Assembly (NCBI GenBank): GCA_025057015.1
Contig: JANWYG010000002.1
Coordinates: 21,523-85,522, forward strand
DNA length: 64,000 nucleotides
From: Blastocatellia bacterium
Lineage (GTDB): Bacteria > Acidobacteriota > Blastocatellia > Chloracidobacteriales > JADJPF01
Direction of reading: 5' to 3'
In this document: positions 1 through 64,000 of the stretch, piece by piece
Layout of the letters: the number at the start of each line of letters is the position of its first letter
Numbering within the stretch: position 1 is the first letter of the stretch
Program-made: the position numbers and the translations under genes
The notes under the pieces: generated by a model
Told to the model about the DNA's origin: nothing
The model's input: the letters and a program-made list of their open reading frames with translations, nothing else
Database searches by the model: none

Positions 1-578
1 TTCTTGGCTTTATTGTCTGCCGGATCGACTATTATGGCGCTCAAATGCACTCCCTTACCAAGCCTAAATTGCTGCTGATTTTGATTAAAGTAGTCTGTTA
101 TCTCTCGGTCAGTAGGCGGTTTGACCACGCTGTTCTTCTCGGTCATCTTTTCTATAGCTAACTGCCGACGCTGATTTTCGCGAAATTCTTCTTCGGTCAG
201 ACCAGCTTCTTTAAGCGATTTCTGAAAGTCTTCTTGAGAAAGGCCGCTTTCTTGTACCACCTTCTGTATATGATTGCGTACATCATCATCACTTATCTTT
301 ATGTTTTCCTGCACCGCTCGTTGATAGAGTGCTTCTTCTGTAATCAGCGTATCGAGTGCTTGTAATCGTGCTGCTGCCAGCTCTACTGCTGTCAGATCGG
401 TTAGGCGCTTACCGCTGCCCTGTAGCCCACGTTCTATCAGCTTGTCCACTTTGGCTAGAGGTATCTCAGCACGACCTACACGGGCAGCAATTTCGCCGCT
501 AGCGCCAGATACTTCGCTTTGTCTTTTACAACCCCAAACCATTACTACTATCAAAAAAAGCACTATCGTCTTCCGCAC
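1..578 (-). CDS. SurA-like N-terminal domain lipoprotein (partial, 3' end outside window)
   Basis: The reading frame starts at a GTG and runs off the left edge of the window after about 192 codons. A TAGGAG ribosome binding site lies 9 bases upstream of the GTG. The N-terminus is a short hydrophobic stretch ending in V-W-G-C with the cysteine at residue 17, which looks like a lipoprotein signal. The remainder is helical and charged and resembles the SurA/PrsA N-terminal chaperone domain of periplasmic peptidyl-prolyl isomerases. The catalytic parvulin-type PPIase domain, if present, would lie beyond the edge. The inferred role is folding of exported proteins at the outer face of the inner membrane or in the periplasm. 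The family call rests on pattern only, because half the protein is missing. Confidence 0.6.
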   Translation of the reverse strand, partial: MRKTIVLFLIVVMVWGCKRQSEVSGASGEIAARVGRAEIPLAKVDKLIERGLQGSGKRLTDLTAVELAAARLQALDTLITEEALYQRAVQENIKISDDDVRNHIQKVVQESGLSQEDFQKSLKEAGLTEEEFRENQRRQLAIEKMTEKNSVVKPPTDREITDYFNQNQQQFRLGKGVHLSAIIVDPADNKAK

Positions 579-600
579 TTTACAAAACTCCTAGAAAGGT

Positions 601-630
601 TTGACTGAAAGAGTCTCAGTTTGCTATAAG
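601..630 (+). promoter_or_regulatory. Predicted sigma-70-type promoter of rpmB
   Basis: TTGACT (601-606) and TATAAG (625-630) are separated by 18 bases, close to the sigma-70 consensus. Transcription would start near 637 and give a leader of about 85 bases before rpmB. Confidence 0.55.
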
Positions 631-721
631 TATGTTTTTGCCTGTGTAGAGAAAAAAAGATCATATCAATTCCAGAAATTATTGCAAATCTAACACGCTA
701 TTTAGGGGAGTAAAAGCAGCT

Positions 722-913
722 ATGTCGATGAGATGCAAGATATGTAACAAAGGGCCGCAGTTTGGAAACAAAGTTAGCCATGCCAACAACCGCACTAGAA
801 GGCGATTTAATCCTAACCTACAGCGGGTTCGTGCAGTGATAAACGGCAGCGTACGTCGCATACGAGTCTGTACGCGCTGTATTAAGTCCGGCTTCGTAGT
901 CAAAGCGGCATAG
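722..913 (+). CDS. rpmB: 50S ribosomal protein L28
   Basis: The 63-residue protein has the L28 pattern: a short N-terminus with CKIC, then the basic core with [14 protein letters not shown], and a C-terminal CTRC before the end. The two CxxC pairs mark it as the zinc-binding (C+) form of L28. It is a structural component of the large ribosomal subunit. A GGGGAG ribosome binding site lies about 12 bases before the ATG. The gene stands alone on the plus strand between the divergent SurA-like gene and the convergent ridA gene. A predicted promoter lies at 601-630. Confidence 0.95.
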
Positions 914-931
914 CTTGCCTTACGAGCTATG
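909..931. terminator. Inverted repeat across the convergent rpmB and ridA stop codons
   Basis: CATAGCT (909-915) and AGCTATG (925-931) form a perfect 7-bp stem with a 9-base loop. It covers the stop codons of both convergent genes, rpmB (911-913) and ridA (927-929). No T-run follows on either strand, so it may be a weak bidirectional terminator or an mRNA 3'-end stabiliser. Confidence 0.3.
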
Positions 932-1304
932 AAACAGCTATGACCTCTATCTCTAGCTTTGCATTCTTAGGAAGTCCAGCTACAGCTACGGTCGAGCGGG
1001 CAGGAGGTTCTTTTGGGAAAAACCTCTCATAGACCATATTTACCTCTGAAAAGTCCGACATATCTGTCAGATAGATTGTCGTCTTAACCACTTTTTCCAA
1101 GCTGCTGCCAGCAGACTCAAGTATGGCTTTAATATTCAACAGGACTCTTTCAGCCTGTACATCTATGCCACCTTCTACTAAACTCCCTGTAGATGGATCT
1201 AGCGGTATCTGACCAGAAAGAAAGATAAATCCTCCTGCCCTAACGGCCTGAGAGTAAGGCCCTATAGCCCTTGGAGCTGAATGCGTGAGTATGACTTCTT
1301 TCAC
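927..1304 (-). CDS. ridA: RidA family reactive enamine/imine deaminase
   Basis: The 125-residue protein matches the YjgF/YER057c/UK114 family over its whole length. It has GPYSQAV near the N-terminus, the FLSGQIPLDP segment, and the conserved arginine of PARSTVAVAGLP near residue 105. RidA hydrolyses the 2-aminoacrylate and related imines released by PLP-dependent dehydratases, which protects PLP enzymes from damage. It acts in the cytosol as a trimer. Its ATG overlaps the stop of the upstream (p)ppGpp synthetase gene by 4 bases, so the two are probably translationally coupled. Confidence 0.92.
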   Translation of the reverse strand: MKEVILTHSAPRAIGPYSQAVRAGGFIFLSGQIPLDPSTGSLVEGGIDVQAERVLLNIKAILESAGSSLEKVVKTTIYLTDMSDFSEVNMVYERFFPKEPPARSTVAVAGLPKNAKLEIEVIAVS

Positions 1305-3466
1305 TGCTGAGTCCCTCCCATACGTTCCACTCCCAGAACTCCAGGTACTGACTTGACAGCTTTTATAACTCGTTCCAGGTGCTTGACGTCGTATATCTCT
1401 GCGGTAATGTCTATCATCCCATGTCCATCAGGTGAAATAGCTGCCCTGGCATCTCTGATGTCAGTTTTGATGTTAGAAATCGCTGCAGTAAGGTCTGCCA
1501 GTATACCTTGCCTATTTTCAGTTAGTACCGAGATAGTAACCGAATAAGAAGACTGTGTGTCATCCTGTAGCCACTCAACATCGAGTATGCGTTCTTTGTT
1601 TATCATCAGATTCTTAGCATTAGAACAAGTGACAGAATGTACGGCAACTCCTTTGCCTCGTGTGATATAGCCTATGATTTTCTCACCTCTGATAGGATTA
1701 CAGCATCTAGCACGATAGACCATTATTTCATCGATTCCTTTGACTCGGATACGGTCACCTATACGCAGCACTTTCTTGATGACTTTTCCGAGAGTACTCT
1801 CCTTGTCGGCCAGTTCTTGGAACTGTTCTGGCGGAATAAGCTTAGCTATGACATTACGAGCAAAAAGTTTACCGTATCCTATCCAAGCAAAGAGATCCTC
1901 CGGACGCACAAGCCCATACTCGTTCGCCACCCGCGTTAAGTCACCGTCGGCAAGCAGTTTCTTCACATTCAACCTAAAACGTTCAGCCTCCTTTTCAAAG
2001 AGTTTGCGGCCGATTTCTATAGCTCTAAGCTTTTCGCTCTCAGCCAAGTACTTCTTGATACGATTACGAGCCTTCGCCGTAACAACAAACTTCAACCAAT
2101 CGCGAGAAGGATGAGAATTAGGCTGCGTTAAAATCTCAACTACATCGCCATTACGAATCTGGTATCTGAGCGAAACTATGCGACCATTAACTTTCGCACC
2201 TGTACAAGTATGCCCTATGTCGGTATGGATAGCATATGCAAAATCGACAGGGGTAGAGTTGCGGGGCAGTTCTATGACCTTACCCTTAGGAGTAAAGGCA
2301 TATACATCCTGAGGATAGAGATCGAGCTTTAGGCTATCGAGGAACTCTCTAGAATCTGGTACTTCTTGTTGCCATTCTATGAGCCTTTTCAGCCAGATAA
2401 ACGCCTCATCATTTTCACCTTTGCCAAGTTTTTGTTCCTTATACTTCCAGTGAGCAGCTATACCTTCTTCCGCCACACGGTGCATTTCCTCGGTGCGTAT
2501 CTGTACTTCAAAGGGCTGCCCATTCTCACTTACTACGGAAGTATGCAGCGACTGATACATGTTATTGCGCGGTATGGCTATCCAATCTTTAAACCTTCCT
2601 GGCACAGGTTTCCAGATGTTATGAATCACGCCGAGAGCACCGTAGCAGTCTTTCACAGTCTTAGTAATAATTCTCACTGCTAGCAAATCGTAGACCTGGT
2701 CGATAGTAATACGCTGCCGCTTCAACTTGGCAAAGATGCTGTAGGGCCGCTTTATTCTACCTTGTATTTCTACAAGGGGAATTTGAGCTTCTTCGAGGCT
2801 CTCCTTTATAATTCTCTTAACGTCAACCAGGGTCTGCTCAAGTTCAGGCCTACGTCTTTCTAAGATCACCTGTATATTGTTGTAGTCCTCTGGGTAGAGA
2901 TGCTTGAAGGCCAGATCCTCGAGTTCTCCTCGAATCCTTCCCATCCCCAATCGATGAGCTATCGGAGCATATATATCGAGCGTCTCTTCTGCTTTGCGTT
3001 TGCGCTTTTCTGAAGGCAGGTATTCAAGGGTGCGCATGTTATGCAGCCGGTCGGCTAATTTCACCAGAACGACGCGAATGTCATCCACCATAGCAAGCAG
3101 CATCTTTCTTACCGTCTCGGCCTGACTTTCTTCTCTAGAAGCGTAGCCTATTTGCGATATCTTAGTAAGTCCATCCACAAGGTGAGCTATCTCCTTACCG
3201 AACTGCTTTTCTACATCCTCTAGAGTAGCCGCCGTATCTTCTACGACATCGTGCAGCAGTCCGGTTGCCACACAAGTAACATCGAGGCGCATTTCAGCTA
3301 AGATATTAGCTACCTCAAGTGGGTGAGCAAGATAAGGTTCACCAGATTTTCTAACCTGACCTTTGTGCACCATAGCAGAAAACAGATAGGCGCGCCTCAA
3401 CAGATCAAGATCCTCTGCTTTGTAGTACTTTTCCACCTTTTCTAATATGTCCTCGAACCTGATCAT
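1301..3466 (-). CDS. spoT: Bifunctional (p)ppGpp synthetase/hydrolase (Rel/SpoT family)
   Basis: The 721-residue length and domain order are those of long RSH enzymes. The HD hydrolase domain has HxxxHD-type residues including LLHDVVEDT near residues 70-78. The synthetase domain has RFKDWIAIPR and YQSLHTSV. A TGS domain around residue 400 (VDFAYAIHTDIGH), a conserved-cysteine segment with CCNP near residue 590 and a C-terminal ACT domain follow. Hydrolase and synthetase motifs both look intact, so the enzyme should both make and degrade (p)ppGpp during the stringent response. It overlaps ridA by 4 bases. A terminator for the upstream operon lies only 23 bases above its start, so its own promoter must be compact or it depends on readthrough. 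It could equally be named rel. Confidence 0.93.
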   Translation of the reverse strand: MIRFEDILEKVEKYYKAEDLDLLRRAYLFSAMVHKGQVRKSGEPYLAHPLEVANILAEMRLDVTCVATGLLHDVVEDTAATLEDVEKQFGKEIAHLVDGLTKISQIGYASREESQAETVRKMLLAMVDDIRVVLVKLADRLHNMRTLEYLPSEKRKRKAEETLDIYAPIAHRLGMGRIRGELEDLAFKHLYPEDYNNIQVILERRRPELEQTLVDVKRIIKESLEEAQIPLVEIQGRIKRPYSIFAKLKRQRITIDQVYDLLAVRIITKTVKDCYGALGVIHNIWKPVPGRFKDWIAIPRNNMYQSLHTSVVSENGQPFEVQIRTEEMHRVAEEGIAAHWKYKEQKLGKGENDEAFIWLKRLIEWQQEVPDSREFLDSLKLDLYPQDVYAFTPKGKVIELPRNSTPVDFAYAIHTDIGHTCTGAKVNGRIVSLRYQIRNGDVVEILTQPNSHPSRDWLKFVVTAKARNRIKKYLAESEKLRAIEIGRKLFEKEAERFRLNVKKLLADGDLTRVANEYGLVRPEDLFAWIGYGKLFARNVIAKLIPPEQFQELADKESTLGKVIKKVLRIGDRIRVKGIDEIMVYRARCCNPIRGEKIIGYITRGKGVAVHSVTCSNAKNLMINKERILDVEWLQDDTQSSYSVTISVLTENRQGILADLTAAISNIKTDIRDARAAISPDGHGMIDITAEIYDVKHLERVIKAVKSVPGVLGVERMGGTQQ

Positions 3467-3488
3467 GGCAAGCTCTTGACCAGACTAC

Positions 3489-3525
3489 AAAAGAAAAAGT
3501 GCTAACCTATTTACAAGGTTAGCAC
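3489..3525 (-). terminator. Rho-independent terminator of the tonB-exbBD-TPR operon
   Basis: On the minus strand GTGCTAACCT and AGGTTAGCAC pair over 10 bp with a 7-base loop (3499-3525). The run TTTTTCTTTT follows directly (3489-3498). It lies just after the TPR lipoprotein gene. Confidence 0.85.
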
Positions 3526-3553
3526 CTGCTGGATCAGATGGAAACACTAAAAT

Positions 3554-4354
3554 TTACCCTTCTGTCTGTGCCGCTTGCGCTTCTCTATTTAGCCGCTGAA
3601 ACTCTTCTATATCTGCGTCAGCTTTTTGTCGCAACTGCTCCTTTACCTTTTCATCCGACTCAAGTTTAGCCTGTTCTCTGTAGAGCAAAGCTCTATAGCT
3701 ATAGCAATTTGCGTATTTCGGGTTTATTTTAATTGATTCCTCCATATACTGAAGGCCCTTCATCACAGCCTCTTTGACTTTCTCCTCGTCACCTTTTTCC
3801 CACTCTTTGACAGCTTTATATTGAGGCGGATTGGTCTTCGGTATCAGGTATTTCTGAGTTATCTTATAGGAATCATCCCAGTAACCTACGGCCAGGGTGT
3901 AATAAGACTGGGCGCGAATCTCATCTTTCTGATTCTTAAGGTTGATGCGCTTTAGCGTCCATTCCCTATGTTTTTCTTTTTCTTCGAGGCCTTTGTAGAT
4001 ATCAGCTATAAAAGCATGCGCTGCATCTATATCGCTCGGATTGGTGCTATACTTTATAACATCCTCATACGCTTGGATGGCTTTTCGACCAGTAGCTTTG
4101 TTCTGTTCGGAATCTCCACCTGGCACAAATTGTGCTCTTATAGCAGCAGCAAGATAAAGTCGTGCTTGCGGGAAATCAGGACTTGCCTCTATAGATTCTC
4201 TAAAGAGCTGTTCCGCCTTTTCATATTCTCCTCTGTTGTATGCGCGCGTGCCTTCATTTAACCTATCTTTTGCCTTTAGCTTACCGCAACCGAAGCCCCA
4301 ACCAAGAGCAATAAGCAGTACAGCCAATACAACCCTGATGCGTAACTTCGGCAT
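3554..4354 (-). CDS. TPR-repeat lipoprotein
   Basis: The 266-residue protein starts at the ATG at 4354, which has GGAGG 9-10 bases upstream. A longer frame to 4399 has no such site. The N-terminus is basic, then hydrophobic, ending in a GFGC-type lipobox. Tetratricopeptide repeats follow (for example RAYNRGEYEKAEQLF and the segment ending in NPKYANCYSYRALLYREQ). The C-terminus is charged and coiled-coil-like. It is the last gene of the tonB-exbB-exbD-exbD operon and is followed by a strong terminator. It may be a periplasmic scaffold for the TonB complex, but nothing in the sequence shows that directly. Confidence 0.75.
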   Translation of the reverse strand: MPKLRIRVVLAVLLIALGWGFGCGKLKAKDRLNEGTRAYNRGEYEKAEQLFRESIEASPDFPQARLYLAAAIRAQFVPGGDSEQNKATGRKAIQAYEDVIKYSTNPSDIDAAHAFIADIYKGLEEKEKHREWTLKRINLKNQKDEIRAQSYYTLAVGYWDDSYKITQKYLIPKTNPPQYKAVKEWEKGDEEKVKEAVMKGLQYMEESIKINPKYANCYSYRALLYREQAKLESDEKVKEQLRQKADADIEEFQRLNREAQAAQTEG

Positions 4355-4404
4355 AGAGCGCCGTCCTCCGATCTTAAAGAAATAAAAAAGTGCATCCAAA
4401 CTCT

Positions 4405-4438
4405 CTCGAGGAAGGGCTCAAACAACCCTGCCCTCGAG
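4405..4438 (-). promoter_or_regulatory. Intercistronic stem-loop between exbD and the TPR lipoprotein gene
   Basis: CTCGAGG (4405-4411) pairs perfectly with CCTCGAG (4432-4438). An inner AGGG/CCCT pairing (4413-4416 with 4426-4429) extends the stem. No T-run follows immediately on the minus strand; the nearest is about 13 bases further on. It could lower downstream expression or stabilise the exbD mRNA end. Confidence 0.45.
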
Positions 4439-4443
4439 ATAAA

Positions 4444-4866
4444 TTACTCCAGATAGTCTATCTGAAGCCCTATAGGCGAAGCCCCTGCGCCCTTGACTAC
4501 ATCAATGATATTGACGACAAATCCGTATGGGATCTCTTTGGGAGCCTTAATGAAGAGCGTCTTACGGTCATCTGGCCGTTTGCTCAGCTCATCTTTGAGT
4601 CTGGTTCCCAGATCCTCTAGGCTCATTCCCTGCGAATTGAGCTCTATCTTTCGATCCTTGCTAACCGTGACCACAAGAAGCGAGGGATCTGGTTGTACAT
4701 CTTCTGGTAGCTTATCCGGAGGCTTCTCCGGTATCTTCGTCTCAAACTTATGAGGCTTCATCGGCGTAATCACCATAAATATGATGAGTAGCACCAGCAG
4801 CACGTCTATCAACGGGGTCACATTGATATCCGGCTGAGCCCCGCCTGCTCCCACTGCCATTCCCAT
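4444..4866 (-). CDS. exbD: ExbD/TolR family biopolymer transport protein (second copy)
   Basis: The 140-residue protein has one N-terminal membrane segment preceded by DINVTPLIDVLLVLLIIF. The Asp in LIDV is the conserved proton-path residue of ExbD/TolR. A periplasmic domain of about 95 residues follows. With ExbB it forms the proton-motive-force driven stator that energises TonB. It starts with MGMAVGAGG, nearly identical to the first residues of the adjacent exbD, so the pair probably arose by duplication, although the periplasmic domains have diverged strongly. The gap to the upstream exbD is 12 bases. The next gene follows after a stem-loop. Confidence 0.9.
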   Translation of the reverse strand: MGMAVGAGGAQPDINVTPLIDVLLVLLIIFMVITPMKPHKFETKIPEKPPDKLPEDVQPDPSLLVVTVSKDRKIELNSQGMSLEDLGTRLKDELSKRPDDRKTLFIKAPKEIPYGFVVNIIDVVKGAGASPIGLQIDYLE

Positions 4867-4878
4867 AAAAGTCTCTCC

Positions 4879-5313
4879 CTACTTATCTTTCTCTTTTCTC
4901 TTTTCAGAAACAAGTCCTATTCGATCTACGCCCGATTCACGAATGGCTTCTATAGTAGTAACCACCGAGCCATAACTGACCATGTGCCCACCTTTGATAT
5001 AGACTACTCTATCTTCCAGCTTCCGGTTTTCAAGTAGGCCCTTTATCTTCTCTGCCAGTCGACTGGAATCTACCTGATCACGTCCGACATAGTAGACATT
5101 ATTTTCAGGAATGGCTACTACTATCGCTGTCTCCTTATTTATAGCTTGATCTTCCTCAGGATTATCCGCCTTCGGCAGCACCACCGTCACACCAGCCTGC
5201 AGCATCGGCGTTACTACCATGAAGATGATAAGCAATACTAGCATCACATCCACCATGGGCGTGACGTTGATGTCAGACGTATACTTACTGCCACCTCCAA
5301 CTGCCATTCCCAT
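4879..5313 (-). CDS. exbD: ExbD/TolR family biopolymer transport protein (first copy)
   Basis: The 144-residue protein has the ExbD/TolR arrangement: a short cytoplasmic N-terminus, SDINVTPMVDVMLVLLIIF with the conserved Asp, one transmembrane helix, and a periplasmic domain ending in a lysine-rich tail. It is inferred to work with the ExbB homologue encoded 6 bases upstream to couple the proton gradient to TonB. Two different ExbD proteins behind one ExbB and one TonB are common in Bacteroidetes, Acidobacteria and Myxococcota and may form mixed dimers. Confidence 0.9.
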   Translation of the reverse strand: MGMAVGGGSKYTSDINVTPMVDVMLVLLIIFMVVTPMLQAGVTVVLPKADNPEEDQAINKETAIVVAIPENNVYYVGRDQVDSSRLAEKIKGLLENRKLEDRVVYIKGGHMVSYGSVVTTIEAIRESGVDRIGLVSEKRKEKDK

Positions 5314-5319
5314 AGCGCT

Positions 5320-6054
5320 TTACCTCATTCTTCTCTTCAGGAAATAGTCTATCAGCTCGCTCGACGAGTTCTCCATCTCCACGGTGAAAGAATCTACCTT
5401 GCTTTGGAAATAGTTGAAAGCCCAAACAGCAGGAAGCGCTACGATCAAACCGAAAGCCGTCTCTACAAGAGCTTCAGATATACCACCAGCCACTGCAGAG
5501 ATACCAGCCGATTCAGCGCTTTTCATACCCTGGAACGAGTTGATAATGCCTACGACAGTACCAAACAGACCCACGAAGGGAGCCGTAGAACCTATCGTAG
5601 CAAGACCGGAAAGCCCGCGCTTAAACTCAGCAGACTTGACAGCTATAGCCCGTTGCAGCGCGCGCTTTGAAGCTTCTATCGTATCACCAGAAATATCTGC
5701 ACTCATTTGATGAGCCCGAAATTCTTGTAGTCCTGCATTCACTACTATCGCTAAGTGGCTCTTTCTATGCGAATCGGAGATGTTTATCGCTTCTTCTATT
5801 CTGTTGTCCTTGAGTGCTTGTGCCACCCGCGGAGCAAACTCCCGCGACTGATCCCGAGCTGCTTTGTAGGTCAGAAACCGTTCGATCATAATAGCGATCG
5901 AATACATCGACATAAACGCCAGAATGATGGCTACCGCACGAGCGGTGAAACCCATCTTCTGGATCATACCCCAGATCGTAAAGTCTTCGCCTCCCTCCTC
6001 AAAAAAGAAAGCTAACTGGTAAGCTATCAAACCTAGTTTAGTCAAGAGCATCAT
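5320..6054 (-). CDS. exbB: ExbB/TolQ/MotA family proton channel protein
   Basis: The 244-residue protein has three membrane segments in the ExbB order: one near residues 30-55, and two in the C-terminal half around GLATIGSTAPFVGLFGTVVGI and AFGLIVALPAVWAFNYF. The segment STAPFVGLFGTVVGI is the family signature. It forms the pentameric proton channel of the TonB energising complex in the inner membrane. A GGAGG site lies about 10 bases before the first of two adjacent ATGs, so translation could start at either. It lies between tonB and exbD in a single operon. Confidence 0.92.
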   Translation of the reverse strand: MMLLTKLGLIAYQLAFFFEEGGEDFTIWGMIQKMGFTARAVAIILAFMSMYSIAIMIERFLTYKAARDQSREFAPRVAQALKDNRIEEAINISDSHRKSHLAIVVNAGLQEFRAHQMSADISGDTIEASKRALQRAIAVKSAEFKRGLSGLATIGSTAPFVGLFGTVVGIINSFQGMKSAESAGISAVAGGISEALVETAFGLIVALPAVWAFNYFQSKVDSFTVEMENSSSELIDYFLKRRMR

Positions 6055-6076
6055 CGAGCTTTAACCTCCAAATTTT

Positions 6077-6853
6077 TTATAGTTTGAAACGAAAAGTAAG
6101 GACTCCGGATACCTTAACAGGCACATTATTGAGTAGTGTAGGTTTGAATTTCCACTGCCTTGCCGCTGAAAGTGCTGCCTGTTGTAACAGTGGGTGCCCA
6201 CTAATCACTCGCGCCGAGGTTACATCACCCTCTTCGCTTATCGTAATCTCAACTACTACATCGCCCTCTATACGAGCAGACTTTGCCAACGGAGGATATT
6301 CCGGTATGGGCTTTGATATCGCATTTCCTCGGATTACACCTTCGCTCCTTCTTACTATCGACGGTGGTGGAGGATCAGGCCTCGTATCAGGCGGAGGCGG
6401 TGGAGGCGGCGGAGCTGCAGGCCCAGTGCCACCCACAACACCACCTACGACACCACCTACGACACCACCCATCACTCCACCTTCTACTCCACCTTCAATT
6501 CCTCCCTCTAAGTCGCTCAACCCTTGGTCGCCCTTGCCCAAGTTGGTCACAGGAGGAATCTCTTTAGGCGGTTCCTTAACAGCAAAGTTCGTGCTCAATA
6601 CAGGAGCTTTAGTTATCACCTGACGTGGTGCAGAAGTTGCAGCCGGCGGTGGAGGCGGCGGAGGCGGCGGAGGCGGCGGAGCTAGCATAGTTAAAAGCTG
6701 CATCTGCTCATCCAACTTGGCGTCATAAAACATTATACCGCCAACTATTACTCCTATCAGGGATAGTATCCATACTACCGCAGTCGTGATAAAGTAAGCA
6801 GCCCTGCTCTGCTTCTTCTGCGTAGTAGATTCTACCAGAGCCGATTCAAACAT
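6077..6853 (-). CDS. tonB: TonB energy transducer with polyproline and Gly-Gly-Val linker
   Basis: The 258-residue protein starts with a 20-residue cytoplasmic segment and one membrane helix (about residues 20-46). A run of about 13 prolines follows, then a low-complexity linker made of repeated GGV/GGVVGG units, a second proline run, and a C-terminal TonB domain (about residues 185-258). That domain contains YPPLAKSARIEGDVVVEITI and the segment with ARQWKFKP. It links ExbB/ExbD in the inner membrane to outer-membrane receptors. GGAGG lies 5 bases before the ATG. It is the first gene of the operon and could serve the receptor at 58561-61527. Confidence 0.92.
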   Translation of the reverse strand: MFESALVESTTQKKQSRAAYFITTAVVWILSLIGVIVGGIMFYDAKLDEQMQLLTMLAPPPPPPPPPPPPAATSAPRQVITKAPVLSTNFAVKEPPKEIPPVTNLGKGDQGLSDLEGGIEGGVEGGVMGGVVGGVVGGVVGGTGPAAPPPPPPPPDTRPDPPPPSIVRRSEGVIRGNAISKPIPEYPPLAKSARIEGDVVVEITISEEGDVTSARVISGHPLLQQAALSAARQWKFKPTLLNNVPVKVSGVLTFRFKL

Positions 6854-6936
6854 AAATACCTCCGTCTATAACCACTGGGTCGAAGGTCTTTTACAACAGA
6901 AAGCAGCAACTCGTAACCCAACAAAGAAACCACCTT

Positions 6937-6970
6937 ACCTATTGAAAATAGGTTACAGAATAGCCTATTT
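6937..6970 (-). repeat. Three-segment complementary repeat in the tonB leader
   Basis: On the plus strand ACCTATT (6937-6943), AATAGGT (6947-6953, extended by one A on its 5' side) and CCTATTT (6964-6970) lie in series. The middle segment can pair with either flank, giving two mutually exclusive hairpins. Because it lies about 115 bases before the tonB start, it could be a transcript-based switch or a dimeric operator. Confidence 0.4.
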
Positions 6971-7140
6971 CTAGATTGCCAAGTGATATGCATGAAAGAT
7001 TACAAAAACCGTAGGAAAAAGCTGCACCGTCAAGACTAATCTAACTGCCAAACCTGCAATGCCTTACTTTTGCCCTAACAGCGCCCTCCAAGCTTTCCCT
7101 TCAAAGTTTGAGTCGATTTGTGTAGGCCAGCAACAGGCAG

Positions 7141-7170
7141 AGTGTACTATTGCAAGATTTATGAAGTCAA
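7141..7170 (-). promoter_or_regulatory. Candidate promoter for the tonB operon
   Basis: On the minus strand TTGACT (7165-7170) and TACACT (7141-7146) are separated by 18 bases. If used, it would give a long leader of about 280 bases before tonB. The -10 box is only a fair match. Confidence 0.35.
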
Positions 7171-7206
7171 GCTTTTTTTCTACCTACCAGCAAAGAAGTT
7201 CGAACA

Positions 7207-7224
7207 GCCGCCTGAAAAAGCGGC
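7207..7224 (-). terminator. Short GC hairpin after secF
   Basis: GCCGC (7207-7211) and GCGGC (7220-7224) form a 5-bp stem 14 bases after the secF stop. The loop is T-rich on the minus strand but no T-run follows, so terminator function is uncertain. Confidence 0.3.
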
Positions 7225-7237
7225 CCCCCTAACAGAA

Positions 7238-8509
7238 TCAAGCTTTAGCTTTAGCCTTGGCCGGCTTAGTCGGCTGCTTATCTAAAGCCGCAGATTTAGC
7301 AACTTCCCGTGCAGCATAAAACCGCTTCCACCAAAGCATAAATGGCGTAGCTATGGCTATAGAAGAATATGTACCGACGATTACACCTATAAATAGAGTA
7401 AGAGAAAATCCCCTAAGCACAGGGCCTCCGAAAAGTACCAAGGCTAGTACCGAAAAGAACGTCAGGCCCGAAGTAATGATCGTACGCGATAGAGTCTGAT
7501 TTATCGCATCGTTAGATATCTTTTCTATAGGATCCCGCTTGCGTAGCTTGAGCATCTCTCGAATGCGATCAAAGATAACTATCGTGTCGTTCATCGAGTA
7601 GCCTATCAAAGTCAAAAGCGCTGCTATGACATTAAGGCTTATCTCCCACCCAAATATAGAGAAAAATGCAAGCGTCACTATCACATCATGCGCCGTGGCA
7701 AGTACAGCCGCTACACCATAGACCCATTCAAACCGAAAAGCTATAAAAACAAGCATGCCGGCAAGCGCCGCTACAGTAACGTATATAGCACGGTTGCGTA
7801 ACTCACGACCTACCTGAGGCCCAACCACCTCAGCGTTAACTACGCTAAAATCCCCTGCATAAAAGTTCGCCTTAAAGAAGTCCCCAAGCTGCGATAGCCC
7901 ACTCAAAGATGATACCTCAGAGACATCTCCTATCAACCCGCCCTTAACCTTATCACGATAGTCAACTACTGCTGTCGCTAGCTTCTCATACTCCTGCCTG
8001 GCAGATGCCTCACCTAAAGAGCTTCTATACTTAAGCGGATCTATCTCCAGCAGCTTCTCCCTTATCGTGTCCCGCCCAACGTTGTTTACATCAAGCTTGC
8101 CTGCACGCTGCTCTGCAGTCACTTCACTGTAGTTAACCGAAAGTGCCTCTATGATAGCCCGCTTGTCAGTATCGATCCCACCAGCTACCTTCTCATCAGA
8201 AAAGGTCTGCGGCATACGTATGAGAACCTCATTCCTTGGAACTTCACCGATCTGACTTGCTACGGGCTGGATAACTACTTTGCTCGAATCTATGCCGCGC
8301 TTAGACAACGCCGTGCGAAGACGAGAGTCATCGACAGGCTTTCTAAAACGTACGTTGACTAAAGTCCCACCAGCAAAGTCTATCCCGAGATTAAATCCCT
8401 TAAGAAAAAAGCACCCAATTCCTACTACGCAGATCGCTATAGACAGAGCAATGAAAAACTTACTCTTGCCTATAAAGTCATAGTTTGCATTCTTGAAGAT
8501 CTCTATCAT
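7238..8509 (-). CDS. secF: Protein translocase subunit SecF
   Basis: The 423-residue protein has the SecF layout. An N-terminal membrane helix is followed by the GFNLGIDFAGGTLV motif near residue 40. A periplasmic domain comes next, and then five membrane helices that include GYSMNDTIVIFDRIREM, the SecF family signature. The periplasmic part is longer than in E. coli SecF (323 residues), with an insertion around residues 80-210. The C-terminus ends in a Lys/Ala-rich tail. With SecD and YajC it uses the proton gradient to help SecYEG-exported proteins leave the translocon. It follows secD after 21 bases. Confidence 0.95.
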   Translation of the reverse strand: MIEIFKNANYDFIGKSKFFIALSIAICVVGIGCFFLKGFNLGIDFAGGTLVNVRFRKPVDDSRLRTALSKRGIDSSKVVIQPVASQIGEVPRNEVLIRMPQTFSDEKVAGGIDTDKRAIIEALSVNYSEVTAEQRAGKLDVNNVGRDTIREKLLEIDPLKYRSSLGEASARQEYEKLATAVVDYRDKVKGGLIGDVSEVSSLSGLSQLGDFFKANFYAGDFSVVNAEVVGPQVGRELRNRAIYVTVAALAGMLVFIAFRFEWVYGVAAVLATAHDVIVTLAFFSIFGWEISLNVIAALLTLIGYSMNDTIVIFDRIREMLKLRKRDPIEKISNDAINQTLSRTIITSGLTFFSVLALVLFGGPVLRGFSLTLFIGVIVGTYSSIAIATPFMLWWKRFYAAREVAKSAALDKQPTKPAKAKAKA

Positions 8510-8530
8510 AAACTTCGTAAGTCCATAAAA

Positions 8531-10189
8531 TTATATGCTTAGCGTTTCGGCCTTCGCACCACCGCTACGCTTCAACCAGTAGCCAAACATAGTCTTTGAG
8601 ACAAAAACCGCTGTAAAAAGATTAGCAAGCAGCCCCGCTATCAGAGTTACAGCAAATCCTCGTATCGGGCCTGTACCAAAGATAAACAGAAAGAAAGCTG
8701 ACACTATCGTAGTAACGTGCGTATCGATGATGGTCAAAAAAGCTTTGTTAAAACCGGCATCCACAGCAGATATGACCACTTTGCCTGCTTTTAGCTCCTC
8801 GCGGATCCGCTCAAAAATCAACACGTTCGAATCCACAGCCATACCTATTAATAATATAATTCCTGCTATGCCAGGCAGAGTCAACGTCGCCTTAAAAAGT
8901 GCAAGCGCTGCCATCAGCATCACTAGATTTAAGATAAGTGCTAAAATGGCATTGATACCAGAAAGTCTGTAATAAAAAACCATAAATATCATAATCAGCA
9001 CTAAACCTACGATCGACGCCACTATTCCCTGACGAATCGAATCCGCTCCCAACGAAGGTCCTACAGTACGTTCCTCTAAATAAACTATTTTCGCAGGTAA
9101 CGCACCAGAACGAAGAACAAGAGCAAGATCTTCGGCCTCCTCCTTGGAAAAATCGCCCGTAATCTGCCCACGATCGCTTATACGGTCGCGGATAGTAGGC
9201 CAAGATTTAACCTGTCCGTTGAGAACTATAGCCAGGTATTTCCCTATATTCGTCCCCGTCCACGCCTCAAAACGCTGTGCTCCGGAAGGATTTAAAGTAA
9301 AGTGGATCTCGTACTCCTCAGAGCCGTAGCGCGAGGGAATTGCTATGGCATCACGCATGTCAAGCCCTGTGATAATCGGCGTGCGTTCTACCACTAGATA
9401 ACCACCTGCTACCTCAGAAGCAGACTTGCTTGGCGCTACGGGCAAAGCCTCTCCCTTTACTCCAGCAGCAGCTCGAGCTGCCTCTAACGTCGGATAAGGC
9501 GTACCATTACCTATAACAGGCCGAAGCTCGAGCTTCGATTCAGCTTTGATAGTGTCCTTTACTCGCTCAGGATTGTCTATTCCTGGCAGCTGAAGAAGTA
9601 TCTGATAGGCTTTCTCAGCACCATGTCGCTGAATAGTCGGCTCAGCTACCCCGAAGGCATTCACTCGATTTTCTATTATGCTCATCGCCTGATCGACGGC
9701 TTGGTTCTTGCGTCTATCGGCATCCGCCGTGTTCATTCTGAACGTTATATTGTTTGCACTGACGCTTGCAGCCCACTCAGGCCCAAGATCATTCTGTGCC
9801 TTTTGCTTGGCCTCGTCAGCCCGAGCCGCATCGCTAACTTCTATTACTATCTCACCTAAAGAAGGGGACGTGACAGACTTTACCGATATTCCAGCCTTCG
9901 CCAAAGTGTCCTTGATACTTACAACTCCGTTATCTGTAATCTGCTTGATTACATCGTCAACCTGTACTTGCATTACTAAGTGTGAGCCACCCTTAAGATC
10001 AAGTCCTAGCCTGATACGTGAAGCGACGTTTGCTTTGATAGCCGACCACGAAGTAAAGTCCTTAAGCATCTCTCTAGCAGAACGTTTGCGCCCTTTTTCG
10101 TCTACCATCCTCGGAAAAACCATCAGCAATATGCTGATAAACGTTACTACTCCTATAAAGATTGCCTTTTGACGAAGATTCTTCTGCAT
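8531..10189 (-). CDS. secD: Protein translocase subunit SecD
   Basis: The 552-residue protein has an N-terminal membrane helix and the GLDLKGGSHLVMQV motif near residue 65. A large periplasmic domain follows (P1 region, with IIENRVNAFGVAEPTIQ). The C-terminal RND-type membrane bundle contains GMAVDSNVLIFERIREE. These are diagnostic for SecD. Its start ATG shares a base with the yajC stop (TAATG), so the two genes are translationally coupled. It forms the auxiliary Sec complex in the inner membrane together with SecF. Confidence 0.96.
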   Translation of the reverse strand: MQKNLRQKAIFIGVVTFISILLMVFPRMVDEKGRKRSAREMLKDFTSWSAIKANVASRIRLGLDLKGGSHLVMQVQVDDVIKQITDNGVVSIKDTLAKAGISVKSVTSPSLGEIVIEVSDAARADEAKQKAQNDLGPEWAASVSANNITFRMNTADADRRKNQAVDQAMSIIENRVNAFGVAEPTIQRHGAEKAYQILLQLPGIDNPERVKDTIKAESKLELRPVIGNGTPYPTLEAARAAAGVKGEALPVAPSKSASEVAGGYLVVERTPIITGLDMRDAIAIPSRYGSEEYEIHFTLNPSGAQRFEAWTGTNIGKYLAIVLNGQVKSWPTIRDRISDRGQITGDFSKEEAEDLALVLRSGALPAKIVYLEERTVGPSLGADSIRQGIVASIVGLVLIMIFMVFYYRLSGINAILALILNLVMLMAALALFKATLTLPGIAGIILLIGMAVDSNVLIFERIREELKAGKVVISAVDAGFNKAFLTIIDTHVTTIVSAFFLFIFGTGPIRGFAVTLIAGLLANLFTAVFVSKTMFGYWLKRSGGAKAETLSI

Positions 10190-10512
10190 TACTTCTTATC
10201 ACTCTCCTTGGAATTCTTCGGCTCTTGAAGTGAAGAGATAGCGTCGCGACGAATGTTTATTTTGACCGTGTCAGCTATCCGCACCTGTACCACTTGATCG
10301 TTGATGTCCGTGATCGTACCGTATATACCGCCAGAAGTTATGATCTTGTCACCTACCTTGAGGTTTCTCAGCATTTCCTCATGCGCACGCTGCCTAGCAC
10401 GCTGAGGCCGGACTATCAAGAAATGATAAAAGATGAAGATCATTATAAAAGGCGGTAGAATAGCTAAAATGCCATCCAACCCGCTACCTTGCAAAAAAAC
10501 AGCTAACTCCAT
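10189..10512 (-). CDS. yajC: Preprotein translocase subunit YajC
   Basis: The 107-residue protein has one N-terminal membrane helix followed by FLIVRPQRARQRAHEEML and the beta-rich cytosolic tail with GDKIITSGGIYGTI, the YajC signature. It associates with SecD and SecF. It sits in the conserved tgt-yajC-secD-secF gene order, 39 bases after tgt, and overlaps secD by the TAATG arrangement. Confidence 0.95.
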   Translation of the reverse strand: MELAVFLQGSGLDGILAILPPFIMIFIFYHFLIVRPQRARQRAHEEMLRNLKVGDKIITSGGIYGTITDINDQVVQVRIADTVKINIRRDAISSLQEPKNSKESDKK

Positions 10513-10551
10513 ATTTACAACAACTGGTTCAACCTTCCGACCCTATGACCC

Positions 10552-11676
10552 TTAGCCGGATAGTGCAGATAAGAAGCTTCTGCGAAAATCCCTAAAGAGG
10601 CCGCAGCGGATAGAGTGCCTAATCTTTTTCATAGTATCAAGATAGAAATAGATATTGTGATACGTACAAAGAATAGATGCAAGTATCTCTGCCGACTTAT
10701 AAAGATGACGAATATAAGAACGAGAATATCGTCTGCAGACCCTACAGCCACAGCTCGGATCAAGCGGCCGAACGTCCCTGGCAAATTCAGCATTCTTTAT
10801 GTTTAACTTACCAGAAGAAGTAAATACCTGCCCATTACGGGCGTTCCGCGTAGGCATCACACAATCGAACATATCTACCCCACGAGCCACACACTCGACC
10901 AGATCCTCAGGCGTTCCGACTCCCATCAGATATCGTGGCTTATGAGCAGGTAGACACGAAGCAGTGTATTCAGCTATGTCATAGGTGTACTGCTTCGCCT
11001 CTCCAACCGACAGCCCGCCTATCGCGTAACCAGCAAAACCAATCTCGAGAAGTTGCTCGACACTCCGCAGACGAGTCTCCTGCCAGATCCCCCCTTGCAC
11101 TATGCCAAACAATACAGCCCTTTTAGAAAGAGCCAGATCTTGCTCAGCAAGACGCTTAAATTCATCCGCAGATCGACGCGCCCAACGAGTGGTAAGCTCA
11201 AGAGAGTCAATTACTTGCTCCTTGCTGGCCGGATACGGTGTACACTCGTCAAAGGCCATTATGATATCTGACCCTAGAGCTACTTGAATCTGTATCGACC
11301 TTTCAGGAGTAAGCAAATGAAAAGTCCCATCTATATGGGATTTAAAAGTTACGCCCTCTTCAGTCCTTCTGCTTATCTGGGCTAGACTGTAGACCTGAAA
11401 ACCACCACTATCGGTCAAAATAGGCCGCCGCCAAGACATGAATTCATGAAGTCCGCCCATCTCTCGAATCAGTTCGTGCCCCGGCCGTAAATAAAGATGA
11501 TATGTGTTACCTAAGATAATCTCAGCCCCAACCTCCTCAAGCATATCCTGCGTCATGGCCTTGACCGAACCACACGTACCTACGGGCATAAATACAGGCG
11601 TTTCTATGACCCCATGAGCAGTCTCTATCAGGCCAAGCCTAGCACCGGAATCTTCTGCAACCAGTCTAAAAAACAC
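10552..11676 (-). CDS. tgt: Queuine tRNA-ribosyltransferase
   Basis: The 374-residue enzyme starts at a GTG preceded by GAGAGGGG. It carries the catalytic segments of bacterial TGT: ILTDSGGFQVYSL with the first catalytic Asp, GGLSVGE, VGTPEDLVECV, and GVDMFDCVMPTRNARNG with the second catalytic Asp. A zinc site CGCRVC with a downstream His completes the set. It exchanges guanine-34 for preQ1 in tRNAs with GUN anticodons on the way to queuosine. It is the first gene of the tgt-yajC-secDF set. Confidence 0.95.
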   Translation of the reverse strand: MFFRLVAEDSGARLGLIETAHGVIETPVFMPVGTCGSVKAMTQDMLEEVGAEIILGNTYHLYLRPGHELIREMGGLHEFMSWRRPILTDSGGFQVYSLAQISRRTEEGVTFKSHIDGTFHLLTPERSIQIQVALGSDIIMAFDECTPYPASKEQVIDSLELTTRWARRSADEFKRLAEQDLALSKRAVLFGIVQGGIWQETRLRSVEQLLEIGFAGYAIGGLSVGEAKQYTYDIAEYTASCLPAHKPRYLMGVGTPEDLVECVARGVDMFDCVMPTRNARNGQVFTSSGKLNIKNAEFARDVRPLDPSCGCRVCRRYSRSYIRHLYKSAEILASILCTYHNIYFYLDTMKKIRHSIRCGLFRDFRRSFLSALSG

Positions 11677-11859
11677 CCGCCCCTCTCAAAAATTGCCCCA
11701 AAAAGAGCAACCTCTAGCAGTGCTATCTGCAGAACTTTTTAAAGGCAAAAGAGTAAGACTTTGTGAAGAAAAGACTCTAAAACTTCACCAAGACAAACCT
11801 ATCAACTACTTTCTCGCAAATGCATTTAACTAGAGCTACTGCGTAAGTTAAGTGCAAGC

Positions 11860-13212
11860 CTACAGCAGCTCTACCTGCGGCGAGACTTTGCTTTTCGGTA
11901 TCAATGCCGGCCAATAGGCCACTACCTCTTCCACTTTCGGCCTGCCTCCAGCAAAACCTGTCACCGTAGGTGGCCCCGTCAAGATAAGCGGCGCTATCTC
12001 CTTGGTAAAACGTTCAACGTCGGCCTTACTACCGCTACGAACGCCTACACGTAACTGCACCTCGGCCAGATCGGGAGAAGGCTCTCCAGCTAAAGGACCG
12101 TGACAAGCATTCACGCCTACATACTCGGTCAGTATCTCCTCAAAGCGTAGACCCAGAGCTTCAAGCCGCTTTCTAAGTATCTTATCTGCCGACTTCGCCT
12201 TTTTGTACGCATCCGGCCAAGCATAGACAAGCGTCCCAATCGCTTTATAACCACACTGGTAGCTTATCGACACTTTGTAACTGTCCGTAGCAGGCCTCCC
12301 TTTTATTCCCCAAAATCTAACTCTATCGTTGCCAAGATCTTCGAGCTGGATCGTGGTAAAGTCAGCTATACAATCCGGCGTGATATAGCTTCTCGGATCG
12401 CCCATCTCATAGACGAGCTGCTCCTTAACTATGGCAGAAGTAATCCTCCCGCCCGTTCCCTCATGCTTAGTAATGACAAAAGTGCCATCCTCATACGCCT
12501 CTACTATCGGATAGCCAACGTTCCAAAGGTCCGGTATCGACTCCCAATCGACTTGGCAATTACCACCACTAGCTTGTGCCCCACATTCTATAGTGTGACC
12601 AGCTATAGTACCTGCAGCAAGTTTGTCCCAATCATCCTCACTCCAATTAAACTCATAGATCATAGGAGCAAGCGTAAGTCCTGTGTCAGTGCAGCGTCCC
12701 GTAATCACTACTTGAGCACCTAGACGCAAGGCATCTACTATCGGCCATGCTCCAAAGTAAACGTTTGCGCTCTGTACTCGATCACGCACGCTAGCCAGTG
12801 GCTCTCCCGTATCGAGGTTAGCAAGCTCCAGCCCCTCGGCTAACATCTCGTCTAGCCGCGACATAATGTCATCACCAGCAACTATTCCTATCCGAACATC
12901 AATGCCTAGCTTCTGAGCCACTGCAGCCACTGCCTCAGCACAGCCACGTGGATTCACACCACCGGCGTTGGCTACGATCTTGATACCGCGATCGATACAT
13001 GTAGGCAGTATTCGTTCGAGCAGCGGAACAAAGTCACGTGCATAGCCAGCTTTCGGATCACGAGCCCGCTGTTTTTGCATTATCGACATGGTCACTTCAG
13101 CAAGATAATCGAGTACAAGATAGTCCACCGGTCCGCCTTCTACTTGTTTTACCGGAGCTTCCAACATATCTCCCCAAAAACCTTGTCCGCTAGCTATCCT
13201 GATAGCCCTCAT
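11860..13212 (-). CDS. Acyclic terpene utilisation AtuA-like (DUF1446) protein
   Basis: The ATG at 13212 is chosen because it falls 8 bases after the upstream hydratase stop and begins the conserved [15 protein letters not shown] segment. A longer frame to 13305 would overlap the upstream gene. The 450-residue protein covers the DUF1446 domain, with [38 protein letters not shown] and [11 protein letters not shown]. The family is named for AtuA of the Pseudomonas citronellol/geranyl-CoA pathway, but its reaction is not established. Here it closes an operon of CoA-ester enzymes, which suggests a role in branched or unusual acyl-CoA breakdown. No geranyl-CoA carboxylase is nearby. Confidence 0.8.
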
Positions 13213-13219
13213 ATATCCC

Positions 13220-13996
13220 CTACTTGCCAATAAACTGTGGCTTACGTTTCTCCAAGAAAGCCTTGACGCCTTCTTCTTTATCTTGGCTAGAGAAGCAAAG
13301 CGCAAACAGATCTATCTCACGCTCAAGCCCCTCACGCAACGTCAGCCGAGCAGCACTCTTTACAGCCTCTTTCGCCATCCTAAGCGCAATAGGGCTCATC
13401 TCAGCTATGCGGTTTGCGAGCTCCATGGTCCTTGCCTCTAGCTCTGATTGCGGGTAGACATGGTTGACCAGACCAAGTGCCTTTGCTTCCTCGGCTTTGA
13501 TCATATCGCCAGTAAGTATCAATTCCATCGCCTTACCTTCACCTATTAAACGCGTAAGACGCTGTGTGCCACCTCCTCCTGGAATGATACCAAGCTTTAT
13601 CTCCGGTTGCCCAAACTGCGCATTTTCGCTTGCTATGCGTATGTCACAAGAAAGCGCCACTTCGCAGCCACCACCTAGGCAAAAGCCGTTGATCATAGCT
13701 ATTACCGGCTTAGGAAACTCCTCAAAAGCATCAAACATCCGCTTAGCAAGCATCACCTCGCGCTGTTCGAGCGCAGTTCTACCAGCAAACTCGGTTATAT
13801 CAGCTCCGGCTATGAAGGCTTTTTCTCCAGCACCAGTAACCACTAGCACTCGCACTTCATCATTAGCTCGAAGAGAATCGAGCGCCGCAATTATTTCAGA
13901 CCGCGTCGCTATGTTGAGCGCATTCAGTTTATTTGGACGATTTACGGTAAGTACCGCAACTCTACCACGTATATCTAGCAAGATATTTTCGTACAT
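13220..13996 (-). CDS. Enoyl-CoA hydratase (crotonase family)
   Basis: The 258-residue protein is a classical crotonase. It has an oxyanion-hole region (IAGADI), [11 protein letters not shown] with the first catalytic Glu, and [19 protein letters not shown] with the second catalytic Glu. Both glutamates of rat mitochondrial hydratase are conserved, so it should hydrate trans-2-enoyl-CoA to 3-hydroxyacyl-CoA. It follows the 3-hydroxyacyl-CoA dehydrogenase gene by 10 bases, and the two would give consecutive beta-oxidation steps. Confidence 0.92.
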
Positions 13997-14006
13997 CGCT
14001 TACTCC

Positions 14007-14861
14007 TCATTCTGTCCACTTATAGAAACCTTCGCCAGACTTACGGCCCAGCTTACCTTCAGCTACCATTTGACGCAGCAGTCGAGGTGCACGAAATACC
14101 TCGCTACCCAGCGTCTGATATAAATAGTCAGCTATGCTGAGCCGCACATCTAGTCCTACCAGATCCGTCAACCTCAGTGGTCCCATCGGATGGTTATAGC
14201 CAAGCTCCATAGCTTTGTCTATGTCTTGAGCACTTGCTACGCCTTGCTCTAACATCCTTATAGCCTCTAACCCCAAGGCGACACCGAGCCTGCTCGAGGC
14301 AAAACCCGGATAGTTGCGTACCACGATAGGCTCTTTACCCATCCTACGGGCTATATCCTTTGCAGTGTCTATCGCTTCAGACGAAGTAGCCTCAGTATGC
14401 ACTATTTCCAGCAGTTTCATAATATGTACGGGGTTAAAGAAATGCATACCGAGCACAAGCTCCGGCCTAGCCGTCGCTGCAGCTATCCTAGCAACGCTCA
14501 GCGAGGAAGTGTTTGTGGCCAGCAAGGCCTGAGGTTTACACAAACTGTCCAATTTCGCAAACACTTCAAGTTTAAGTTCTAACGACTCTGGCACAGCTTC
14601 GATCACAAGATCGGCATCAGCAACTGCTGCTGCCAGATCCAAAGTAGAGCTTATCCGGCACAGCACCGCATCCCTATCTTCGGAACGCATCTTGCCTTTC
14701 TCTACCGCTTTTTCCAAATTCCTTCCGATGTTAGCTAAGGCACGCTCCAATACTTCCTCAGCAAGGTCATACAAAGAAACGCTGTAGCCTGCCTGAGCGG
14801 CTACTTGAGCTATGCCGTGCCCCATCGTTCCAGCACCTACTACAGCTACCTTCTGTATCAT
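14007..14861 (-). CDS. 3-hydroxybutyryl-CoA dehydrogenase (Hbd/PaaH family)
   Basis: The 284-residue enzyme has an N-terminal Rossmann motif GAGTMGHGIA and the catalytic His segment GMHFFNPVHIMKLLEIV. NYPGFASSRLG and the C-terminal helical domain with GYNHPMGPLRLTDLVGLD follow. It oxidises 3-hydroxyacyl-CoA to 3-oxoacyl-CoA with NAD+. Its ATG overlaps the stop of the phosphatase gene upstream by 4 bases (ATGA). It is a stand-alone dehydrogenase, unlike the fused FadN at 30201-32612. Confidence 0.93.
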   Translation of the reverse strand: MIQKVAVVGAGTMGHGIAQVAAQAGYSVSLYDLAEEVLERALANIGRNLEKAVEKGKMRSEDRDAVLCRISSTLDLAAAVADADLVIEAVPESLELKLEVFAKLDSLCKPQALLATNTSSLSVARIAAATARPELVLGMHFFNPVHIMKLLEIVHTEATSSEAIDTAKDIARRMGKEPIVVRNYPGFASSRLGVALGLEAIRMLEQGVASAQDIDKAMELGYNHPMGPLRLTDLVGLDVRLSIADYLYQTLGSEVFRAPRLLRQMVAEGKLGRKSGEGFYKWTE

Positions 14862-15313
14862 ATGCCTTCGATAAGATGTGGATAAGGTTCACAGAAGCGA
14901 GATAGTTTCATAACATCAGTCGCCTCGTCGAGGCTATGCCCCAAATACCAATGAAGATAGGCAATCACCACCGTAGGCGAGCGGTTTATTCCTGCCGTAC
15001 AGTGTACGTAGACTCGATGTCCTTTGTTAAGTAGTTCAGAGAGCGCTAAAGCCGCACCTCGAAGATTGTTCCTCAAATCCTCTGGATCAAAATCCCTAAT
15101 AGGGTGTCGCACAACTTCTATGCCAGCTTCGGCGTAGTAGTTCAGCATTTGTTGCCAATCTATGGAATATAACCTCATGTCTAAATCAGTCTGGAGGTTG
15201 AGCACAGCATCGATCCCGCAGCTAAGAAGTGTCTTTACGTCTGCTCGGTTAGTTGGTACAGAACCCACATAGATGTTTTCGGTTACTCTGTCAAAGTCTA
15301 TGTCAAAACTCAT
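14858..15313 (-). CDS. Dual-specificity protein phosphatase family protein
   Basis: The 151-residue protein has the cysteine phosphatase signature HCTAGINRSPT (HCx5RS) near residue 104 and an Asp-rich general-acid loop (HPIRDFDPED) about 30 residues earlier. Size and pattern fit the VHR-like dual-specificity phosphatases, which remove phosphate from Tyr and Ser/Thr or from non-protein substrates such as glucans or phosphoinositides. It lies between a PaaG-like isomerase gene (2-base gap) and a hydroxyacyl-CoA dehydrogenase gene (4-base overlap), so it is part of the acyl-CoA operon. Its substrate cannot be read from the sequence. Confidence 0.85.
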   Translation of the reverse strand: MSFDIDFDRVTENIYVGSVPTNRADVKTLLSCGIDAVLNLQTDLDMRLYSIDWQQMLNYYAEAGIEVVRHPIRDFDPEDLRNNLRGAALALSELLNKGHRVYVHCTAGINRSPTVVIAYLHWYLGHSLDEATDVMKLSRFCEPYPHLIEGI

Positions 15314-15315
15314 AC

Positions 15316-16098
15316 CTACCTTCCTGTAAAGACAGGTCTGCGGCGTTCTAGAAATGCCTCTATTCCCTCTTGTGCATCATCTGACAAGAAACACTCCAGC
15401 TGTGCTTTTTCCTCTCTGTCCAGAGCAGCCTCTAGCTCAGCACCTGTAGCCGCATAAATAGATCTTTTAGCCAGAGCGACGCTTCGAGGAGCAGCCTGAA
15501 GAAGCTTCTGTGACAAGCTTGTAACCGCCTGAGGTAAGTCTTCGGCGGGATACACAGCGTCCACTAGGCGTAGTTTGAGTGCCTCATAAGCATCTATGAC
15601 TTCGCCGGTAAAGATGAGCCTACAGGCAGTTGAAGTACCTACCAGCTGTGGCAAAAGCAGCGAGCTACCCCAATCAGGATGTAGACCAAGTTTAACAAAC
15701 GACTGAGCAAAGCTTGCTTCCTGAGAGGCAATGCGTAGATCACAAGCTAGCGCTAAGCTCAGGCCTGCACCGGCAGCAACACCGTTTATTACTGCTACTA
15801 CTGGTTTAGGCAAGGTTCTGATCCTAATGACTATTCTTCGTCCAAGTTCTAGTAAGCGCTTGAAACCCTCGACATCGCCACACCGTCGTAGTTCTGCCAT
15901 GTAGCTTACGTCACCGCCCGCACAGAAGGCTCGGCCTGCACCGGTAATAACAACGAGCTGTACTCCATCATCACTAGCAGCTTCTTCTAGAGCATCAAGC
16001 AGCAGCTCGCGCATATTTGCAAACAGAGCATTGAGCTTTTGCGGTCGATTGAGAGTAATTCGCAGCAGTTTGTCCTCGCGTTCAGTTAGTACCAGCAT
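15316..16098 (-). CDS. PaaG-like enoyl-CoA hydratase/isomerase
   Basis: The 260-residue protein is a crotonase-fold enzyme but lacks both hydratase glutamates. The first position is Ser in GAGLSLALACD, and the second is Phe in AQSFVKLG. Instead it has an Asp in LGLHPDWGSS, which matches the catalytic Asp of PaaG-type isomerases and some dehalogenases. An enoyl-CoA isomerase or ring-epoxide isomerase activity is therefore more likely than hydration. It shares a TAATG junction with the upstream hydratase gene and precedes the phosphatase gene by 2 bases. Confidence 0.85.
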   Translation of the reverse strand: MLVLTEREDKLLRITLNRPQKLNALFANMRELLLDALEEAASDDGVQLVVITGAGRAFCAGGDVSYMAELRRCGDVEGFKRLLELGRRIVIRIRTLPKPVVAVINGVAAGAGLSLALACDLRIASQEASFAQSFVKLGLHPDWGSSLLLPQLVGTSTACRLIFTGEVIDAYEALKLRLVDAVYPAEDLPQAVTSLSQKLLQAAPRSVALAKRSIYAATGAELEAALDREEKAQLECFLSDDAQEGIEAFLERRRPVFTGR

Positions 16099-16886
16099 TA
16101 CTCTCCCCGGAAAGATGGACGCCGCTTTTCAAGATATGCCGAAAGCCCCTCTTTCGCATCGCTGCTACGGAAGAGCTGTTGCTGCAGCTCTCTCTCCAAG
16201 GCTAATCCCTCATGCAAGCCCATTTCGAGCCCAGACTGCACGGCGCGCTTTATTGCACCTACAGCTAAGCAAGCACGACCAGGCAAGGTAAACTGCCTTG
16301 CAAAGTCAAGCACCTTATCAAAGAAGCCTTCGTCATCATACACAGCATTTACTAGACCCAGACGAAGAGCTTCGTCGAAGTCATAAGTAGCTCCGCTAAC
16401 CATCATCTCGATAGCGCGAGCTTTGCCCACAAGTCTTGCCAGCCGTTGTGTCCCTCCTGTACCAGGCAGCACACCGAGATTAACTTCGGGAAGCCCTATC
16501 CGACCACCGCCGCGGCGAGCTATACGTACATCAGCTGCAAGCGCTACTTCCAGCCCTCCGCCTACGGTATGCCCGTTAAGAGCTGCTATAACAAGTTTTG
16601 GGGTTTGTTCGAGCCGATTGAGTGTCTCGTTAGCATGCAGACAGAAATAGTACTTGAACTCAGGACTAACCTCGGCCAGCATGCGGATGTTCGCGCCAGC
16701 GCAGAAGAACTTTTCGCCCGCTCCACGCAAGACTATGACGTCGACTTCGCGGTCCATCCTAGCTTCTAGGATAGCTTCGTCCATTTGCTTCATCATCTCG
16801 TAGCTGTAAGTATTTGCAGGTGGGTCATTAAGCTCTATAATTGCTATCCGGTCGACTTTGCTGTAATTGATCAGTTGCGAGGTCAT
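16098..16886 (-). CDS. Enoyl-CoA hydratase/isomerase family protein
   Basis: The 262-residue protein has both crotonase glutamates, in GGGLEVALAAD and GLPEVNLGVLPGTGGTQRL, and the oxyanion-hole segment FCAGANI. It should act as an enoyl-CoA hydratase. It is the first gene of the acyl-CoA operon and is read from a consensus-like promoter at 16924-16953. CGGAG lies 9 bases before the ATG. Its stop codon overlaps the next start. Confidence 0.9.
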   Translation of the reverse strand: MTSQLINYSKVDRIAIIELNDPPANTYSYEMMKQMDEAILEARMDREVDVIVLRGAGEKFFCAGANIRMLAEVSPEFKYYFCLHANETLNRLEQTPKLVIAALNGHTVGGGLEVALAADVRIARRGGGRIGLPEVNLGVLPGTGGTQRLARLVGKARAIEMMVSGATYDFDEALRLGLVNAVYDDEGFFDKVLDFARQFTLPGRACLAVGAIKRAVQSGLEMGLHEGLALERELQQQLFRSSDAKEGLSAYLEKRRPSFRGE

Positions 16887-16910
16887 ACTCGAAAGCTCCG
16901 CGTAACTACT

Positions 16911-16939
16911 TTGGAGAAAGCGGAGAATATCTTGATAAA
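16911..16939 (+). promoter_or_regulatory. Candidate promoter of cysS
   Basis: TTGGAG (16911-16916) and GATAAA (16934-16939) are separated by 17 bases, 40 bases before the cysS ATG. It overlaps the divergent promoter of the acyl-CoA operon, so the two could compete for RNA polymerase. Confidence 0.4.
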
Positions 16940-16953
16940 CTTAAGCCTGTCAA
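16924..16953 (-). promoter_or_regulatory. Promoter of the acyl-CoA operon
   Basis: On the minus strand a perfect TTGACA (16948-16953) and TATTCT (16924-16929) are 18 bases apart. Transcription would start near 16917, about 30 bases before the first hydratase gene. No FadR-type palindrome is present here. Confidence 0.65.
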
Positions 16954-16978
16954 TATCACAACACGGTAGGTCTTAACG

Positions 16979-18376
16979 ATGCTACGACTCTACAATACGC
17001 TCAGCAAACGCCTAGAACCATTTACACCCCTGCAAGCCGATCAGGTAAGCATGTACGCCTGTGGGCCTACGGTACATGACTACGCCCATATAGGCAACTT
17101 TCGAACCTTTATGTTTGTTGACCTGCTCAGACGATATTTAAAGTTCAAAGGCTACAAAATACGACATGTAATGAACATTACCGACATAGATGACAAGACG
17201 ATACGCAAGTCACAAGAACAGGGCATACCGCTTAAAGAATACACAGAGCTTTACACGCGCTATTTTTTAGAAGATCTGACAACTTTAGGAGCAGAGCTAC
17301 CAGAGCACATAGTACCGGCAACAGAAAATATCCCCGAAATGATAGATCTAATAAAGCGTCTAGAGGCAAACGGGCATACCTACGTTAGCGAAGGGTCGGT
17401 TTACTATCGCATAGCCTCCTTTGCCGAGTATGGAAAGCTATCAGGAGCGAAACTAGCCGGCAACGTTGCCGGTGCTAGGGTGGATGTAGACGAGTATGAC
17501 AAGGAAGACGCACGAGATTTTGTACTGTGGAAAGCAGCTAAAGAAGGTGAGCCATTTTGGGAAACACCTTACGGCCGAGGTCGTCCAGGTTGGCATCTAG
17601 AATGCTCAGCTATGGCGATGAAGTATTTAGGCGAGAGCTTCGATATACACTGTGGCGGAGTCGATCTTATCTTTCCGCACCATGAAAACGAGATAGCACA
17701 AAGCGAAGGTGCTACAGGCCGGCAATTTGTACGATTCTGGCTACACTGCGAACATCTGCTCGTAGAAGGCCAAAAGATGTCCAAAAGTTTGGGCAACTAC
17801 TACACATTGCGAGATCTGCTGAAGCTGGGGTTTTCTGCATCAGCAATACGTCTTCTACTTCTTTCCGTACCCTATCGCAAGCAACTTAACTTCACGTTGG
17901 AAACGCTACGCGGTATGGAAACACGGGTGAAGAAGCTGAGCGACTTTCGCCGCCGGCTAAAAGGAGCTCCGACCGTAGACAGTGCTGACACCGAGCTTTT
18001 GTTAGCTATAGCCGAAGCTCGCAAGGCTTTTGAAGATGCCCTAGACGAGGATTTAAATACAAGTGCGGCGCTTGCCGCAGTCGCAGATTTCGAAACATCG
18101 ATAAACCGAGCCCTTGCGCAAGGTAGTCTATCGCTAGAGTGTAAAGAAAGAGCGCTACGGCTGCTCAGCGAGTTTGATGCCGTATTTGGTGTTCTTGCGC
18201 TACAATCGGACGAAACTGAATCATTAGACGAGGAAATACTGCGGCTGATAGAAGAACGTACAGCAGCCAAAGCTGCTAAGAACTACGCTCGGGCAGACGA
18301 GATCAGGCGATATTTGTTTGAACGAGGAATAATACTAGAGGATACTAAGACGGGCGTAAGGTGGCGCCGTGTTTGA
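16979..18376 (+). CDS. cysS: Cysteine-tRNA ligase
   Basis: The 465-residue enzyme has the class I synthetase signatures: YACGPTVHDYAHIGNFR, including the zinc Cys and the HIGN form of HIGH, and KMSKSLGN. The remaining zinc ligands lie in WHLECSAMA and FPHHENE. It charges tRNA-Cys in the cytosol. The gene begins a plus-strand run that continues to rluD. The length is normal for bacterial CysRS and the C-terminal anticodon-binding helices are present. Confidence 0.97.
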   Translation: MLRLYNTLSKRLEPFTPLQADQVSMYACGPTVHDYAHIGNFRTFMFVDLLRRYLKFKGYKIRHVMNITDIDDKTIRKSQEQGIPLKEYTELYTRYFLEDLTTLGAELPEHIVPATENIPEMIDLIKRLEANGHTYVSEGSVYYRIASFAEYGKLSGAKLAGNVAGARVDVDEYDKEDARDFVLWKAAKEGEPFWETPYGRGRPGWHLECSAMAMKYLGESFDIHCGGVDLIFPHHENEIAQSEGATGRQFVRFWLHCEHLLVEGQKMSKSLGNYYTLRDLLKLGFSASAIRLLLLSVPYRKQLNFTLETLRGMETRVKKLSDFRRRLKGAPTVDSADTELLLAIAEARKAFEDALDEDLNTSAALAAVADFETSINRALAQGSLSLECKERALRLLSEFDAVFGVLALQSDETESLDEEILRLIEERTAAKAAKNYARADEIRRYLFERGIILEDTKTGVRWRRV

Positions 18377-18435
18377 CAACAACTTGAAGATAAGATACCT
18401 AAATGATATATTCCAAAAGCTTGAAAGGAGGAGTT

Positions 18436-18792
18436 ATGAGCGAAAGAAATGACATTAGTTCAAAACTGGCCTATTTTTTGATAGGTGCTGGCGTAGGAGC
18501 TATAGTAGCGCTTCTATTTGCACCAAAATCAGGGCAAGAGCTACGCGAGGATATCGCCGGAGCGACTCGTCGCAGTCTAGATTATGCTAATCAGAACGTC
18601 AAAGCTCTTGGTCAGAAGGCATCTGCACTGTATGAAGCCGGGCGCGAGAAAACTTCCGGGCTAATAGACCATAGCAAAGAAGTTTTACAGGAACAAAAAG
18701 AGCGCGTTTCAGCAGCCATAGAGGCTGGCAAGCGTGCATATCAAGAGAAAAAAGCAGCTTCTGCGGCTGCTATCGAAGGTGAGCAAAGCTAA
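18436..18792 (+). CDS. YtxH domain-containing membrane-anchored protein
   Basis: The ATG at 18436 has AAAGGAGG 5 bases upstream and is preferred over the frame start at 18403. The 118-residue protein has one N-terminal membrane helix with the YtxH signature LIGAGVGAIVALLFAPKSGQ. It then forms a long amphipathic, charged helix of Ala, Glu and Lys residues. YtxH proteins are associated with stress and the cell envelope, but their function is not defined. The gene precedes a second membrane-anchored coiled-coil protein by 12 bases. Confidence 0.8.
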   Translation: MSERNDISSKLAYFLIGAGVGAIVALLFAPKSGQELREDIAGATRRSLDYANQNVKALGQKASALYEAGREKTSGLIDHSKEVLQEQKERVSAAIEAGKRAYQEKKAASAAAIEGEQS

Positions 18793-18804
18793 GGGGAGAC
18801 AGCG

Positions 18805-19500
18805 GTGACCGCACTCGAAGGTTTCCTTATCGGCGCAATCTCAGTGCTAATACTAGTAATTGTAGTGCTACTCGTAGCGTTGCTTAACTCGCTCAGGCAG
18901 ATGCGTGCCATGGCCGAGAAATTCAGAGAGCAGCTAATGCTGCAAACAGGTGAGGTACAAAAGCAGCTTACTACTCGCGTCGATAGGTTTGAGTCAATGG
19001 CCAAGCCTGTAATGGAGGACGCCCAAAGGCTGCTAATCTCAGCTAGGCCAGCCATCGAGCGGTTACCAGCCACGCTTGAAGCTGCTACTACCGCTATAGA
19101 AGAAACCAGGCAAGTGATATCGCTTGCCAAAGACAGTGCCGCCTTGGCTCGTGATGCGGCAGCCGTCCTGCGCGTAGAAACAGAAAGCTGTCTAGCTGCC
19201 TTCAAAGCCACAGCTTCTGAGCTGACAAATATGACCAAAGAGGAGGCCGAGCTAATGCGGCAAACTTTAGCAGACGTCAGAAAACGAGCGCTCTTACATA
19301 TAGATAGGATGGATGCTATAGTCGGTCGTACCACTGACAGGATAGACGAGACTGTTGCAATGGTACAGACGGGCATAATTAGACCGGTACACGAAATAGC
19401 AGCAATACTAGCCGGAATACAAACCTTCCTAGAGGTACTCTTTGCGCAGGAACGTAAGACCATAGACAAAGCTTACCAAGACGAAGAGATGTTCATTTAA
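18805..19500 (+). CDS. Membrane-anchored coiled-coil protein, DUF948-like
   Basis: The 231-residue protein starts at a GTG preceded by AAGGGGAG. It has one N-terminal membrane helix (about residues 6-30) followed by about 190 residues of near-continuous helix rich in Ala, Glu, Arg and Thr. The layout resembles DUF948 and methyl-accepting-like coiled-coil proteins, but no signalling domain is visible. The pairing with the YtxH gene upstream is common in many bacterial genomes. Its function is unknown. Confidence 0.65.
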   Translation: MTALEGFLIGAISVLILVIVVLLVALLNSLRQMRAMAEKFREQLMLQTGEVQKQLTTRVDRFESMAKPVMEDAQRLLISARPAIERLPATLEAATTAIEETRQVISLAKDSAALARDAAAVLRVETESCLAAFKATASELTNMTKEEAELMRQTLADVRKRALLHIDRMDAIVGRTTDRIDETVAMVQTGIIRPVHEIAAILAGIQTFLEVLFAQERKTIDKAYQDEEMFI

Positions 19501-19573
19501 ATCAAAGATTCAGACTCTGACCCTGAAAAGAGATTTTTTGAGGAAACGCTTTCGTTTTCACTAGGAGCTTAAG

Positions 19574-22354
19574 ATGACCACTGATGCATCTGCTGATCTT
19601 AAGTCTACGGTTAACTTACCTGAAACATCCTTTCAACAAAAGGGGAATCTGGTACAGTCTGAACCCCAAAGACTAGAGAAATGGAACAAGATGAAGCTCT
19701 ACGAGAAGCTGCGCAAACTGCGTAGAGGTCGACCTATCTACAACTTACATGATGGTCCGCCGTACGCAAACGGCAAGATACATATGGGAACAGCTCTCAA
19801 CAAGATCCTCAAAGACTTCGTGCTGAAATCTCGTGCGATGATGGGTTTTGACACGCCTTACATACCAGGCTACGACTGCCACGGACTGCCTATAGAACAC
19901 AAAGTTGACTCTGAACTTGGCGCTAAGAAGCGAGAGTTGAGTACGTTAGAATTCAGGCGCCGCTGCAGAGAGTTTGCAGAAAAGTACATTGTCGAGATGA
20001 ACCGCGACTTTGCTCGCCTAGGCGTATTAGGTGAGTGGGATGCTGTATATAAGACGATGAGCACAGACTACGAAGCTGACACGCTACGAGCACTCGGACA
20101 GTTCATTCGTCGCGGCAGCGTCTACCGTGGACTTAAACCAGTTCATTGGTGCATCAACTGTCAAACAGCACTGGCGGAAGCCGAAGTGGAGTATTCCCGA
20201 CATATAAGTCCCTCGATCTATGTCAAGTTTCCGCTAAAGAGCGACGCTAGCCTGATCGACCCAGTACTAGCAAACAAGAAAGTCGCCGTACTCATTTGGA
20301 CTACCACGCCCTGGACCTTACCAGCAAACCTAGGAGTTAGCTTCAACGCCGGCTTCAACTACAGCGCCGTAGCAATAGACGACGAGGTATACATAGTAGC
20401 CTCAGGGCTAGTCTCAACAGTTGCTAACAAACTTGGGTGGAAAACTACAGAGGTTATAGCTGAGTTTAAAGGCGAACGCCTCAATGGTCTTTCGGCTAGA
20501 CATCCCTTCTATGATCGCGAGTCGCTGTTTATGCTAGGCGATCATGTTACCCTAGATGCTGGCACCGGCTGCGTACATACGGCACCAGGCCATGGTCACG
20601 ACGATTTCGTTATAGGCAAGACGCACGGGCTAGAGGTCTACTGCCCGGTAGATAATCGTGGGCGTTTTAAAGAAGACGTTTCACTCTTTGCAGGTCAAAA
20701 CGTATTTGAAGCAAACCGGCAAATAGTCGAGCACCTGCGCGAGCTCGACCGGCTACTGCTAGCTGAAGAGTACGAGCACGACTATCCGCATTGTTGGCGA
20801 TGCCACAAACCTGTGATTTTCCGTGCCACACCGCAGTGGTTCATCTCTATGGACAAGACAGACTTACGAGGCCGAGCTCTGGCAGCCATAGAGAAGATAC
20901 AGTGGCGCCCAGCCTGGGGGCGTGAACGAATGCACAACATGTTTGTCAATCGCATCGATTGGTGCATATCTCGGCAAAGAGCTTGGGGCGTACCTATTAC
21001 AGTCTTCTACTGCGAGGATTGCGGAAGCGAGCTCATATCGGCCGATTTAATTGACCATATAGCGGATATCTTCGAACGCGAGGGCGCAGACGCTTGGTAT
21101 GCTAGGCCAGTCGAAGAGCTCGTACCTAAAGGCACTTGCTGCAAGAACTGTTCTAGTACTAGACTGCGCAAGGAGATGGATATTCTGGATGTCTGGCTGG
21201 ATTCAGGTGTTAGCTGGACCGCCGTTCGCCGTCGCGGATATGACATACCAGTAGACCTTTATTTCGAAGGCTCAGATCAGTACCGTGGTTGGTTCAACAG
21301 CTCACTCGTCTGCGGCCTGGAGATGAATGAATCTTCCCCGTACCGTATCTGTATCACACACGGCTATGTCGTAGACAAAGACGGCAGAAAAATGTCCAAA
21401 TCCCTCGGCAATGTGATCGAGCCCGAAAAGGTCCTAAAGCAGCACGGAGCGGATATTCTCCGACTATGGGCAGCAAGTATTGACTACACGGAAGATATTC
21501 GCATCTCGGATGAGATCCTAAAGCGACTCTCCGACAGCTACAGAAAGATTCGCAATACGGCCAAGTATGCCTTGGGAAACTTAGCTGATTTCGATCCCGA
21601 CAAAGACAGCGTAGCAATTGAGCAAATGCTTGAAATAGACCGTTGGGCACTTGCTGTTACCAACGAGCTTCTGCGCAAAGTACGTGCCGCATACGAAGCA
21701 TATGAATTCCATACCGCTTATCGAGAAATACTCAGCTACTGCTCGGTAGAACTCTCGGCACTCTACTTCGACATCCTGAAAGACCGTCTTTACACATCAG
21801 CACCTAAATCGCTAGAACGCCGCTCAGCCCAAACAGTAATCTACAGGATAGTTAAAACCCTCGCCTTACTTGTAGCTCCGATACTCGCATTTACAGCCGA
21901 TGAGATATGGGAGCACCTACCTGACTCTAGCGAGCTCGAATCAGTACATCTAGCAGAGTTCCCAGAATATGAGGAAGACCTAGCAGAACCAGAGCTCCTA
22001 GCTCGATGGGAACGTATCTTTGCTATACGCAGTGCCGCCAAAAAGGCTATGGAAGAGGCTGGATTCGGAGGAGGATCTTCCCTCAAAGCTTGTGTAGAAA
22101 TAAGAGCTAGCGGTAAAGACCTAGAGCTACTTCGCTCATACGAGCAGCAGCTACACGACATATTCATCGCCTCGTACGCAGTAGTAGTAGCAGATGAAAC
22201 AGCTGGTCAACCGGTATTTAGAGTAACTCATGCCCCAGGCACTAAATGCGAGCGTTGCTGGCATTATACAGAAGACGTAGGCTATGATCCTGATTTTCCC
22301 CAAGTATGCCTACGTTGTGCCAAAAACATCAGAATTGGTTGGCTAAATGCGTAA
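19574..22354 (+). CDS. ileS: Isoleucine-tRNA ligase
   Basis: The 926-residue enzyme shows the class I features of bacterial IleRS: PYANGKIHMGTALNKILKD, where the last His of HIGH is Thr; the editing domain with TTTPWTLPANLG; and KMSKSLGNVIEP. A C-terminal zinc finger (KCERCW and CLRC) is present. It charges tRNA-Ile and hydrolyses mischarged Val-tRNA-Ile. CTAGGAG lies 8 bases before the ATG. It overlaps lspA by 8 bases and forms an ileS-lspA-lgt-rluD group. Confidence 0.97.
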   Translation: MTTDASADLKSTVNLPETSFQQKGNLVQSEPQRLEKWNKMKLYEKLRKLRRGRPIYNLHDGPPYANGKIHMGTALNKILKDFVLKSRAMMGFDTPYIPGYDCHGLPIEHKVDSELGAKKRELSTLEFRRRCREFAEKYIVEMNRDFARLGVLGEWDAVYKTMSTDYEADTLRALGQFIRRGSVYRGLKPVHWCINCQTALAEAEVEYSRHISPSIYVKFPLKSDASLIDPVLANKKVAVLIWTTTPWTLPANLGVSFNAGFNYSAVAIDDEVYIVASGLVSTVANKLGWKTTEVIAEFKGERLNGLSARHPFYDRESLFMLGDHVTLDAGTGCVHTAPGHGHDDFVIGKTHGLEVYCPVDNRGRFKEDVSLFAGQNVFEANRQIVEHLRELDRLLLAEEYEHDYPHCWRCHKPVIFRATPQWFISMDKTDLRGRALAAIEKIQWRPAWGRERMHNMFVNRIDWCISRQRAWGVPITVFYCEDCGSELISADLIDHIADIFEREGADAWYARPVEELVPKGTCCKNCSSTRLRKEMDILDVWLDSGVSWTAVRRRGYDIPVDLYFEGSDQYRGWFNSSLVCGLEMNESSPYRICITHGYVVDKDGRKMSKSLGNVIEPEKVLKQHGADILRLWAASIDYTEDIRISDEILKRLSDSYRKIRNTAKYALGNLADFDPDKDSVAIEQMLEIDRWALAVTNELLRKVRAAYEAYEFHTAYREILSYCSVELSALYFDILKDRLYTSAPKSLERRSAQTVIYRIVKTLALLVAPILAFTADEIWEHLPDSSELESVHLAEFPEYEEDLAEPELLARWERIFAIRSAAKKAMEEAGFGGGSSLKACVEIRASGKDLELLRSYEQQLHDIFIASYAVVVADETAGQPVFRVTHAPGTKCERCWHYTEDVGYDPDFPQVCLRCAKNIRIGWLNA

Positions 22355-22838
22355 CATGCGGTATTTGCCAGTGTCGCTACTCGTACTATTAGCCGATCAG
22401 GTAAGCAAGCTCTGGGCATACGACAACCTTCGCTATAGAGCAGATAGGGATCTAATAGACGGCTTTCTCAAGCTAAGCTACGCTGAAAATCCTGGTATAG
22501 TATTCGGGCTATTTGCTGAAACTGAATCACCTGCAAAGACCTGGCTACTAGCAGCAATCTCTTTATCCGCCGCAGCTTGCATCGTTCATCTGCTCTTAAA
22601 AGCTACCCCTCAACAGAAACTGCTGACCATTGCCCTATCTGTTCTGTTAGGCGGTATAGCAGGCAACCTCATCGATAGATTCCGGCTCGGTGCAGTTATA
22701 GATTTCATAGAGCTCTACATAGGTCAGTATCACTGGCCGACCTTCAACATAGCCGATACAGCCATATGCGTAGGCGCTGTGCTGATTGGCATTGATACAT
22801 TCCGTTCTTCCGAATCAAAGAGCCCTAAGGTGAATTAG
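22347..22838 (+). CDS. lspA: Lipoprotein signal peptidase
   Basis: The 163-residue membrane protein has four hydrophobic helices and both catalytic Asp motifs of signal peptidase II: GNLIDRFRLGAVIDF, and FNIADTAI near the C-terminus. NPGIVFGLF, a variant of the usual NxGxAF segment, is also present. It cleaves the signal peptide of prolipoproteins after Lgt acts. Its start lies inside the ileS end, and a second in-frame ATG at 22356 is an alternative. The lgt gene follows directly. Confidence 0.95.
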   Translation: MRNMRYLPVSLLVLLADQVSKLWAYDNLRYRADRDLIDGFLKLSYAENPGIVFGLFAETESPAKTWLLAAISLSAAACIVHLLLKATPQQKLLTIALSVLLGGIAGNLIDRFRLGAVIDFIELYIGQYHWPTFNIADTAICVGAVLIGIDTFRSSESKSPKVN

Positions 22839-23624
22839 GTGTTTCCTGAGATATTTACTATCCCATACATAAACTTCACTTTAAGCACTTACGGGCTGAC
22901 GCTAGCCATAGGTTTTAGCAGCGGGCTATTGCTTGCAGCTCGGCTAGCTTCGACAAAAGGCTATGACCGAGCGAAAGTTTATGACATAGGAATATACCTG
23001 CTCATAGCGGTACTTATAGGCTCTAAGCTGCTTATGGTAGTAACAGAATGGCAAGAATTTGCGGAACGGCCTTCAAGGATTTTCTCGATAGATTTCCTAC
23101 GTTCTGGCGGAGTTTATTACGGCGGCTTTTTGGGAGCAGTTGCCGCAAGCATCTACCTAGCAAGGCGGTACAAAATGGATTGGTGGGTATTGGCCGATGC
23201 TTGTGCTCCGGCAATAGCTCTGGGTCAGTTCTTCGGCAGGCTAGGATGCTTTGCAGCCGGCTGCTGCTGGGGTAAAGCAACGGATAGCTGGCTAGGTGTT
23301 GAGTTTACTGCTCGAGCTCACGAACTTACGGGTGTTCCGATAGGCGTAAGATTGCATCCCACGCAGCTGTACGAAGCAGGGCTTGCACTGGTGCTAACTG
23401 CAAGCTTGCTTATAATGTTTAAACGCAAGCACTTCGACGGTGCTGTGATTCTCACTTATGTTATGGCCTACTCAGTAGGTCGCTTCTTGATAGAGTTCTA
23501 CCGCGACGATCCACGCGGCAACCTCTTTGGCCTGTCCACCTCGCAACTCATATCATTACTCCTGAGCGCCGTAGGGGCTACGAGCATCGCCTATCTATGG
23601 AAGAAAAACAGCTCGAAGAAATAG
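22839..23624 (+). CDS. lgt: Prolipoprotein diacylglyceryl transferase
   Basis: The 261-residue protein begins with a GTG directly after the lspA stop. It has seven predicted membrane helices, the Lgt signature GRLGCFAAGCCWGK, and HPTQLYEA. It transfers diacylglycerol from phosphatidylglycerol to the lipobox Cys. Together with lspA it handles the lipoproteins in this window, such as those at 1-578 and 3554-4354. It overlaps rluD by 28 bases. Confidence 0.95.
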   Translation: MFPEIFTIPYINFTLSTYGLTLAIGFSSGLLLAARLASTKGYDRAKVYDIGIYLLIAVLIGSKLLMVVTEWQEFAERPSRIFSIDFLRSGGVYYGGFLGAVAASIYLARRYKMDWWVLADACAPAIALGQFFGRLGCFAAGCCWGKATDSWLGVEFTARAHELTGVPIGVRLHPTQLYEAGLALVLTASLLIMFKRKHFDGAVILTYVMAYSVGRFLIEFYRDDPRGNLFGLSTSQLISLLLSAVGATSIAYLWKKNSSKK

Positions 23625-24565
23625 TCACTTTTACTGTCACGGCAAACGACGTCGGCAAGCGATTGGATAAGTATCTAGCCGAAAAATTACCTGACTTCAG
23701 CCGTAGCAAACTGCATCATCAGATCGTCGAAGGAGACGTACTGGTCAATGACTGCCTGTCAAAGCCTAGCTACCGAGTGAAGCTACATGACAGGATTGAA
23801 ATTGAGCTACCGGAACTGGTTACCACAGAACTGATTCCAGAAAACCTACCCCTTGATATCCTTTACGAAGACGAAGCTCTGCTAGTAATTAACAAGCCAG
23901 CCGGCCAAGTAGTGCATCCTGGCGCAGGTGTGCAACAAGGAACAATTGCCAACGCTCTAGCTTGGTACCTCAGCAGAGAAATTAGCGGCTTCGAGTCTAC
24001 CATACGGCCTGGACTAGTTCATAGGCTTGACAAAGACACCTCAGGAGTTATGGTCATAGCAAAGACCGAAGCAGCTCTATCGTCTCTATGCGAACAGTTT
24101 GCAGCAAGAGCCGTAAAGAAACACTATCTGGCTCTAGTCTATGGACATCCTCAAAAGCAAGGGCGTATCGAGCTTCCAATAGGTCGTCATCCGGTAGTAC
24201 GTACAAAGATGGCAATAGTACCAACTGGCCGTCCTGCTTTGACCATCTACAAAGTACTCTGTAGCTATGACGAGTTTTCTTTACTCGAAGTCGAGATCAA
24301 AACCGGGCGCACACATCAAATACGTGTACACCTGTCATACGAAAAACACCCCGTAGTCGGAGATACAACCTACGGCAAAGGATACGAATCGAGGCTAAGC
24401 GAGCCAGCTCGAAAGGCAGTAAACAAGCTACAGCGCCACTTGCTGCATGCTCACAGACTCTCCTTCACACATCCCATCACTGGTAAGCAGCTGATTTTCA
24501 CCGCCAAGTTAGCAGAAGACTTTGCAGCTTTTTTGCAGCAGCTCGATCCTGAATATTCACCATAG
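23597..24565 (+). CDS. rluD: RluA family pseudouridine synthase (RluD-like)
   Basis: The 322-residue protein has an N-terminal S4 RNA-binding domain (KRLDKYLAEKLPDFSRSKL) and a catalytic domain with PGLVHRLDKDTSGVMV. The Asp of HRLDKDTSG is the pseudouridylation nucleophile. TGRTHQIRVH, the third family motif, is also present. It most likely modifies helix 69 of 23S rRNA, although related RluA members differ in target. The start inside lgt implies translational coupling. Confidence 0.92.
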   Translation: MEEKQLEEIVTFTVTANDVGKRLDKYLAEKLPDFSRSKLHHQIVEGDVLVNDCLSKPSYRVKLHDRIEIELPELVTTELIPENLPLDILYEDEALLVINKPAGQVVHPGAGVQQGTIANALAWYLSREISGFESTIRPGLVHRLDKDTSGVMVIAKTEAALSSLCEQFAARAVKKHYLALVYGHPQKQGRIELPIGRHPVVRTKMAIVPTGRPALTIYKVLCSYDEFSLLEVEIKTGRTHQIRVHLSYEKHPVVGDTTYGKGYESRLSEPARKAVNKLQRHLLHAHRLSFTHPITGKQLIFTAKLAEDFAAFLQQLDPEYSP

Positions 24566-24593
24566 ACGCAGGGCTTGTAGCATTAACTTTTAT

Positions 24594-24622
24594 TTGTCAT
24601 ACTATGCAGTACTACGTAATCT
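24594..24622 (+). promoter_or_regulatory. Candidate promoter of the VWA-domain gene
   Basis: TTGTCA (24594-24599) and TAATCT (24617-24622) lie 17 bases apart. The predicted start near 24629 leaves only about 11 bases before the ATG at 24640, which makes the call tentative. Confidence 0.3.
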
Positions 24623-24639
24623 CTACAGGAAAGATAAAC

Positions 24640-25542
24640 ATGCGAGCATTGTTGATACTATCTCTATTGGCCCAAACAATCTTCGCACAAGATGAAGAAG
24701 CCGTAGTTAGAATCTCGACGTCCCTAATTAACTTGCCGGTGACGGTACTAAATGACAAAGGCAAGTTCGTAGTAAACCTCAAACGCGAAAACTTCAGGGT
24801 CTATGAAAACGGTCGCCAGCAACAGATAATACAGTTTGAATCACAGACCAACATGCCGCTCAGCGTAGTAATTCTTATGGACACATCAACCAGCGTACGA
24901 AACCGGCTTGAGTTCGAGAAAGCAGCTATAAAGAGCTTCCTTTCATCCGTACTTCAAAGCCGGCGAGATCGCGTAGCGTTTGTCACTTTCGACACAGACA
25001 TCAAGCTCGTCGTAGATTTCACCGAGGATCTTGAAAAGATATCCAAGGCAGTAGATGATATCAAGTCAGCAAGCGGACAGACTTCCTTCTATGATGCAGT
25101 CGCAATGGTTTGTCGCGAGAAGATGACGCGTACCGGGCCACGTAGACGAGTCATAGTAGCTATCACGGACGGAGCGGATACCAACAGCAAGACTTCCTTA
25201 GACAAGGCCATAGCTTTAGCCCAAAAGACTGAGACTACAATCTACGGAATCAGCACCAAAGGGGGAGCGGCTTTTCGGGTAGAAGGCACTTCTTATCTCA
25301 ACGCCGACGATAGAGATCTGAAGAAGTTGTGTTTTGATACAGGTGGTGATGTACTGTTTCCGAAAAATCCGGAAGAGCTAAACCGTGCTTTCCAGATCGT
25401 CACCGACTTTTTACGAAACCAATACCTGATAGTCTACGAGCCAGATTCAGTAGCTGATGGCCGATATCACGCTATAGAAGTAAAAATCACAGGAGCCAAA
25501 AATCTTACCGCCATCACCCGCAAGGGATACTTTGCACAGTAG
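24640..25542 (+). CDS. Secreted VWFA-related (VWA domain) protein
   Basis: The ATG at 24640 is chosen because it starts a clean signal peptide (MRALLILSLLAQTIFAQ) and has AGGAAAG 9 bases upstream. The frame from 24604 would prepend a non-signal segment. The mature protein of about 283 residues opens with a short beta domain and continues into a von Willebrand A domain. The MIDAS motif DTSTS lies near residue 90, and ITDGADTNSKT near residue 180. It matches the Acidobacteria-type VWFA-related family. It is probably exported and binds a protein partner through a metal ion; the partner is unknown. It faces the FHA/cNMP gene, with 4 bases between their stops. Confidence 0.85.
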   Translation: MRALLILSLLAQTIFAQDEEAVVRISTSLINLPVTVLNDKGKFVVNLKRENFRVYENGRQQQIIQFESQTNMPLSVVILMDTSTSVRNRLEFEKAAIKSFLSSVLQSRRDRVAFVTFDTDIKLVVDFTEDLEKISKAVDDIKSASGQTSFYDAVAMVCREKMTRTGPRRRVIVAITDGADTNSKTSLDKAIALAQKTETTIYGISTKGGAAFRVEGTSYLNADDRDLKKLCFDTGGDVLFPKNPEELNRAFQIVTDFLRNQYLIVYEPDSVADGRYHAIEVKITGAKNLTAITRKGYFAQ

Positions 25543-25546
25543 CAGC

Positions 25547-26977
25547 TTAGTGTTGCTTAAGTAGATCAGAATAGTGCACTGGCTGCAAAGTAATCGAAGT
25601 TTGCCGTACGCCAAACTCAGCCAGGCGTTCGGTTTTTATCTGACCAGAGCGCAGCAGCTGCAGCAAGATCTGATAGACGGTAAAATTACAGCAGTCAGCC
25701 TTACCCAAGATCTCATAAAGCGGGGCTCCTCGAAGCAGAAAGTTCCAAACCTGTTTGACAAACCGTTCATCAATAGCTTCATTGTCCTTCCATACAAGCT
25801 CTTCACTTTCCAAACTAAAGACCATAGTAAGGTCTGGCAGCTCCTGCTTGAGATTTTCAAGCTCATCCTTCAGCCTATGGGCTTCAAGTAGTAGGTTCAT
25901 GGTTGGCATTCGCACAGGTTCAGTAGCGGCCAGATCTTCAGGAAGGTCACCTGCTTCAAAAGAAAAGGTACCACACAGCGGCATTTGGAAGAGTTGATAG
26001 AATGCCTCCTCGCTAGTACGGGAGCCAAATCTTATGTACCTAACCTCACCTGCCTCAAAAAACAATCTCGCAAACGGCGGCAAATAGTTCATCGCAGAGG
26101 CATTAATATCATTCTCTACCTTTGGATAAAGCGCCAGCAATCCGCTGTCCTGCAGTCCGTTCAGTGTCTGAACTACGGTAGCTAAGTCAAAGTGAGACAA
26201 ATCTCCCTGCAACTTACGCGCTGAGGCTCGCGTCTGCAATTGCAGTTCGCTTGCACTCAGTTTCTGGCAAAGCATCATAGAAAATTTCAATGCAAACTCC
26301 GAGTTCTGCTGTATCAATGCTTTTAAGCCATCGCTAAAGAGCTTGAACACCTCTGCAGTTTCAATGACTTTTGCTTCTGATAGATGTTTTCCAGAAATTA
26401 AAGCAAGCGATTCACCTATCGAGTCGCCGCTTGAAAGAAAGCCTATGACGCTCGGTTTATCACTCGCTTCGCGCATAGCTGAGATTTCTATCAATCCACT
26501 ATAGACAATATAGAGAGCTTCACACTCTTCGCCTATACGGAAGAGATAGCTTCCTGCTGGGTACTGTAACAATTCGCCGAACTGCATTATCTGCTCCAAA
26601 GTTTCCTGCGAAAGACCACCAAACAGCTGACAAGAAGATAGAAACTCGATTTCATCTTTAGAAGTAATGAGGAAATTTATCTGAAGCTGCAGTCCATCAG
26701 GGCCAAACGTCAATACGTCTCCGTTCTTCAACAAAGCGCGTGTAACGCGATGACCGTTAAGGAAAGTGCCGTTACTCGAATTGAGGTCATAAACGTATAG
26801 CTCATTGCCCTCACAGCGCAGTTCGGCATGCGACCTCGAAGCCACAGAATGCCGCCCTTTAGTGTCATACAACGCAAAATCACAGCTCGGCGCACGACCT
26901 ATCTTGATTAGCGGCTGACTAAACTGCTTACTACTGCCAGGATGAGAACCATTAAGATACTTTAACTTTACAAACAT
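25547..26977 (-). CDS. FHA / cyclic-nucleotide-binding / DUF4388 regulatory protein
   Basis: The 476-residue protein has three regions. Residues 1-105 form an FHA phosphothreonine-binding domain (IGRAPSCDFAL, SRSHAEL, NSSNGTFLNG). Residues 115-240 form a cNMP-binding-like domain (YPAGSYLFRIGEECEALYIV), although the canonical phosphate-binding RxA segment is weak, so nucleotide binding is uncertain. Residues 255-345 resemble DUF4388/PatA N-terminal domains (LQGDLSHFDLATVVQTLNGL), and a helical tail follows. It is probably a cytosolic signal-integration protein downstream of Ser/Thr kinases. No kinase is encoded in the window. AGGAG lies 12 bases before the ATG, and a TATAAT box lies about 50 bases upstream of the gene. 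Confidence 0.8.
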   Translation of the reverse strand: MFVKLKYLNGSHPGSSKQFSQPLIKIGRAPSCDFALYDTKGRHSVASRSHAELRCEGNELYVYDLNSSNGTFLNGHRVTRALLKNGDVLTFGPDGLQLQINFLITSKDEIEFLSSCQLFGGLSQETLEQIMQFGELLQYPAGSYLFRIGEECEALYIVYSGLIEISAMREASDKPSVIGFLSSGDSIGESLALISGKHLSEAKVIETAEVFKLFSDGLKALIQQNSEFALKFSMMLCQKLSASELQLQTRASARKLQGDLSHFDLATVVQTLNGLQDSGLLALYPKVENDINASAMNYLPPFARLFFEAGEVRYIRFGSRTSEEAFYQLFQMPLCGTFSFEAGDLPEDLAATEPVRMPTMNLLLEAHRLKDELENLKQELPDLTMVFSLESEELVWKDNEAIDERFVKQVWNFLLRGAPLYEILGKADCCNFTVYQILLQLLRSGQIKTERLAEFGVRQTSITLQPVHYSDLLKQH

Positions 26978-27156
26978 CGCACCCGAACTCTCCTAAGTTT
27001 AATTTGTAAAGAGTATAAATTATATACCTCTATATCGGCTGATAAAATCAGTAGAGTAACCGGATTTTTACATCTTTTGGATGGTTGTGTACCAAGAAAG
27101 AACTTTTGCAAGCAAACAATCTGGAGGCTTTGAGCTAATCTTATTAATTAAGAATA

Positions 27157-27177
27157 GGGAGCAGATGTTCTGCTCCC
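27157..27177 (-). terminator. Terminator hairpin of the fad operon
   Basis: GGGAGCAGA (27157-27165) and TCTGCTCCC (27169-27177) form a perfect 9-bp stem with a 3-base loop, 8 bases after the acyl-CoA dehydrogenase stop. The sequence following on the minus strand is T/A-rich but not a pure T-run. Confidence 0.65.
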
Positions 27178-27184
27178 TCGGAAA

Positions 27185-28969
27185 CTAAAATATGTATCTA
27201 CCTACTTCGCAAAGCTTTACCGCTATGGCTTGCCTTGCTTCGATGGTATTGATCGGAGTGTGTTTAACGAAACGCTTGAGTGCAGCAAGATTGGTACGCA
27301 TAGTGTCACCTTCTGAGATAGCAGCTATCATATTTCTCGCCTTGATTTCTATTTTGTCCATACTATCGCTGACAAAGGTACGTGTAGCAGCTATGCGAAA
27401 TCTAGCCTCTTGCTCGCCTTGAGTCTGAGCGTACTTAAGCGTCCTAAGCAACATGCTTTCCATAGCAAACGTTTCCATGATGATATCAGCAATCCCCATA
27501 AGCAACTCTTGCTGTTCTGAGAGCTTGTCAAGGTATTTTTGAGCTGCCAGGCCAGAGATCATTAAAGCAACTTTTTTGGCATTACGCACCGTTCGACGCT
27601 CCTCTGCCAAAAGACTATCGTCAAATTCCTCAAGCATAGGCATTGAAAGCAGCTCATCCATGAGCTTTTTCGAAGCCTGCAGCAGAGGTAGCTCACCCTT
27701 CATAGCTCGTTTCATAAGCATTCCAGGTATGAGCATGCGATTGATTTCATTAGTTCCTTCGAAGATACGGTTTATGCGCGAGTCACGATAGGCGCGTGCT
27801 GCAGGATACTCTTCCGAATAGCCGTAACCACCATAGATCTGAACCATTTCATCTACGACGTAGTCCAGCATTTCCGAGCCGTAAACTTTGTTTATAGAGC
27901 ACTCTACGGCAAACTCTTCTATTCCTTTAAGTATACCTTGAGAATCATCTGGGTCGAGGCTATGTACAGCATCGTCTATCAGTCCAGCAGTACGGTAGAT
28001 CATAGACTCCGCTGCATAGATACGAATCGCCATCTCGGCAAGCTTATGTCTGATAGCGCCGAAGCTGGCTATAGGTTTCCCAAACTGATGACGTTCTAGT
28101 GCATAGGAGATCGCTTCTTTGAGAGCTACTTTTGCTCCGCCTACACAAGCAGCTCCGAGTTTGAAGCGACCTAAGTTGAGTACGTTGAAAGCTATGACAT
28201 GCCCACGGCCTATTTCACCGAGCAGGTTCTCTACGGGTACGCGCGCATCCTGCAGTTCTAGCGTACGCGTGCTAGAGCCTACTATGCCCATCTTGTGCTC
28301 TTCTTTGCCGGTAGACACGCCGGGGAAGTTCTTTTCTACTATGAAGCAGGAGAACTTTTCGCCATCTACTTTAGCAAAAACTATAAACACATCAGCAAAG
28401 CCAGCGTTAGTAATCCACATCTTCGTGCCGTTCAGTATGTAGTATTTGCCGTCATCGCTCAGCACAGCACGGGTCTTTGCTGCCAATGCGTCAGAACCCG
28501 AATGTGGCTCGGTCAAAGCATAAGCAGCTATCAGTTCGCCAGTAGCTAGCTTCGGCAGGTAACGTCGCTTTTGCTGTTCGGTGCCAAAATAGATAATTGG
28601 CCAAGAGCCTATGCCGCTGTGCCCACCTACTGTAACAGCAAAAGAGCCATTAATAGCCACCTTTTCGCCAACGATCATAGAACACACTTTATCCAAGCCG
28701 AGACCACCATACTTTTCGGGGACATCTACCGACAGCAAGCCTAGCTCACCAGCTTTGCGAAGCAGCTTGACAATCACATCAAAGTTCTTATGCTCTATCT
28801 CGCCGATAGCAGGATAAACCTCGCCAACAACAAAATCGTGCGTAGTTTGGGCTATCATTTTTTGCTCTTCAGAAAAATCTTCCACAGTGAATATTTCCGA
28901 AGGAGCTACGTCTTCTATAAGAAAACTGCCACCCTTGACAGGTGCTTTTGCCTTCACAGTACTCGACAT
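27185..28969 (-). CDS. fadE: Acyl-CoA dehydrogenase (FadE type)
   Basis: The 594-residue enzyme has the acyl-CoA dehydrogenase core: YALTEPHSGSDA near residue 155, TKMWITNAG, and GGYGYSEEYPAARAYRD near residue 380, with the catalytic Glu region IFEGTNEIN shortly after. A C-terminal extension of about 180 helical residues resembles that of the Bacillus FadE and of very-long-chain enzymes. It introduces the trans-2 double bond with FAD. It ends the operon fadR-fadD-fadN-fadA-fadE and is followed by a terminator hairpin. Confidence 0.93.
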   Translation of the reverse strand: MSSTVKAKAPVKGGSFLIEDVAPSEIFTVEDFSEEQKMIAQTTHDFVVGEVYPAIGEIEHKNFDVIVKLLRKAGELGLLSVDVPEKYGGLGLDKVCSMIVGEKVAINGSFAVTVGGHSGIGSWPIIYFGTEQQKRRYLPKLATGELIAAYALTEPHSGSDALAAKTRAVLSDDGKYYILNGTKMWITNAGFADVFIVFAKVDGEKFSCFIVEKNFPGVSTGKEEHKMGIVGSSTRTLELQDARVPVENLLGEIGRGHVIAFNVLNLGRFKLGAACVGGAKVALKEAISYALERHQFGKPIASFGAIRHKLAEMAIRIYAAESMIYRTAGLIDDAVHSLDPDDSQGILKGIEEFAVECSINKVYGSEMLDYVVDEMVQIYGGYGYSEEYPAARAYRDSRINRIFEGTNEINRMLIPGMLMKRAMKGELPLLQASKKLMDELLSMPMLEEFDDSLLAEERRTVRNAKKVALMISGLAAQKYLDKLSEQQELLMGIADIIMETFAMESMLLRTLKYAQTQGEQEARFRIAATRTFVSDSMDKIEIKARNMIAAISEGDTMRTNLAALKRFVKHTPINTIEARQAIAVKLCEVGRYIF

Positions 28970-29010
28970 ATTACTACCCTTTCTCTATGATTCTCCCCAC
29001 TTCTTGAGGG

Positions 29011-30189
29011 TTATATTAGCTCTATAATCCCAGCAGCGCCCATACCGCCACCTACGCACATAGTCACCATACCGTAGCGGCCAGAGCGACGTCTGAGTTC
29101 GTAAATGATAGTTGCCGCGAGTTTAGCGCCGGTGCAACCCAAAGGATGTCCAAGCGCTATCGCTCCACCGTTGACATTAACGCGAGCCAGATCTAGGCCG
29201 GCAACTTTTATTACCGACAGTGCCTGTGCCGCAAAAGCCTCGTTTAGTTCTATAAGGTCGATATCCTCAAGTTTGAGCCCAGCCATCTTAAGCACTTTTG
29301 GTATGGCAAAGACCGGCCCTATACCCATTTCCTCTGGTTCGACACCTGCCGTAGCAAAAGCAACGAACCTAGCTAGCGGCTTAATTCCCAGTTGAGCTGC
29401 CTTTTCATCAGACATCAAGATTGCTGCTGCTGCTCCATCAGACATTTGCGAAGAATTGCCAGCCGTGACCGTACCGTTGAGTTTGAAAGCGGGTTTGAGC
29501 TTTGCCAAGCTTTCCATATTGGTATCCTTGCGAGGCCCTTCGTCGGTATCCACTACTAGTTCAGAGACAACCTTCTTACCCCCTTTATCAAGGCGATCTG
29601 AAATGACCCTGTAAGGAACTATCTCATCTTTAAACTTACCCTCAGCGATTGCAGCAACGGCTTTCTGATGACTAGCCAGAGAGAAAGCATCCTGCTCTTC
29701 ACGAGAAATGCTGTGCTTCACTGCGAGGCGTTCCGCTGTAAGCCCCATGCTAAGATACGCATCTGGATAATGTTCGACAAGATAAGGATTAGGCCTGATC
29801 TTATGCCCTCCCATAGGTATCATCGACATAGTCTCAGTGCCACCAGCTATGACCACCTCTGCTGCTCCAAGTCGTATCCTATCGGCAGCTATAGCTATGG
29901 CCTGAAGTCCTGAAGAACAGAATCGATTAATGGTCATAGCAGAGGACTTAACCGGAAGCCCCGCTCTTAGCGCAGCTATACGAGCTACGTTCATACCCTG
30001 TTCAGCTTCAGGCATAGCACAACCTAGGATGACGTCTTCTATCTCGTTCGGATCAAGTTGCGGAGTGCGTCTAAGAAGGTCGCTAATTACTGCTGCCGCC
30101 ATATCGTCGGGACGGGCATTAGCTAGGGCTCCTTTGAAGGCTTTGCCCACTGGTGTTCTGGCTATTGCTGCTATTACTGCGTCTTTCAT
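29011..30189 (-). CDS. fadA: Acetyl-CoA acyltransferase (thiolase)
   Basis: Two in-frame ATGs exist. The second, at 30189, has AAAGGAG 6 bases upstream, while the first abuts that site, so the second is chosen. The 392-residue protein has the thiolase active-site elements: the nucleophilic Cys in [12 protein letters not shown], the His in [14 protein letters not shown], and the C-terminal Cys in [10 protein letters not shown]. It cleaves 3-oxoacyl-CoA to acetyl-CoA and a shortened acyl-CoA. It lies between fadN and fadE. Confidence 0.94.
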
Positions 30190-30200
30190 TACCATCTCCT

Positions 30201-32612
30201 TTAGTTTCTAAGCGGCTTTCCTGTCTTCAACATATGCTGGATACGTTCCTGCGTCTTGCGCTCTCCACAAAGACTCAGGAAAGCCTCGCGTTCTAAATCC
30301 AGCAAGTACTGTTCAGAGACCTTTGTTTCACGTGACAGATCTCCGCCAGTTAAGATATAGGCTACTTTTGTGGCTATTTTACCTTCATACTCAGTGGCAA
30401 AACCGCCCTGCACCATTATATGTATGCCGAGTTTAAGTGCCGCGAGCGCGCTTTGACCGAGGGCAGGTATATCTTGCCTAGGCTGTGGTTTGCGATAACC
30501 CTCGCGTACCATTGCCAGCACCGTCTGCTTTGCATCCTCTATCAACCGGTCTTTATTCATAGATATCCGATCTGACTTACGGAGGTAGCCGTATTTGCGC
30601 GCCTCAGCGGCACTAGTAGCCACCTTAGCTGTGGCTATCGCTTCGAATGCCTGTTTGATATATGGGAACAGATCGGCGTCAGATGCTTCTATAGCTGCCC
30701 GTTCCGTAGCTCTGACAAGCATCTCTTTTGTGCCACCACCGGCAGGTATGAGGCCTACGCCTACCTCGACAAGCCCTATGTATGTTTCTGCTGCTGCGCA
30801 GGCTCGGTCACCATGCATAGTTATCTCGCAGCCGCCGCCAAGCGTCAGCCCAAAAGGCGCTACTACAACGGGCTTTTCAGAATACCTGAGCAAACAGTTA
30901 ACATTTTGAAAGCTACGCACCATCAGATCTATTTCTTCCCACTCCCCTTCTTGGGCAGCAAGCAGTAGCAACATCAGGTTAGCACCTGCAGAAAAATTTT
31001 CGCCTTGATTGCCTATGACCAATCCTTCGAAGTTCTGTTCCACTTCCTTTACAGCAAAGTTCATCAACGAGACCGTGTCTGCACCTATGGAATTCATCTT
31101 CGAGTGAAATTCTAAGCAGGCCACGCCGTCACCAAGGTCGATAAGCGATGCGCCTGGATTGCGCTTAATGACTTTCTGCCTATCTTTGAGCGCTGGCAGC
31201 AGAATCACACCCGGACGATCGTCTATCTTTTTGTATCCTCCACTTTGCAGATCAAAAAAGAAGGTATAACCATTCTCCTTTTTGTAGAAAGATTTACAGC
31301 CCGCAGCAAGCAGTTTTTCTGCCAACTCCGGGATTTGGCGACCCTCTTGACGCATCTTTTCCACAGAGCGTTCAACACCACAAGCATCCCATGCCTCGAA
31401 GATGCCAAGCTCCCAGTTAAAGCCCCACTTCATAGCATTATCTACTTGGCAGATATCGTCGGCTATCTCAGGTATAAGCTCCGCTGTATAGAGAAAAGTC
31501 TCGCTTAAGACTTTCCACAGGAATGCCCCCACACGGTCACTGCCATAGACGAGCATGCGCAAACGTTCACGCAAGTCCTCTACATTTTTCGCAGCCTCAA
31601 GAGAAGGGAAATTGACTTTCTGTTGCGGTCGGTATTCTAGAGTGGATAAGTCAACTACCATAATCTGGTCGCCATCAGCAGCTTTAACTTTTTTATAGAA
31701 ACCGCCGTTGGTCTTGTTGCCAAGCATCTTTTTTTCGACCATGGAGGAAAGAAAAGGCAGAGGTTCGAACATGTCGCGCCTTTTATCGCTCACAGCAGCC
31801 GAGTAGACGTTCCTTGCAACTAAGACGAGAGTATCTAGTCCTACTAGATCAGCAGTACGGAAGGACGCCGTTTTGGGCCGGCCTACGGCCGGGCCAGTTA
31901 TCTTGTCTACCTCTTCCACCGTATAGCCATCTTCTATCATCACTCGCATCGTATACATCATTCCAAAAGTGCCGATGCGATTGGCTATGAAGTTTGGAGT
32001 ATCTTTGGCGTAGACAACACCCTTACCAAGTTCTTTCTCACAAAACTGAGCTATCTGAGTAATAACTTCGGGTAGGGTTTCCGGCGCAGGTATGATTTCA
32101 AGCAACTTCATATACCGGGGGGGGTTGAAGAAGTGCGTACCCAGGAAGTGCTTGCGAAAGTCTTCGCTTCTACCTTCAGCCATAGCCTTTATGGAAATGC
32201 CAGAGGTGTTTGAGCTAACAATACTGCCTTGACGTCTGTACTTATCCACCTTCTCGAACAAAGCTCTCTTGATATCGAGCTTCTCAACGACAGCCTCTAT
32301 TATCCAGTCGGCTTGAGAGATGCAATGGAGGTCCTCTTCGAAATTACCCACTCGGATGAGTTCTGCAAGTTCAGGAACAAAGAGCGGAGCAGGCTTCATC
32401 TTGCGCAAGCCCTCTATGGCAGCCAGAGCTACTTTATTAGACTCACCTGCCGAGGCTAAGGAATGTCCCCACTTAGTACTTTTAGGCTTAGGCTCGACGC
32501 CCGGCGGCAATATGTCGAGCAGCAGAACGTCCAGCCCAGCATTGACCAGGTGCGCAGCTATCTGAGCGCCCATTACGCCGGCACCTAATACTGCTACTTT
32601 TTCTATCTTCAT
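30201..32612 (-). CDS. fadN: FadN-type 3-hydroxyacyl-CoA dehydrogenase/enoyl-CoA hydratase fusion
   Basis: The 803-residue protein places the dehydrogenase first ([17 protein letters not shown] at the N-terminus, [18 protein letters not shown] near residue 170). The crotonase domain is at the C-terminus ([15 protein letters not shown] and [15 protein letters not shown], with both hydratase Glu residues). This order is opposite to E. coli FadB and matches Bacillus FadN in order and length (about 790 residues). It performs the two middle steps of beta-oxidation. It starts directly after the fadD stop and is followed by fadA. Confidence 0.92.
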
Positions 32613-34463
32613 CTATCCTCCAGTTTCTTGGTACATTTCGTCGATAAGTTCTTTGTAATGCTGTTCAATAACTCGGCGTTTGAGCTTCATAGTAGGCGTA
32701 AGCTGACCATTTTCGATGCTAAATTCTTGCGGTATGAGAGCTATCTTCTTTATTTGCTCGTACTTAGCCAGATCTGAGGTCAGCGTCTGCACTTCTTTGA
32801 GCATCATCGCTCGCAGTTGCTCGTTCTTACACAGCTCCTCTCGCGAGCCAGTAATTCCCCGACTTTTGGCGTAGTTGCAAAAAGCTTCCCAATTAGGTAC
32901 TATCAGTGCCGAAGGAAATTTTCTGTTATCACCTACAAGCATAGCCTGAGCTATGTAAATACTGCTTTTCAGCTTGCTCTCGATGGGTTGAGGGGCAAGA
33001 TATTTGCCGCCGCTTGTCTTAAGGAGTTCCTTCTTACGGTCAGTGATATATAGAAAACCGTCCTCATCAAGGTGGCCTATATCGCCAGTCTTGAACCAAT
33101 CGCCGTCGAAAGCAGCCGCAGTTTCCTGAGGTTTGTTAAAATATCCTTGGAAGACATGCGTGCCGCGAGTAAGTATTTCGCCATCCTCAGCTATCTTAAC
33201 TTCGACATTTTTAATAGGCTTACCGACACTACCTACACGGTTTGCCGTAGGAGTATTAGCAGAGACGACAGCAGAAGTTTCTGACAAACCGTAGCCCTGC
33301 AGTATAGGTATACCTGCAGCCAAGAAGAAGTAGGCAATATCCTCGGCTAGAGGAGCACCACCTGAGAGGAAAAAACGTATTCGCCCACCCACCTTGTCCC
33401 TGATCTTCTGAAAGAAGAGCTTCTGAGCAAGCTTATACTGCAACGAAAGTAGAAAAGGTACGGCCTTTTTTGTGTGCGTAAGGCGGGCCCATTTTCTGCC
33501 AACATCGACAGCCCAGCGCACTATATTGGCTTTAGGAAAACCAGCAGTCATGCCCTGCTCAGTGATCTTTGCCATGATTTTTTCGAACATTCTCGGTACG
33601 CTTGTCATCAGTGTGGGACGAATTTCGAGCAGATTATTAGCAACCGCATCGATGCTCTCCGCAAGACATATAGGAATACCTTTGTGGATATAGAAGTAGA
33701 GTACCACGCGCTCAAACACATGAGAGAAGGGCAGAAAAGACAGAGCTTGCTCTTCGTCACTGTTCCAGGTGCCTTCGAACGTCTCTGCCGTATAAAGCAC
33801 GTCTGAGACTATGTTCCAGTGCGTCAGGATGACGCCCTTAGGCTCGCCCGTGGTTCCAGAAGTGTAGATAAGTGTTGCCAGGTCCTGCGGCTTGATGGCT
33901 TTGTTTGCTTGCTCGAACAATTGAGGTTGCTCTCGCTCTAGCGCCTTGCCTATTTCTTCCAGATTTGCTAGCGACATTAATTTTTCTTGTTCCTTGATGG
34001 CTGTCGGATCGTACCCATCAAAGACCACCACTTTCTTGAGCAAAGGCAACTCAGTCTGTACAGCAAGCAACTTTTTAAGCTGCGCTTCAGTAGAGACAAA
34101 CGCTACTGTAGCTCCACAATCATTGACGATATACGCAACCTGTTTCTCGGTGAGAGTAGAGTAAAGCGGCACATTTGCTGCACCTAGACAAAGAATACCG
34201 AGATCGGCTGCTATCCACTCGATCCTATTTTCGGAAAGTATTGCCACACGGTCGCCCTTGCGCACGCCTAAGCTATGCAGTCCCAGAGCTATCTGACGCG
34301 CTCTTTTTAGCATTTCTCCATAAGAACAGGTTTTCCAAACGCCCTCATGCTTGTACTTGAAAGCATCCTGACGGTCCCTTTTTGCTGCCGAGTCGTGGAG
34401 AAGTTCGACGAGCGTGGTCGGCTTACCAGGTATAGTCTTGATCTCGTATGCCGGCGTAGTCAT
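32613..34463 (-). CDS. fadD: Long-chain fatty acid-CoA ligase
   Basis: The ATG at 34463 is preferred: GGAG lies 7 bases upstream, and the ATG overlaps the fadR stop (ATGA). The longer frame to 34505 runs inside fadR. The 616-residue protein has the AMP-forming signatures IYTSGTTGEPKGVILTH, GYGLSETSAVVS and TGDIGHLDEDGFLYITDRKKEL. It activates free long-chain fatty acids to acyl-CoA at the membrane for the downstream fadNAE enzymes. It resembles the eukaryote-like AMP-binding ligases (LcfA/FAA type). Confidence 0.93.
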   Translation of the reverse strand: MTTPAYEIKTIPGKPTTLVELLHDSAAKRDRQDAFKYKHEGVWKTCSYGEMLKRARQIALGLHSLGVRKGDRVAILSENRIEWIAADLGILCLGAANVPLYSTLTEKQVAYIVNDCGATVAFVSTEAQLKKLLAVQTELPLLKKVVVFDGYDPTAIKEQEKLMSLANLEEIGKALEREQPQLFEQANKAIKPQDLATLIYTSGTTGEPKGVILTHWNIVSDVLYTAETFEGTWNSDEEQALSFLPFSHVFERVVLYFYIHKGIPICLAESIDAVANNLLEIRPTLMTSVPRMFEKIMAKITEQGMTAGFPKANIVRWAVDVGRKWARLTHTKKAVPFLLSLQYKLAQKLFFQKIRDKVGGRIRFFLSGGAPLAEDIAYFFLAAGIPILQGYGLSETSAVVSANTPTANRVGSVGKPIKNVEVKIAEDGEILTRGTHVFQGYFNKPQETAAAFDGDWFKTGDIGHLDEDGFLYITDRKKELLKTSGGKYLAPQPIESKLKSSIYIAQAMLVGDNRKFPSALIVPNWEAFCNYAKSRGITGSREELCKNEQLRAMMLKEVQTLTSDLAKYEQIKKIALIPQEFSIENGQLTPTMKLKRRVIEQHYKELIDEMYQETGG

Positions 34464-35122
34464 CGTCTTACTCCATTCAAAAAAAGGTCTATAAGCGGCC
34501 CACACGAGTCTACGAGTGGAGCCTCATCCTGAGACAGTATCCACTGTATCACCCTCTCTGCGAGGGCACCGTAGAGAGCTCTAGCCGCTATGCTTGGACT
34601 AATTTCTTCGCGGAAGCTGCCGCCAAGCTGGCCCTCTTTTACAGCAGCAACTATAAAGTCCAAAAACTCGTTTAGCTTAGTAGCAGAAAACTGCTCTATG
34701 AACTTAGGCTGACGAAGCTCAAAGTGAAAAACAACGGCAAGATTGCGGTCTTTGCCCATCAACCTCAGATAGAGTTTTGCAAGACGCTCAAGCTTCTGTG
34801 CGGGATCAGCCACTGCTTCTGTTTCTACCTTCGCTAAAGCAATAGCCTCATCTAAAGTGTAGTTGAAAATAGACGTCAAAAGCTCTTCTTTGTTCTTAAA
34901 ATAGAGATACACCGTGCCATCAGCTACGCCTGCCTCCCGTGCTACATCAGCTACCTTAGCGTTGAAAAACCCATTGCGAGCAAATACCCTGATCGCAGCA
35001 AGCAATATTGATTCATACTTATCCGGCGAAGGCCCGGCAGCCAACACCTCAGACAACGGCTTATTTAACGACGGCCTATTTACATCAGAAAGCGGCCTGT
35101 TTAACGACGGTCTGTTATTCAT
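34460..35122 (-). CDS. fadR: TetR family regulator of fatty-acid degradation (FadR type)
   Basis: The 220-residue protein has a TetR DNA-binding domain (residues about 36-85: ILLAAIRVFARNGFFNAKVADVAREAGVADGTVYLYFKNKEEL) and a helical ligand-binding domain. Its start carries an unusual tandem repeat of 12 residues, NRPSLNRPLSDV followed by NRPSLNKPLSEV, before the TetR domain. It heads the fadD-fadN-fadA-fadE operon and has an 18-bp palindrome of FadR type overlapping its own promoter. The inferred role is a repressor released by long-chain acyl-CoA that controls the whole operon, including itself. Confidence 0.88.
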   Translation of the reverse strand: MNNRPSLNRPLSDVNRPSLNKPLSEVLAAGPSPDKYESILLAAIRVFARNGFFNAKVADVAREAGVADGTVYLYFKNKEELLTSIFNYTLDEAIALAKVETEAVADPAQKLERLAKLYLRLMGKDRNLAVVFHFELRQPKFIEQFSATKLNEFLDFIVAAVKEGQLGGSFREEISPSIAARALYGALAERVIQWILSQDEAPLVDSCGPLIDLFLNGVRR

Positions 35123-35147
35123 CTATCACCTCGAATACTAGAGGATT

Positions 35148-35165
35148 TGAATGACTCGTCATTCA
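35148..35165. promoter_or_regulatory. FadR-type operator
   Basis: TGAATGACTCGTCATTCA is a near-perfect palindrome: TGAATGAC pairs with GTCATTCA, and only the central 2 bases do not pair. It fits the Bacillus subtilis FadR box I recall (TGAATGANTANTCATTCA) in both half-sites, but the centre differs. It spans the -10 to +11 region of the fadR promoter, which is the usual place for a repressor site. Confidence 0.85.
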
Positions 35166-35193
35166 TATTACTATCAGACCTTCGCCAAGTCAA
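35165..35193 (-). promoter_or_regulatory. Promoter of the fadR-fadDNAE operon
   Basis: On the minus strand TTGACT (35188-35193) and TAATAT (35165-35170) are separated by 17 bases. Predicted transcription starts near 35158, inside the operator. This is a close sigma-70-type match. Confidence 0.75.
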
Positions 35194-35493
35194 AGTATAT
35201 CAATGATTTGTCCGTTTATAGCTGTCAAGGTTACAAGCTACACCTACTTATTGAATTTACACCAGAAGCAGCTATTAATTAACTAACCGGTCAAATATTA
35301 GCACATTGAAGAGAAAAGAGAAAAGAAAAAAAGCTTGAGCCTCTACAGCCCAAGCCGAATTAATAGCACGGATGTGGTATTAGACAAGGTAGCAGCTAGC
35401 TGTAAACTTAGTGTTAAAAGAAGGTAACTTTTCTGGAACGTCTCCAGATCCAAGTCCATAGGGCGCCAATGATCGAAGCCTTAAACAGAAAGT
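35194..35493. other. Intergenic stretch between the fad operon promoter and batD
   Basis: No gene is supported. The region contains the bat operon terminator (35315-35355) and A/T-rich sequence. A minus-strand open frame ending near 35414, with a hydrophobic and then basic translation, has no start codon. Confidence 0.5.
35315..35355 (-). terminator. Rho-independent terminator of the carA-TPR-batD operon
   Basis: On the minus strand GCTTGGGC (35348-35355) pairs with GCTCAAGC (35333-35340) over 8 bp, including one G-T pair, with a 7-base loop. The tract TTTTTTTCTTTTCTC follows. It lies about 140 bases after the batD stop. Confidence 0.8.
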
Positions 35494-37227
35494 CTAGTTT
35501 ATCAAGTCTATTACCTTGCCCAGCAGCTCACGGGCCTGCTTAAAGCGGTAATAGTTAGTCTCTTTGTCAGCACTTCTATTGGTAAGCGGAGCAAATCTTA
35601 TGCGCTCGCATTCCTCATAGAGATCGGTCAAGTTCTTTATAAACGCAGCTTCACAACCTCTTGCTTTTAGATGAGCCACAAGCCCTTCAAAATTTTGACT
35701 GCCAGCAAGCAATTCCGAAAGGCGTCGGATTACCATAAGCAAAGTGGTAGCGTAAGCCTTTTCGTCACTACGCGACAGCTTGCCGTATGAAGAATTGACT
35801 AATCTACGTAACTCTTCGCGCTCTCTGAGGAGTGCTAGCGCTTTAGTTTGCACCTCTTGTCGCCTACGAGACAGTTTGCTCAAGCCACGCCTTACAGCCA
35901 CAACGCTAATAGCTAGGCAAGTAGCAGCAACCAGTCCCAAAAAAGGATATTTGACAAGCTGGATGAAGACAGCGACACGTTCCGCTGCAAGCTCGCTTGT
36001 ACCAAAGTTTCTATCTTCCAAGATTGTAGGCATACCTGCAGGAGCTATCTCTATACTCAGAGGGGTACTTCGGATAGTCTTATAAGCCTTAACTTCCGGC
36101 TCAAAGTAAGAAAATTCTATCTCTGGTACAGAGAGCATTCCTGCAGAAGTAGGAACAATTTCAGCCTCCCAACGTGCTAGCCGATCTGCAGCGCCGTAGC
36201 GCGACTGCTGTACCCGCTTCACCCTAGTCAAACCATACACCTTTGCACCGGAAATCTCCGGCATCGAAGGAGGAGTCAAAGCATCTATGTTCCCACTTTC
36301 AGTTTCTATCTCAACAGCTAAACGAAGCGGTACGCCTACTCTTCCGACGCTATCTGCCAAAGAGACCCGCATTGTATACCTTCCGACGGCTCCCCTAAAG
36401 CTAGACGGTCGCCCACTTTCCGGTAGAGGAAGGACTTCTACGCTTAGCGGAGCAGTTTTGATAGTAAACGACTTGCCATCGGCTAACATACTATAAGTCA
36501 AAGCGGGTATGGTAAGCGTTCCCGAAACGGCAGGATAAAGCCAAAATCTCGGTATTGACTGACTGATGTAGTCGCTGCCTGCTATTTTCACCTGTTTCGG
36601 TGGCGAGACATGTCGATCCAGTTCTACCTCTTCGTTCCAAAAGTTAGCAAATTGTGGCATTTTAAGGAGCTTTATCTCGCGCACCTGCGTGCTATTGTGA
36701 GTAATTCTTATAGAATAGGTAATTCGTTCGCCAACATAAACTCGCCTCTTATCGATCTCCGCTGAAAGACGAACGTCAATCGAAGGCTTCATCTCGGGCT
36801 TTATTTCAGCAGGCAGCGGCTTAGCAGGTTCTGAAGCAGCCGCTCCGACCGGCCCTTCTACCTCTACTAATTCTCCCGAAGACCTATAAAGGATACCATT
36901 ATGGTTCACCGAAAAAGCGCCCAGGCGAAACCTACCGCCAGAAAGCGCTTTGAGGTGTATACTAACCGTACGACCAAAAACAGTGTTACCGAAGGCATCT
37001 TGAAAGAGCATAGGATGATCTGAACGAGTAATCTCCTCGAAAGAAGAAGGAAAAAGTTCTGGCAAAGGCAATTTCTCGATACCTGGCCCGCTCAGAGTCA
37101 CCACCAACATCACCGTATCTCCGACAGCAAGACGCTTACGACTGACCCGTACGGTTACATTAGCAAGCAGTGCTACAGCCCAACCGACCAACAAAGACAG
37201 CAGCAAAAACCTCAGACAAGCTTTCAT
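35494..37227 (-). CDS. batD: BatD-like oxygen tolerance protein
   Basis: The start is the ATG at 37227, which overlaps the stop of the preceding TPR gene (TAATG); the TTG-led frame starts 6 bases earlier. The 577-residue protein has a signal peptide and an N-terminal beta-sandwich region (VRVSRKRLAVGDTVMLVVTL). Further Ig-like segments (GRPSSFRGAVGRYTMRVSLAD) and a C-terminal membrane helix near residue 430 follow, then a charged cytosolic tail of about 130 residues. This is the BatD layout. BatD accompanies TPR and VWA proteins in aerotolerance/MoxR loci. The neighbouring TPR gene fits, but no BatA/B VWA gene lies beside it. Confidence 0.75.
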   Translation of the reverse strand: MKACLRFLLLSLLVGWAVALLANVTVRVSRKRLAVGDTVMLVVTLSGPGIEKLPLPELFPSSFEEITRSDHPMLFQDAFGNTVFGRTVSIHLKALSGGRFRLGAFSVNHNGILYRSSGELVEVEGPVGAAASEPAKPLPAEIKPEMKPSIDVRLSAEIDKRRVYVGERITYSIRITHNSTQVREIKLLKMPQFANFWNEEVELDRHVSPPKQVKIAGSDYISQSIPRFWLYPAVSGTLTIPALTYSMLADGKSFTIKTAPLSVEVLPLPESGRPSSFRGAVGRYTMRVSLADSVGRVGVPLRLAVEIETESGNIDALTPPSMPEISGAKVYGLTRVKRVQQSRYGAADRLARWEAEIVPTSAGMLSVPEIEFSYFEPEVKAYKTIRSTPLSIEIAPAGMPTILEDRNFGTSELAAERVAVFIQLVKYPFLGLVAATCLAISVVAVRRGLSKLSRRRQEVQTKALALLREREELRRLVNSSYGKLSRSDEKAYATTLLMVIRRLSELLAGSQNFEGLVAHLKARGCEAAFIKNLTDLYEECERIRFAPLTNRSADKETNYYRFKQARELLGKVIDLIN

Positions 37228-37838
37228 TACCAATCACGTTTAATCATCGTGTTAAAGTAATCATCCTTCTTGCCTCGGAAAGCAGGTCCACGCTCACTTT
37301 GTCTAGCAGCCTCAAGTATTCTCTCAGCTTCACTAAGGCTCATCTTTGGTTGTCGAGGAGGCGAAGAACTATCTTCAGAACTACCTCCTCCCGAAGATGA
37401 GTCACTCTTTGGCGATTGCGCTGGGGGCTGCTTGAGCGCTATTTCTAGATTATACTTTGCCAAACCGTCTCTATGATTGAGCCGCAATGCAGATTTATAC
37501 GCTTCTATAGCCTCAGCTCTACGTCCAGCTCTATAGTGTATATTACCTATATTATAATATATCCGTGCTTTCTCTGCTGGCGTAGCCTCAAGCTGCAAGG
37601 CACTTTCAAGATAGTGTAGAGCCTCATCATCTCTACCTAGCCGATGTAAAGTACAGCCGATATTTGTAAGCGTACGGACCGAGTGATGCTGCTTTGTAAG
37701 ACGTGCCGTGAAAGCTTTCAATGCTTCTTCATATCTACCTAGGCGAAACATTAGCTCACCTTCGTCGCCCGCAACAGCAGCATCGAAAACCAAGGCTATG
37801 ATAATCCAGCTCATCCAGCAACTTTTGCAGCTTGGCAT
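37227..37838 (-). CDS. Tetratricopeptide repeat protein, BatC/BatE-like
   Basis: The 203-residue protein has a short hydrophobic N-terminus ([14 protein letters not shown]) consistent with a signal peptide. About three TPR units follow ([49 protein letters not shown]). The tail is Ser/Gly/Pro-rich. The start at 37838 overlaps carA by 28 bases; an alternative ATG at 37814 overlaps the carA stop as ATGA and is also credible. Its link with BatD suggests a role as a Bat complex TPR partner. Confidence 0.75.
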
Positions 37839-38920
37839 TTGCTCACTAGCTGGTAGAAATAATCAAACAAGTAGAGTGAGTCGTGTGGGCCTGGGGCAGC
37901 TTCCGGATGGTATTGAACCGAATAGACCGGTAAATATCTATGTCTAAGTCCCTCGATCGTACCATCGTTGAGGTTAACATGTGTCACTTCCAGCTCCTGC
38001 GGCAGTGAGGAAGCATCTACAGCAAAGCCGTGGTTATGAGCGCTTATCTCAACTTTTCCAGTAAGCAGATTCTTAACCGGTTGGTTGCCCCCTCTATGTC
38101 CAAACTTCATCTTGTAAGTTCTCGCTCCGAACGCTATAGCCAGTATCTGATGGCCGAGGCAAATACCAAAAGTCGGATACTTTTCCGCCAATCGCCGCAC
38201 TTGCCGAGCTATCTGAGTAAGCGGTTGCGGATCACCCGGACCGTTAGACAAGAAAATGCCATCTGGACACAGAGCGTCGATCTGTTCGGCAGTAGTATCG
38301 GCTGGCACAACCGTAATCCTTAGTTGCCGTTCAGCGAGAGCATTCAGTATAGCCCGCTTGATACCGAAGTCATATGCCACTACATGAAGGCCACTCTTTT
38401 TAGAACTTAGCCAAGAGTAAGGCTGAGAGCAGGTCACTTGTTCAACCAGGGCACGCCCCAACATCTTCGGTGACTGCAGTACGGCGTCCAGCAATTTTTG
38501 ACGGTCCGATTCCTCGGTCGAGATTATACCTCGCATAGCACCATGCTCGCGGATGTGCCTTACAAGTCGGCGCGTATCTACTCCCGCTATGCCAATTACC
38601 CCATGCTTAGCCAAGTATTCACTAAGCGACAGTTCGCTACGCCAGTTACTAGCTCTAGCAGAGTAGTTGCGCACTACCAACCCTTCAACAAAAGGCCTAC
38701 GTGACTGCTCATCGGCAAGGTTAACTCCATAGTTACCTATTTCAGGATATGTCAACACTACTATTTGACCAGCATAAGATGGATCGGTGAGTATTTCCTG
38801 ATAACCAGTAATCGAGGTGTTAAAAACTACTTCTGCAGTCTTCTCTCCACAAGCACCGAAGCTGTAGCCCTTAAAGCAAGTGCCGTCCTCCAGTACGAGA
38901 TATGTCGTGCGATTTTTCAA
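37811..38920 (-). CDS. carA: Carbamoyl-phosphate synthase small subunit
   Basis: The 369-residue protein has the CarA N-terminal domain ([35 protein letters not shown]) and a class I glutamine amidotransferase domain. That domain carries [10 protein letters not shown] with the nucleophilic Cys, and [11 protein letters not shown] with the His/Glu of the triad. It supplies ammonia from glutamine to CarB for pyrimidine and arginine synthesis. CarB is not in the window, so the two subunits are not adjacent here. It overlaps the following TPR gene. Confidence 0.96.
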
Positions 38921-38965
38921 ATAGTGTCCCCTCTCAAAAAAGCTAGATGCGATAATCCAAGAAAA

Positions 38966-39409
38966 CTATTCCACATTACGCTCAGGACGCTTGATCATAA
39001 CTATTTGGTTACCCCGCGTATTATATCGAACTTCGTCCATGATATGGTAGATAAGCATCACTCCCCTACCACAAGGCCGCAGAATGTAGTCAGGATCCGT
39101 AGGATTTGGCAAGCTCCTAAAATCAAACCCCTCGCCCTCATCCCGGATAGTGAAAGTGGCCTCATGGCGGGTAATCTGTGCCGTTATATAGACCTTCTTA
39201 TCTGGATCACATTTATTGCCATGCTTGATAGCGTTAGCTATGGCTTCATCTAAGGCTACAAACATGTTAGAAGTCGATGGTTTTATTATGCAATAACGAG
39301 CAGTACGATCTATCAAAAAAGGCAGCACTTCGTGCATACACTCTATTTTGCTTGGTATTATGTACTCTATCTTCTCGATTTCAAACGGCAAAATATCACA
39401 GTCCTGCAT
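38966..39409 (-). CDS. RsbW-like ATP-binding anti-sigma factor/serine kinase
   Basis: The ATG at 39409 has GGAG 4 bases upstream; an upstream in-frame TTG at 39421 is less likely. The 147-residue protein is a GHKL/HATPase fold of the RsbW/SpoIIAB type. It has the N-box ALDEAIANAIKHGNK, the G1 segment IRDEGEGFD and the G2 segment GRGVMLI. Such proteins bind and phosphorylate anti-sigma antagonists or act in phosphatase/STAS cascades. No partner STAS or sigma gene is visible nearby. It is upstream of carA on the same strand, 45 bases away. Confidence 0.85.
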   Translation of the reverse strand: MQDCDILPFEIEKIEYIIPSKIECMHEVLPFLIDRTARYCIIKPSTSNMFVALDEAIANAIKHGNKCDPDKKVYITAQITRHEATFTIRDEGEGFDFRSLPNPTDPDYILRPCGRGVMLIYHIMDEVRYNTRGNQIVMIKRPERNVE

Positions 39410-39564
39410 ATCGCTCCACAAGTTACCAAAGAGAGTATTTTAGCCTCTAGCACATCCATATAAGAAAATCAACTTTCAAGAAACTAGCCCTGAAGTACTA
39501 ATTCTACAATACCAGAAAGTAGCTGTTTGCAAGTGAAAAGTTTAATGCTAGAGTCTCAAAAAGA

Positions 39565-41025
39565 ATGAGAGCAGGGATTATCATCTTGCTAGTGTATATC
39601 GTAACGGCAGCAGCAGCTCAAAAACAACTGCCTGCCGGCCGCTCGGTCTCCTATTATCTTTCCAAAGGCGGTAGACTGTTAGAAACCGGCGATTATGCTA
39701 CAGCGATCCTCTATCTCGAGGCAGCCTTGCGAGCACCACGCCGAGGAGTAAAGCCAGCCGTAATAGAACTTACTGAGAAACTGCTTGTTTCGGCGCGAAT
39801 CTATGAGCAAGCCCGCATCGCTCGCGAAGCCGGCCGTATAGAAGAAGCTGTAGAAAAATACTGCCAAATAATGGCCATCAACCCCATAGACCCCAAACCT
39901 TTAGAATTTATCTCCGAAGTGTACGACTATGCCACCGAAGGAGCGGAAAAAGCCGGTCAATACGAAGAAGCGGCTAGGCTATACGCCGCCTGGATGAAGT
40001 TTCATCCTTCAAGCGAACTGCCGCGCCAAGGATACATTAGGAATTTAAAGCGCGCTGCAGAAGCAGCCGTTTCCGAAGGTAAAACAGACCTTGCGATAAA
40101 GTTTTACGTACTACTAGTAACAGCCGATCCTTCAGATGAAACCAACAAAAGCCAGCTACGTAGCTTGCAGCGATCAAATGACATAAAGAATGCTCAAGCG
40201 CTTATATCTTCAGGCAAGCTGACCGAAGCTATTACCGAACTTACCCGCCTCACTACGGTCTACCCAAAAGACGAAGAGATAGAGCAACTGCTGAAAATGA
40301 CTCGTGGCCAACGAGAGCTAGAGCTAGCAGAAAGAGCTTTTTCAAAATATAACTACCACGCCGCCTATGGATACTACAAACGAGCGCTTGCTGACCTACC
40401 CGAGCAACGTTCAAAAATAGCAGAGCGGCTTAGAGAAATAGAACAACGTACCGGAGCAAACTACGCTTCAGATGGTTTTATCATCCTGAAGGGAAAGGCA
40501 ACTAAACCTGCTAAAATAGTAATAAGAGCAGACAAAGTAGAAACTACGGAAGGTGTTACGGTTACTTTAGGTGGCAAAGGGCTCCCCGAACGTGCCTACA
40601 CAGCTAAGGTGCGTAACGCTGTCGGGGACATCAGATGTGAAATACTAGACCGACCATCGATGTCAAACGGCTACGCTCTCGCCCTAGGCCTTTGGCCAGG
40701 TAAAGACAAGGACTTCACCTTAGAAGTCGACTGGAAATTAGCCAGCAGCGGCACCATTTTCTGGGAAGGCGAGATAGAAAAAACTGCCAGAATAAGACTA
40801 CAAGGCCCTTATGTAGACACCTCAGGCGCACAGCGCGTAAGCTGGAGCGGAGATCCACTACCACATGCGGCATACGAGCTCAAAATAGAACTAGCAGAAG
40901 CTTCTACAGCAAAGGTAGAACTCTTAGAAGCTCCTTCGACAGAAAATGACTACGCTACGACAGTCAGTATATCTGCAGTACGACAACAGGTGAAGTTGCA
41001 ACTAACATGGAAACTTGTCGATTAG
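39565..41025 (+). CDS. Secreted TPR protein with duplicated C-terminal beta domain
   Basis: The 486-residue protein opens with a signal peptide (MRAGIIILLVYIVTAAAA). Residues about 25-300 are a TPR-like array (LLETGDYATAILYLEAAL, AGRIEEAVEKYCQIMAINP, SGKLTEAITELTRL). The C-terminal third (about 315-486) is beta-rich and appears to contain two related units, each ending in a PSxxxxYA segment followed by VDWKL or LTWKL. A -35/-10 pair (TTGCAA, TAGAGT, 16-base spacer, 39527-39554) lies right before the ATG, leaving almost no leader. Its stop overlaps the convergent small gene by 4 bases. The function is unknown. Confidence 0.65.
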   Translation: MRAGIIILLVYIVTAAAAQKQLPAGRSVSYYLSKGGRLLETGDYATAILYLEAALRAPRRGVKPAVIELTEKLLVSARIYEQARIAREAGRIEEAVEKYCQIMAINPIDPKPLEFISEVYDYATEGAEKAGQYEEAARLYAAWMKFHPSSELPRQGYIRNLKRAAEAAVSEGKTDLAIKFYVLLVTADPSDETNKSQLRSLQRSNDIKNAQALISSGKLTEAITELTRLTTVYPKDEEIEQLLKMTRGQRELELAERAFSKYNYHAAYGYYKRALADLPEQRSKIAERLREIEQRTGANYASDGFIILKGKATKPAKIVIRADKVETTEGVTVTLGGKGLPERAYTAKVRNAVGDIRCEILDRPSMSNGYALALGLWPGKDKDFTLEVDWKLASSGTIFWEGEIEKTARIRLQGPYVDTSGAQRVSWSGDPLPHAAYELKIELAEASTAKVELLEAPSTENDYATTVSISAVRQQVKLQLTWKLVD

Positions 41026-41270
41026 TCGTCCACACGTATCCTCAAGCTACGAAGGAAGTTACGGTCCTCAGCGCTGATCATATCCGCTAGCTCAGGCTTA
41101 GCTTCAGCCCGTATACGCGCAAGGCAAATGTTGGCTTCCACCATCAAGATGGTTTCATAGCCCGCATCACGTATCCGCTCCATCGCCGCCTTGACCATAG
41201 GTGATTCATGTATCGCTTGATCTATAGCCTGGCCCAGGAGCTTTGTTAAATCTCGTACCTTTTCATCCAC
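41022..41270 (-). CDS. Small conserved-looking protein of unknown function
   Basis: The 82-residue protein is predicted to be soluble and largely helical, with an acidic-basic mixed surface (MDEKVRDLTKLLGQAIDQAI, then ERIRDAGYETILMVEANICL). It begins 8 bases after the DUF4198 gene stop, so it probably lies in that operon. It converges with the TPR/beta gene, and their stops overlap by 4 bases. I do not recognise the family. Confidence 0.6.
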   Translation of the reverse strand: MDEKVRDLTKLLGQAIDQAIHESPMVKAAMERIRDAGYETILMVEANICLARIRAEAKPELADMISAEDRNFLRSLRIRVDD

Positions 41271-41278
41271 TACAGCTT

Positions 41279-42040
41279 CTATTTTACATCGATAGTCATA
41301 GTAGTAAACGTGCTTTGCCAGTTTTCAGCAGACCTCAGATAAACCGCAAAGAAAAGCGTCTTTCCAGGACACTTCAGCTTGAACCTAGCAACACCATTAG
41401 AGTCAGTGTGAACAAACTCACGACGAAGGCAGATAATGCCCACAGGAAAACCTTTAAGTGGCTCACCTTTAAACAACAGTCGCACTGAAAAATCCTTACC
41501 TACAACAGCTTTGAATGGATCATCCTGTGGAACAAGTTCAAGCTCCAACCCAACAGGCAATACCCAAGAGCTATCTTGCCCATCACCAACCTTCACAAAA
41601 GTCTTCATGCACTTAGTATAGGTCTCATACCAAGGTTTGCGCCCTCTCTGCCTCATCCAAAGAGCTCGGATCTCCTCAGTAGCTCCTATCTCAGTAAAGT
41701 AATGTTCCACATCGTCATCAGAAAGAGTTATCTGCCTCGGCTTTAGCTGCAACCAGATCGTGGCCACTCCGTTTTCCGAAAATTCATGCAAGAAAGTCAA
41801 AGAACGCTCACTCACAGAAAAATTGTCTAATGTAGTCTTCTTACCATTTATGCGGCAGGTAGCCTCTGAGATCCTGCTAGGATCGATAGGAAACTCGACG
41901 TTAGGAAAGTCCATTCCAGAACTCACGTCAAAACGCATCGAGCAACCTGCAGATAGGTAGAATTCGGCTGGCATCAGCCAAGTCTCATGCGGAGCCGCGC
42001 TTGCAGCCAGTAATAGCACTAATAAACTTACAAGTCTCAT
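41279..42040 (-). CDS. DUF4198 domain-containing secreted protein
   Basis: The 253-residue protein has a signal peptide ending near residue 16, then [15 protein letters not shown], the N-terminal signature of DUF4198 proteins. This family is found beside nickel/cobalt transporters and TonB receptors and is thought to bind or deliver metal in the periplasm. The C-terminal half resembles an Ig-like repeat ([33 protein letters not shown]). No transporter gene is adjacent. It is divergent from the DnaC-like gene. Confidence 0.7.
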
Positions 42041-42097
42041 AAGTGTCAGTCTACCTTTGCTTTACCAAATCAAAAATTTTGGCACTTATGGGCTCGG

Positions 42098-42126
42098 TTG
42101 CTTTTTCCATGCCCGATTCTTATAAT
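42098..42126 (+). promoter_or_regulatory. Promoter of the DnaC-like gene
   Basis: TTGCTT (42098-42103) and TATAAT (42121-42126) are separated by exactly 17 bases, an excellent sigma-70 match. Transcription should start near 42133. A TTG that could be read as a start codon at 42098 is therefore the -35 box, which supports the ATG at 42155. Confidence 0.8.
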
Positions 42127-42154
42127 CATTCAAAATTTGCCTCGAAGAAACGTT

Positions 42155-42919
42155 ATGCTAGCTCTAGATCAAGAGAGAAGCAAAGAAGGTGATCCTTGTC
42201 CCCTATGTTACGGTACTGGGTGGGAAGAAGTAGACAGTTACGCTGTACGACCCTGCCAGTGCAGAAAGAAGAGCCGCACCGAGTCACTACTTACAGCTGC
42301 TCGCATACCTAAACGATATGAAAACTGCAGTTTTGAAAACTATATTCCCCAAGGCTCGCCTAGTAATAGCAACGCTTTAATCTCCCAAGCCCGTGCCGTG
42401 CTAGAATGCAAAGCTTTCGTCCGCGAGTATCCAAACGTGGACTTCGGCTTACTATTCCTAGGAAACTGTGGCGTAGGAAAAACCCACCTCGCAGTAGCCG
42501 TAATTAAAGAACTGATCCTCAGAACCCACACACCTTGCTTGTTTTACGATTTCCGCGACCTGCTCAAAGAAATCCAAGATAGCTATAACCCGAATACAGC
42601 CACAAGCGAACTTAGGGTACTTGCTCCAGTATATGAAGCCGAAGTACTTGTATTAGATGACTTAGGCGCCAATAAACCCACTACCTGGGTCATGGATACT
42701 ATGACCCAGATAATCAACAACAGATACAATGATAAGAAGATAACCATCTTTACTTCCAACTACAGAGACGAGCGCTCAAGCGAATACGGCGAGACCCTAA
42801 GTGAAAGAGTAGGAATAAGACTGCGCTCACGGCTATACGAGATGTGCAAAACCATACATATCGAAGGTGACGACTACAGAGCAACAAAGCTGCGCCAGTA
42901 TCCCAGTTGGCACAAATAA
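42155..42919 (+). CDS. DnaC/IstB-like AAA+ ATPase with N-terminal cysteine motif
   Basis: The ATG at 42155 lies 22 bases after the predicted transcription start. The 254-residue protein begins with two cysteine pairs ([11 protein letters not shown], then PCQCRKK), which resemble a zinc-binding domain. It continues into a AAA+ core with Walker [15 protein letters not shown] near residue 110 and Walker B ALVLDDLG-like [10 protein letters not shown] near residue 170. It resembles DnaC helicase loaders and IstB transposition helpers. No transposase is present, so a replication or repair helper is more likely. The FAAL-PKS gene follows 58 bases later with no clear promoter in between, so they may share a transcript. 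Confidence 0.75.
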
Positions 42920-42977
42920 AACACTGTAACTTCTAGCCTTTGTGTTACCTTTAAATCCGAATTTGCAACTAAGCAGT

Positions 42978-45900
42978 ATGGGCAAAAACTACAACATAAT
43001 CGACTTAGTAGTAGCTAACACTCAAGTAGATAAGCACATCTACACTTTCTTAAAAGATGGGGAGCTGGCAACCGAGCAACTAGACTACGCTGGTTTGCTC
43101 ACCAAAAGTTGTGCTATAGCAGCCCTGCTACAAGCAAATGCCCGCCGCGGCGAGCGTGCTTTGTTACTCTATCCTCCAGGACTAGACTTCATCCCAGCCT
43201 TCTTCGGCTCAATATTCGCCGGTATACTGGCCGTTCCTGCTTACCCACCAGATCCACTGCGCATAAGTAGGACACTACCACGGCTACAAGCTATAGCAGA
43301 AGATGCCGAAGCTAGCCTTGTACTCACCACGTCGCCTATACTCTCGCTAGCAGAACACTTCACCGGTTCAGTTTCTTCGGCTGCAGAAAAAGGCTTAGAT
43401 CCCTTCTCCATGGCTCCAAAGCTCAAGCAGATGAAATGGTTAGCCACTGATAAGCTCGATCTACGCTCGGCTATCGACTGGAAACGTCCTCAAGTAAACC
43501 CAGACTCGATAGCTTTCTTGCAGTACACTTCAGGCTCGACCTCTACTCCTAAGGGCGTGATGGTAACACACGCCAATCTCATCACTAACGCCGAATACTA
43601 TAGGTACGGTTGGGGCCATGACTCTTCGTCAGTGACCGTCACCTGGATGCCCAACTTTCATGACTTGGGGCTGATGGACGCCGTAGTACAACCTGCCTTT
43701 TACGGGTTCCACTCGGTAGTAATGCCGCCTACGGCCCTGCTCAAGAATCCCTTGAGATGGCTATACGCAATTTCTAACTATAGAGCAACGTTTAGCTCCG
43801 CACCAAACTTCGCCTTCGAGCTATGTACCCGTAAGGCCACCGAGCAAGATATCTCGAAACTAGATCTCAGTTCGTGGCAAGCAGCACTTAACGCAGCTGA
43901 ACCTGTTCGCAAAGAGACGATGGAGAAATTCTATCAGATGTTCCGCCGCTGCGGTTTCCGATGGGAAACCTTCTCGCCAGGCTATGGCCTAGCAGAAGCC
44001 ACCCTTAAGGTCTCCGCTACCAATAGAGCCGATAGCCCGGTGTTCTGTTGCGTGGATATTGAAGCCCTTGAACAAAACCGCGTAGTAGAGACTACCTCCA
44101 ACACAGGCTCTCGTGATTACACTAGCTGCGGACGACCTATGGCAGAATTCGGTACGCACGTCCTTATAGTCGATCCCGAAACCTTAGAACCCTGCCCTCC
44201 AGATCGAGTTGGCGAGATTTGGGTCAGCGGCCCCGGTGTCGCACATGGCTACTGGAACAAACCAGAAGAGACTGAGCGCACTTTCAAAGCAAAGACTTCT
44301 ACCGGTGAAGGGCCGTTTTTACGCACCGGTGACTTAGGCTTTCTCCGCAACGGCGAGCTCTATGTCACAGGCAGATTGAAAGACTTGATCATAATAGATG
44401 GCCGTAATCATTATCCTCAGGACATAGAACTTTCCGCCGAAAAAGCACATCCTGCAATTAGACCCGGCTGCTCGGCTGCCTTCGCTTTGGAACTACCCGA
44501 CCAATCAGGAGCTTATAGAGAACATCTGGCCATAGTAGCTGAAGTCGATCTACAACGCGCAGGAAGCGCCCCTAGAGACCTCGAAGCAATAAGAAAAGCC
44601 ATACAACTAACCATAGCAGAACAACATGACCTAGACGTACTGCGAATAGATTTCATCAAGCCCGGCACAATTCCAAAGACATCATCTGGAAAAATTCAAC
44701 GTCGGGCCTGCCGTCAAGCTCTGCTCGAAGGAACCTTGGAATTTATAGAGCCTACACATCTAAGACAAGAGCCCGTATTAGATACTTCAAGCACCGAAGC
44801 ACCTGAAACTAAAGCAAGCAACGAGCAATTTAATTCCGTTCTCGACTGGTTGATAGCCAAGATAGCAGAACGTAAACAAATACCTCGTCACGAGGTAGCT
44901 ATAAATGCAACTTTTGCCGCATACGGAATGAAGTCAAGCGACGTAGTAGGGTTGGTTGGAGAACTAGAACAGTTCATCGGTAGGAACGTCGAGCCGAGCT
45001 TGTTTTACGCCTACCCTACCATAGAATCGCTATCAAAATACCTTGCAGAAAGCCATATCAAAGAACCAGGATCTTCCGTTTCATTAACCCAGAACAGATT
45101 TGCCAATAATCTAGACTCTCCTGTAGCGATTATAGGCATAGGGTGCAGATTTCCGGAAAACACAAACACAGCCGCTGATTTCTGGAAATTTCTCGCCGAA
45201 GGTCGCAATGCGATACGCAGCGTTCCTTCTGGCAGGTGGGACACTCTGCCGCAAAAACCGTACCTAGCAAGAGCCGGCTTTCTTGAAGATGTCTACAGTT
45301 TTGACCCAGCCGTCTTCGGCATCAGTCCCGTGGAAGCAGCACGTATGGATCCACAGCAACGGCTACTGCTTGAAACAAGTTGGGAAGCATTAGAAGACGC
45401 TGGTCTTGCACCGTCGCGCCTTTGTGGTCAGCAGGTAGGTGTCTTCATAGGCATAAGCACAGACGATTATGCTCGCTCACAGTTTGAGGCTTTTGACGTG
45501 CCCGACGCTTACGTAGCTACAGGTAGCGCCCTGTCGATGGCTGCTAACCGCATCTCCTACCTACTTGGCCTTCAGGGACCGAGTGTCTCTATAGACACTG
45601 CTTGCTCATCATCACTTACTGCACTACACTACGCCTGCCAAAGCCTTCGCACTGGTGAGTGCCGCCTTGCGCTGGTAGGTGGCGTAAATCTGATTCTGTC
45701 GCCAGCGCTATCAATCCATCTCGACCGTGCGGGCTTCCTCTCACCAGATGCTCAATGTAAGACGTTTGACGCTGCCGCTAATGGATACGTACGTGGCGAA
45801 GGCGCCGCAACAGTAGTCCTAAAAATGCTAGATCAAGCCCTACTAGACAATGACGATATCTATGCGGTAATTCGTGCCACAGCAATAAATCAGGATGGAC

Positions 45901-48900
45901 GTAGCAACGGGCTTACAGCTCCTAATCCACAAGCACAACAACAGGTCATACTAGAAGCCTGTAGTCGTGCGCGTATCGATCCCAACGAGCTAGACTACCT
46001 AGAAGCACACGGCACAGGAACAGCCCTAGGCGATCCGATAGAAGCAGCTTCAGCAGCCAAGATCTACTGCGGCGAACGCCGAGCCACAGATAGACCTCTT
46101 AGAATCGGTTCGGTCAAAGCCTCCATAGGCCACCTAGAAGCTGCCGCTGGAATAGCAGGACTTATCAAAGTAGCTCTAATGCTCAAAGCAAAGAAGTACA
46201 CTCCCAGCTTGAACTTTGAGCTACCTAATCCGCAGATCGACTTCGAAGCACTAAAACTGAAAGTACAGACCAAGTGCGAAAACTGGCCCGAACGAGGAAA
46301 ACTACGGCTGGCAGCAGTAAGCTCGTTTGGCTTCGGCGGTACTAACACACACGCTATCTTAGAAGAAGCTCCCAGCAAAACATATCGCCATACTTGCAAA
46401 GCTGACGAAGCTCTCTTTAATCTCTTGCCAATCTCGGCTTCAAGTCCAGCGGCTCTTAAAGCTCTTACCGCAAAATACCTAGAGCTCCTTGATGGATTAA
46501 GCGATGAGCAGATAGCCGAGGTTTGCGCCGCTGCAGCACACAAGCGGGATCACTTGAAATACAGGTTAGTAGCCACAGGTCGCAGCAAAAGTGAGCTATG
46601 TGATGGGCTGCAGGCATTCCTAGCTGACAAACCTCATCCTGCCCTAGAAACAGCAAAAACCTTACGCTCGCCAACCCAGGTAGCCTTTGTCTACACCGGT
46701 CAAGGGACTCAATGGTGGGCCATGGGATGCCAACTCTACCACAAATCCTCAGTATTCAGAAAAACCGTAGACAGGCTTGCAGCCATCATTAAAGCTCAGA
46801 CAGGTTGGGCAATTATAGAAGACTTCCTCGCCGCCGAAGTTTCAGCACGTGACAAAGATACAGCAATGCAACGTTTTCACTCGACAGAAGTAGCACAACC
46901 GCTGCTTTTTCTACTGCAAGCAGGTTTGACCAATCTGCTCAAGTACTATGGCGTACTGCCCGCCGTAGCTCTCGGACATAGTAGCGGCGAAATAGCCGCT
47001 GCTTGGGCTGCCGGTTGGTTGGACGACGAAGCGGCTTGCCTCATAGTTCAAAAGCGTGGGCAGATAATGCAACGTCAAAGTGGTAAAGGCAAAACAGCAG
47101 CAATAGAAGTCAGTCTACAAGAAGCAGAAAGCTACTTGCAGGGCCTAGATTTATCGATAGCTGCTGTAAACTCGCCTAGAGCACTTACCATTTCCGGTGA
47201 CGCTCAAGCTGTCACCGAAGCAGTTGAACGTTGCAAAGCGGCCGGCAAATTTGCCCGTATGCTTAAAGTAGACCATGCCTTCCATTCGTCTCAGATGGAC
47301 GTACTGCAAGAAGAACTCAGAGAACTTGGCAAAATAAGTTCACAGAGTCGTGGAAACGCTAGCACGAAGCTTATCTCTACAGTAACCGGTCGAGCGGCCG
47401 AAAGCAGCGATTATACAGGCGAGTACTGGTGGAAGAACTGTCGCTTTCGTGTAGAGTTTGCCAGCGCCATTACCGAAGCAGCTAAAACTGCAAACATATT
47501 CGTAGAGATCGGACCACATCCCGTCCTCTTAGGATATATACAGGACACTCTGGGTACAGAACATGCACTTGGAACGCTTAAGCGTAACTCAGACGAAGCG
47601 GAGGCCATATCAAAGTCGCTTGCTCGACTTGCTGTCTATGGACTAAGCATAGCTTGGGATAAGATTTATCCATCCGTACCAAATATAAAGCTTCCCTTTT
47701 ATCCTTGGCAGAGAGAAACCTACAGAGTAAGGTTTACCCCAGACTGCGTTATCTGCGCAGGCCAAATAAAAAGGACATATAAACGTAATAACCCTCAGCC
47801 AGTAAGCAAAGCTTCAGAGATAAACCAAGCTGCCGACAAGCTGTACGAGATCCGCTGGCAAAAAGTACCTTGGCCACAGCAAAAGACAAGAAAGACTGTT
47901 TATATAATTTCTGACGACACACAATTAGCACAATCACTAGCTGAGAAGCTAAAGGCAATGGGCTGTGACGCTCAGATCACAAACCGCTTGCCACAACAGC
48001 CTCAGATCGAGCTAGTATGGTTGCCGCAGAGACACCGCCCAGACGACGTGGAAACTGTGGCAGAAGACCTAACTACTAAGTTACTTGAAATAGCCAGATT
48101 TCAAGGCCGACTAACCATAGTCACTTTTGGGGCAGTAAGCTGTCTCGGAGAGCCCCCAGATCCGCTACAAGCATTGCTTTGGGGACTTGGGCGAAGCCTG
48201 GTAATAGAGCGGCAGGCACCAACATTTATGGTAGACCTCGGTTGGAACACCACATCGGCAGTCGAACTGCTAGCTAAGCATTTGGTCTATTCAGATAGAG
48301 AAGACGTCGTAGCGATACGGGAAACAAATAGATATGTAGCACGACTTGTAAGGCTATCTATAGCACAACACTCAGATACCCTGACCACACATGCTAGAGC
48401 CTCAGCTATAACTTCTGATGGTATATTTCGACCAGACAGAGCTTGTCTCATCACCGGTGGATTCGGAGGGCTTGGCCTACTTACCGCTGAGTGGTTGATT
48501 AGCCAAGGCGTCAGACACCTGATACTTGCAGGCCGAGTTAAATTACCGGCAAGAAGTAGCTGGCGTCTTGTAGACCCGAGTAGCGAGCAAGGCCGACGTA
48601 TAGCAGCGATACGACGGTTAGAGCAACTAGGAGCGTCTGTACTTAGCCCTGCATTAGATGTATCCGATGAGGCGGCTATGATCAAGTTTTTGCAAGAGTA
48701 TGACGCAGAAATGCGTCCCCCCATAGGCATCGTCTTTCATATAGCTGGCGAGGTGAAATATGCACAGCTTGAACAACTCGATCGTCAACTGTTGAGAGAG
48801 GTATTTCCTGCCAAAATTTCTGGCAGCTCGATACTTGACCGAGTATTTGATAAAGAAGTAAGGCTGTACTTATATAGCTCGCTGAGCTCAGTCATAGCAG

Positions 48901-49604
48901 AACCTGGCAGCGGGGCATATTCTGCTGCAAATGCGTTTTTAAATGCCCTAGCCGAGCGGCGCCGAGCACAGGGCAAACACGCGTTGAGCATCTGTTGGGG
49001 GCCGTGGGAAAGCGTCGGCATGGTAGAGCGCTCTCAGAGAAAAGAAGTCTACTTTGCACGAGGGCTGCGTAGCTTCCGAGCAGCAGAAGGTTTGTCAGTA
49101 CTTGACGCAGTTATCGAGAGAACTGGCAGCATAATAGCTGCCTCGATAGACTGGCCACGTTTCACACACATATACCCTCGGCTACCGCTACTAGAGCAAC
49201 TTGAAGTAGCTCAAGAGCCTGTGAACCTAGAGATACCTGCTTCAGACAATTGCGTTCACCACCTAAAGCAGTTTCTCAGCGATACTGTAACCGAACTTCT
49301 AGGCGCTAAAGTCGATGACAAAACCAACTTAGCTTCCTGCGGCGTAGATTCATTATTGGCGATAACGCTTAAGAACCGCATACGGTCGACCCTTATGGTA
49401 GATGTCCACGTAGGTAAGATATTGTCCGCCTCCATAGTAGAGCTCGCTGAAAACCTAGCACAATTGCTAGAGTTAGCAGCAAGTAAAGCGTCTACTGACA
49501 AACTAACCAAGCACGAAGCACAGGAGTTACTCTCACGGCTAGACGAGCTAAGCGACGAACAGGTAGAAGCTTTATTAGCAAAGCTTGCTGAAGGAGGTAT
49601 CTAG
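42978..49604 (+). CDS. Fatty acyl-AMP ligase-PKS hybrid (FAAL-ACP-KS-AT-KR-ACP)
   Basis: The start is taken as the ATG at 42978; a GTG at 42942 in the same frame is an alternative and neither has a strong ribosome binding site. The 2208-residue protein has these regions in order. A FAAL domain (about 1-590, with LQYTSGSTSTPKGVMVTHAN) comes first. An ACP follows (about 615-700, Ser653 in YGMKSS). A KS comes next (about 713-1130; Cys876 in DTACSSS; EAHGTGTALGDP; SIGHLEAAAG). An AT follows (about 1220-1520; Ser1335 in GHSSGE; HAFH at about 1433, the malonyl-type motif). Then comes a KR (about 1810-2010; TGGFGGLG; catalytic Tyr1981 in GAYSAAN) and a second ACP (Ser2125 in GVDSLLAI). The C-terminus has a charged docking-like helix (LDELSDEQVEALLAKL). 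No DH or ER is visible. It should adenylate a fatty acid, load it, extend once with malonate and reduce the ketone to hydroxyl. Confidence 0.93.
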   Translation: MGKNYNIIDLVVANTQVDKHIYTFLKDGELATEQLDYAGLLTKSCAIAALLQANARRGERALLLYPPGLDFIPAFFGSIFAGILAVPAYPPDPLRISRTLPRLQAIAEDAEASLVLTTSPILSLAEHFTGSVSSAAEKGLDPFSMAPKLKQMKWLATDKLDLRSAIDWKRPQVNPDSIAFLQYTSGSTSTPKGVMVTHANLITNAEYYRYGWGHDSSSVTVTWMPNFHDLGLMDAVVQPAFYGFHSVVMPPTALLKNPLRWLYAISNYRATFSSAPNFAFELCTRKATEQDISKLDLSSWQAALNAAEPVRKETMEKFYQMFRRCGFRWETFSPGYGLAEATLKVSATNRADSPVFCCVDIEALEQNRVVETTSNTGSRDYTSCGRPMAEFGTHVLIVDPETLEPCPPDRVGEIWVSGPGVAHGYWNKPEETERTFKAKTSTGEGPFLRTGDLGFLRNGELYVTGRLKDLIIIDGRNHYPQDIELSAEKAHPAIRPGCSAAFALELPDQSGAYREHLAIVAEVDLQRAGSAPRDLEAIRKAIQLTIAEQHDLDVLRIDFIKPGTIPKTSSGKIQRRACRQALLEGTLEFIEPTHLRQEPVLDTSSTEAPETKASNEQFNSVLDWLIAKIAERKQIPRHEVAINATFAAYGMKSSDVVGLVGELEQFIGRNVEPSLFYAYPTIESLSKYLAESHIKEPGSSVSLTQNRFANNLDSPVAIIGIGCRFPENTNTAADFWKFLAEGRNAIRSVPSGRWDTLPQKPYLARAGFLEDVYSFDPAVFGISPVEAARMDPQQRLLLETSWEALEDAGLAPSRLCGQQVGVFIGISTDDYARSQFEAFDVPDAYVATGSALSMAANRISYLLGLQGPSVSIDTACSSSLTALHYACQSLRTGECRLALVGGVNLILSPALSIHLDRAGFLSPDAQCKTFDAAANGYVRGEGAATVVLKMLDQALLDNDDIYAVIRATAINQDGRSNGLTAPNPQAQQQVILEACSRARIDPNELDYLEAHGTGTALGDPIEAASAAKIYCGERRATDRPLRIGSVKASIGHLEAAAGIAGLIKVALMLKAKKYTPSLNFELPNPQIDFEALKLKVQTKCENWPERGKLRLAAVSSFGFGGTNTHAILEEAPSKTYRHTCKADEALFNLLPISASSPAALKALTAKYLELLDGLSDEQIAEVCAAAAHKRDHLKYRLVATGRSKSELCDGLQAFLADKPHPALETAKTLRSPTQVAFVYTGQGTQWWAMGCQLYHKSSVFRKTVDRLAAIIKAQTGWAIIEDFLAAEVSARDKDTAMQRFHSTEVAQPLLFLLQAGLTNLLKYYGVLPAVALGHSSGEIAAAWAAGWLDDEAACLIVQKRGQIMQRQSGKGKTAAIEVSLQEAESYLQGLDLSIAAVNSPRALTISGDAQAVTEAVERCKAAGKFARMLKVDHAFHSSQMDVLQEELRELGKISSQSRGNASTKLISTVTGRAAESSDYTGEYWWKNCRFRVEFASAITEAAKTANIFVEIGPHPVLLGYIQDTLGTEHALGTLKRNSDEAEAISKSLARLAVYGLSIAWDKIYPSVPNIKLPFYPWQRETYRVRFTPDCVICAGQIKRTYKRNNPQPVSKASEINQAADKLYEIRWQKVPWPQQKTRKTVYIISDDTQLAQSLAEKLKAMGCDAQITNRLPQQPQIELVWLPQRHRPDDVETVAEDLTTKLLEIARFQGRLTIVTFGAVSCLGEPPDPLQALLWGLGRSLVIERQAPTFMVDLGWNTTSAVELLAKHLVYSDREDVVAIRETNRYVARLVRLSIAQHSDTLTTHARASAITSDGIFRPDRACLITGGFGGLGLLTAEWLISQGVRHLILAGRVKLPARSSWRLVDPSSEQGRRIAAIRRLEQLGASVLSPALDVSDEAAMIKFLQEYDAEMRPPIGIVFHIAGEVKYAQLEQLDRQLLREVFPAKISGSSILDRVFDKEVRLYLYSSLSSVIAEPGSGAYSAANAFLNALAERRRAQGKHALSICWGPWESVGMVERSQRKEVYFARGLRSFRAAEGLSVLDAVIERTGSIIAASIDWPRFTHIYPRLPLLEQLEVAQEPVNLEIPASDNCVHHLKQFLSDTVTELLGAKVDDKTNLASCGVDSLLAITLKNRIRSTLMVDVHVGKILSASIVELAENLAQLLELAASKASTDKLTKHEAQELLSRLDELSDEQVEALLAKLAEGGI

Positions 49605-49605
49605 C

Positions 49606-52600
49606 GTGGACGAAAGCATCAACCGAGCAGATAAGCGAGCACTGCTACGGCGATTGCTTCAAGAACGTCTCACATCTGCTAAAACCACCACTTATGAGCT
49701 CTCACCGGGACAACGTGCTCTGTGGTTCATCCACAAGCTCTCACCTAGGCAAGCAGCATATAACGTCAACGTAGCCATAAGGTTTTGCGAAAAGGTAAAT
49801 AGGCAAGCGTTAGAACGAGCACTGGAAACCTTACTTTTGCGCCATGCTATCCTGCGCACAGTGTATACAGAGATAGAGGGTCGGCCAGCACAGCGAGTTT
49901 TGGACAAGCCGGCCGAGCTGCAGTACCGAGATTGCAGCAGCATGGATGAAAAAGCACTTAAGGACGCCGTAGAAGCTGAAGCCTACAGGCCGTTTAATCT
50001 AGAAGTCGAGGCCCCTCTAAGAGCAATAATATTCAAGCATGACTCTGGTGATGTGTTTTTGTTGTCGATACATCATATAGCTACTGACTTACTCTCTACA
50101 GCCATCATACTTGATGAGCTACGAACGCTGTACGCCAAGGAGTATGCGCTGTCGGAAGGCAATAAAGAGATAGCTAAGACCTTGCTGCTAAAGGAGTTAC
50201 CTTATGATTACTTCGACTACATAGAGGCTTGCAAGGCATTTTCTATAGACGAAAAATTGTCTTCTTACTGGAAGCAACAGTTGAGCGGCAGGCTACCTAA
50301 TTTATATCTACCGACTGACAAGCCTCGTCCCAAGCAACCAACCTACCAAGGCAGCGAGTTTAAGTTTCGACTAGATGGGCTACGGCCTCAACTCACCCGT
50401 TTTGCTCGCAAGTACAGGTGCACGGTTTATGTAGTACTGCTTGCGGTATATAAAGCCCTGTTATATCGCTATACAGGTCAGGAAGATTTACTAGTAGGTT
50501 CACCGTTTGCAGGGCGTCTAGACGAAAGATTCACCGATTGCGTCGGGTACTTTGTCAATCCCGTCGTCATTCGCACTCAGCCGAGAGGAGATCGTCTATT
50601 CACTGACTTACTTGATGAAGTTCGCAGTAGAGTTTTAGAAGCTCTAGAACATCAAAACTATCCTTTCGCGTTACTAGTAGAACAGCTACAGCCATACCGT
50701 CTACCGGCAAGCTCACCCATCTTTCAGGCATCTTTCGTCTTTGACAGCCTCCAGGGGCACCGCCGTGAACTACTTGCGTTGACTACTGAAGGAGGCCGTA
50801 TAGACTTCGGGCCGACTCCTGCACGCGGATATGAGCTGGGCGAACGTAGCACACAGTTCGATCTAAGCCTAATAGTTGTCGACACCGGCGAAGGTTTATC
50901 GGCATCATTTAAGTATAGCAGCGATCTCTTCAACAGAGATACGATAGAGCGGCTAGCAGGCCATTACAAAAATCTACTTGAGGCCGTATTAGTTGAGCCA
51001 CAGCGACGGCTAGCAGAGTTACCTCTGCTTAGCGAGAAAGAGTTCCATACACTCGTTTATCGTTGGAATGAGACTTCACGAGACTACCCTACAGACGTCT
51101 GCATACACAGGCTCTTCGAGCAACAAGCCGAGAAGACACCTGATCAAGTAGCAGTAAGATATGACGACACCAGTATAACCTACGCCGAGCTCGATCGATT
51201 AGCAAGTAAGCTAGCAGCAAGATTATACAGATTAGGTGCCCGAAGAGGCCATCCGATAGCTATCTGCCTGGACCGGTCTATAGAAATGGTTGCAGCTATT
51301 CTAGCCGTGCTTAAGGTCGGAGCCTGCTATGTACCGATAGATCCACAGTATCCAAAACAGCGAAAGTCGCTGATGCTGTCTGATTGCCAAGCAGAGCACT
51401 TAATTACCTGCAAAAGCCTGCTTGAGGATCCGCCCACCGCAGCAACTCCTATCTACATCGACGAAGAGACTCAAGAAGAAACTTACGAGGGCAAAGTGTT
51501 TCCGGCTTCGGCTGATGATATTTGCTACATACTTTATACTTCTGGGTCGACGGGCAGGCCTAAAGGGGTGATGGTAGCGCACCGCGCCTTATGCAATCAC
51601 ATGTATTGGATAGTAGAGACGTTCGGAATAAATTCCACTGACAAGATCTTGCAAAAGACACCGTTCAGTTTCGACGCTTCCGTATGGGAGTTTTTTGCCC
51701 CTCTTATTACAGGTGGCACCCTCGTAATGGCTAAACCTTTAGGTCATCAAGATCCCGACTATCTACTAGACATTATAGAAAGAGAGAAGATATCTATACT
51801 GCAAGTAGTACCCTCGCAGCTAGAGATGCTTCTAGCCTCTGACAGAGTCGAACAGATGCGTAGATTAAGGCATTTGTTTTGTGGAGGCGAAGCGTTAAGT
51901 ACCAACCTAGCCCTCAAAGTAAAAAAGCTACTACCATTTACATTATTAACCAACCTTTATGGTCCTACAGAAGCTACTATAGATTCTACGTATCACACTT
52001 TTGACACCAGCAGGTCTTACGGTAAGACGATTCCTATAGGCCGACCCATATCTAATCTGAGAGCATATATACTCGACTATGAAAAACGACCTGTCCCGAT
52101 AGGCGTAAAAGGTGAACTATATGTTGCCGGCGCAGGTGTAGCTGGTGGTTATTACAGACAAGAACAACTAACGGCAGAAAGTTTTGTCTGCGATCCATTC
52201 TTTCCTGGCCAGAAGATGTACCGCACTGGCGATCTGGCTAGATACCTTCCGGACGGTAACATAGAGTACTTGGGGCGACTGGACAGTCAGGTAAAGATAA
52301 GAGGTCACAGGCTAGAGCTAGGAGAAATCGAGCTAGCCATAGCTGAGGATAGTTCCGTAGAAGCGGTTGCAGTAGTTGACTACAAATTTGGTGAAGAAGA
52401 CCACCGCCTAGTAGCTTTCGTACAGGCAAAGCCAGATTTTGACGAAGCCATATTGCTCTCGAAGCTCCGAACGAAGCTACCTGAACAAATGCTTCCGGCT
52501 AGATTTGTGAGACTTAATCAGCTACCACTGTTACCAAACGGCAAGATAGATCGTCGAGCACTGCCGAAAGTCGCTCCTACAGGGTCATCCAATTGTGAAT

Positions 52601-55600
52601 TCACTGCTCCACGCACCCAGACAGAAAGCATCTTGGCCGATATCTGGCGTGAAGTACTGCAAGTAGACAAGATAAGTGTGCATGAAAGCTTCTTTCGTCT
52701 TGGCGGACACTCGCTACTGGCAATGCAGGTAGTGGCTCGCATCCGCGATCGACTTAACATGGATTTACCGCTGATACAACTGTTCGAACTAGACACGATA
52801 GCTAAGTTAGCAGAAGCTCTAGAAAGCAAGCCGAAAGTAGAGATGCAGAAGATAGAATCTCTGCAAACTGCTCAAGCTCCTCTTTCATATGCGCAGCAAC
52901 GAATGTGGTTTTTTTATCGTTTTGATCCCGAAAGTCCAGCTTACAACATCCCAGCGGCATTTCGTATCCGTGGCCATTTAGACAGACCTGCTCTAGAAAA
53001 AGCGCTCGAGCTTCTGGCTGAAAACCAACCGACACTTACTACGGTTTTCATAGAAGCGGATGGTCAAGTCTTTCAAAGAGTAGAAAACCGCTCCATACCT
53101 TTCAGCTTTGTCGATTTAAGTCACAGTCTTCTCTCAGAAGCAGAACTTGCCGAAGTAATACGCCGAGAAGGACTTACTCCGTTTAACCTACAAGAATCAA
53201 GCATGCGGGTCAAACTGCTCAAAGTAGCTGCCCACGAGTATCTGCTAATGATCACGCTACACCACATAGTTTGTGACGGTTGGTCATTCGAGATACTACT
53301 CGAGGAGCTAGACCGCTACTATCGTGCTTGTTTTGACAACCGCACACCAGAAGTAATAAAGCCACAGGTAAACTACATCGACTTTACTTTATGGCAACGC
53401 AAGCAGCTAGACAGCGGAGCATTTAAGCATCAAGCTGAGTACTGGAGAAAACAGCTACATGACTTACAGGTTTTGGATTTACCTACAGATAGACCGAGAC
53501 GGCCATCAACCAGCATAAGTGGTGGAGTCGTAAAAAGGTTTTTATCCGCAAAGCTAAAAAGGCAGCTACAAGAGTTAAACAGACAAGCAGGCGCTACTCT
53601 GTTCATGTCGTTGCTTACAGCGTTTTACGCTTTACTTTACCGCTACGGCTGCCAACAAGACATCGCTATAGGAACACCAATAGCCGGTCGCAACAGATAT
53701 GAGACCGAAAGGTTAATAGGGTTGTTTGTAAACACGCTAGTACTGCGAGTTCAAGTTAGCGGCAGCGAGAGTTTCCATGAGCTATTACGCAAGGTAAGGG
53801 AGACAGCCTTAGCCGCTTACGATAATCAAGACTTACCATTTGAAAAACTCGCAGAAATGCTGTCTCCAGAGCGTAGCGGCATCCAATCCACACTCTTTCA
53901 AGTTATGTTCGCCGTACGCGAAGCACCGAGAAAACAACGTAGCTTAGGCGAGCTTGCACTAGAAGAAGTCTCGGTTGACTACGGTGTAGCCAAGTTTGAT
54001 TTGACTTTGGAAGTGGAAGAGCTTTCTGATGGTCTTTGCTGTCGGTTTGAGTACAACAGCGAGCTTTTCGACCAAACGACCTTAGAGCGGCTCGCCGTTC
54101 ACTACGAACGGCTACTTACTGAGCTTTGCATTGCCCCATCGAAGCCAATAGCTGAGCTAGCTATGCTTTCCGCTGAAGAGATAGCTCAGTTGATGAGTTG
54201 GAGCACCGAAGAAACCGTTCTAGCATCGACAGGTGTGCTTGAACGCTTTGAAAACCAAGTCAAGCTTTGGCCAGATGCTATAGCAATTGAGACCAGCAGA
54301 GGTGAAAGGCTCTCTTACGAGCGTCTTGACCGGCAAGCAAATTCCATAGCGCGAAAAATAAACGAGCAGCGAGCAGGTCGCCGAGTAGCTGTCTGTGCTG
54401 AGCGGTCACCTCAGCTAATAGCAGCTCTGTTGGGAATTTGGAAAAGCGGCAGGTCTTACGTCCCGATAGATCCAGACTACCCGCAAGAGCGCATCAACTA
54501 CATTCTGCGTAATGCTGAAGTCGACACAGTTTGCTTACAGCCACACCTAGTTACGCAGTTACCAAATCTAAGAACGATACTACTTGAATCGAAAGAAGAG
54601 CTTGAAGCACCCATCAAACAATTCGATGGTGAAGAGGCATATTTAATTTACACATCCGGCTCTACAGGTAAACCTAAAGGTGTAGCTGTAAGTCACAAGG
54701 CACTGGCGTTACATATCGATGCTGTGATACGTAGGTACGGACTAAGCCAATCAGACAAGCAGTTATTTTTTTCCTCTCCCTCATTTGACGTATCGCTTGA
54801 GCAATTTCTTCCGGCTCTAACTTGCGGAGCGTGCGTCTACATTCGCGGCAAAGAACTATGGAGCCCTGAAGATTTCCTCACAAACGTGAGGCAAGCACGA
54901 TTAAGCCACGTAGATTTGCCCACGGCATACTGGCATCAGCTCGCAGAAGCTCTGGCAAAAACCTATACTCCTCTGCCGGAGTGCCTCAAGCTCGTTACTT
55001 GCGGCGGGGAGGCTATGTCAGCCCTTCACGTACAACTTTGGCAGCAGCTCGTAACCAATGATAAGGTGAGGCTACTGAATGCCTACGGCCCCACAGAGGC
55101 AGTCATTACAGCGACTGTTTACGAGTTTATAGAAGACATCAATATCCAAAGGCCCGTACCGATAGGTCGTCCCTTCGGGAAACGCCGGATCTATGTACTG
55201 GATAAAGATCTGAATCTTCTACCAGCAGGTGTACCAGGTGAGCTTTATATAGGCGGTGAGGTATTAGCAGAAGGCTATGTCAACTTGAAAGAGGAAACTG
55301 CAAAGAGTTTCCTGACCAACCCCTTCGTACCTGGAGAAAGGCTATACAAGACAGCCGACCGCGTCAGATATCGCAGTGACGGCAACCTGGAGTTTTTAGG
55401 ACGACTAGACGAACAAGTAAAGATCCGCGGTTTTAGAATAGAGCCACAAGAGATAGAACACTGCTTGATTGAGCATCCCAAAGTTTCGCAGGTTGCAGTA
55501 GTGCTTCGTGACGATAACCAGCAGAAGAAGCTCGTCGCCTACATCACCTCTAACGAGGAGATTTCAGCAAGTGAGCTGACCAAGTTTCTGAAACATCGCC

Positions 55601-58551
55601 TGCCAGCCTATATGATACCGCAAATAGTGCTACTAAAGCACATGCCCGTAACAGCAAGCGGTAAGATCGACTACAAAGCGCTACCGCCCATCGAGATATC
55701 AGCTAAGACCGAAGACAAATTAACAACTCCTTCAGAGCGTGCCCTTGCTGAAGTGTGGAAAGAGGTTCTGAAGGTAGACAAGGTAGAGCTTACAGACAAT
55801 TTCTTCTCAATCGGGGGAGATTCGATTCTGAGCATACAACTTGTTTCAAAAGCTGCTCAGAAAGGAATACAGATCACACTAAAGCAGATCTTTCAATTTC
55901 AGACGTTAAAAGATTTAGCAGCAGTGGCCGTACTGATGCGAACTTTCGAGGAGGAGTTTGTAGCAGAAGGCGAGGTACCGTTGCTTCCCATACAGAAATG
56001 GTTCTTCCAACAAGAGTTAACGCAGCCTAACAAGTACTGTCAAAGCATCTTATTCAAGGCCAGAGAGCAGCTAATCGCTCAAGCAGTGAGAGCTTCGCTA
56101 CTGCGACTGGTACGGCATCATGATGCTCTGCGCTCGCGTTTTTACCGTGATGAGGGTGGCAGCTGGCACCAAAAGATCACGCCTGAAGAAAACTTCTATT
56201 TTGAGCACCACGAGGTAACCGAGCTGAACTCTGAAGACTTGGCAAAACGAGTCGAGCGGTTGTACTCCAAGATAGACATTGCAGCAGGCCCGCTAGTTGC
56301 GGCAGCTTTGCTGAGCACTTTTAGCCACTCATTCTTAGCTTTGGTAATTCATCATCTGGTAGTAGATGCTGTTTCTTGGCGCATCCTGTCTGAAGACTTC
56401 GAGACAGCTTATACAGAAGAACTGACCGGCAAAGGAGCAGGCAGTCTGTTACCTAAGACCGCCTCTTTGAAAGAGTTCTCGCTACGAGTTTATGAAAATG
56501 CCAAACATTTGAGCTCCGAGTTAGAGTATTGGCTAGTACAGCCATGGCATTTAGCTGCAAAGCTAGACCGAGACGGTGATGGAGAAAACTTAGAAGCTCT
56601 CGCCGATGAGGTACAAGTTAAGTTAGGTCGCGAAGCCACGAATCTGCTGCTACGCAGATTGCCATTAGAGCAAAGCGTAAGACCGATGGAAGTAATTCTT
56701 GCAGCGCTCTATCTAGCCCTAGTGCAAGCAACAGGCAAGGATATAATACGGCTAGACTTAGAGTGGCACGGCCGCAAGGAAATCGACGGACTGAATCTGA
56801 GTAGGACTGTAGGCTGGTTTACTTGCATCTATCCAGTACTACTGGCAAGAACTAAAGCAGAATGTCCAGTAACGGCGATAAAGGAGCAGCTACGACGCGT
56901 ACCACAAAACGGTTTCGGATATGGGGTGCTTCGATATCTTACCGAAGAAGGTTACAAGCTAGAGGAAATTCCGCCTGCGGAAGTATGCTTTAACTACTTC
57001 GGCAGGCTGGACTTAGAAAGTAATGAGTTACTATACCCAATAGAACTGTTCTCCTCTAGCGGCTCGAATCGCAGAGCATATCTGATAGACATTAACTGTT
57101 GGATAAAGAACGACGAGCTAGAACTGGTCTACACCTACAGTCAAGCTGTATATAACCGCAGCCGCATAGAGCGGTTAGCCGAAAGCACTATAGAGCAGTT
57201 GCGAGCTTTGATTTATGAAAGCCTCGGTCTGGAAACAGCAGACGATACCTTAGCAGAAGTCAACCGAGAGAAGCCGACCAGTCTGTTAAAGAGCCGTCCG
57301 GAAATACTTGAAGCAACACCAATACTACCTACTCAGGCAGAGATGCTAAAGCATTTCGCCCCGCCAGTATATCTTTTGCAGATCAGATGGGAGATAGTCG
57401 GTAAGCTAAATAGCAAGGCCTTCTATCAAGCTTGGTACAAAGTACTTGCAAAAGCACAGATGCTACAGACAATGTTTACCACTGTAGGTGGCGTGGGGCT
57501 ACGACTCGTGTCAGCGGTTAAAGAGCCACGGTGGAGAGAGTACGATTTGACAGCAGCCGATGACCCCGTTGGTACCATACTAAGCCTGAGCGAAGAAGAT
57601 AAGCGAGATTTTGATTTGGAACAGCTTCCGCTGTGTAGGTTTTCGTTATTCAAGTTGGCTGAAGATAGGCAAGAGCTATCGTGGACATTCCCTCATCTGT
57701 TGATGGACGGCTGGAGCACGTCGATAGTGCTTGCAGAAGTATGCCGCGTGTATGAATCGATAGTTAACAAGCAGCTTCCGCCTCCACTTAGGATGAAGTT
57801 GCCGCATGAGCTTTTCTCATTTTACAGAAATCGAGCTTGCGACGAAACTTTCTGGGCTGAAGAGCTTCGAGGACATGATGAAGCCTTCGACTTAAGAGGG
57901 AATGCCGTCGGCGGCTCTGGCTACGGCAGTTTGATTGAGTCATTCAGCAAAGAAGAGACTGAAGTTTTAGAGCATCTTGCAAAGTCACATAAGACGACAC
58001 TTGGTATAATAGTACAAGCGGCTTGGGCACTAACGCTTGCGGCTTACAGCAATAGAGACCAGGTTATCTTTGGGCTGACATTTTCGGGCAGAACTCCAAC
58101 CATAGCTGGCATAGAGTCAATGGTGGGGTTACTTATTAACACTTTGCCGGTACACATTCGACTTAACATAAACGCGTCGCTTGAATCCATCTTTGAGCAG
58201 ATAAGGGACAAGCAATCAAAACTCGTGCAGCATGAGCACTCTTTTATAGCCCCAGCCACTTTCTCGAGCGTGCTACGCTTCCAAAACTACCCTAAATATT
58301 TTCTTTTGCAAGCAAAGGATAGCAGTTTAAAATTGCGGGAGATCGACTGCTCAGACATTTGGCATTATCCGTTCAGCTTGAGCATCACGCCCGGAAAAGA
58401 GCTATTGCTCTGGGTAACTTACAGTCGAGGAAGTTTTGAAGACCGATGCGTACGGAAAATACTTGATCTCTTCAAGAAAATCTTAAAGATATCTTCTTCT
58501 AACAGCAAAATGACCGTATCTGCTTTGCTAGAACAGCTCAGAGTACCATGA
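49606..58551 (+). CDS. NRPS, C-A-PCP-C-A-PCP-E-C
   Basis: The start is the GTG at 49606, with AAGGAGG 8 bases before it; a TTG-led frame from 49585 would begin inside the PKS gene. The 2981-residue protein has eight domains. C1 has HHIATD at residues 156-161. A1 has YTSGSTGRPKG near 643. PCP1 has Ser1036 in LGGHSLLA. C2 has HHIVCDG at 1219-1225. A2 has YTSGSTGKPKG near 1681. PCP2 has Ser2073 in IGGDSIL, the form typical before epimerisation domains. E has HHLVVDAVSW at 2249 and a later FNYFGRL near 2463. The final condensation domain has PHLLMDGWS at 2696-2704. There is no thioesterase. It would condense the PKS-derived acyl chain with two amino acids, epimerise the second and release the product through the terminal C domain. 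Confidence 0.92.
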   Translation: MDESINRADKRALLRRLLQERLTSAKTTTYELSPGQRALWFIHKLSPRQAAYNVNVAIRFCEKVNRQALERALETLLLRHAILRTVYTEIEGRPAQRVLDKPAELQYRDCSSMDEKALKDAVEAEAYRPFNLEVEAPLRAIIFKHDSGDVFLLSIHHIATDLLSTAIILDELRTLYAKEYALSEGNKEIAKTLLLKELPYDYFDYIEACKAFSIDEKLSSYWKQQLSGRLPNLYLPTDKPRPKQPTYQGSEFKFRLDGLRPQLTRFARKYRCTVYVVLLAVYKALLYRYTGQEDLLVGSPFAGRLDERFTDCVGYFVNPVVIRTQPRGDRLFTDLLDEVRSRVLEALEHQNYPFALLVEQLQPYRLPASSPIFQASFVFDSLQGHRRELLALTTEGGRIDFGPTPARGYELGERSTQFDLSLIVVDTGEGLSASFKYSSDLFNRDTIERLAGHYKNLLEAVLVEPQRRLAELPLLSEKEFHTLVYRWNETSRDYPTDVCIHRLFEQQAEKTPDQVAVRYDDTSITYAELDRLASKLAARLYRLGARRGHPIAICLDRSIEMVAAILAVLKVGACYVPIDPQYPKQRKSLMLSDCQAEHLITCKSLLEDPPTAATPIYIDEETQEETYEGKVFPASADDICYILYTSGSTGRPKGVMVAHRALCNHMYWIVETFGINSTDKILQKTPFSFDASVWEFFAPLITGGTLVMAKPLGHQDPDYLLDIIEREKISILQVVPSQLEMLLASDRVEQMRRLRHLFCGGEALSTNLALKVKKLLPFTLLTNLYGPTEATIDSTYHTFDTSRSYGKTIPIGRPISNLRAYILDYEKRPVPIGVKGELYVAGAGVAGGYYRQEQLTAESFVCDPFFPGQKMYRTGDLARYLPDGNIEYLGRLDSQVKIRGHRLELGEIELAIAEDSSVEAVAVVDYKFGEEDHRLVAFVQAKPDFDEAILLSKLRTKLPEQMLPARFVRLNQLPLLPNGKIDRRALPKVAPTGSSNCEFTAPRTQTESILADIWREVLQVDKISVHESFFRLGGHSLLAMQVVARIRDRLNMDLPLIQLFELDTIAKLAEALESKPKVEMQKIESLQTAQAPLSYAQQRMWFFYRFDPESPAYNIPAAFRIRGHLDRPALEKALELLAENQPTLTTVFIEADGQVFQRVENRSIPFSFVDLSHSLLSEAELAEVIRREGLTPFNLQESSMRVKLLKVAAHEYLLMITLHHIVCDGWSFEILLEELDRYYRACFDNRTPEVIKPQVNYIDFTLWQRKQLDSGAFKHQAEYWRKQLHDLQVLDLPTDRPRRPSTSISGGVVKRFLSAKLKRQLQELNRQAGATLFMSLLTAFYALLYRYGCQQDIAIGTPIAGRNRYETERLIGLFVNTLVLRVQVSGSESFHELLRKVRETALAAYDNQDLPFEKLAEMLSPERSGIQSTLFQVMFAVREAPRKQRSLGELALEEVSVDYGVAKFDLTLEVEELSDGLCCRFEYNSELFDQTTLERLAVHYERLLTELCIAPSKPIAELAMLSAEEIAQLMSWSTEETVLASTGVLERFENQVKLWPDAIAIETSRGERLSYERLDRQANSIARKINEQRAGRRVAVCAERSPQLIAALLGIWKSGRSYVPIDPDYPQERINYILRNAEVDTVCLQPHLVTQLPNLRTILLESKEELEAPIKQFDGEEAYLIYTSGSTGKPKGVAVSHKALALHIDAVIRRYGLSQSDKQLFFSSPSFDVSLEQFLPALTCGACVYIRGKELWSPEDFLTNVRQARLSHVDLPTAYWHQLAEALAKTYTPLPECLKLVTCGGEAMSALHVQLWQQLVTNDKVRLLNAYGPTEAVITATVYEFIEDINIQRPVPIGRPFGKRRIYVLDKDLNLLPAGVPGELYIGGEVLAEGYVNLKEETAKSFLTNPFVPGERLYKTADRVRYRSDGNLEFLGRLDEQVKIRGFRIEPQEIEHCLIEHPKVSQVAVVLRDDNQQKKLVAYITSNEEISASELTKFLKHRLPAYMIPQIVLLKHMPVTASGKIDYKALPPIEISAKTEDKLTTPSERALAEVWKEVLKVDKVELTDNFFSIGGDSILSIQLVSKAAQKGIQITLKQIFQFQTLKDLAAVAVLMRTFEEEFVAEGEVPLLPIQKWFFQQELTQPNKYCQSILFKAREQLIAQAVRASLLRLVRHHDALRSRFYRDEGGSWHQKITPEENFYFEHHEVTELNSEDLAKRVERLYSKIDIAAGPLVAAALLSTFSHSFLALVIHHLVVDAVSWRILSEDFETAYTEELTGKGAGSLLPKTASLKEFSLRVYENAKHLSSELEYWLVQPWHLAAKLDRDGDGENLEALADEVQVKLGREATNLLLRRLPLEQSVRPMEVILAALYLALVQATGKDIIRLDLEWHGRKEIDGLNLSRTVGWFTCIYPVLLARTKAECPVTAIKEQLRRVPQNGFGYGVLRYLTEEGYKLEEIPPAEVCFNYFGRLDLESNELLYPIELFSSSGSNRRAYLIDINCWIKNDELELVYTYSQAVYNRSRIERLAESTIEQLRALIYESLGLETADDTLAEVNREKPTSLLKSRPEILEATPILPTQAEMLKHFAPPVYLLQIRWEIVGKLNSKAFYQAWYKVLAKAQMLQTMFTTVGGVGLRLVSAVKEPRWREYDLTAADDPVGTILSLSEEDKRDFDLEQLPLCRFSLFKLAEDRQELSWTFPHLLMDGWSTSIVLAEVCRVYESIVNKQLPPPLRMKLPHELFSFYRNRACDETFWAEELRGHDEAFDLRGNAVGGSGYGSLIESFSKEETEVLEHLAKSHKTTLGIIVQAAWALTLAAYSNRDQVIFGLTFSGRTPTIAGIESMVGLLINTLPVHIRLNINASLESIFEQIRDKQSKLVQHEHSFIAPATFSSVLRFQNYPKYFLLQAKDSSLKLREIDCSDIWHYPFSLSITPGKELLLWVTYSRGSFEDRCVRKILDLFKKILKISSSNSKMTVSALLEQLRVP

Positions 58552-58565
58552 TAGAGTACCATGAT
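58540..58565 (+). repeat. Two tandem copies of AGAGTACCATGAT at the NRPS/receptor junction
   Basis: The 13-base unit occurs at 58540-58552 and again at 58553-58565. The first copy contains the NRPS stop codon; the second contains the receptor ATG at 58561. A tandem duplication therefore shapes the end of one gene and the start of the next. Confidence 0.9.
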
Positions 58566-61527
58566 GATGAGGAATGTAATCTTTTTTCTACTGCTCTTTA
58601 CATATCTTGCGTATGCCCAGAGTGGGTCGACAACTGGAGCTATACTAGGCACAGTAAAAGATGGACAAGGAGCAATACTCGCCGGCGCTACAGTAGTGGC
58701 TCGTCAGGTAGAAACTAACCAGGAGAGAACACTAACCGTAGGAGAAGACGGGCGCTTTCAGTTTTTACAGTTGCCACCCGGCACCTACGAGGTAAGGGCC
58801 GAAGTAGAAGGATTTCAGACCCAAAAAGACCTGCTAAGTCTCAACATCGGCATCACTGCGCTTATAGACTTCGTGCTACTACCGATAGGTGTGACTGAAG
58901 TAGTAGAAGTAGAAGCAAAAGTTTCTGAGCAGAAGACTGAAAGTAGCAGCCTAAACGGCAGTGACAGAATAGACAATTTACCTATAAACCGCAGAAACTT
59001 CTTGGATTTTGCTACCACTGCTGCTCGTGTAGTACTCGATCGATTGCCGGTACAAGGCGTAGCAGCTACTTCGGGACTTTCTTTTAATGCACAATCAAGC
59101 AGGCAGAATAACATCACGATAGATGGACTTGATAATAATGACACTAATGTAGGCACTGTAAGGTCCACCTTCAGCCAAGAAGCAGTACGGGAATTTCAAG
59201 TAGTTTCCGACGGTTACTCGGCAGAGTTTGGTCGTGCGCTTGGTGGTATAGTCAATATAGTCACTAAAGGCGGAACTAACGACGTACACGGTACAAGCTT
59301 TCTGTTTCTTCGTAATGACGCAATCAGCGCGCGAAATGCCTTTTCTAAGATCAATCCAGAATACGAACAATACCAGTTTGGGATGACGATAGGAGGTCCC
59401 ATACGCAAAGACAAGCTGTTTTACTTCACTTCTTTTGAACGCTTATCGGTCAAGCAAAACAACGTAGTGACGATACCTGACAATATAGTCGCCTCGATAC
59501 GACGTCTAGGTTTCAAAGACATAGATAACGGGCCGCAACCCTTTGCCCTAGGCAACACCACGTTTCTAGGCAGAATAGACGCACAGATAAATCCTTCGGA
59601 CTCTCTGACAATTAGGTACAATTTTGGAGGGACATTTGATGGCAACTTTGAGCCCTTTGGCGGCCTGACAGCTCGCAGCGCTAGTGGCTTCCAACGCCTG
59701 ATAGATGATCAGTTGGCAATTTCAAACACTTACCTTGGCAGCAATTTTATCAATGAAACGAGGTTCTTATACGGCTATCGCGATCAGAAAGTACTTTCTG
59801 ACTATCCAGGGCCGCTTGTCAGAATAGAAGATGGACAAATAGGTCGAATAGTCTTTGGCAAAGCGCTTTCTACTAACCAACCTAGGAAGATAGATATTCT
59901 TCAGATAGTAAACAATGTATCGACAGTAGCCGGGCCGCATCAGCTAAAGTTCGGGGTAGACTTTCTATATCTCACAGCGAGAAATCGACTGCCAAATCGC
60001 GAACAAGGCGGGGCAACGTTTGCAGATCTTGACCTGAGATTTCTAGGTTTACCGGGAGATGGTTTCTTTACAGCGATACAAACTTTTGATCCATCGCTAC
60101 GGTCACCTGCACAAAAGCGGTTCTTAACAGCTTTAGCATCATTATTGCCGAGATTTGCTCAGATACCGAACTTCCCCGGAAATTTACCGCTTGCAGACCT
60201 TCCGATACCCAGCAGCTACGGACAAGGTTTCTTCCCAAAAGAGCTGCTCGAGGTATCACAGAAGTTTTTCTCACTGTTTATCCAAGACGACTATAAAGTC
60301 ACGGAGCACCTTCTAGTGAAACTAGGTTTACGTTACGACCTATTCCGCACGGACTTTTATCCCAAGAACAAAGGTAACTTCAGCCCCCGTATCGCTATAT
60401 CCTATAACCCACCAAAGCTACAGCGTTTCTCCTTCTATCTTACCTATGGCTTCTTTTACGCCGTACCGAACTTAGGGCCGATATTTACGGTCTTTCCCGA
60501 ACCGAGATATATACCTTTTATGCTATTGCCAGAAACTATACTTGCATTTAACCAGCCTGGTAGGAGCTTTCCGGTCTCTGACACAATACCCCAAGAAGTA
60601 GGGTTTGTCAGGCAATATGCCCTAGAAGCCCAGATACAACCAGATCTCCATACAAGCTATACACAACAACTAGGACTAGGATTTAACTACTTCTTCAATC
60701 GGAATACCGTACTGAACGTGTCATATAACTTTGTACGAGGAATCAGACTGTTCGGTCTACGAGATGTAAATCCAGTCGTCCGACCAGGTGCCACAGTGAT
60801 GGAAAGCTTAATCAAAGGCCGAATTGATCCAACAAGAGGCTCTGTAACAGAGTTTGGTACTACCTATGACAGCTACTTTCACGGCTTCACGCTGTCACTC
60901 AACCGCCGACTGTCAAATCGCATAGGCGTTCAAGCAAATTACACTCTTTCGAAAGCTATAGACAACACGTTTGACTTCGTAGGCTCAGTACAGGAAATAG
61001 AGAACGTATTCAATCTGCGTAGCGAGCGTGCTTTGTCAGTACAAGACTTACGCCACAGATTCGTAATGTCCGGAACTTGGGACATAGGCTATCACAAACT
61101 CCTCAAGAACTTTATGCTCTCAGGTATCGTGAACATTAACTCAGGCAGGCCGTACAATCTGGTTGCAGGAGTAGATCTTAACCGCAATGATATACCGTTT
61201 GACAGACCTCTTGAAAAAGGGCCTGACGGCGTTCTAAGACCTCTCGGACGAAATGCCGGCATCTCGCCAGGGTTTTCCAACGTCGACTTAAGGCTTGCAA
61301 GAACCCTCAACATCTCGGAAAAATACAAATTGTCACTCTACACTGAAGCATTCAACCTGCTTAACCACGTCAATATAGACCAGTTCAGCCGTCTCTATCC
61401 GAGAGACACAAACGGCAATTTTAACTTGCCACCAAAGCGGGGACGCTATTATACAGTTCCCCCAGATAGATATCGCAGTGCTTTCTCGCCGCGATTATTC
61501 CAATTCGGCGTACGTCTCAGCTTCTAA
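58561..61527 (+). CDS. Oar-like TonB-dependent receptor with carboxypeptidase regulatory domain
   Basis: The 988-residue protein has a signal peptide (residues 1-19, ending AYAQ) and a carboxypeptidase-regulatory-like beta domain (about 25-105, with LGTVKDGQGAILAGATV and PPGTYEVRAEVEGFQ). A plug domain follows (about 120-240, with ITIDGLDNNDTN and ALGGIVNIVTKGGTN). A C-terminal barrel of about 700 residues ends in aromatic Phe (GVRLSF). This is the Oar/acidobacterial type of outer-membrane receptor. It begins 9 bases after the NRPS stop, has no clear ribosome binding site and has three adjacent ATGs. Its position in the cluster suggests import of the product, its metal complex or a related compound. 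Confidence 0.9.
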   Translation: MMMRNVIFFLLLFTYLAYAQSGSTTGAILGTVKDGQGAILAGATVVARQVETNQERTLTVGEDGRFQFLQLPPGTYEVRAEVEGFQTQKDLLSLNIGITALIDFVLLPIGVTEVVEVEAKVSEQKTESSSLNGSDRIDNLPINRRNFLDFATTAARVVLDRLPVQGVAATSGLSFNAQSSRQNNITIDGLDNNDTNVGTVRSTFSQEAVREFQVVSDGYSAEFGRALGGIVNIVTKGGTNDVHGTSFLFLRNDAISARNAFSKINPEYEQYQFGMTIGGPIRKDKLFYFTSFERLSVKQNNVVTIPDNIVASIRRLGFKDIDNGPQPFALGNTTFLGRIDAQINPSDSLTIRYNFGGTFDGNFEPFGGLTARSASGFQRLIDDQLAISNTYLGSNFINETRFLYGYRDQKVLSDYPGPLVRIEDGQIGRIVFGKALSTNQPRKIDILQIVNNVSTVAGPHQLKFGVDFLYLTARNRLPNREQGGATFADLDLRFLGLPGDGFFTAIQTFDPSLRSPAQKRFLTALASLLPRFAQIPNFPGNLPLADLPIPSSYGQGFFPKELLEVSQKFFSLFIQDDYKVTEHLLVKLGLRYDLFRTDFYPKNKGNFSPRIAISYNPPKLQRFSFYLTYGFFYAVPNLGPIFTVFPEPRYIPFMLLPETILAFNQPGRSFPVSDTIPQEVGFVRQYALEAQIQPDLHTSYTQQLGLGFNYFFNRNTVLNVSYNFVRGIRLFGLRDVNPVVRPGATVMESLIKGRIDPTRGSVTEFGTTYDSYFHGFTLSLNRRLSNRIGVQANYTLSKAIDNTFDFVGSVQEIENVFNLRSERALSVQDLRHRFVMSGTWDIGYHKLLKNFMLSGIVNINSGRPYNLVAGVDLNRNDIPFDRPLEKGPDGVLRPLGRNAGISPGFSNVDLRLARTLNISEKYKLSLYTEAFNLLNHVNIDQFSRLYPRDTNGNFNLPPKRGRYYTVPPDRYRSAFSPRLFQFGVRLSF

Positions 61528-61539
61528 AGGCTGCTTAGC

Positions 61540-63030
61540 TTGACCACGAAACTATTTCTGGAAGATCTACAGGAAGAACTGCTCAGCCACTCCGATCCAA
61601 AGCGGTGGTACGGACTAATAGTACTATTAGCTAGCACCTTTATTGTCACCCTCGACGGATTCATAATCTATTTGGCTCTCCCTGCAATCAAGCTGCAGTT
61701 GCACGCCAGTCCGGCTCAGATGCAGCTCTTGCTTGCGTCATTTCAGATAACTAATGCCGCACTACTTATTATAGGTGGCAAGATAGGTGACCTTTATGGC
61801 CGGAGAAAACTCTTTAGCATAGGGCTTATAGGATACGCTTGTACGGTCCTTTGCTGCGGCTTCTCAAGAAGTGCAAACCTACTCATAGCACTTAATGCCC
61901 TGCAGGGAATAGCAGTAGCAATGCTTTCTCCTCAAACAGTATCCATCATCCGACTAAATTTCAGCCTTAAAGAAAGAACATATGCCTTTGGCCTCTACAA
62001 CGCAATCACGGGAGCAGGAGCAATAGTAGGCCTACTTGCCGGTGGAGTAGTAGTAGAGAAACTGGGCTGGCGCGCAGCTTTCCTCATAACTCCACCGATA
62101 GCGGTGACAGCATTCATAGCCGCTTTTCTTCTATTAAAAGAGTCCCGTTCCGGTACACGCTCTCGACAGATCGACCTTCCCGGAGCTGGCTTACTAACCG
62201 CAAGCCTCTCGATACTCATAGGTTCGGCCATCATAGGTAGAGAAAAAAACTGGCCGCCGGAAGCCTTAGCCTTCCTTAGCCTGGCTTCGGTACTCTTGCT
62301 TCTGTTCCTAGCATACGAAAAGAAACGCACGAGCCTCAAAGCATCCCCTCTGGTACATTATGCCCTACTTTCAGATAGAAGTTTCCTAGCTGGTATAGTA
62401 GCAGCTATGGTGTACAACACCACACAGAGCTCCTTCTACTTTGTCTTTACTCTCTATCTTCAGTTCGGCCTTCAACTCTCCCCAAAAGTAGTAGGAATGA
62501 TACTAGTGCCCATGGCAGTGGGATTCATATTTGCCTCGATGTTTAGTGCCAAGATTCCCAACAAATTTGAGCGCGAGGCAGTAGGCTTCGGAGTGTTACT
62601 TACCGTCTCAGCCCTCCTAACACTACTGATTATGCTAAATAAAGATGCCAGTAAAACCCAGATCGCCATGGTAACCATGGCACAAGGAATAGGTCTAGGC
62701 ATAGCAAGTACGCCGATGTACTCGTTGATACTCTCCCGCGTGATAAGTAACTACGCGGGCGTAGCTGCCGGAATGCTTAATACCGTCCAGCAAATAGGCA
62801 GCGCCCTCGGAATAGCCTTTGTCGGCATAGTCTTCTTTGGTATCTTAAGCAAAATGGAAGCTAGCGGTGAACTGAACAAAATAGCCTACTCAAGGTCATT
62901 TTCCGCAGCTATACTCTGTCACATAATCGCCTGTTCCATAGTACTGCTGATATTGCCTCTGCTGAGACACCCAAAAACTACCCCTACCGAACCAACTGAA
63001 ATTAACAAACAAACAGGACCACTCAGATGA
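61540..63030 (+). CDS. MFS transporter, DHA2 family
   Basis: The frame starts at a TTG with AAAGG 10 bases upstream. No closer ATG suits the first helix, because the next one lies well inside the helix bundle. The 496-residue protein has about 14 predicted membrane helices, in keeping with the DHA2 group. The MFS motif GGKIGDLYGRRK lies between helices 2 and 3. It is inferred to export the product of the adjacent NRPS-PKS enzymes. It overlaps the PPTase gene by 4 bases (ATGA). Confidence 0.88.
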   Translation: MTTKLFLEDLQEELLSHSDPKRWYGLIVLLASTFIVTLDGFIIYLALPAIKLQLHASPAQMQLLLASFQITNAALLIIGGKIGDLYGRRKLFSIGLIGYACTVLCCGFSRSANLLIALNALQGIAVAMLSPQTVSIIRLNFSLKERTYAFGLYNAITGAGAIVGLLAGGVVVEKLGWRAAFLITPPIAVTAFIAAFLLLKESRSGTRSRQIDLPGAGLLTASLSILIGSAIIGREKNWPPEALAFLSLASVLLLLFLAYEKKRTSLKASPLVHYALLSDRSFLAGIVAAMVYNTTQSSFYFVFTLYLQFGLQLSPKVVGMILVPMAVGFIFASMFSAKIPNKFEREAVGFGVLLTVSALLTLLIMLNKDASKTQIAMVTMAQGIGLGIASTPMYSLILSRVISNYAGVAAGMLNTVQQIGSALGIAFVGIVFFGILSKMEASGELNKIAYSRSFSAAILCHIIACSIVLLILPLLRHPKTTPTEPTEINKQTGPLR

Positions 63031-63716
63031 GCTTGCCAGAAGATGGAGTAGTAGAAATATCCATCTACGAAATACCTTCAATACTCTCTGCACATCCAAT
63101 AGAACTCCTTTCTGAAGAAGAACGCCACAGAGCAGACAGGTTTAGGTTCGAAAGTGACCGATGCCGCTTTATAGCATCACACATAGCACTCCGACTAAAG
63201 CTCGCCGAGTATCTTGACATCAACCCGAAGGAAATAACCTTTCACTATGGCCCCTACGGTAAGCCCTACATCCACAGCTCGACTCTCCGCTTTAACCTCT
63301 CACACTCAGCCGCGATAGTAGCTATGGCGTTTGCAAATTCTGTCGAAGTTGGCATTGACGCAGAATCCTTACTTCGCAAAGTTTCAGACCGTGACGCACT
63401 CGCTCGCCGCTTCTTCACCAGCGAAGAGTACGCCTCTTACCTAGAGGCCACCGATCATACCCTCGCCTTCTTTCGCATCTGGACACGCAAAGAGGCATTC
63501 ATTAAGTGCACCGGTGAAGGCCTGCACCGCACATTATCTAGCTTCATCGTCAACGTAGATCCACAACCTAGACTGCTATCCGTAGACGGTTCTGCAAGTA
63601 AAGCCAGAAGGTTTACCATGCACGAAGTTATCGTACAGAACCACTTGGTTAGCTCTATAGCAATGTCATCTCAAGCAAAGTTTCGCACAAATTTTCGCTT
63701 GCAGCCTTTCATGTAA
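63027..63716 (+). CDS. 4'-phosphopantetheinyl transferase, Sfp type
   Basis: The 229-residue protein has the two Sfp/AcpT signatures: VGIDAES near residue 110 and WTRKEAFIKCTGEGL near residue 152. It transfers the phosphopantetheine arm of CoA to carrier proteins. It should activate the two ACPs and two PCPs of the adjacent megaenzymes. Its start overlaps the transporter stop, so it is translated with the cluster. Confidence 0.92.
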   Translation: MSLPEDGVVEISIYEIPSILSAHPIELLSEEERHRADRFRFESDRCRFIASHIALRLKLAEYLDINPKEITFHYGPYGKPYIHSSTLRFNLSHSAAIVAMAFANSVEVGIDAESLLRKVSDRDALARRFFTSEEYASYLEATDHTLAFFRIWTRKEAFIKCTGEGLHRTLSSFIVNVDPQPRLLSVDGSASKARRFTMHEVIVQNHLVSSIAMSSQAKFRTNFRLQPFM

Positions 63717-63727
63717 ATGAATATTAT
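63699..63727 (+). promoter_or_regulatory. Promoter for the gene starting at 63760
   Basis: TTGCAG (63699-63704) and TATTAT (63722-63727) are 17 bases apart, with the -35 inside the 3' end of the PPTase gene. Transcription should start near 63734, 26 bases before the ATG. Confidence 0.55.
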
Positions 63728-63759
63728 AGCATCATCTATACCCAGCTAGGAGAACAGCT

Positions 63760-64000
63760 ATGTATTCGCCACTTCTAAGGCCGCGTTTGCTCCCGTTAGC
63801 ACTTATGGTTTTGGCAAGTCTTATAACCTTCTTGCCCTCTATAACTCCAAAAGGAAGTGCCTCAAACAGAGCAAGCATACAACAAGCAGATAAACTAGAC
63901 CGCTTAAGAGAGCTTTACCGGGATCTGCAAGCAGGAGCACCCTTCTCTGATATAGAAGCAGAAATACTGCGACGCTTCGCTTCAGGTGAAGAAATAGCAG
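63760..64000 (+). CDS. Membrane-anchored or secreted protein (partial, 3' end outside window)
   Basis: The frame opens at an ATG with TAGGAGA 6 bases upstream and continues to the end of the window (80 codons). The N-terminus is basic and then hydrophobic (LPLALMVLASLITFLPS), and the following sequence is charged and helical. No family is recognised from this fragment. A separate promoter (63699-63727) suggests it is not strictly part of the lipopeptide operon. Confidence 0.65.
   Translation, partial: MYSPLLRPRLLPLALMVLASLITFLPSITPKGSASNRASIQQADKLDRLRELYRDLQAGAPFSDIEAEILRRFASGEEIA

What the first reader, a model, noticed from the sequence alone, without database searches (positions are those of the whole stretch)
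42978..63716. Compact FAAL-PKS-NRPS lipopeptide locus with receptor, exporter and Sfp enzyme
Five consecutive plus-strand genes form a self-contained pathway: FAAL-ACP-KS-AT-KR-ACP, then C-A-PCP-C-A-PCP-E-C, an Oar-like TonB receptor, a DHA2 exporter and a Sfp-type activator. The predicted core product is a 3-hydroxyacyl dipeptide. I do not recall a characterised acidobacterial product with this module order. The order and domain motifs are seen; the product structure is inferred.
Basis: partly seen in the sequence, partly recalled or inferred. Interest (0 to 1): 0.85.

Follow-up and report, generated by a model that had tools for sequence, protein, structure and literature searches.

The report
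Lipopeptide assembly line without thioesterase
This stretch of an acidobacterium-like genome holds five adjacent intact genes for an enzyme assembly line predicted to join a fatty acid to two amino acids, with a likely exporter, an outer-membrane receptor and a carrier-activating enzyme; the assembly line has no thioesterase domain and ends in a condensation domain that would release the product, and four of the five genes keep the same order in a distant relative.

Summary
Observation confirmed, interpretation partly supported. Five intact + strand genes (42978-63716) encode FAAL-ACP-KS-AT-KR-ACP, C-A-PCP-C-A-PCP-E-C, a TonB-type receptor, an MFS exporter and a Sfp-type PPTase. Three corrections. 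(1) The window ends at the contig end, 284 bp after the PPTase, so this contig cannot show that the locus is self-contained. (2) A genome of another family in the same order (G012) carries the same four genes in the same order inside a 168 kb contig, followed by apparently unrelated genes, with no PPTase or further NRPS gene nearby. Equal contig lengths suggest that PKS and NRPS are paired in two more sources. The core is thus four genes and the line ends in a condensation domain. (3) The PPTase is the only PF01648 match in its genome, so probably a general enzyme. Likely product: 3-hydroxyacyl-Gln-D-(perhaps basic residue); G012 has other codes. The terminal C domains of the five synthetases compared form one clade inside the main DCL group and carry PHxxxDG for HHxxxDG, which recalls fungal release domains. 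The own and G012 receptors belong to one clade, found in the searched whole genomes only beside these synthetases. New variant of a known kind; chemistry untested.

The parts
42978..49604 (+). Hybrid loading/PKS gene: FAAL (about 43020-44747), ACP1 (44844-45044), KS (45117-46607), AT (46686-47642), KR (48444-49010), ACP2 (49281-49469)
   Evidence: the frame also offers a GTG 36 bp upstream (42942)
49606..58551 (+). NRPS gene: C1 (49684-51054), A1 (51115-52584), PCP1 (52633-52821), C2 (52873-54192), A2 (54307-55665), PCP2 (55741-55923), E (55966-57222), terminal C (57310-58536); no thioesterase domain
57310..58536 (+). Terminal C domain with PHLLMDGW in place of HHxxxDG; proposed release domain
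58561..61527 (+).
61540..63030 (+). MFS transporter, best-fitting NCBIfam models are drug-efflux ones (EmrB/DHA2 kind, below their cut-offs), 496 aa
   Evidence: 41% identical to the gene in the same place in G012
63027..63716 (+). Sfp/HetI-type 4'-phosphopantetheinyl transferase, 229 aa; only PF01648 match in the genome
   Evidence: no match to it in 60 kb around the G012 locus
63760..64000 (+). Start of a further ORF with a signal-peptide-like N-terminus (by eye), cut off by the contig end; relation to the locus unknown

Best explanation
The locus encodes a FAAL-PKS-NRPS assembly line that is predicted to make a 3-hydroxyacyl dipeptide and would release it through the condensation domain at its C-terminus, since it has no thioesterase domain, with a likely exporter and an outer-membrane receptor encoded next to it. 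Steps, all inferred from the domains: the FAAL adenylates a fatty acid and loads ACP1; KS and a malonyl-type AT add two carbons; KR leaves a 3-hydroxyl; C1 joins the acyl chain to residue 1 (code DAWQFGLIDK, Gln); C2 adds residue 2 (code DVEDTGAITK, substrate unknown, perhaps basic); E turns residue 2 to D; the terminal C domain, derived from DCL domains, frees the chain by attack of the 3-hydroxyl, of an outside amine or of water. The MFS protein would carry the product across the inner membrane; the receptor, co-inherited with the synthetase in the searched genomes, would bind the product or a product complex at the cell surface. Shown: gene order, intact frames, domain order, motifs, conservation, no PF00975 thioesterase and no other A-PCP acceptor found in the assembly. 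Inferred: substrates, stereochemistry, release mode, transport roles.
For: Domains and motifs. The FAAL part matches in PDB a chain named polyketide synthase (7r7e, E 8.8e-151) and, among the next, chains named long-chain-fatty-acid--AMP ligase FadD32 and FadD23. Same order PKS-NRPS-receptor-MFS in G012 inside a 167,633 bp contig; the six nearest minus-strand ORFs of 200 aa or more after the MFS look unrelated by eye, and tblastn with the five proteins over 60 kb finds no PPTase and no NRPS domain outside the locus. Own genome (completeness estimate 97.25%): all 4 condensation matches lie in this protein, PF00975 thioesterase 0 matches, PP-binding 6 matches, of which 2 outside the locus: a 95-codon frame (AcpP-sized) and a reductase-AMP ligase-ACP-acyltransferase protein. 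The 5 terminal C domains of the family form one clade (support 0.966) inside a group of 204 domains that holds 144 of the 198 DCL domains (support 0.893). The A1 code equals a tabulated Gln code (PMC2866473, passage read).
Against: The contig ends after the PPTase, so a further gene could exist in this genome on unassembled DNA. Only PF00975 was searched; other hydrolase families were not, neither here nor in G012. A docking partner in trans is not strictly excluded. None of the 120 listed receptor homologs has the contig length of P0067, P0070 or P0052 (only each cluster's longest contig is shown), so the receptor may be absent there; no PKS with P0070's contig length was listed. The A2 code was not found in the paper library, and the codes were read by motif anchors, not by alignment to a structure. 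A different family (P0018 group, GHILMDG) has also lost the first His of a C domain at its end but the two tails shown are acidic and could be docking peptides, so the substitution need not mean release.
Confidence: 0.7

Rival explanations
1. The NRPS is one subunit of a longer line: the terminal C domain hands the chain to an A-PCP(-TE) protein encoded beyond the contig end or elsewhere.
For: C domains normally act between two carrier proteins; contig C6 ends 284 bp after the PPTase; of 121 NRPS proteins typed, 27 have a C domain as last domain called, 5 of them this family, and several of the other 22 may be subunits or partial.
Against: In G012 the locus lies within 168 kb and no other NRPS domain was found in 60 kb around it; no further A-PCP protein or condensation domain in the own assembly; no more than about 14 residues follow the matched terminal C domain in own and G012, too few for a docking domain.
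Confidence: 0.15
2. The product is a siderophore: the TonB receptor next to an NRPS and exporter brings back a metal complex.
For: Receptor-NRPS-exporter neighbourhood; receptor clade found beside the synthetase in 2 of 2 whole genomes that have it.
Against: I recognised no hydroxamate, catechol or other chelator gene among the neighbouring ORFs by eye (no dedicated search was run); the receptor belongs to a barrel family with about 16 frames in the own genome and matches FepA-type models only weakly.
Confidence: 0.1
3. An ordinary FAAL-PKS-NRPS cluster beside an unrelated receptor, exporter and housekeeping PPTase: proximity without joint function.
For: Relatives of the FAAL-PKS occur in 6 of 14 genomes of the order, own included; the PPTase is the genome's only PF01648 match and was not found near the G012 locus; P0247, 83% identical to the receptor, was listed without a synthetase of similar closeness.
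Against: Receptor and MFS keep order and orientation in G012 although the synthetases are only 36-42% identical; the receptor is 65% identical between the two loci while the other receptors listed for the class are at most 51%.
Confidence: 0.12

Closest known systems
Puwainaphycin and laxaphycin type FAAL-PKS-NRPS lipopeptide clusters of cyanobacteria (PMC4219810, PMC7524897: search listings and abstract starts only; details of their products recalled)
   Same: FAAL start, a PKS part, then NRPS modules acylating the first amino acid
   Different: those make larger cyclic peptides (recalled); here only two amino acids and no thioesterase domain, with a receptor and exporter gene beside them
Fungal terminal condensation domains CT and CT-DCL, e.g. 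TqaA, IvoA, HC-toxin synthetase (PMC11546977 section 3.5 read; PMC10212144 passages read)
   Same: C-type domain ends the NRPS, in some cases after E, in place of a thioesterase; loss of the first His of HHxxxDG in fungal CT domains is recalled, the passage read gives SHXXXD for an atypical fungal LCL type
   Different: bacterial, branches among bacterial DCL domains, Pro at the first position; PMC10212144 states that CT and CT-DCL types exist only in fungi
Rhabdopeptide-type terminal C domain Kj12C (PMC6195595, passages read)
   Same: bacterial C domain that ends the line and passes the chain to a free amine
   Different: Kj12C is a stand-alone C domain after Val and N-methyl-Val modules; here the domain is fused behind E and the acceptor is unknown
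Oar-like TonB-dependent receptors of Acidobacteriota
   Same: carboxypeptidase regulatory domain plus OMP_b-brl_4 barrel
   Different: own clade with G012 and four proteins of unknown context, support 1.0, found beside the synthetase in own and G012

Membership tests
FAAL-initiated PKS-NRPS lipopeptide synthetase | FAAL followed by ACP at the start, then KS-AT | tested here: met
   Pfam order; chains named FadD32 and FadD23 AMP ligases among the best PDB matches; FAAL models PRK05850 425 bits, FadD32 409 bits, both below their curated cut-offs
FAAL-initiated PKS-NRPS lipopeptide synthetase | NRPS modules downstream with intact active sites | tested here: met
   C1 lacks the Gly of HHxxxDG, the terminal C the first His
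FAAL-initiated PKS-NRPS lipopeptide synthetase | a lipopeptide is made | not testable with these tools
   needs expression and mass spectrometry
[quoted passage not shown]
   G012: no thioesterase domain in PKS or NRPS, no NRPS domain elsewhere in 60 kb, next ORFs unrelated by eye; own genome. Limits: own contig end; hydrolase families other than PF00975 not searched
Terminal release C domain (CT-like) | fungal CT or CT-DCL sequence type | tested here: inconclusive
   groups among DCL domains of the listed homologs, but no fungal CT domain was in the tree; fungal TqaA is a weak PDB match, E 2.5e-6, against 1.1e-39 for McyB
Terminal release C domain (CT-like) | blocked acceptor channel and release activity | not tested
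DCL condensation domain | follows an E domain and groups with DCL | tested here: met
DCL condensation domain | HHxxxDG motif | tested here: not met
   PHLL(M/V)DG in 5 of 5 family members; first His kept in 197 of 198 DCL domains
Siderophore cluster | chelator-forming gene or residue | tested here: inconclusive
   none recognised by eye among neighbouring ORFs here or in G012; no dedicated search; A2 residue unknown
Sfp-type PPTase dedicated to the cluster | conserved with the cluster and additional to a housekeeping PPTase | tested here: not met
   no match in 60 kb around the G012 locus; only PF01648 match in the own genome

The most novel reading that the evidence does not exclude
A bacterial invention of terminal release by a condensation domain, parallel to fungal E-CT endings: a DCL domain that lost the first His of its catalytic motif closes a 3-hydroxyacyl dipeptide on its own 3-hydroxyl to a ten-membered lipodepsipeptide ring, and a private receptor that travels with the synthetase takes the compound, or something bound to it, back in. 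Because the two lineages have different residue codes but keep the 3-hydroxyl, the terminal C domain and the receptor, the ring would be the constant and the peptide the variable part.
Probability: 0.15. Interest if true: 0.75.

Novelty: new variant of a known kind. Interest (0 to 1): 0.45.

Why it matters
It names a small conserved lipopeptide system in a poorly studied lineage, small enough (two synthetase genes) to express whole, and offers a bacterial test case for release by a terminal condensation domain. The receptor that travels with it gives a handle on what the many receptors of this kind in such genomes recognise.

Tried and rejected
A scan of viral contigs found nothing matching the PKS patterns. 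The named genome scan with the PKS found 17 loci of 22-48% identity (best segment), none examined further. Terminal C searches: 27 of 162 class genomes match at E 1e-25, own included, best 35% outside the own genome; 1 of 396 phylum genomes (the own one) at 1e-60, a threshold that also misses G012, whose domain scores 3.9e-46. The idea that the C15 ACP protein is the missing acceptor was dropped: it is a reductase-AMP ligase-ACP-acyltransferase protein. A foreign origin is not suggested by G+C: 0.45-0.50 in the locus, 0.44-0.50 elsewhere in the window. The count of first-His losses (10 of 16 E-terminal C domains against 1 of 198 DCL) comes from two families of five, so the Fisher value computed is not a fair probability and is not used. 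In the C-domain tree C domains under 380 residues and the duplicate P0003 were left out; 384 C and 3 E domains were kept. Six terms sought in a FAAL review (PMC11837247) gave no passage. Paper searches served only to find the release-domain papers cited. A structure prediction of the terminal C domain was considered and not run. MIBiG, antiSMASH and BiG-SCAPE are not available here.

Full report
What is there. The five genes are real, intact and in the stated order. The first frame has AMP-binding (FAAL), PP-binding, KS, AT, KR and a second PP-binding domain; the second has four condensation-type, two AMP-binding and two PP-binding domains; then come a carboxypeptidase-regulatory/OMP_b-brl_4 receptor, an MFS protein and a PPTase. 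The order of the NRPS domains is C-A-T-C-A-T-E-C. Genes are 1, 9, 12 and -4 bp apart, which fits one transcript. A gene for a DnaC/IstB-like ATPase ends 58 bp upstream on the same strand.

The limit of the window. G000 contig C6 is 85,522 bp and the window is its last 64,000 bp. The sequence stops 284 bp after the PPTase, inside another + strand ORF with a signal-peptide-like start (by eye). So the locus cannot be called self-contained from this contig. Genome-wide, all four condensation matches are in this NRPS, no PF00975 thioesterase is found (other hydrolase families were not searched), and the two PP-binding matches outside the locus are an AcpP-sized frame and a 1457 aa reductase-AMP ligase-ACP-acyltransferase protein.

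The relative that bears on the end. Fourteen genomes of the order, own included, were searched with the PKS; 6 match at E 1e-100 or better. In one, G012 (another family, 8.4 Mb; its PKS is identical to P0180, a protein named from an 'Acidobacteria bacterium' MAG), the minus strand of a 167,633 bp contig carries PKS (2294 aa, 42% identical), NRPS (3108 aa, 36%), receptor (65%) and MFS (41%) in the same order. Pfam gives the same domains for PKS and NRPS, with no thioesterase domain. The six nearest minus-strand ORFs of 200 aa or more after the MFS were translated and named by eye: a nucleotidyltransferase-like protein, an ABC1-type kinase, a serine acetyltransferase, an M48-type peptidase, enolase and an FtsY-like protein. 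tblastn with the five window proteins over 60 kb found no PPTase (E 1e-8) and no NRPS domain outside the locus. So the core is four genes and the NRPS appears to end in a C domain by design.

Wider family. The NRPS has full-length relatives P0052, P0067 and P0070, 53% identical with the same domain order. The PKS has P0124 to P0127, 58-59% identical in the alignment. P0126 and P0067 share the contig length 48,883, P0127 and P0052 share 19,384, which by inference places both genes on one contig in two more sources; no PKS with P0070's contig length (37,693) was among the 120 listed. None of the 120 listed receptor homologs has one of these contig lengths, so the receptor may not go with the synthetase everywhere, or the contigs end before it, or a longer contig in the same protein cluster hides it.

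The receptor. In 162 class genomes 15, own included, have a receptor at E 1e-200; the G012 one is 65% identical, the others listed at most 51%. In 396 phylum genomes only own and G012 pass 1e-295. In a tree of 121 receptors own, G012 and P0247-P0250 form a clade with support 1.0. P0247 is 83% identical, but no synthetase of similar closeness was listed, so it may come from a source without the cluster or not assembled. The own genome has matches to this barrel family in about 16 frames.

Predicted chemistry. FAAL: the best PDB matches are chains named polyketide synthase (7r7e and kin), then Saframycin Mx1 synthetase B, acyl-CoA synthase and the AMP ligases FadD32 and FadD23. AT has an xAFH motif in all six PKS sequences, the malonyl type (rule recalled). 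KR keeps its nucleotide motif, Lys, Ser, Tyr and Asn; there is no LDD motif in the own protein, and Pfam finds no DH or ER. This leaves a 3-hydroxyacyl chain. A1 reads DAWQFGLIDK in own, P0052 and P0067, tabulated as Gln in PMC2866473 (passage read). A2 reads DVEDTGAITK or DVEDTGAVTK; six codes of this kind were not found in the paper library; a basic residue is my inference from the acidic pocket letters. In G012 the codes are DTEDFGGVTK and DVWHISLVDK, the latter recalled as a Ser code. So the codes differ between lineages while domain order and ending stay.

The terminal C domain. In a tree of 384 C domains the own C2 groups with LCL, C1 branches deep beside LCL and start domains, and the five terminal domains form one clade (0.966) inside a group of 204 that holds 144 of 198 DCL domains and all 16 E-terminal ones (0.893). 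The active-site motif is PHLLMDG (PHLLVDG in G012); the first His is kept in 197 of 198 DCL domains and lost in 10 of 16 C domains that end a protein after E, five of them this family, five one other family with acidic tails in the two shown. Of 14 class loci compared besides the own one, G012 has PH and the other 13 keep the first His (the loci were the capped best matches). Reviews describe terminal C domains that cyclise or hydrolyse in fungi (PMC11546977, section 3.5 read), E+CT-DCL endings and CT types stated to exist only in fungi (PMC10212144, passages read; its SHXXXD motif is given there for an atypical fungal LCL type, and the same loss in CT domains is recalled), and a bacterial stand-alone terminal C domain using free amines (PMC6195595, passages read). 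I therefore think release by the terminal C domain most likely; which nucleophile is open. The 3-hydroxyl is the only inside nucleophile I see common to both lineages; hydrolysis or an outside amine are equally allowed by the data.

The PPTase. It keeps the family motifs (by eye) but is the only PF01648 match in the genome and was not found near the G012 locus, so it probably activates the fatty-acid ACP too. It should not be counted as part of the conserved cluster.

Verdict. Real, intact, conserved, and a new variant of a well-known kind. Paper searches (listings and abstract starts) showed no acidobacterial product of this build that I could recognise, but MIBiG could not be searched.

Noticed in passing
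G000 contig C15, L083:4116-8489: 1457 aa protein with reductase (NAD_binding_4), AMP-binding, ACP and acyltransferase domains; long frames in G001 and G002 gave similar hits; looks like an ether-lipid or wax type enzyme (name recalled: ElbD-like).
   Followed up: partly
whole genome G000: Only one PPTase match (PF01648) in a genome estimated 97% complete that also has an AcpP-sized PP-binding protein; a single Sfp-type enzyme may serve both pathways.
   Followed up: partly
window 5320-6853: ExbB/TolQ-like and TonB-like genes (by eye from translation) in the same window, a possible energy supply for the receptor.
   Followed up: no
window 11860-16886 and 27185-35122: Two sets of acyl-CoA degradation genes (enoyl-CoA hydratases, 3-hydroxyacyl-CoA dehydrogenases, thiolase, acyl-CoA dehydrogenase, acyl-CoA ligase, TetR-like regulator; by eye).
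   Followed up: no
L080 (G002 contig C661) 9-13016: In a same-family genome a receptor 44% identical lies divergently beside a KS protein and a FAAL-PKS fragment, so receptors near FAAL-PKS genes may be a wider theme.
   Followed up: no
P0018, P0019, P0025, P0028, P0033: A separate NRPS family, C-A-T-E-C-A-T-C-A-T-E-C, ends in a C domain with GHILMDG; the tails of P0018 and P0028 are acidic.
   Followed up: partly
G004, G009, G010: Same-order genomes of 3.7 Mb in 2 contigs resemble Chloracidobacterium (recalled), which suggests the order of the window; not tested.
   Followed up: no
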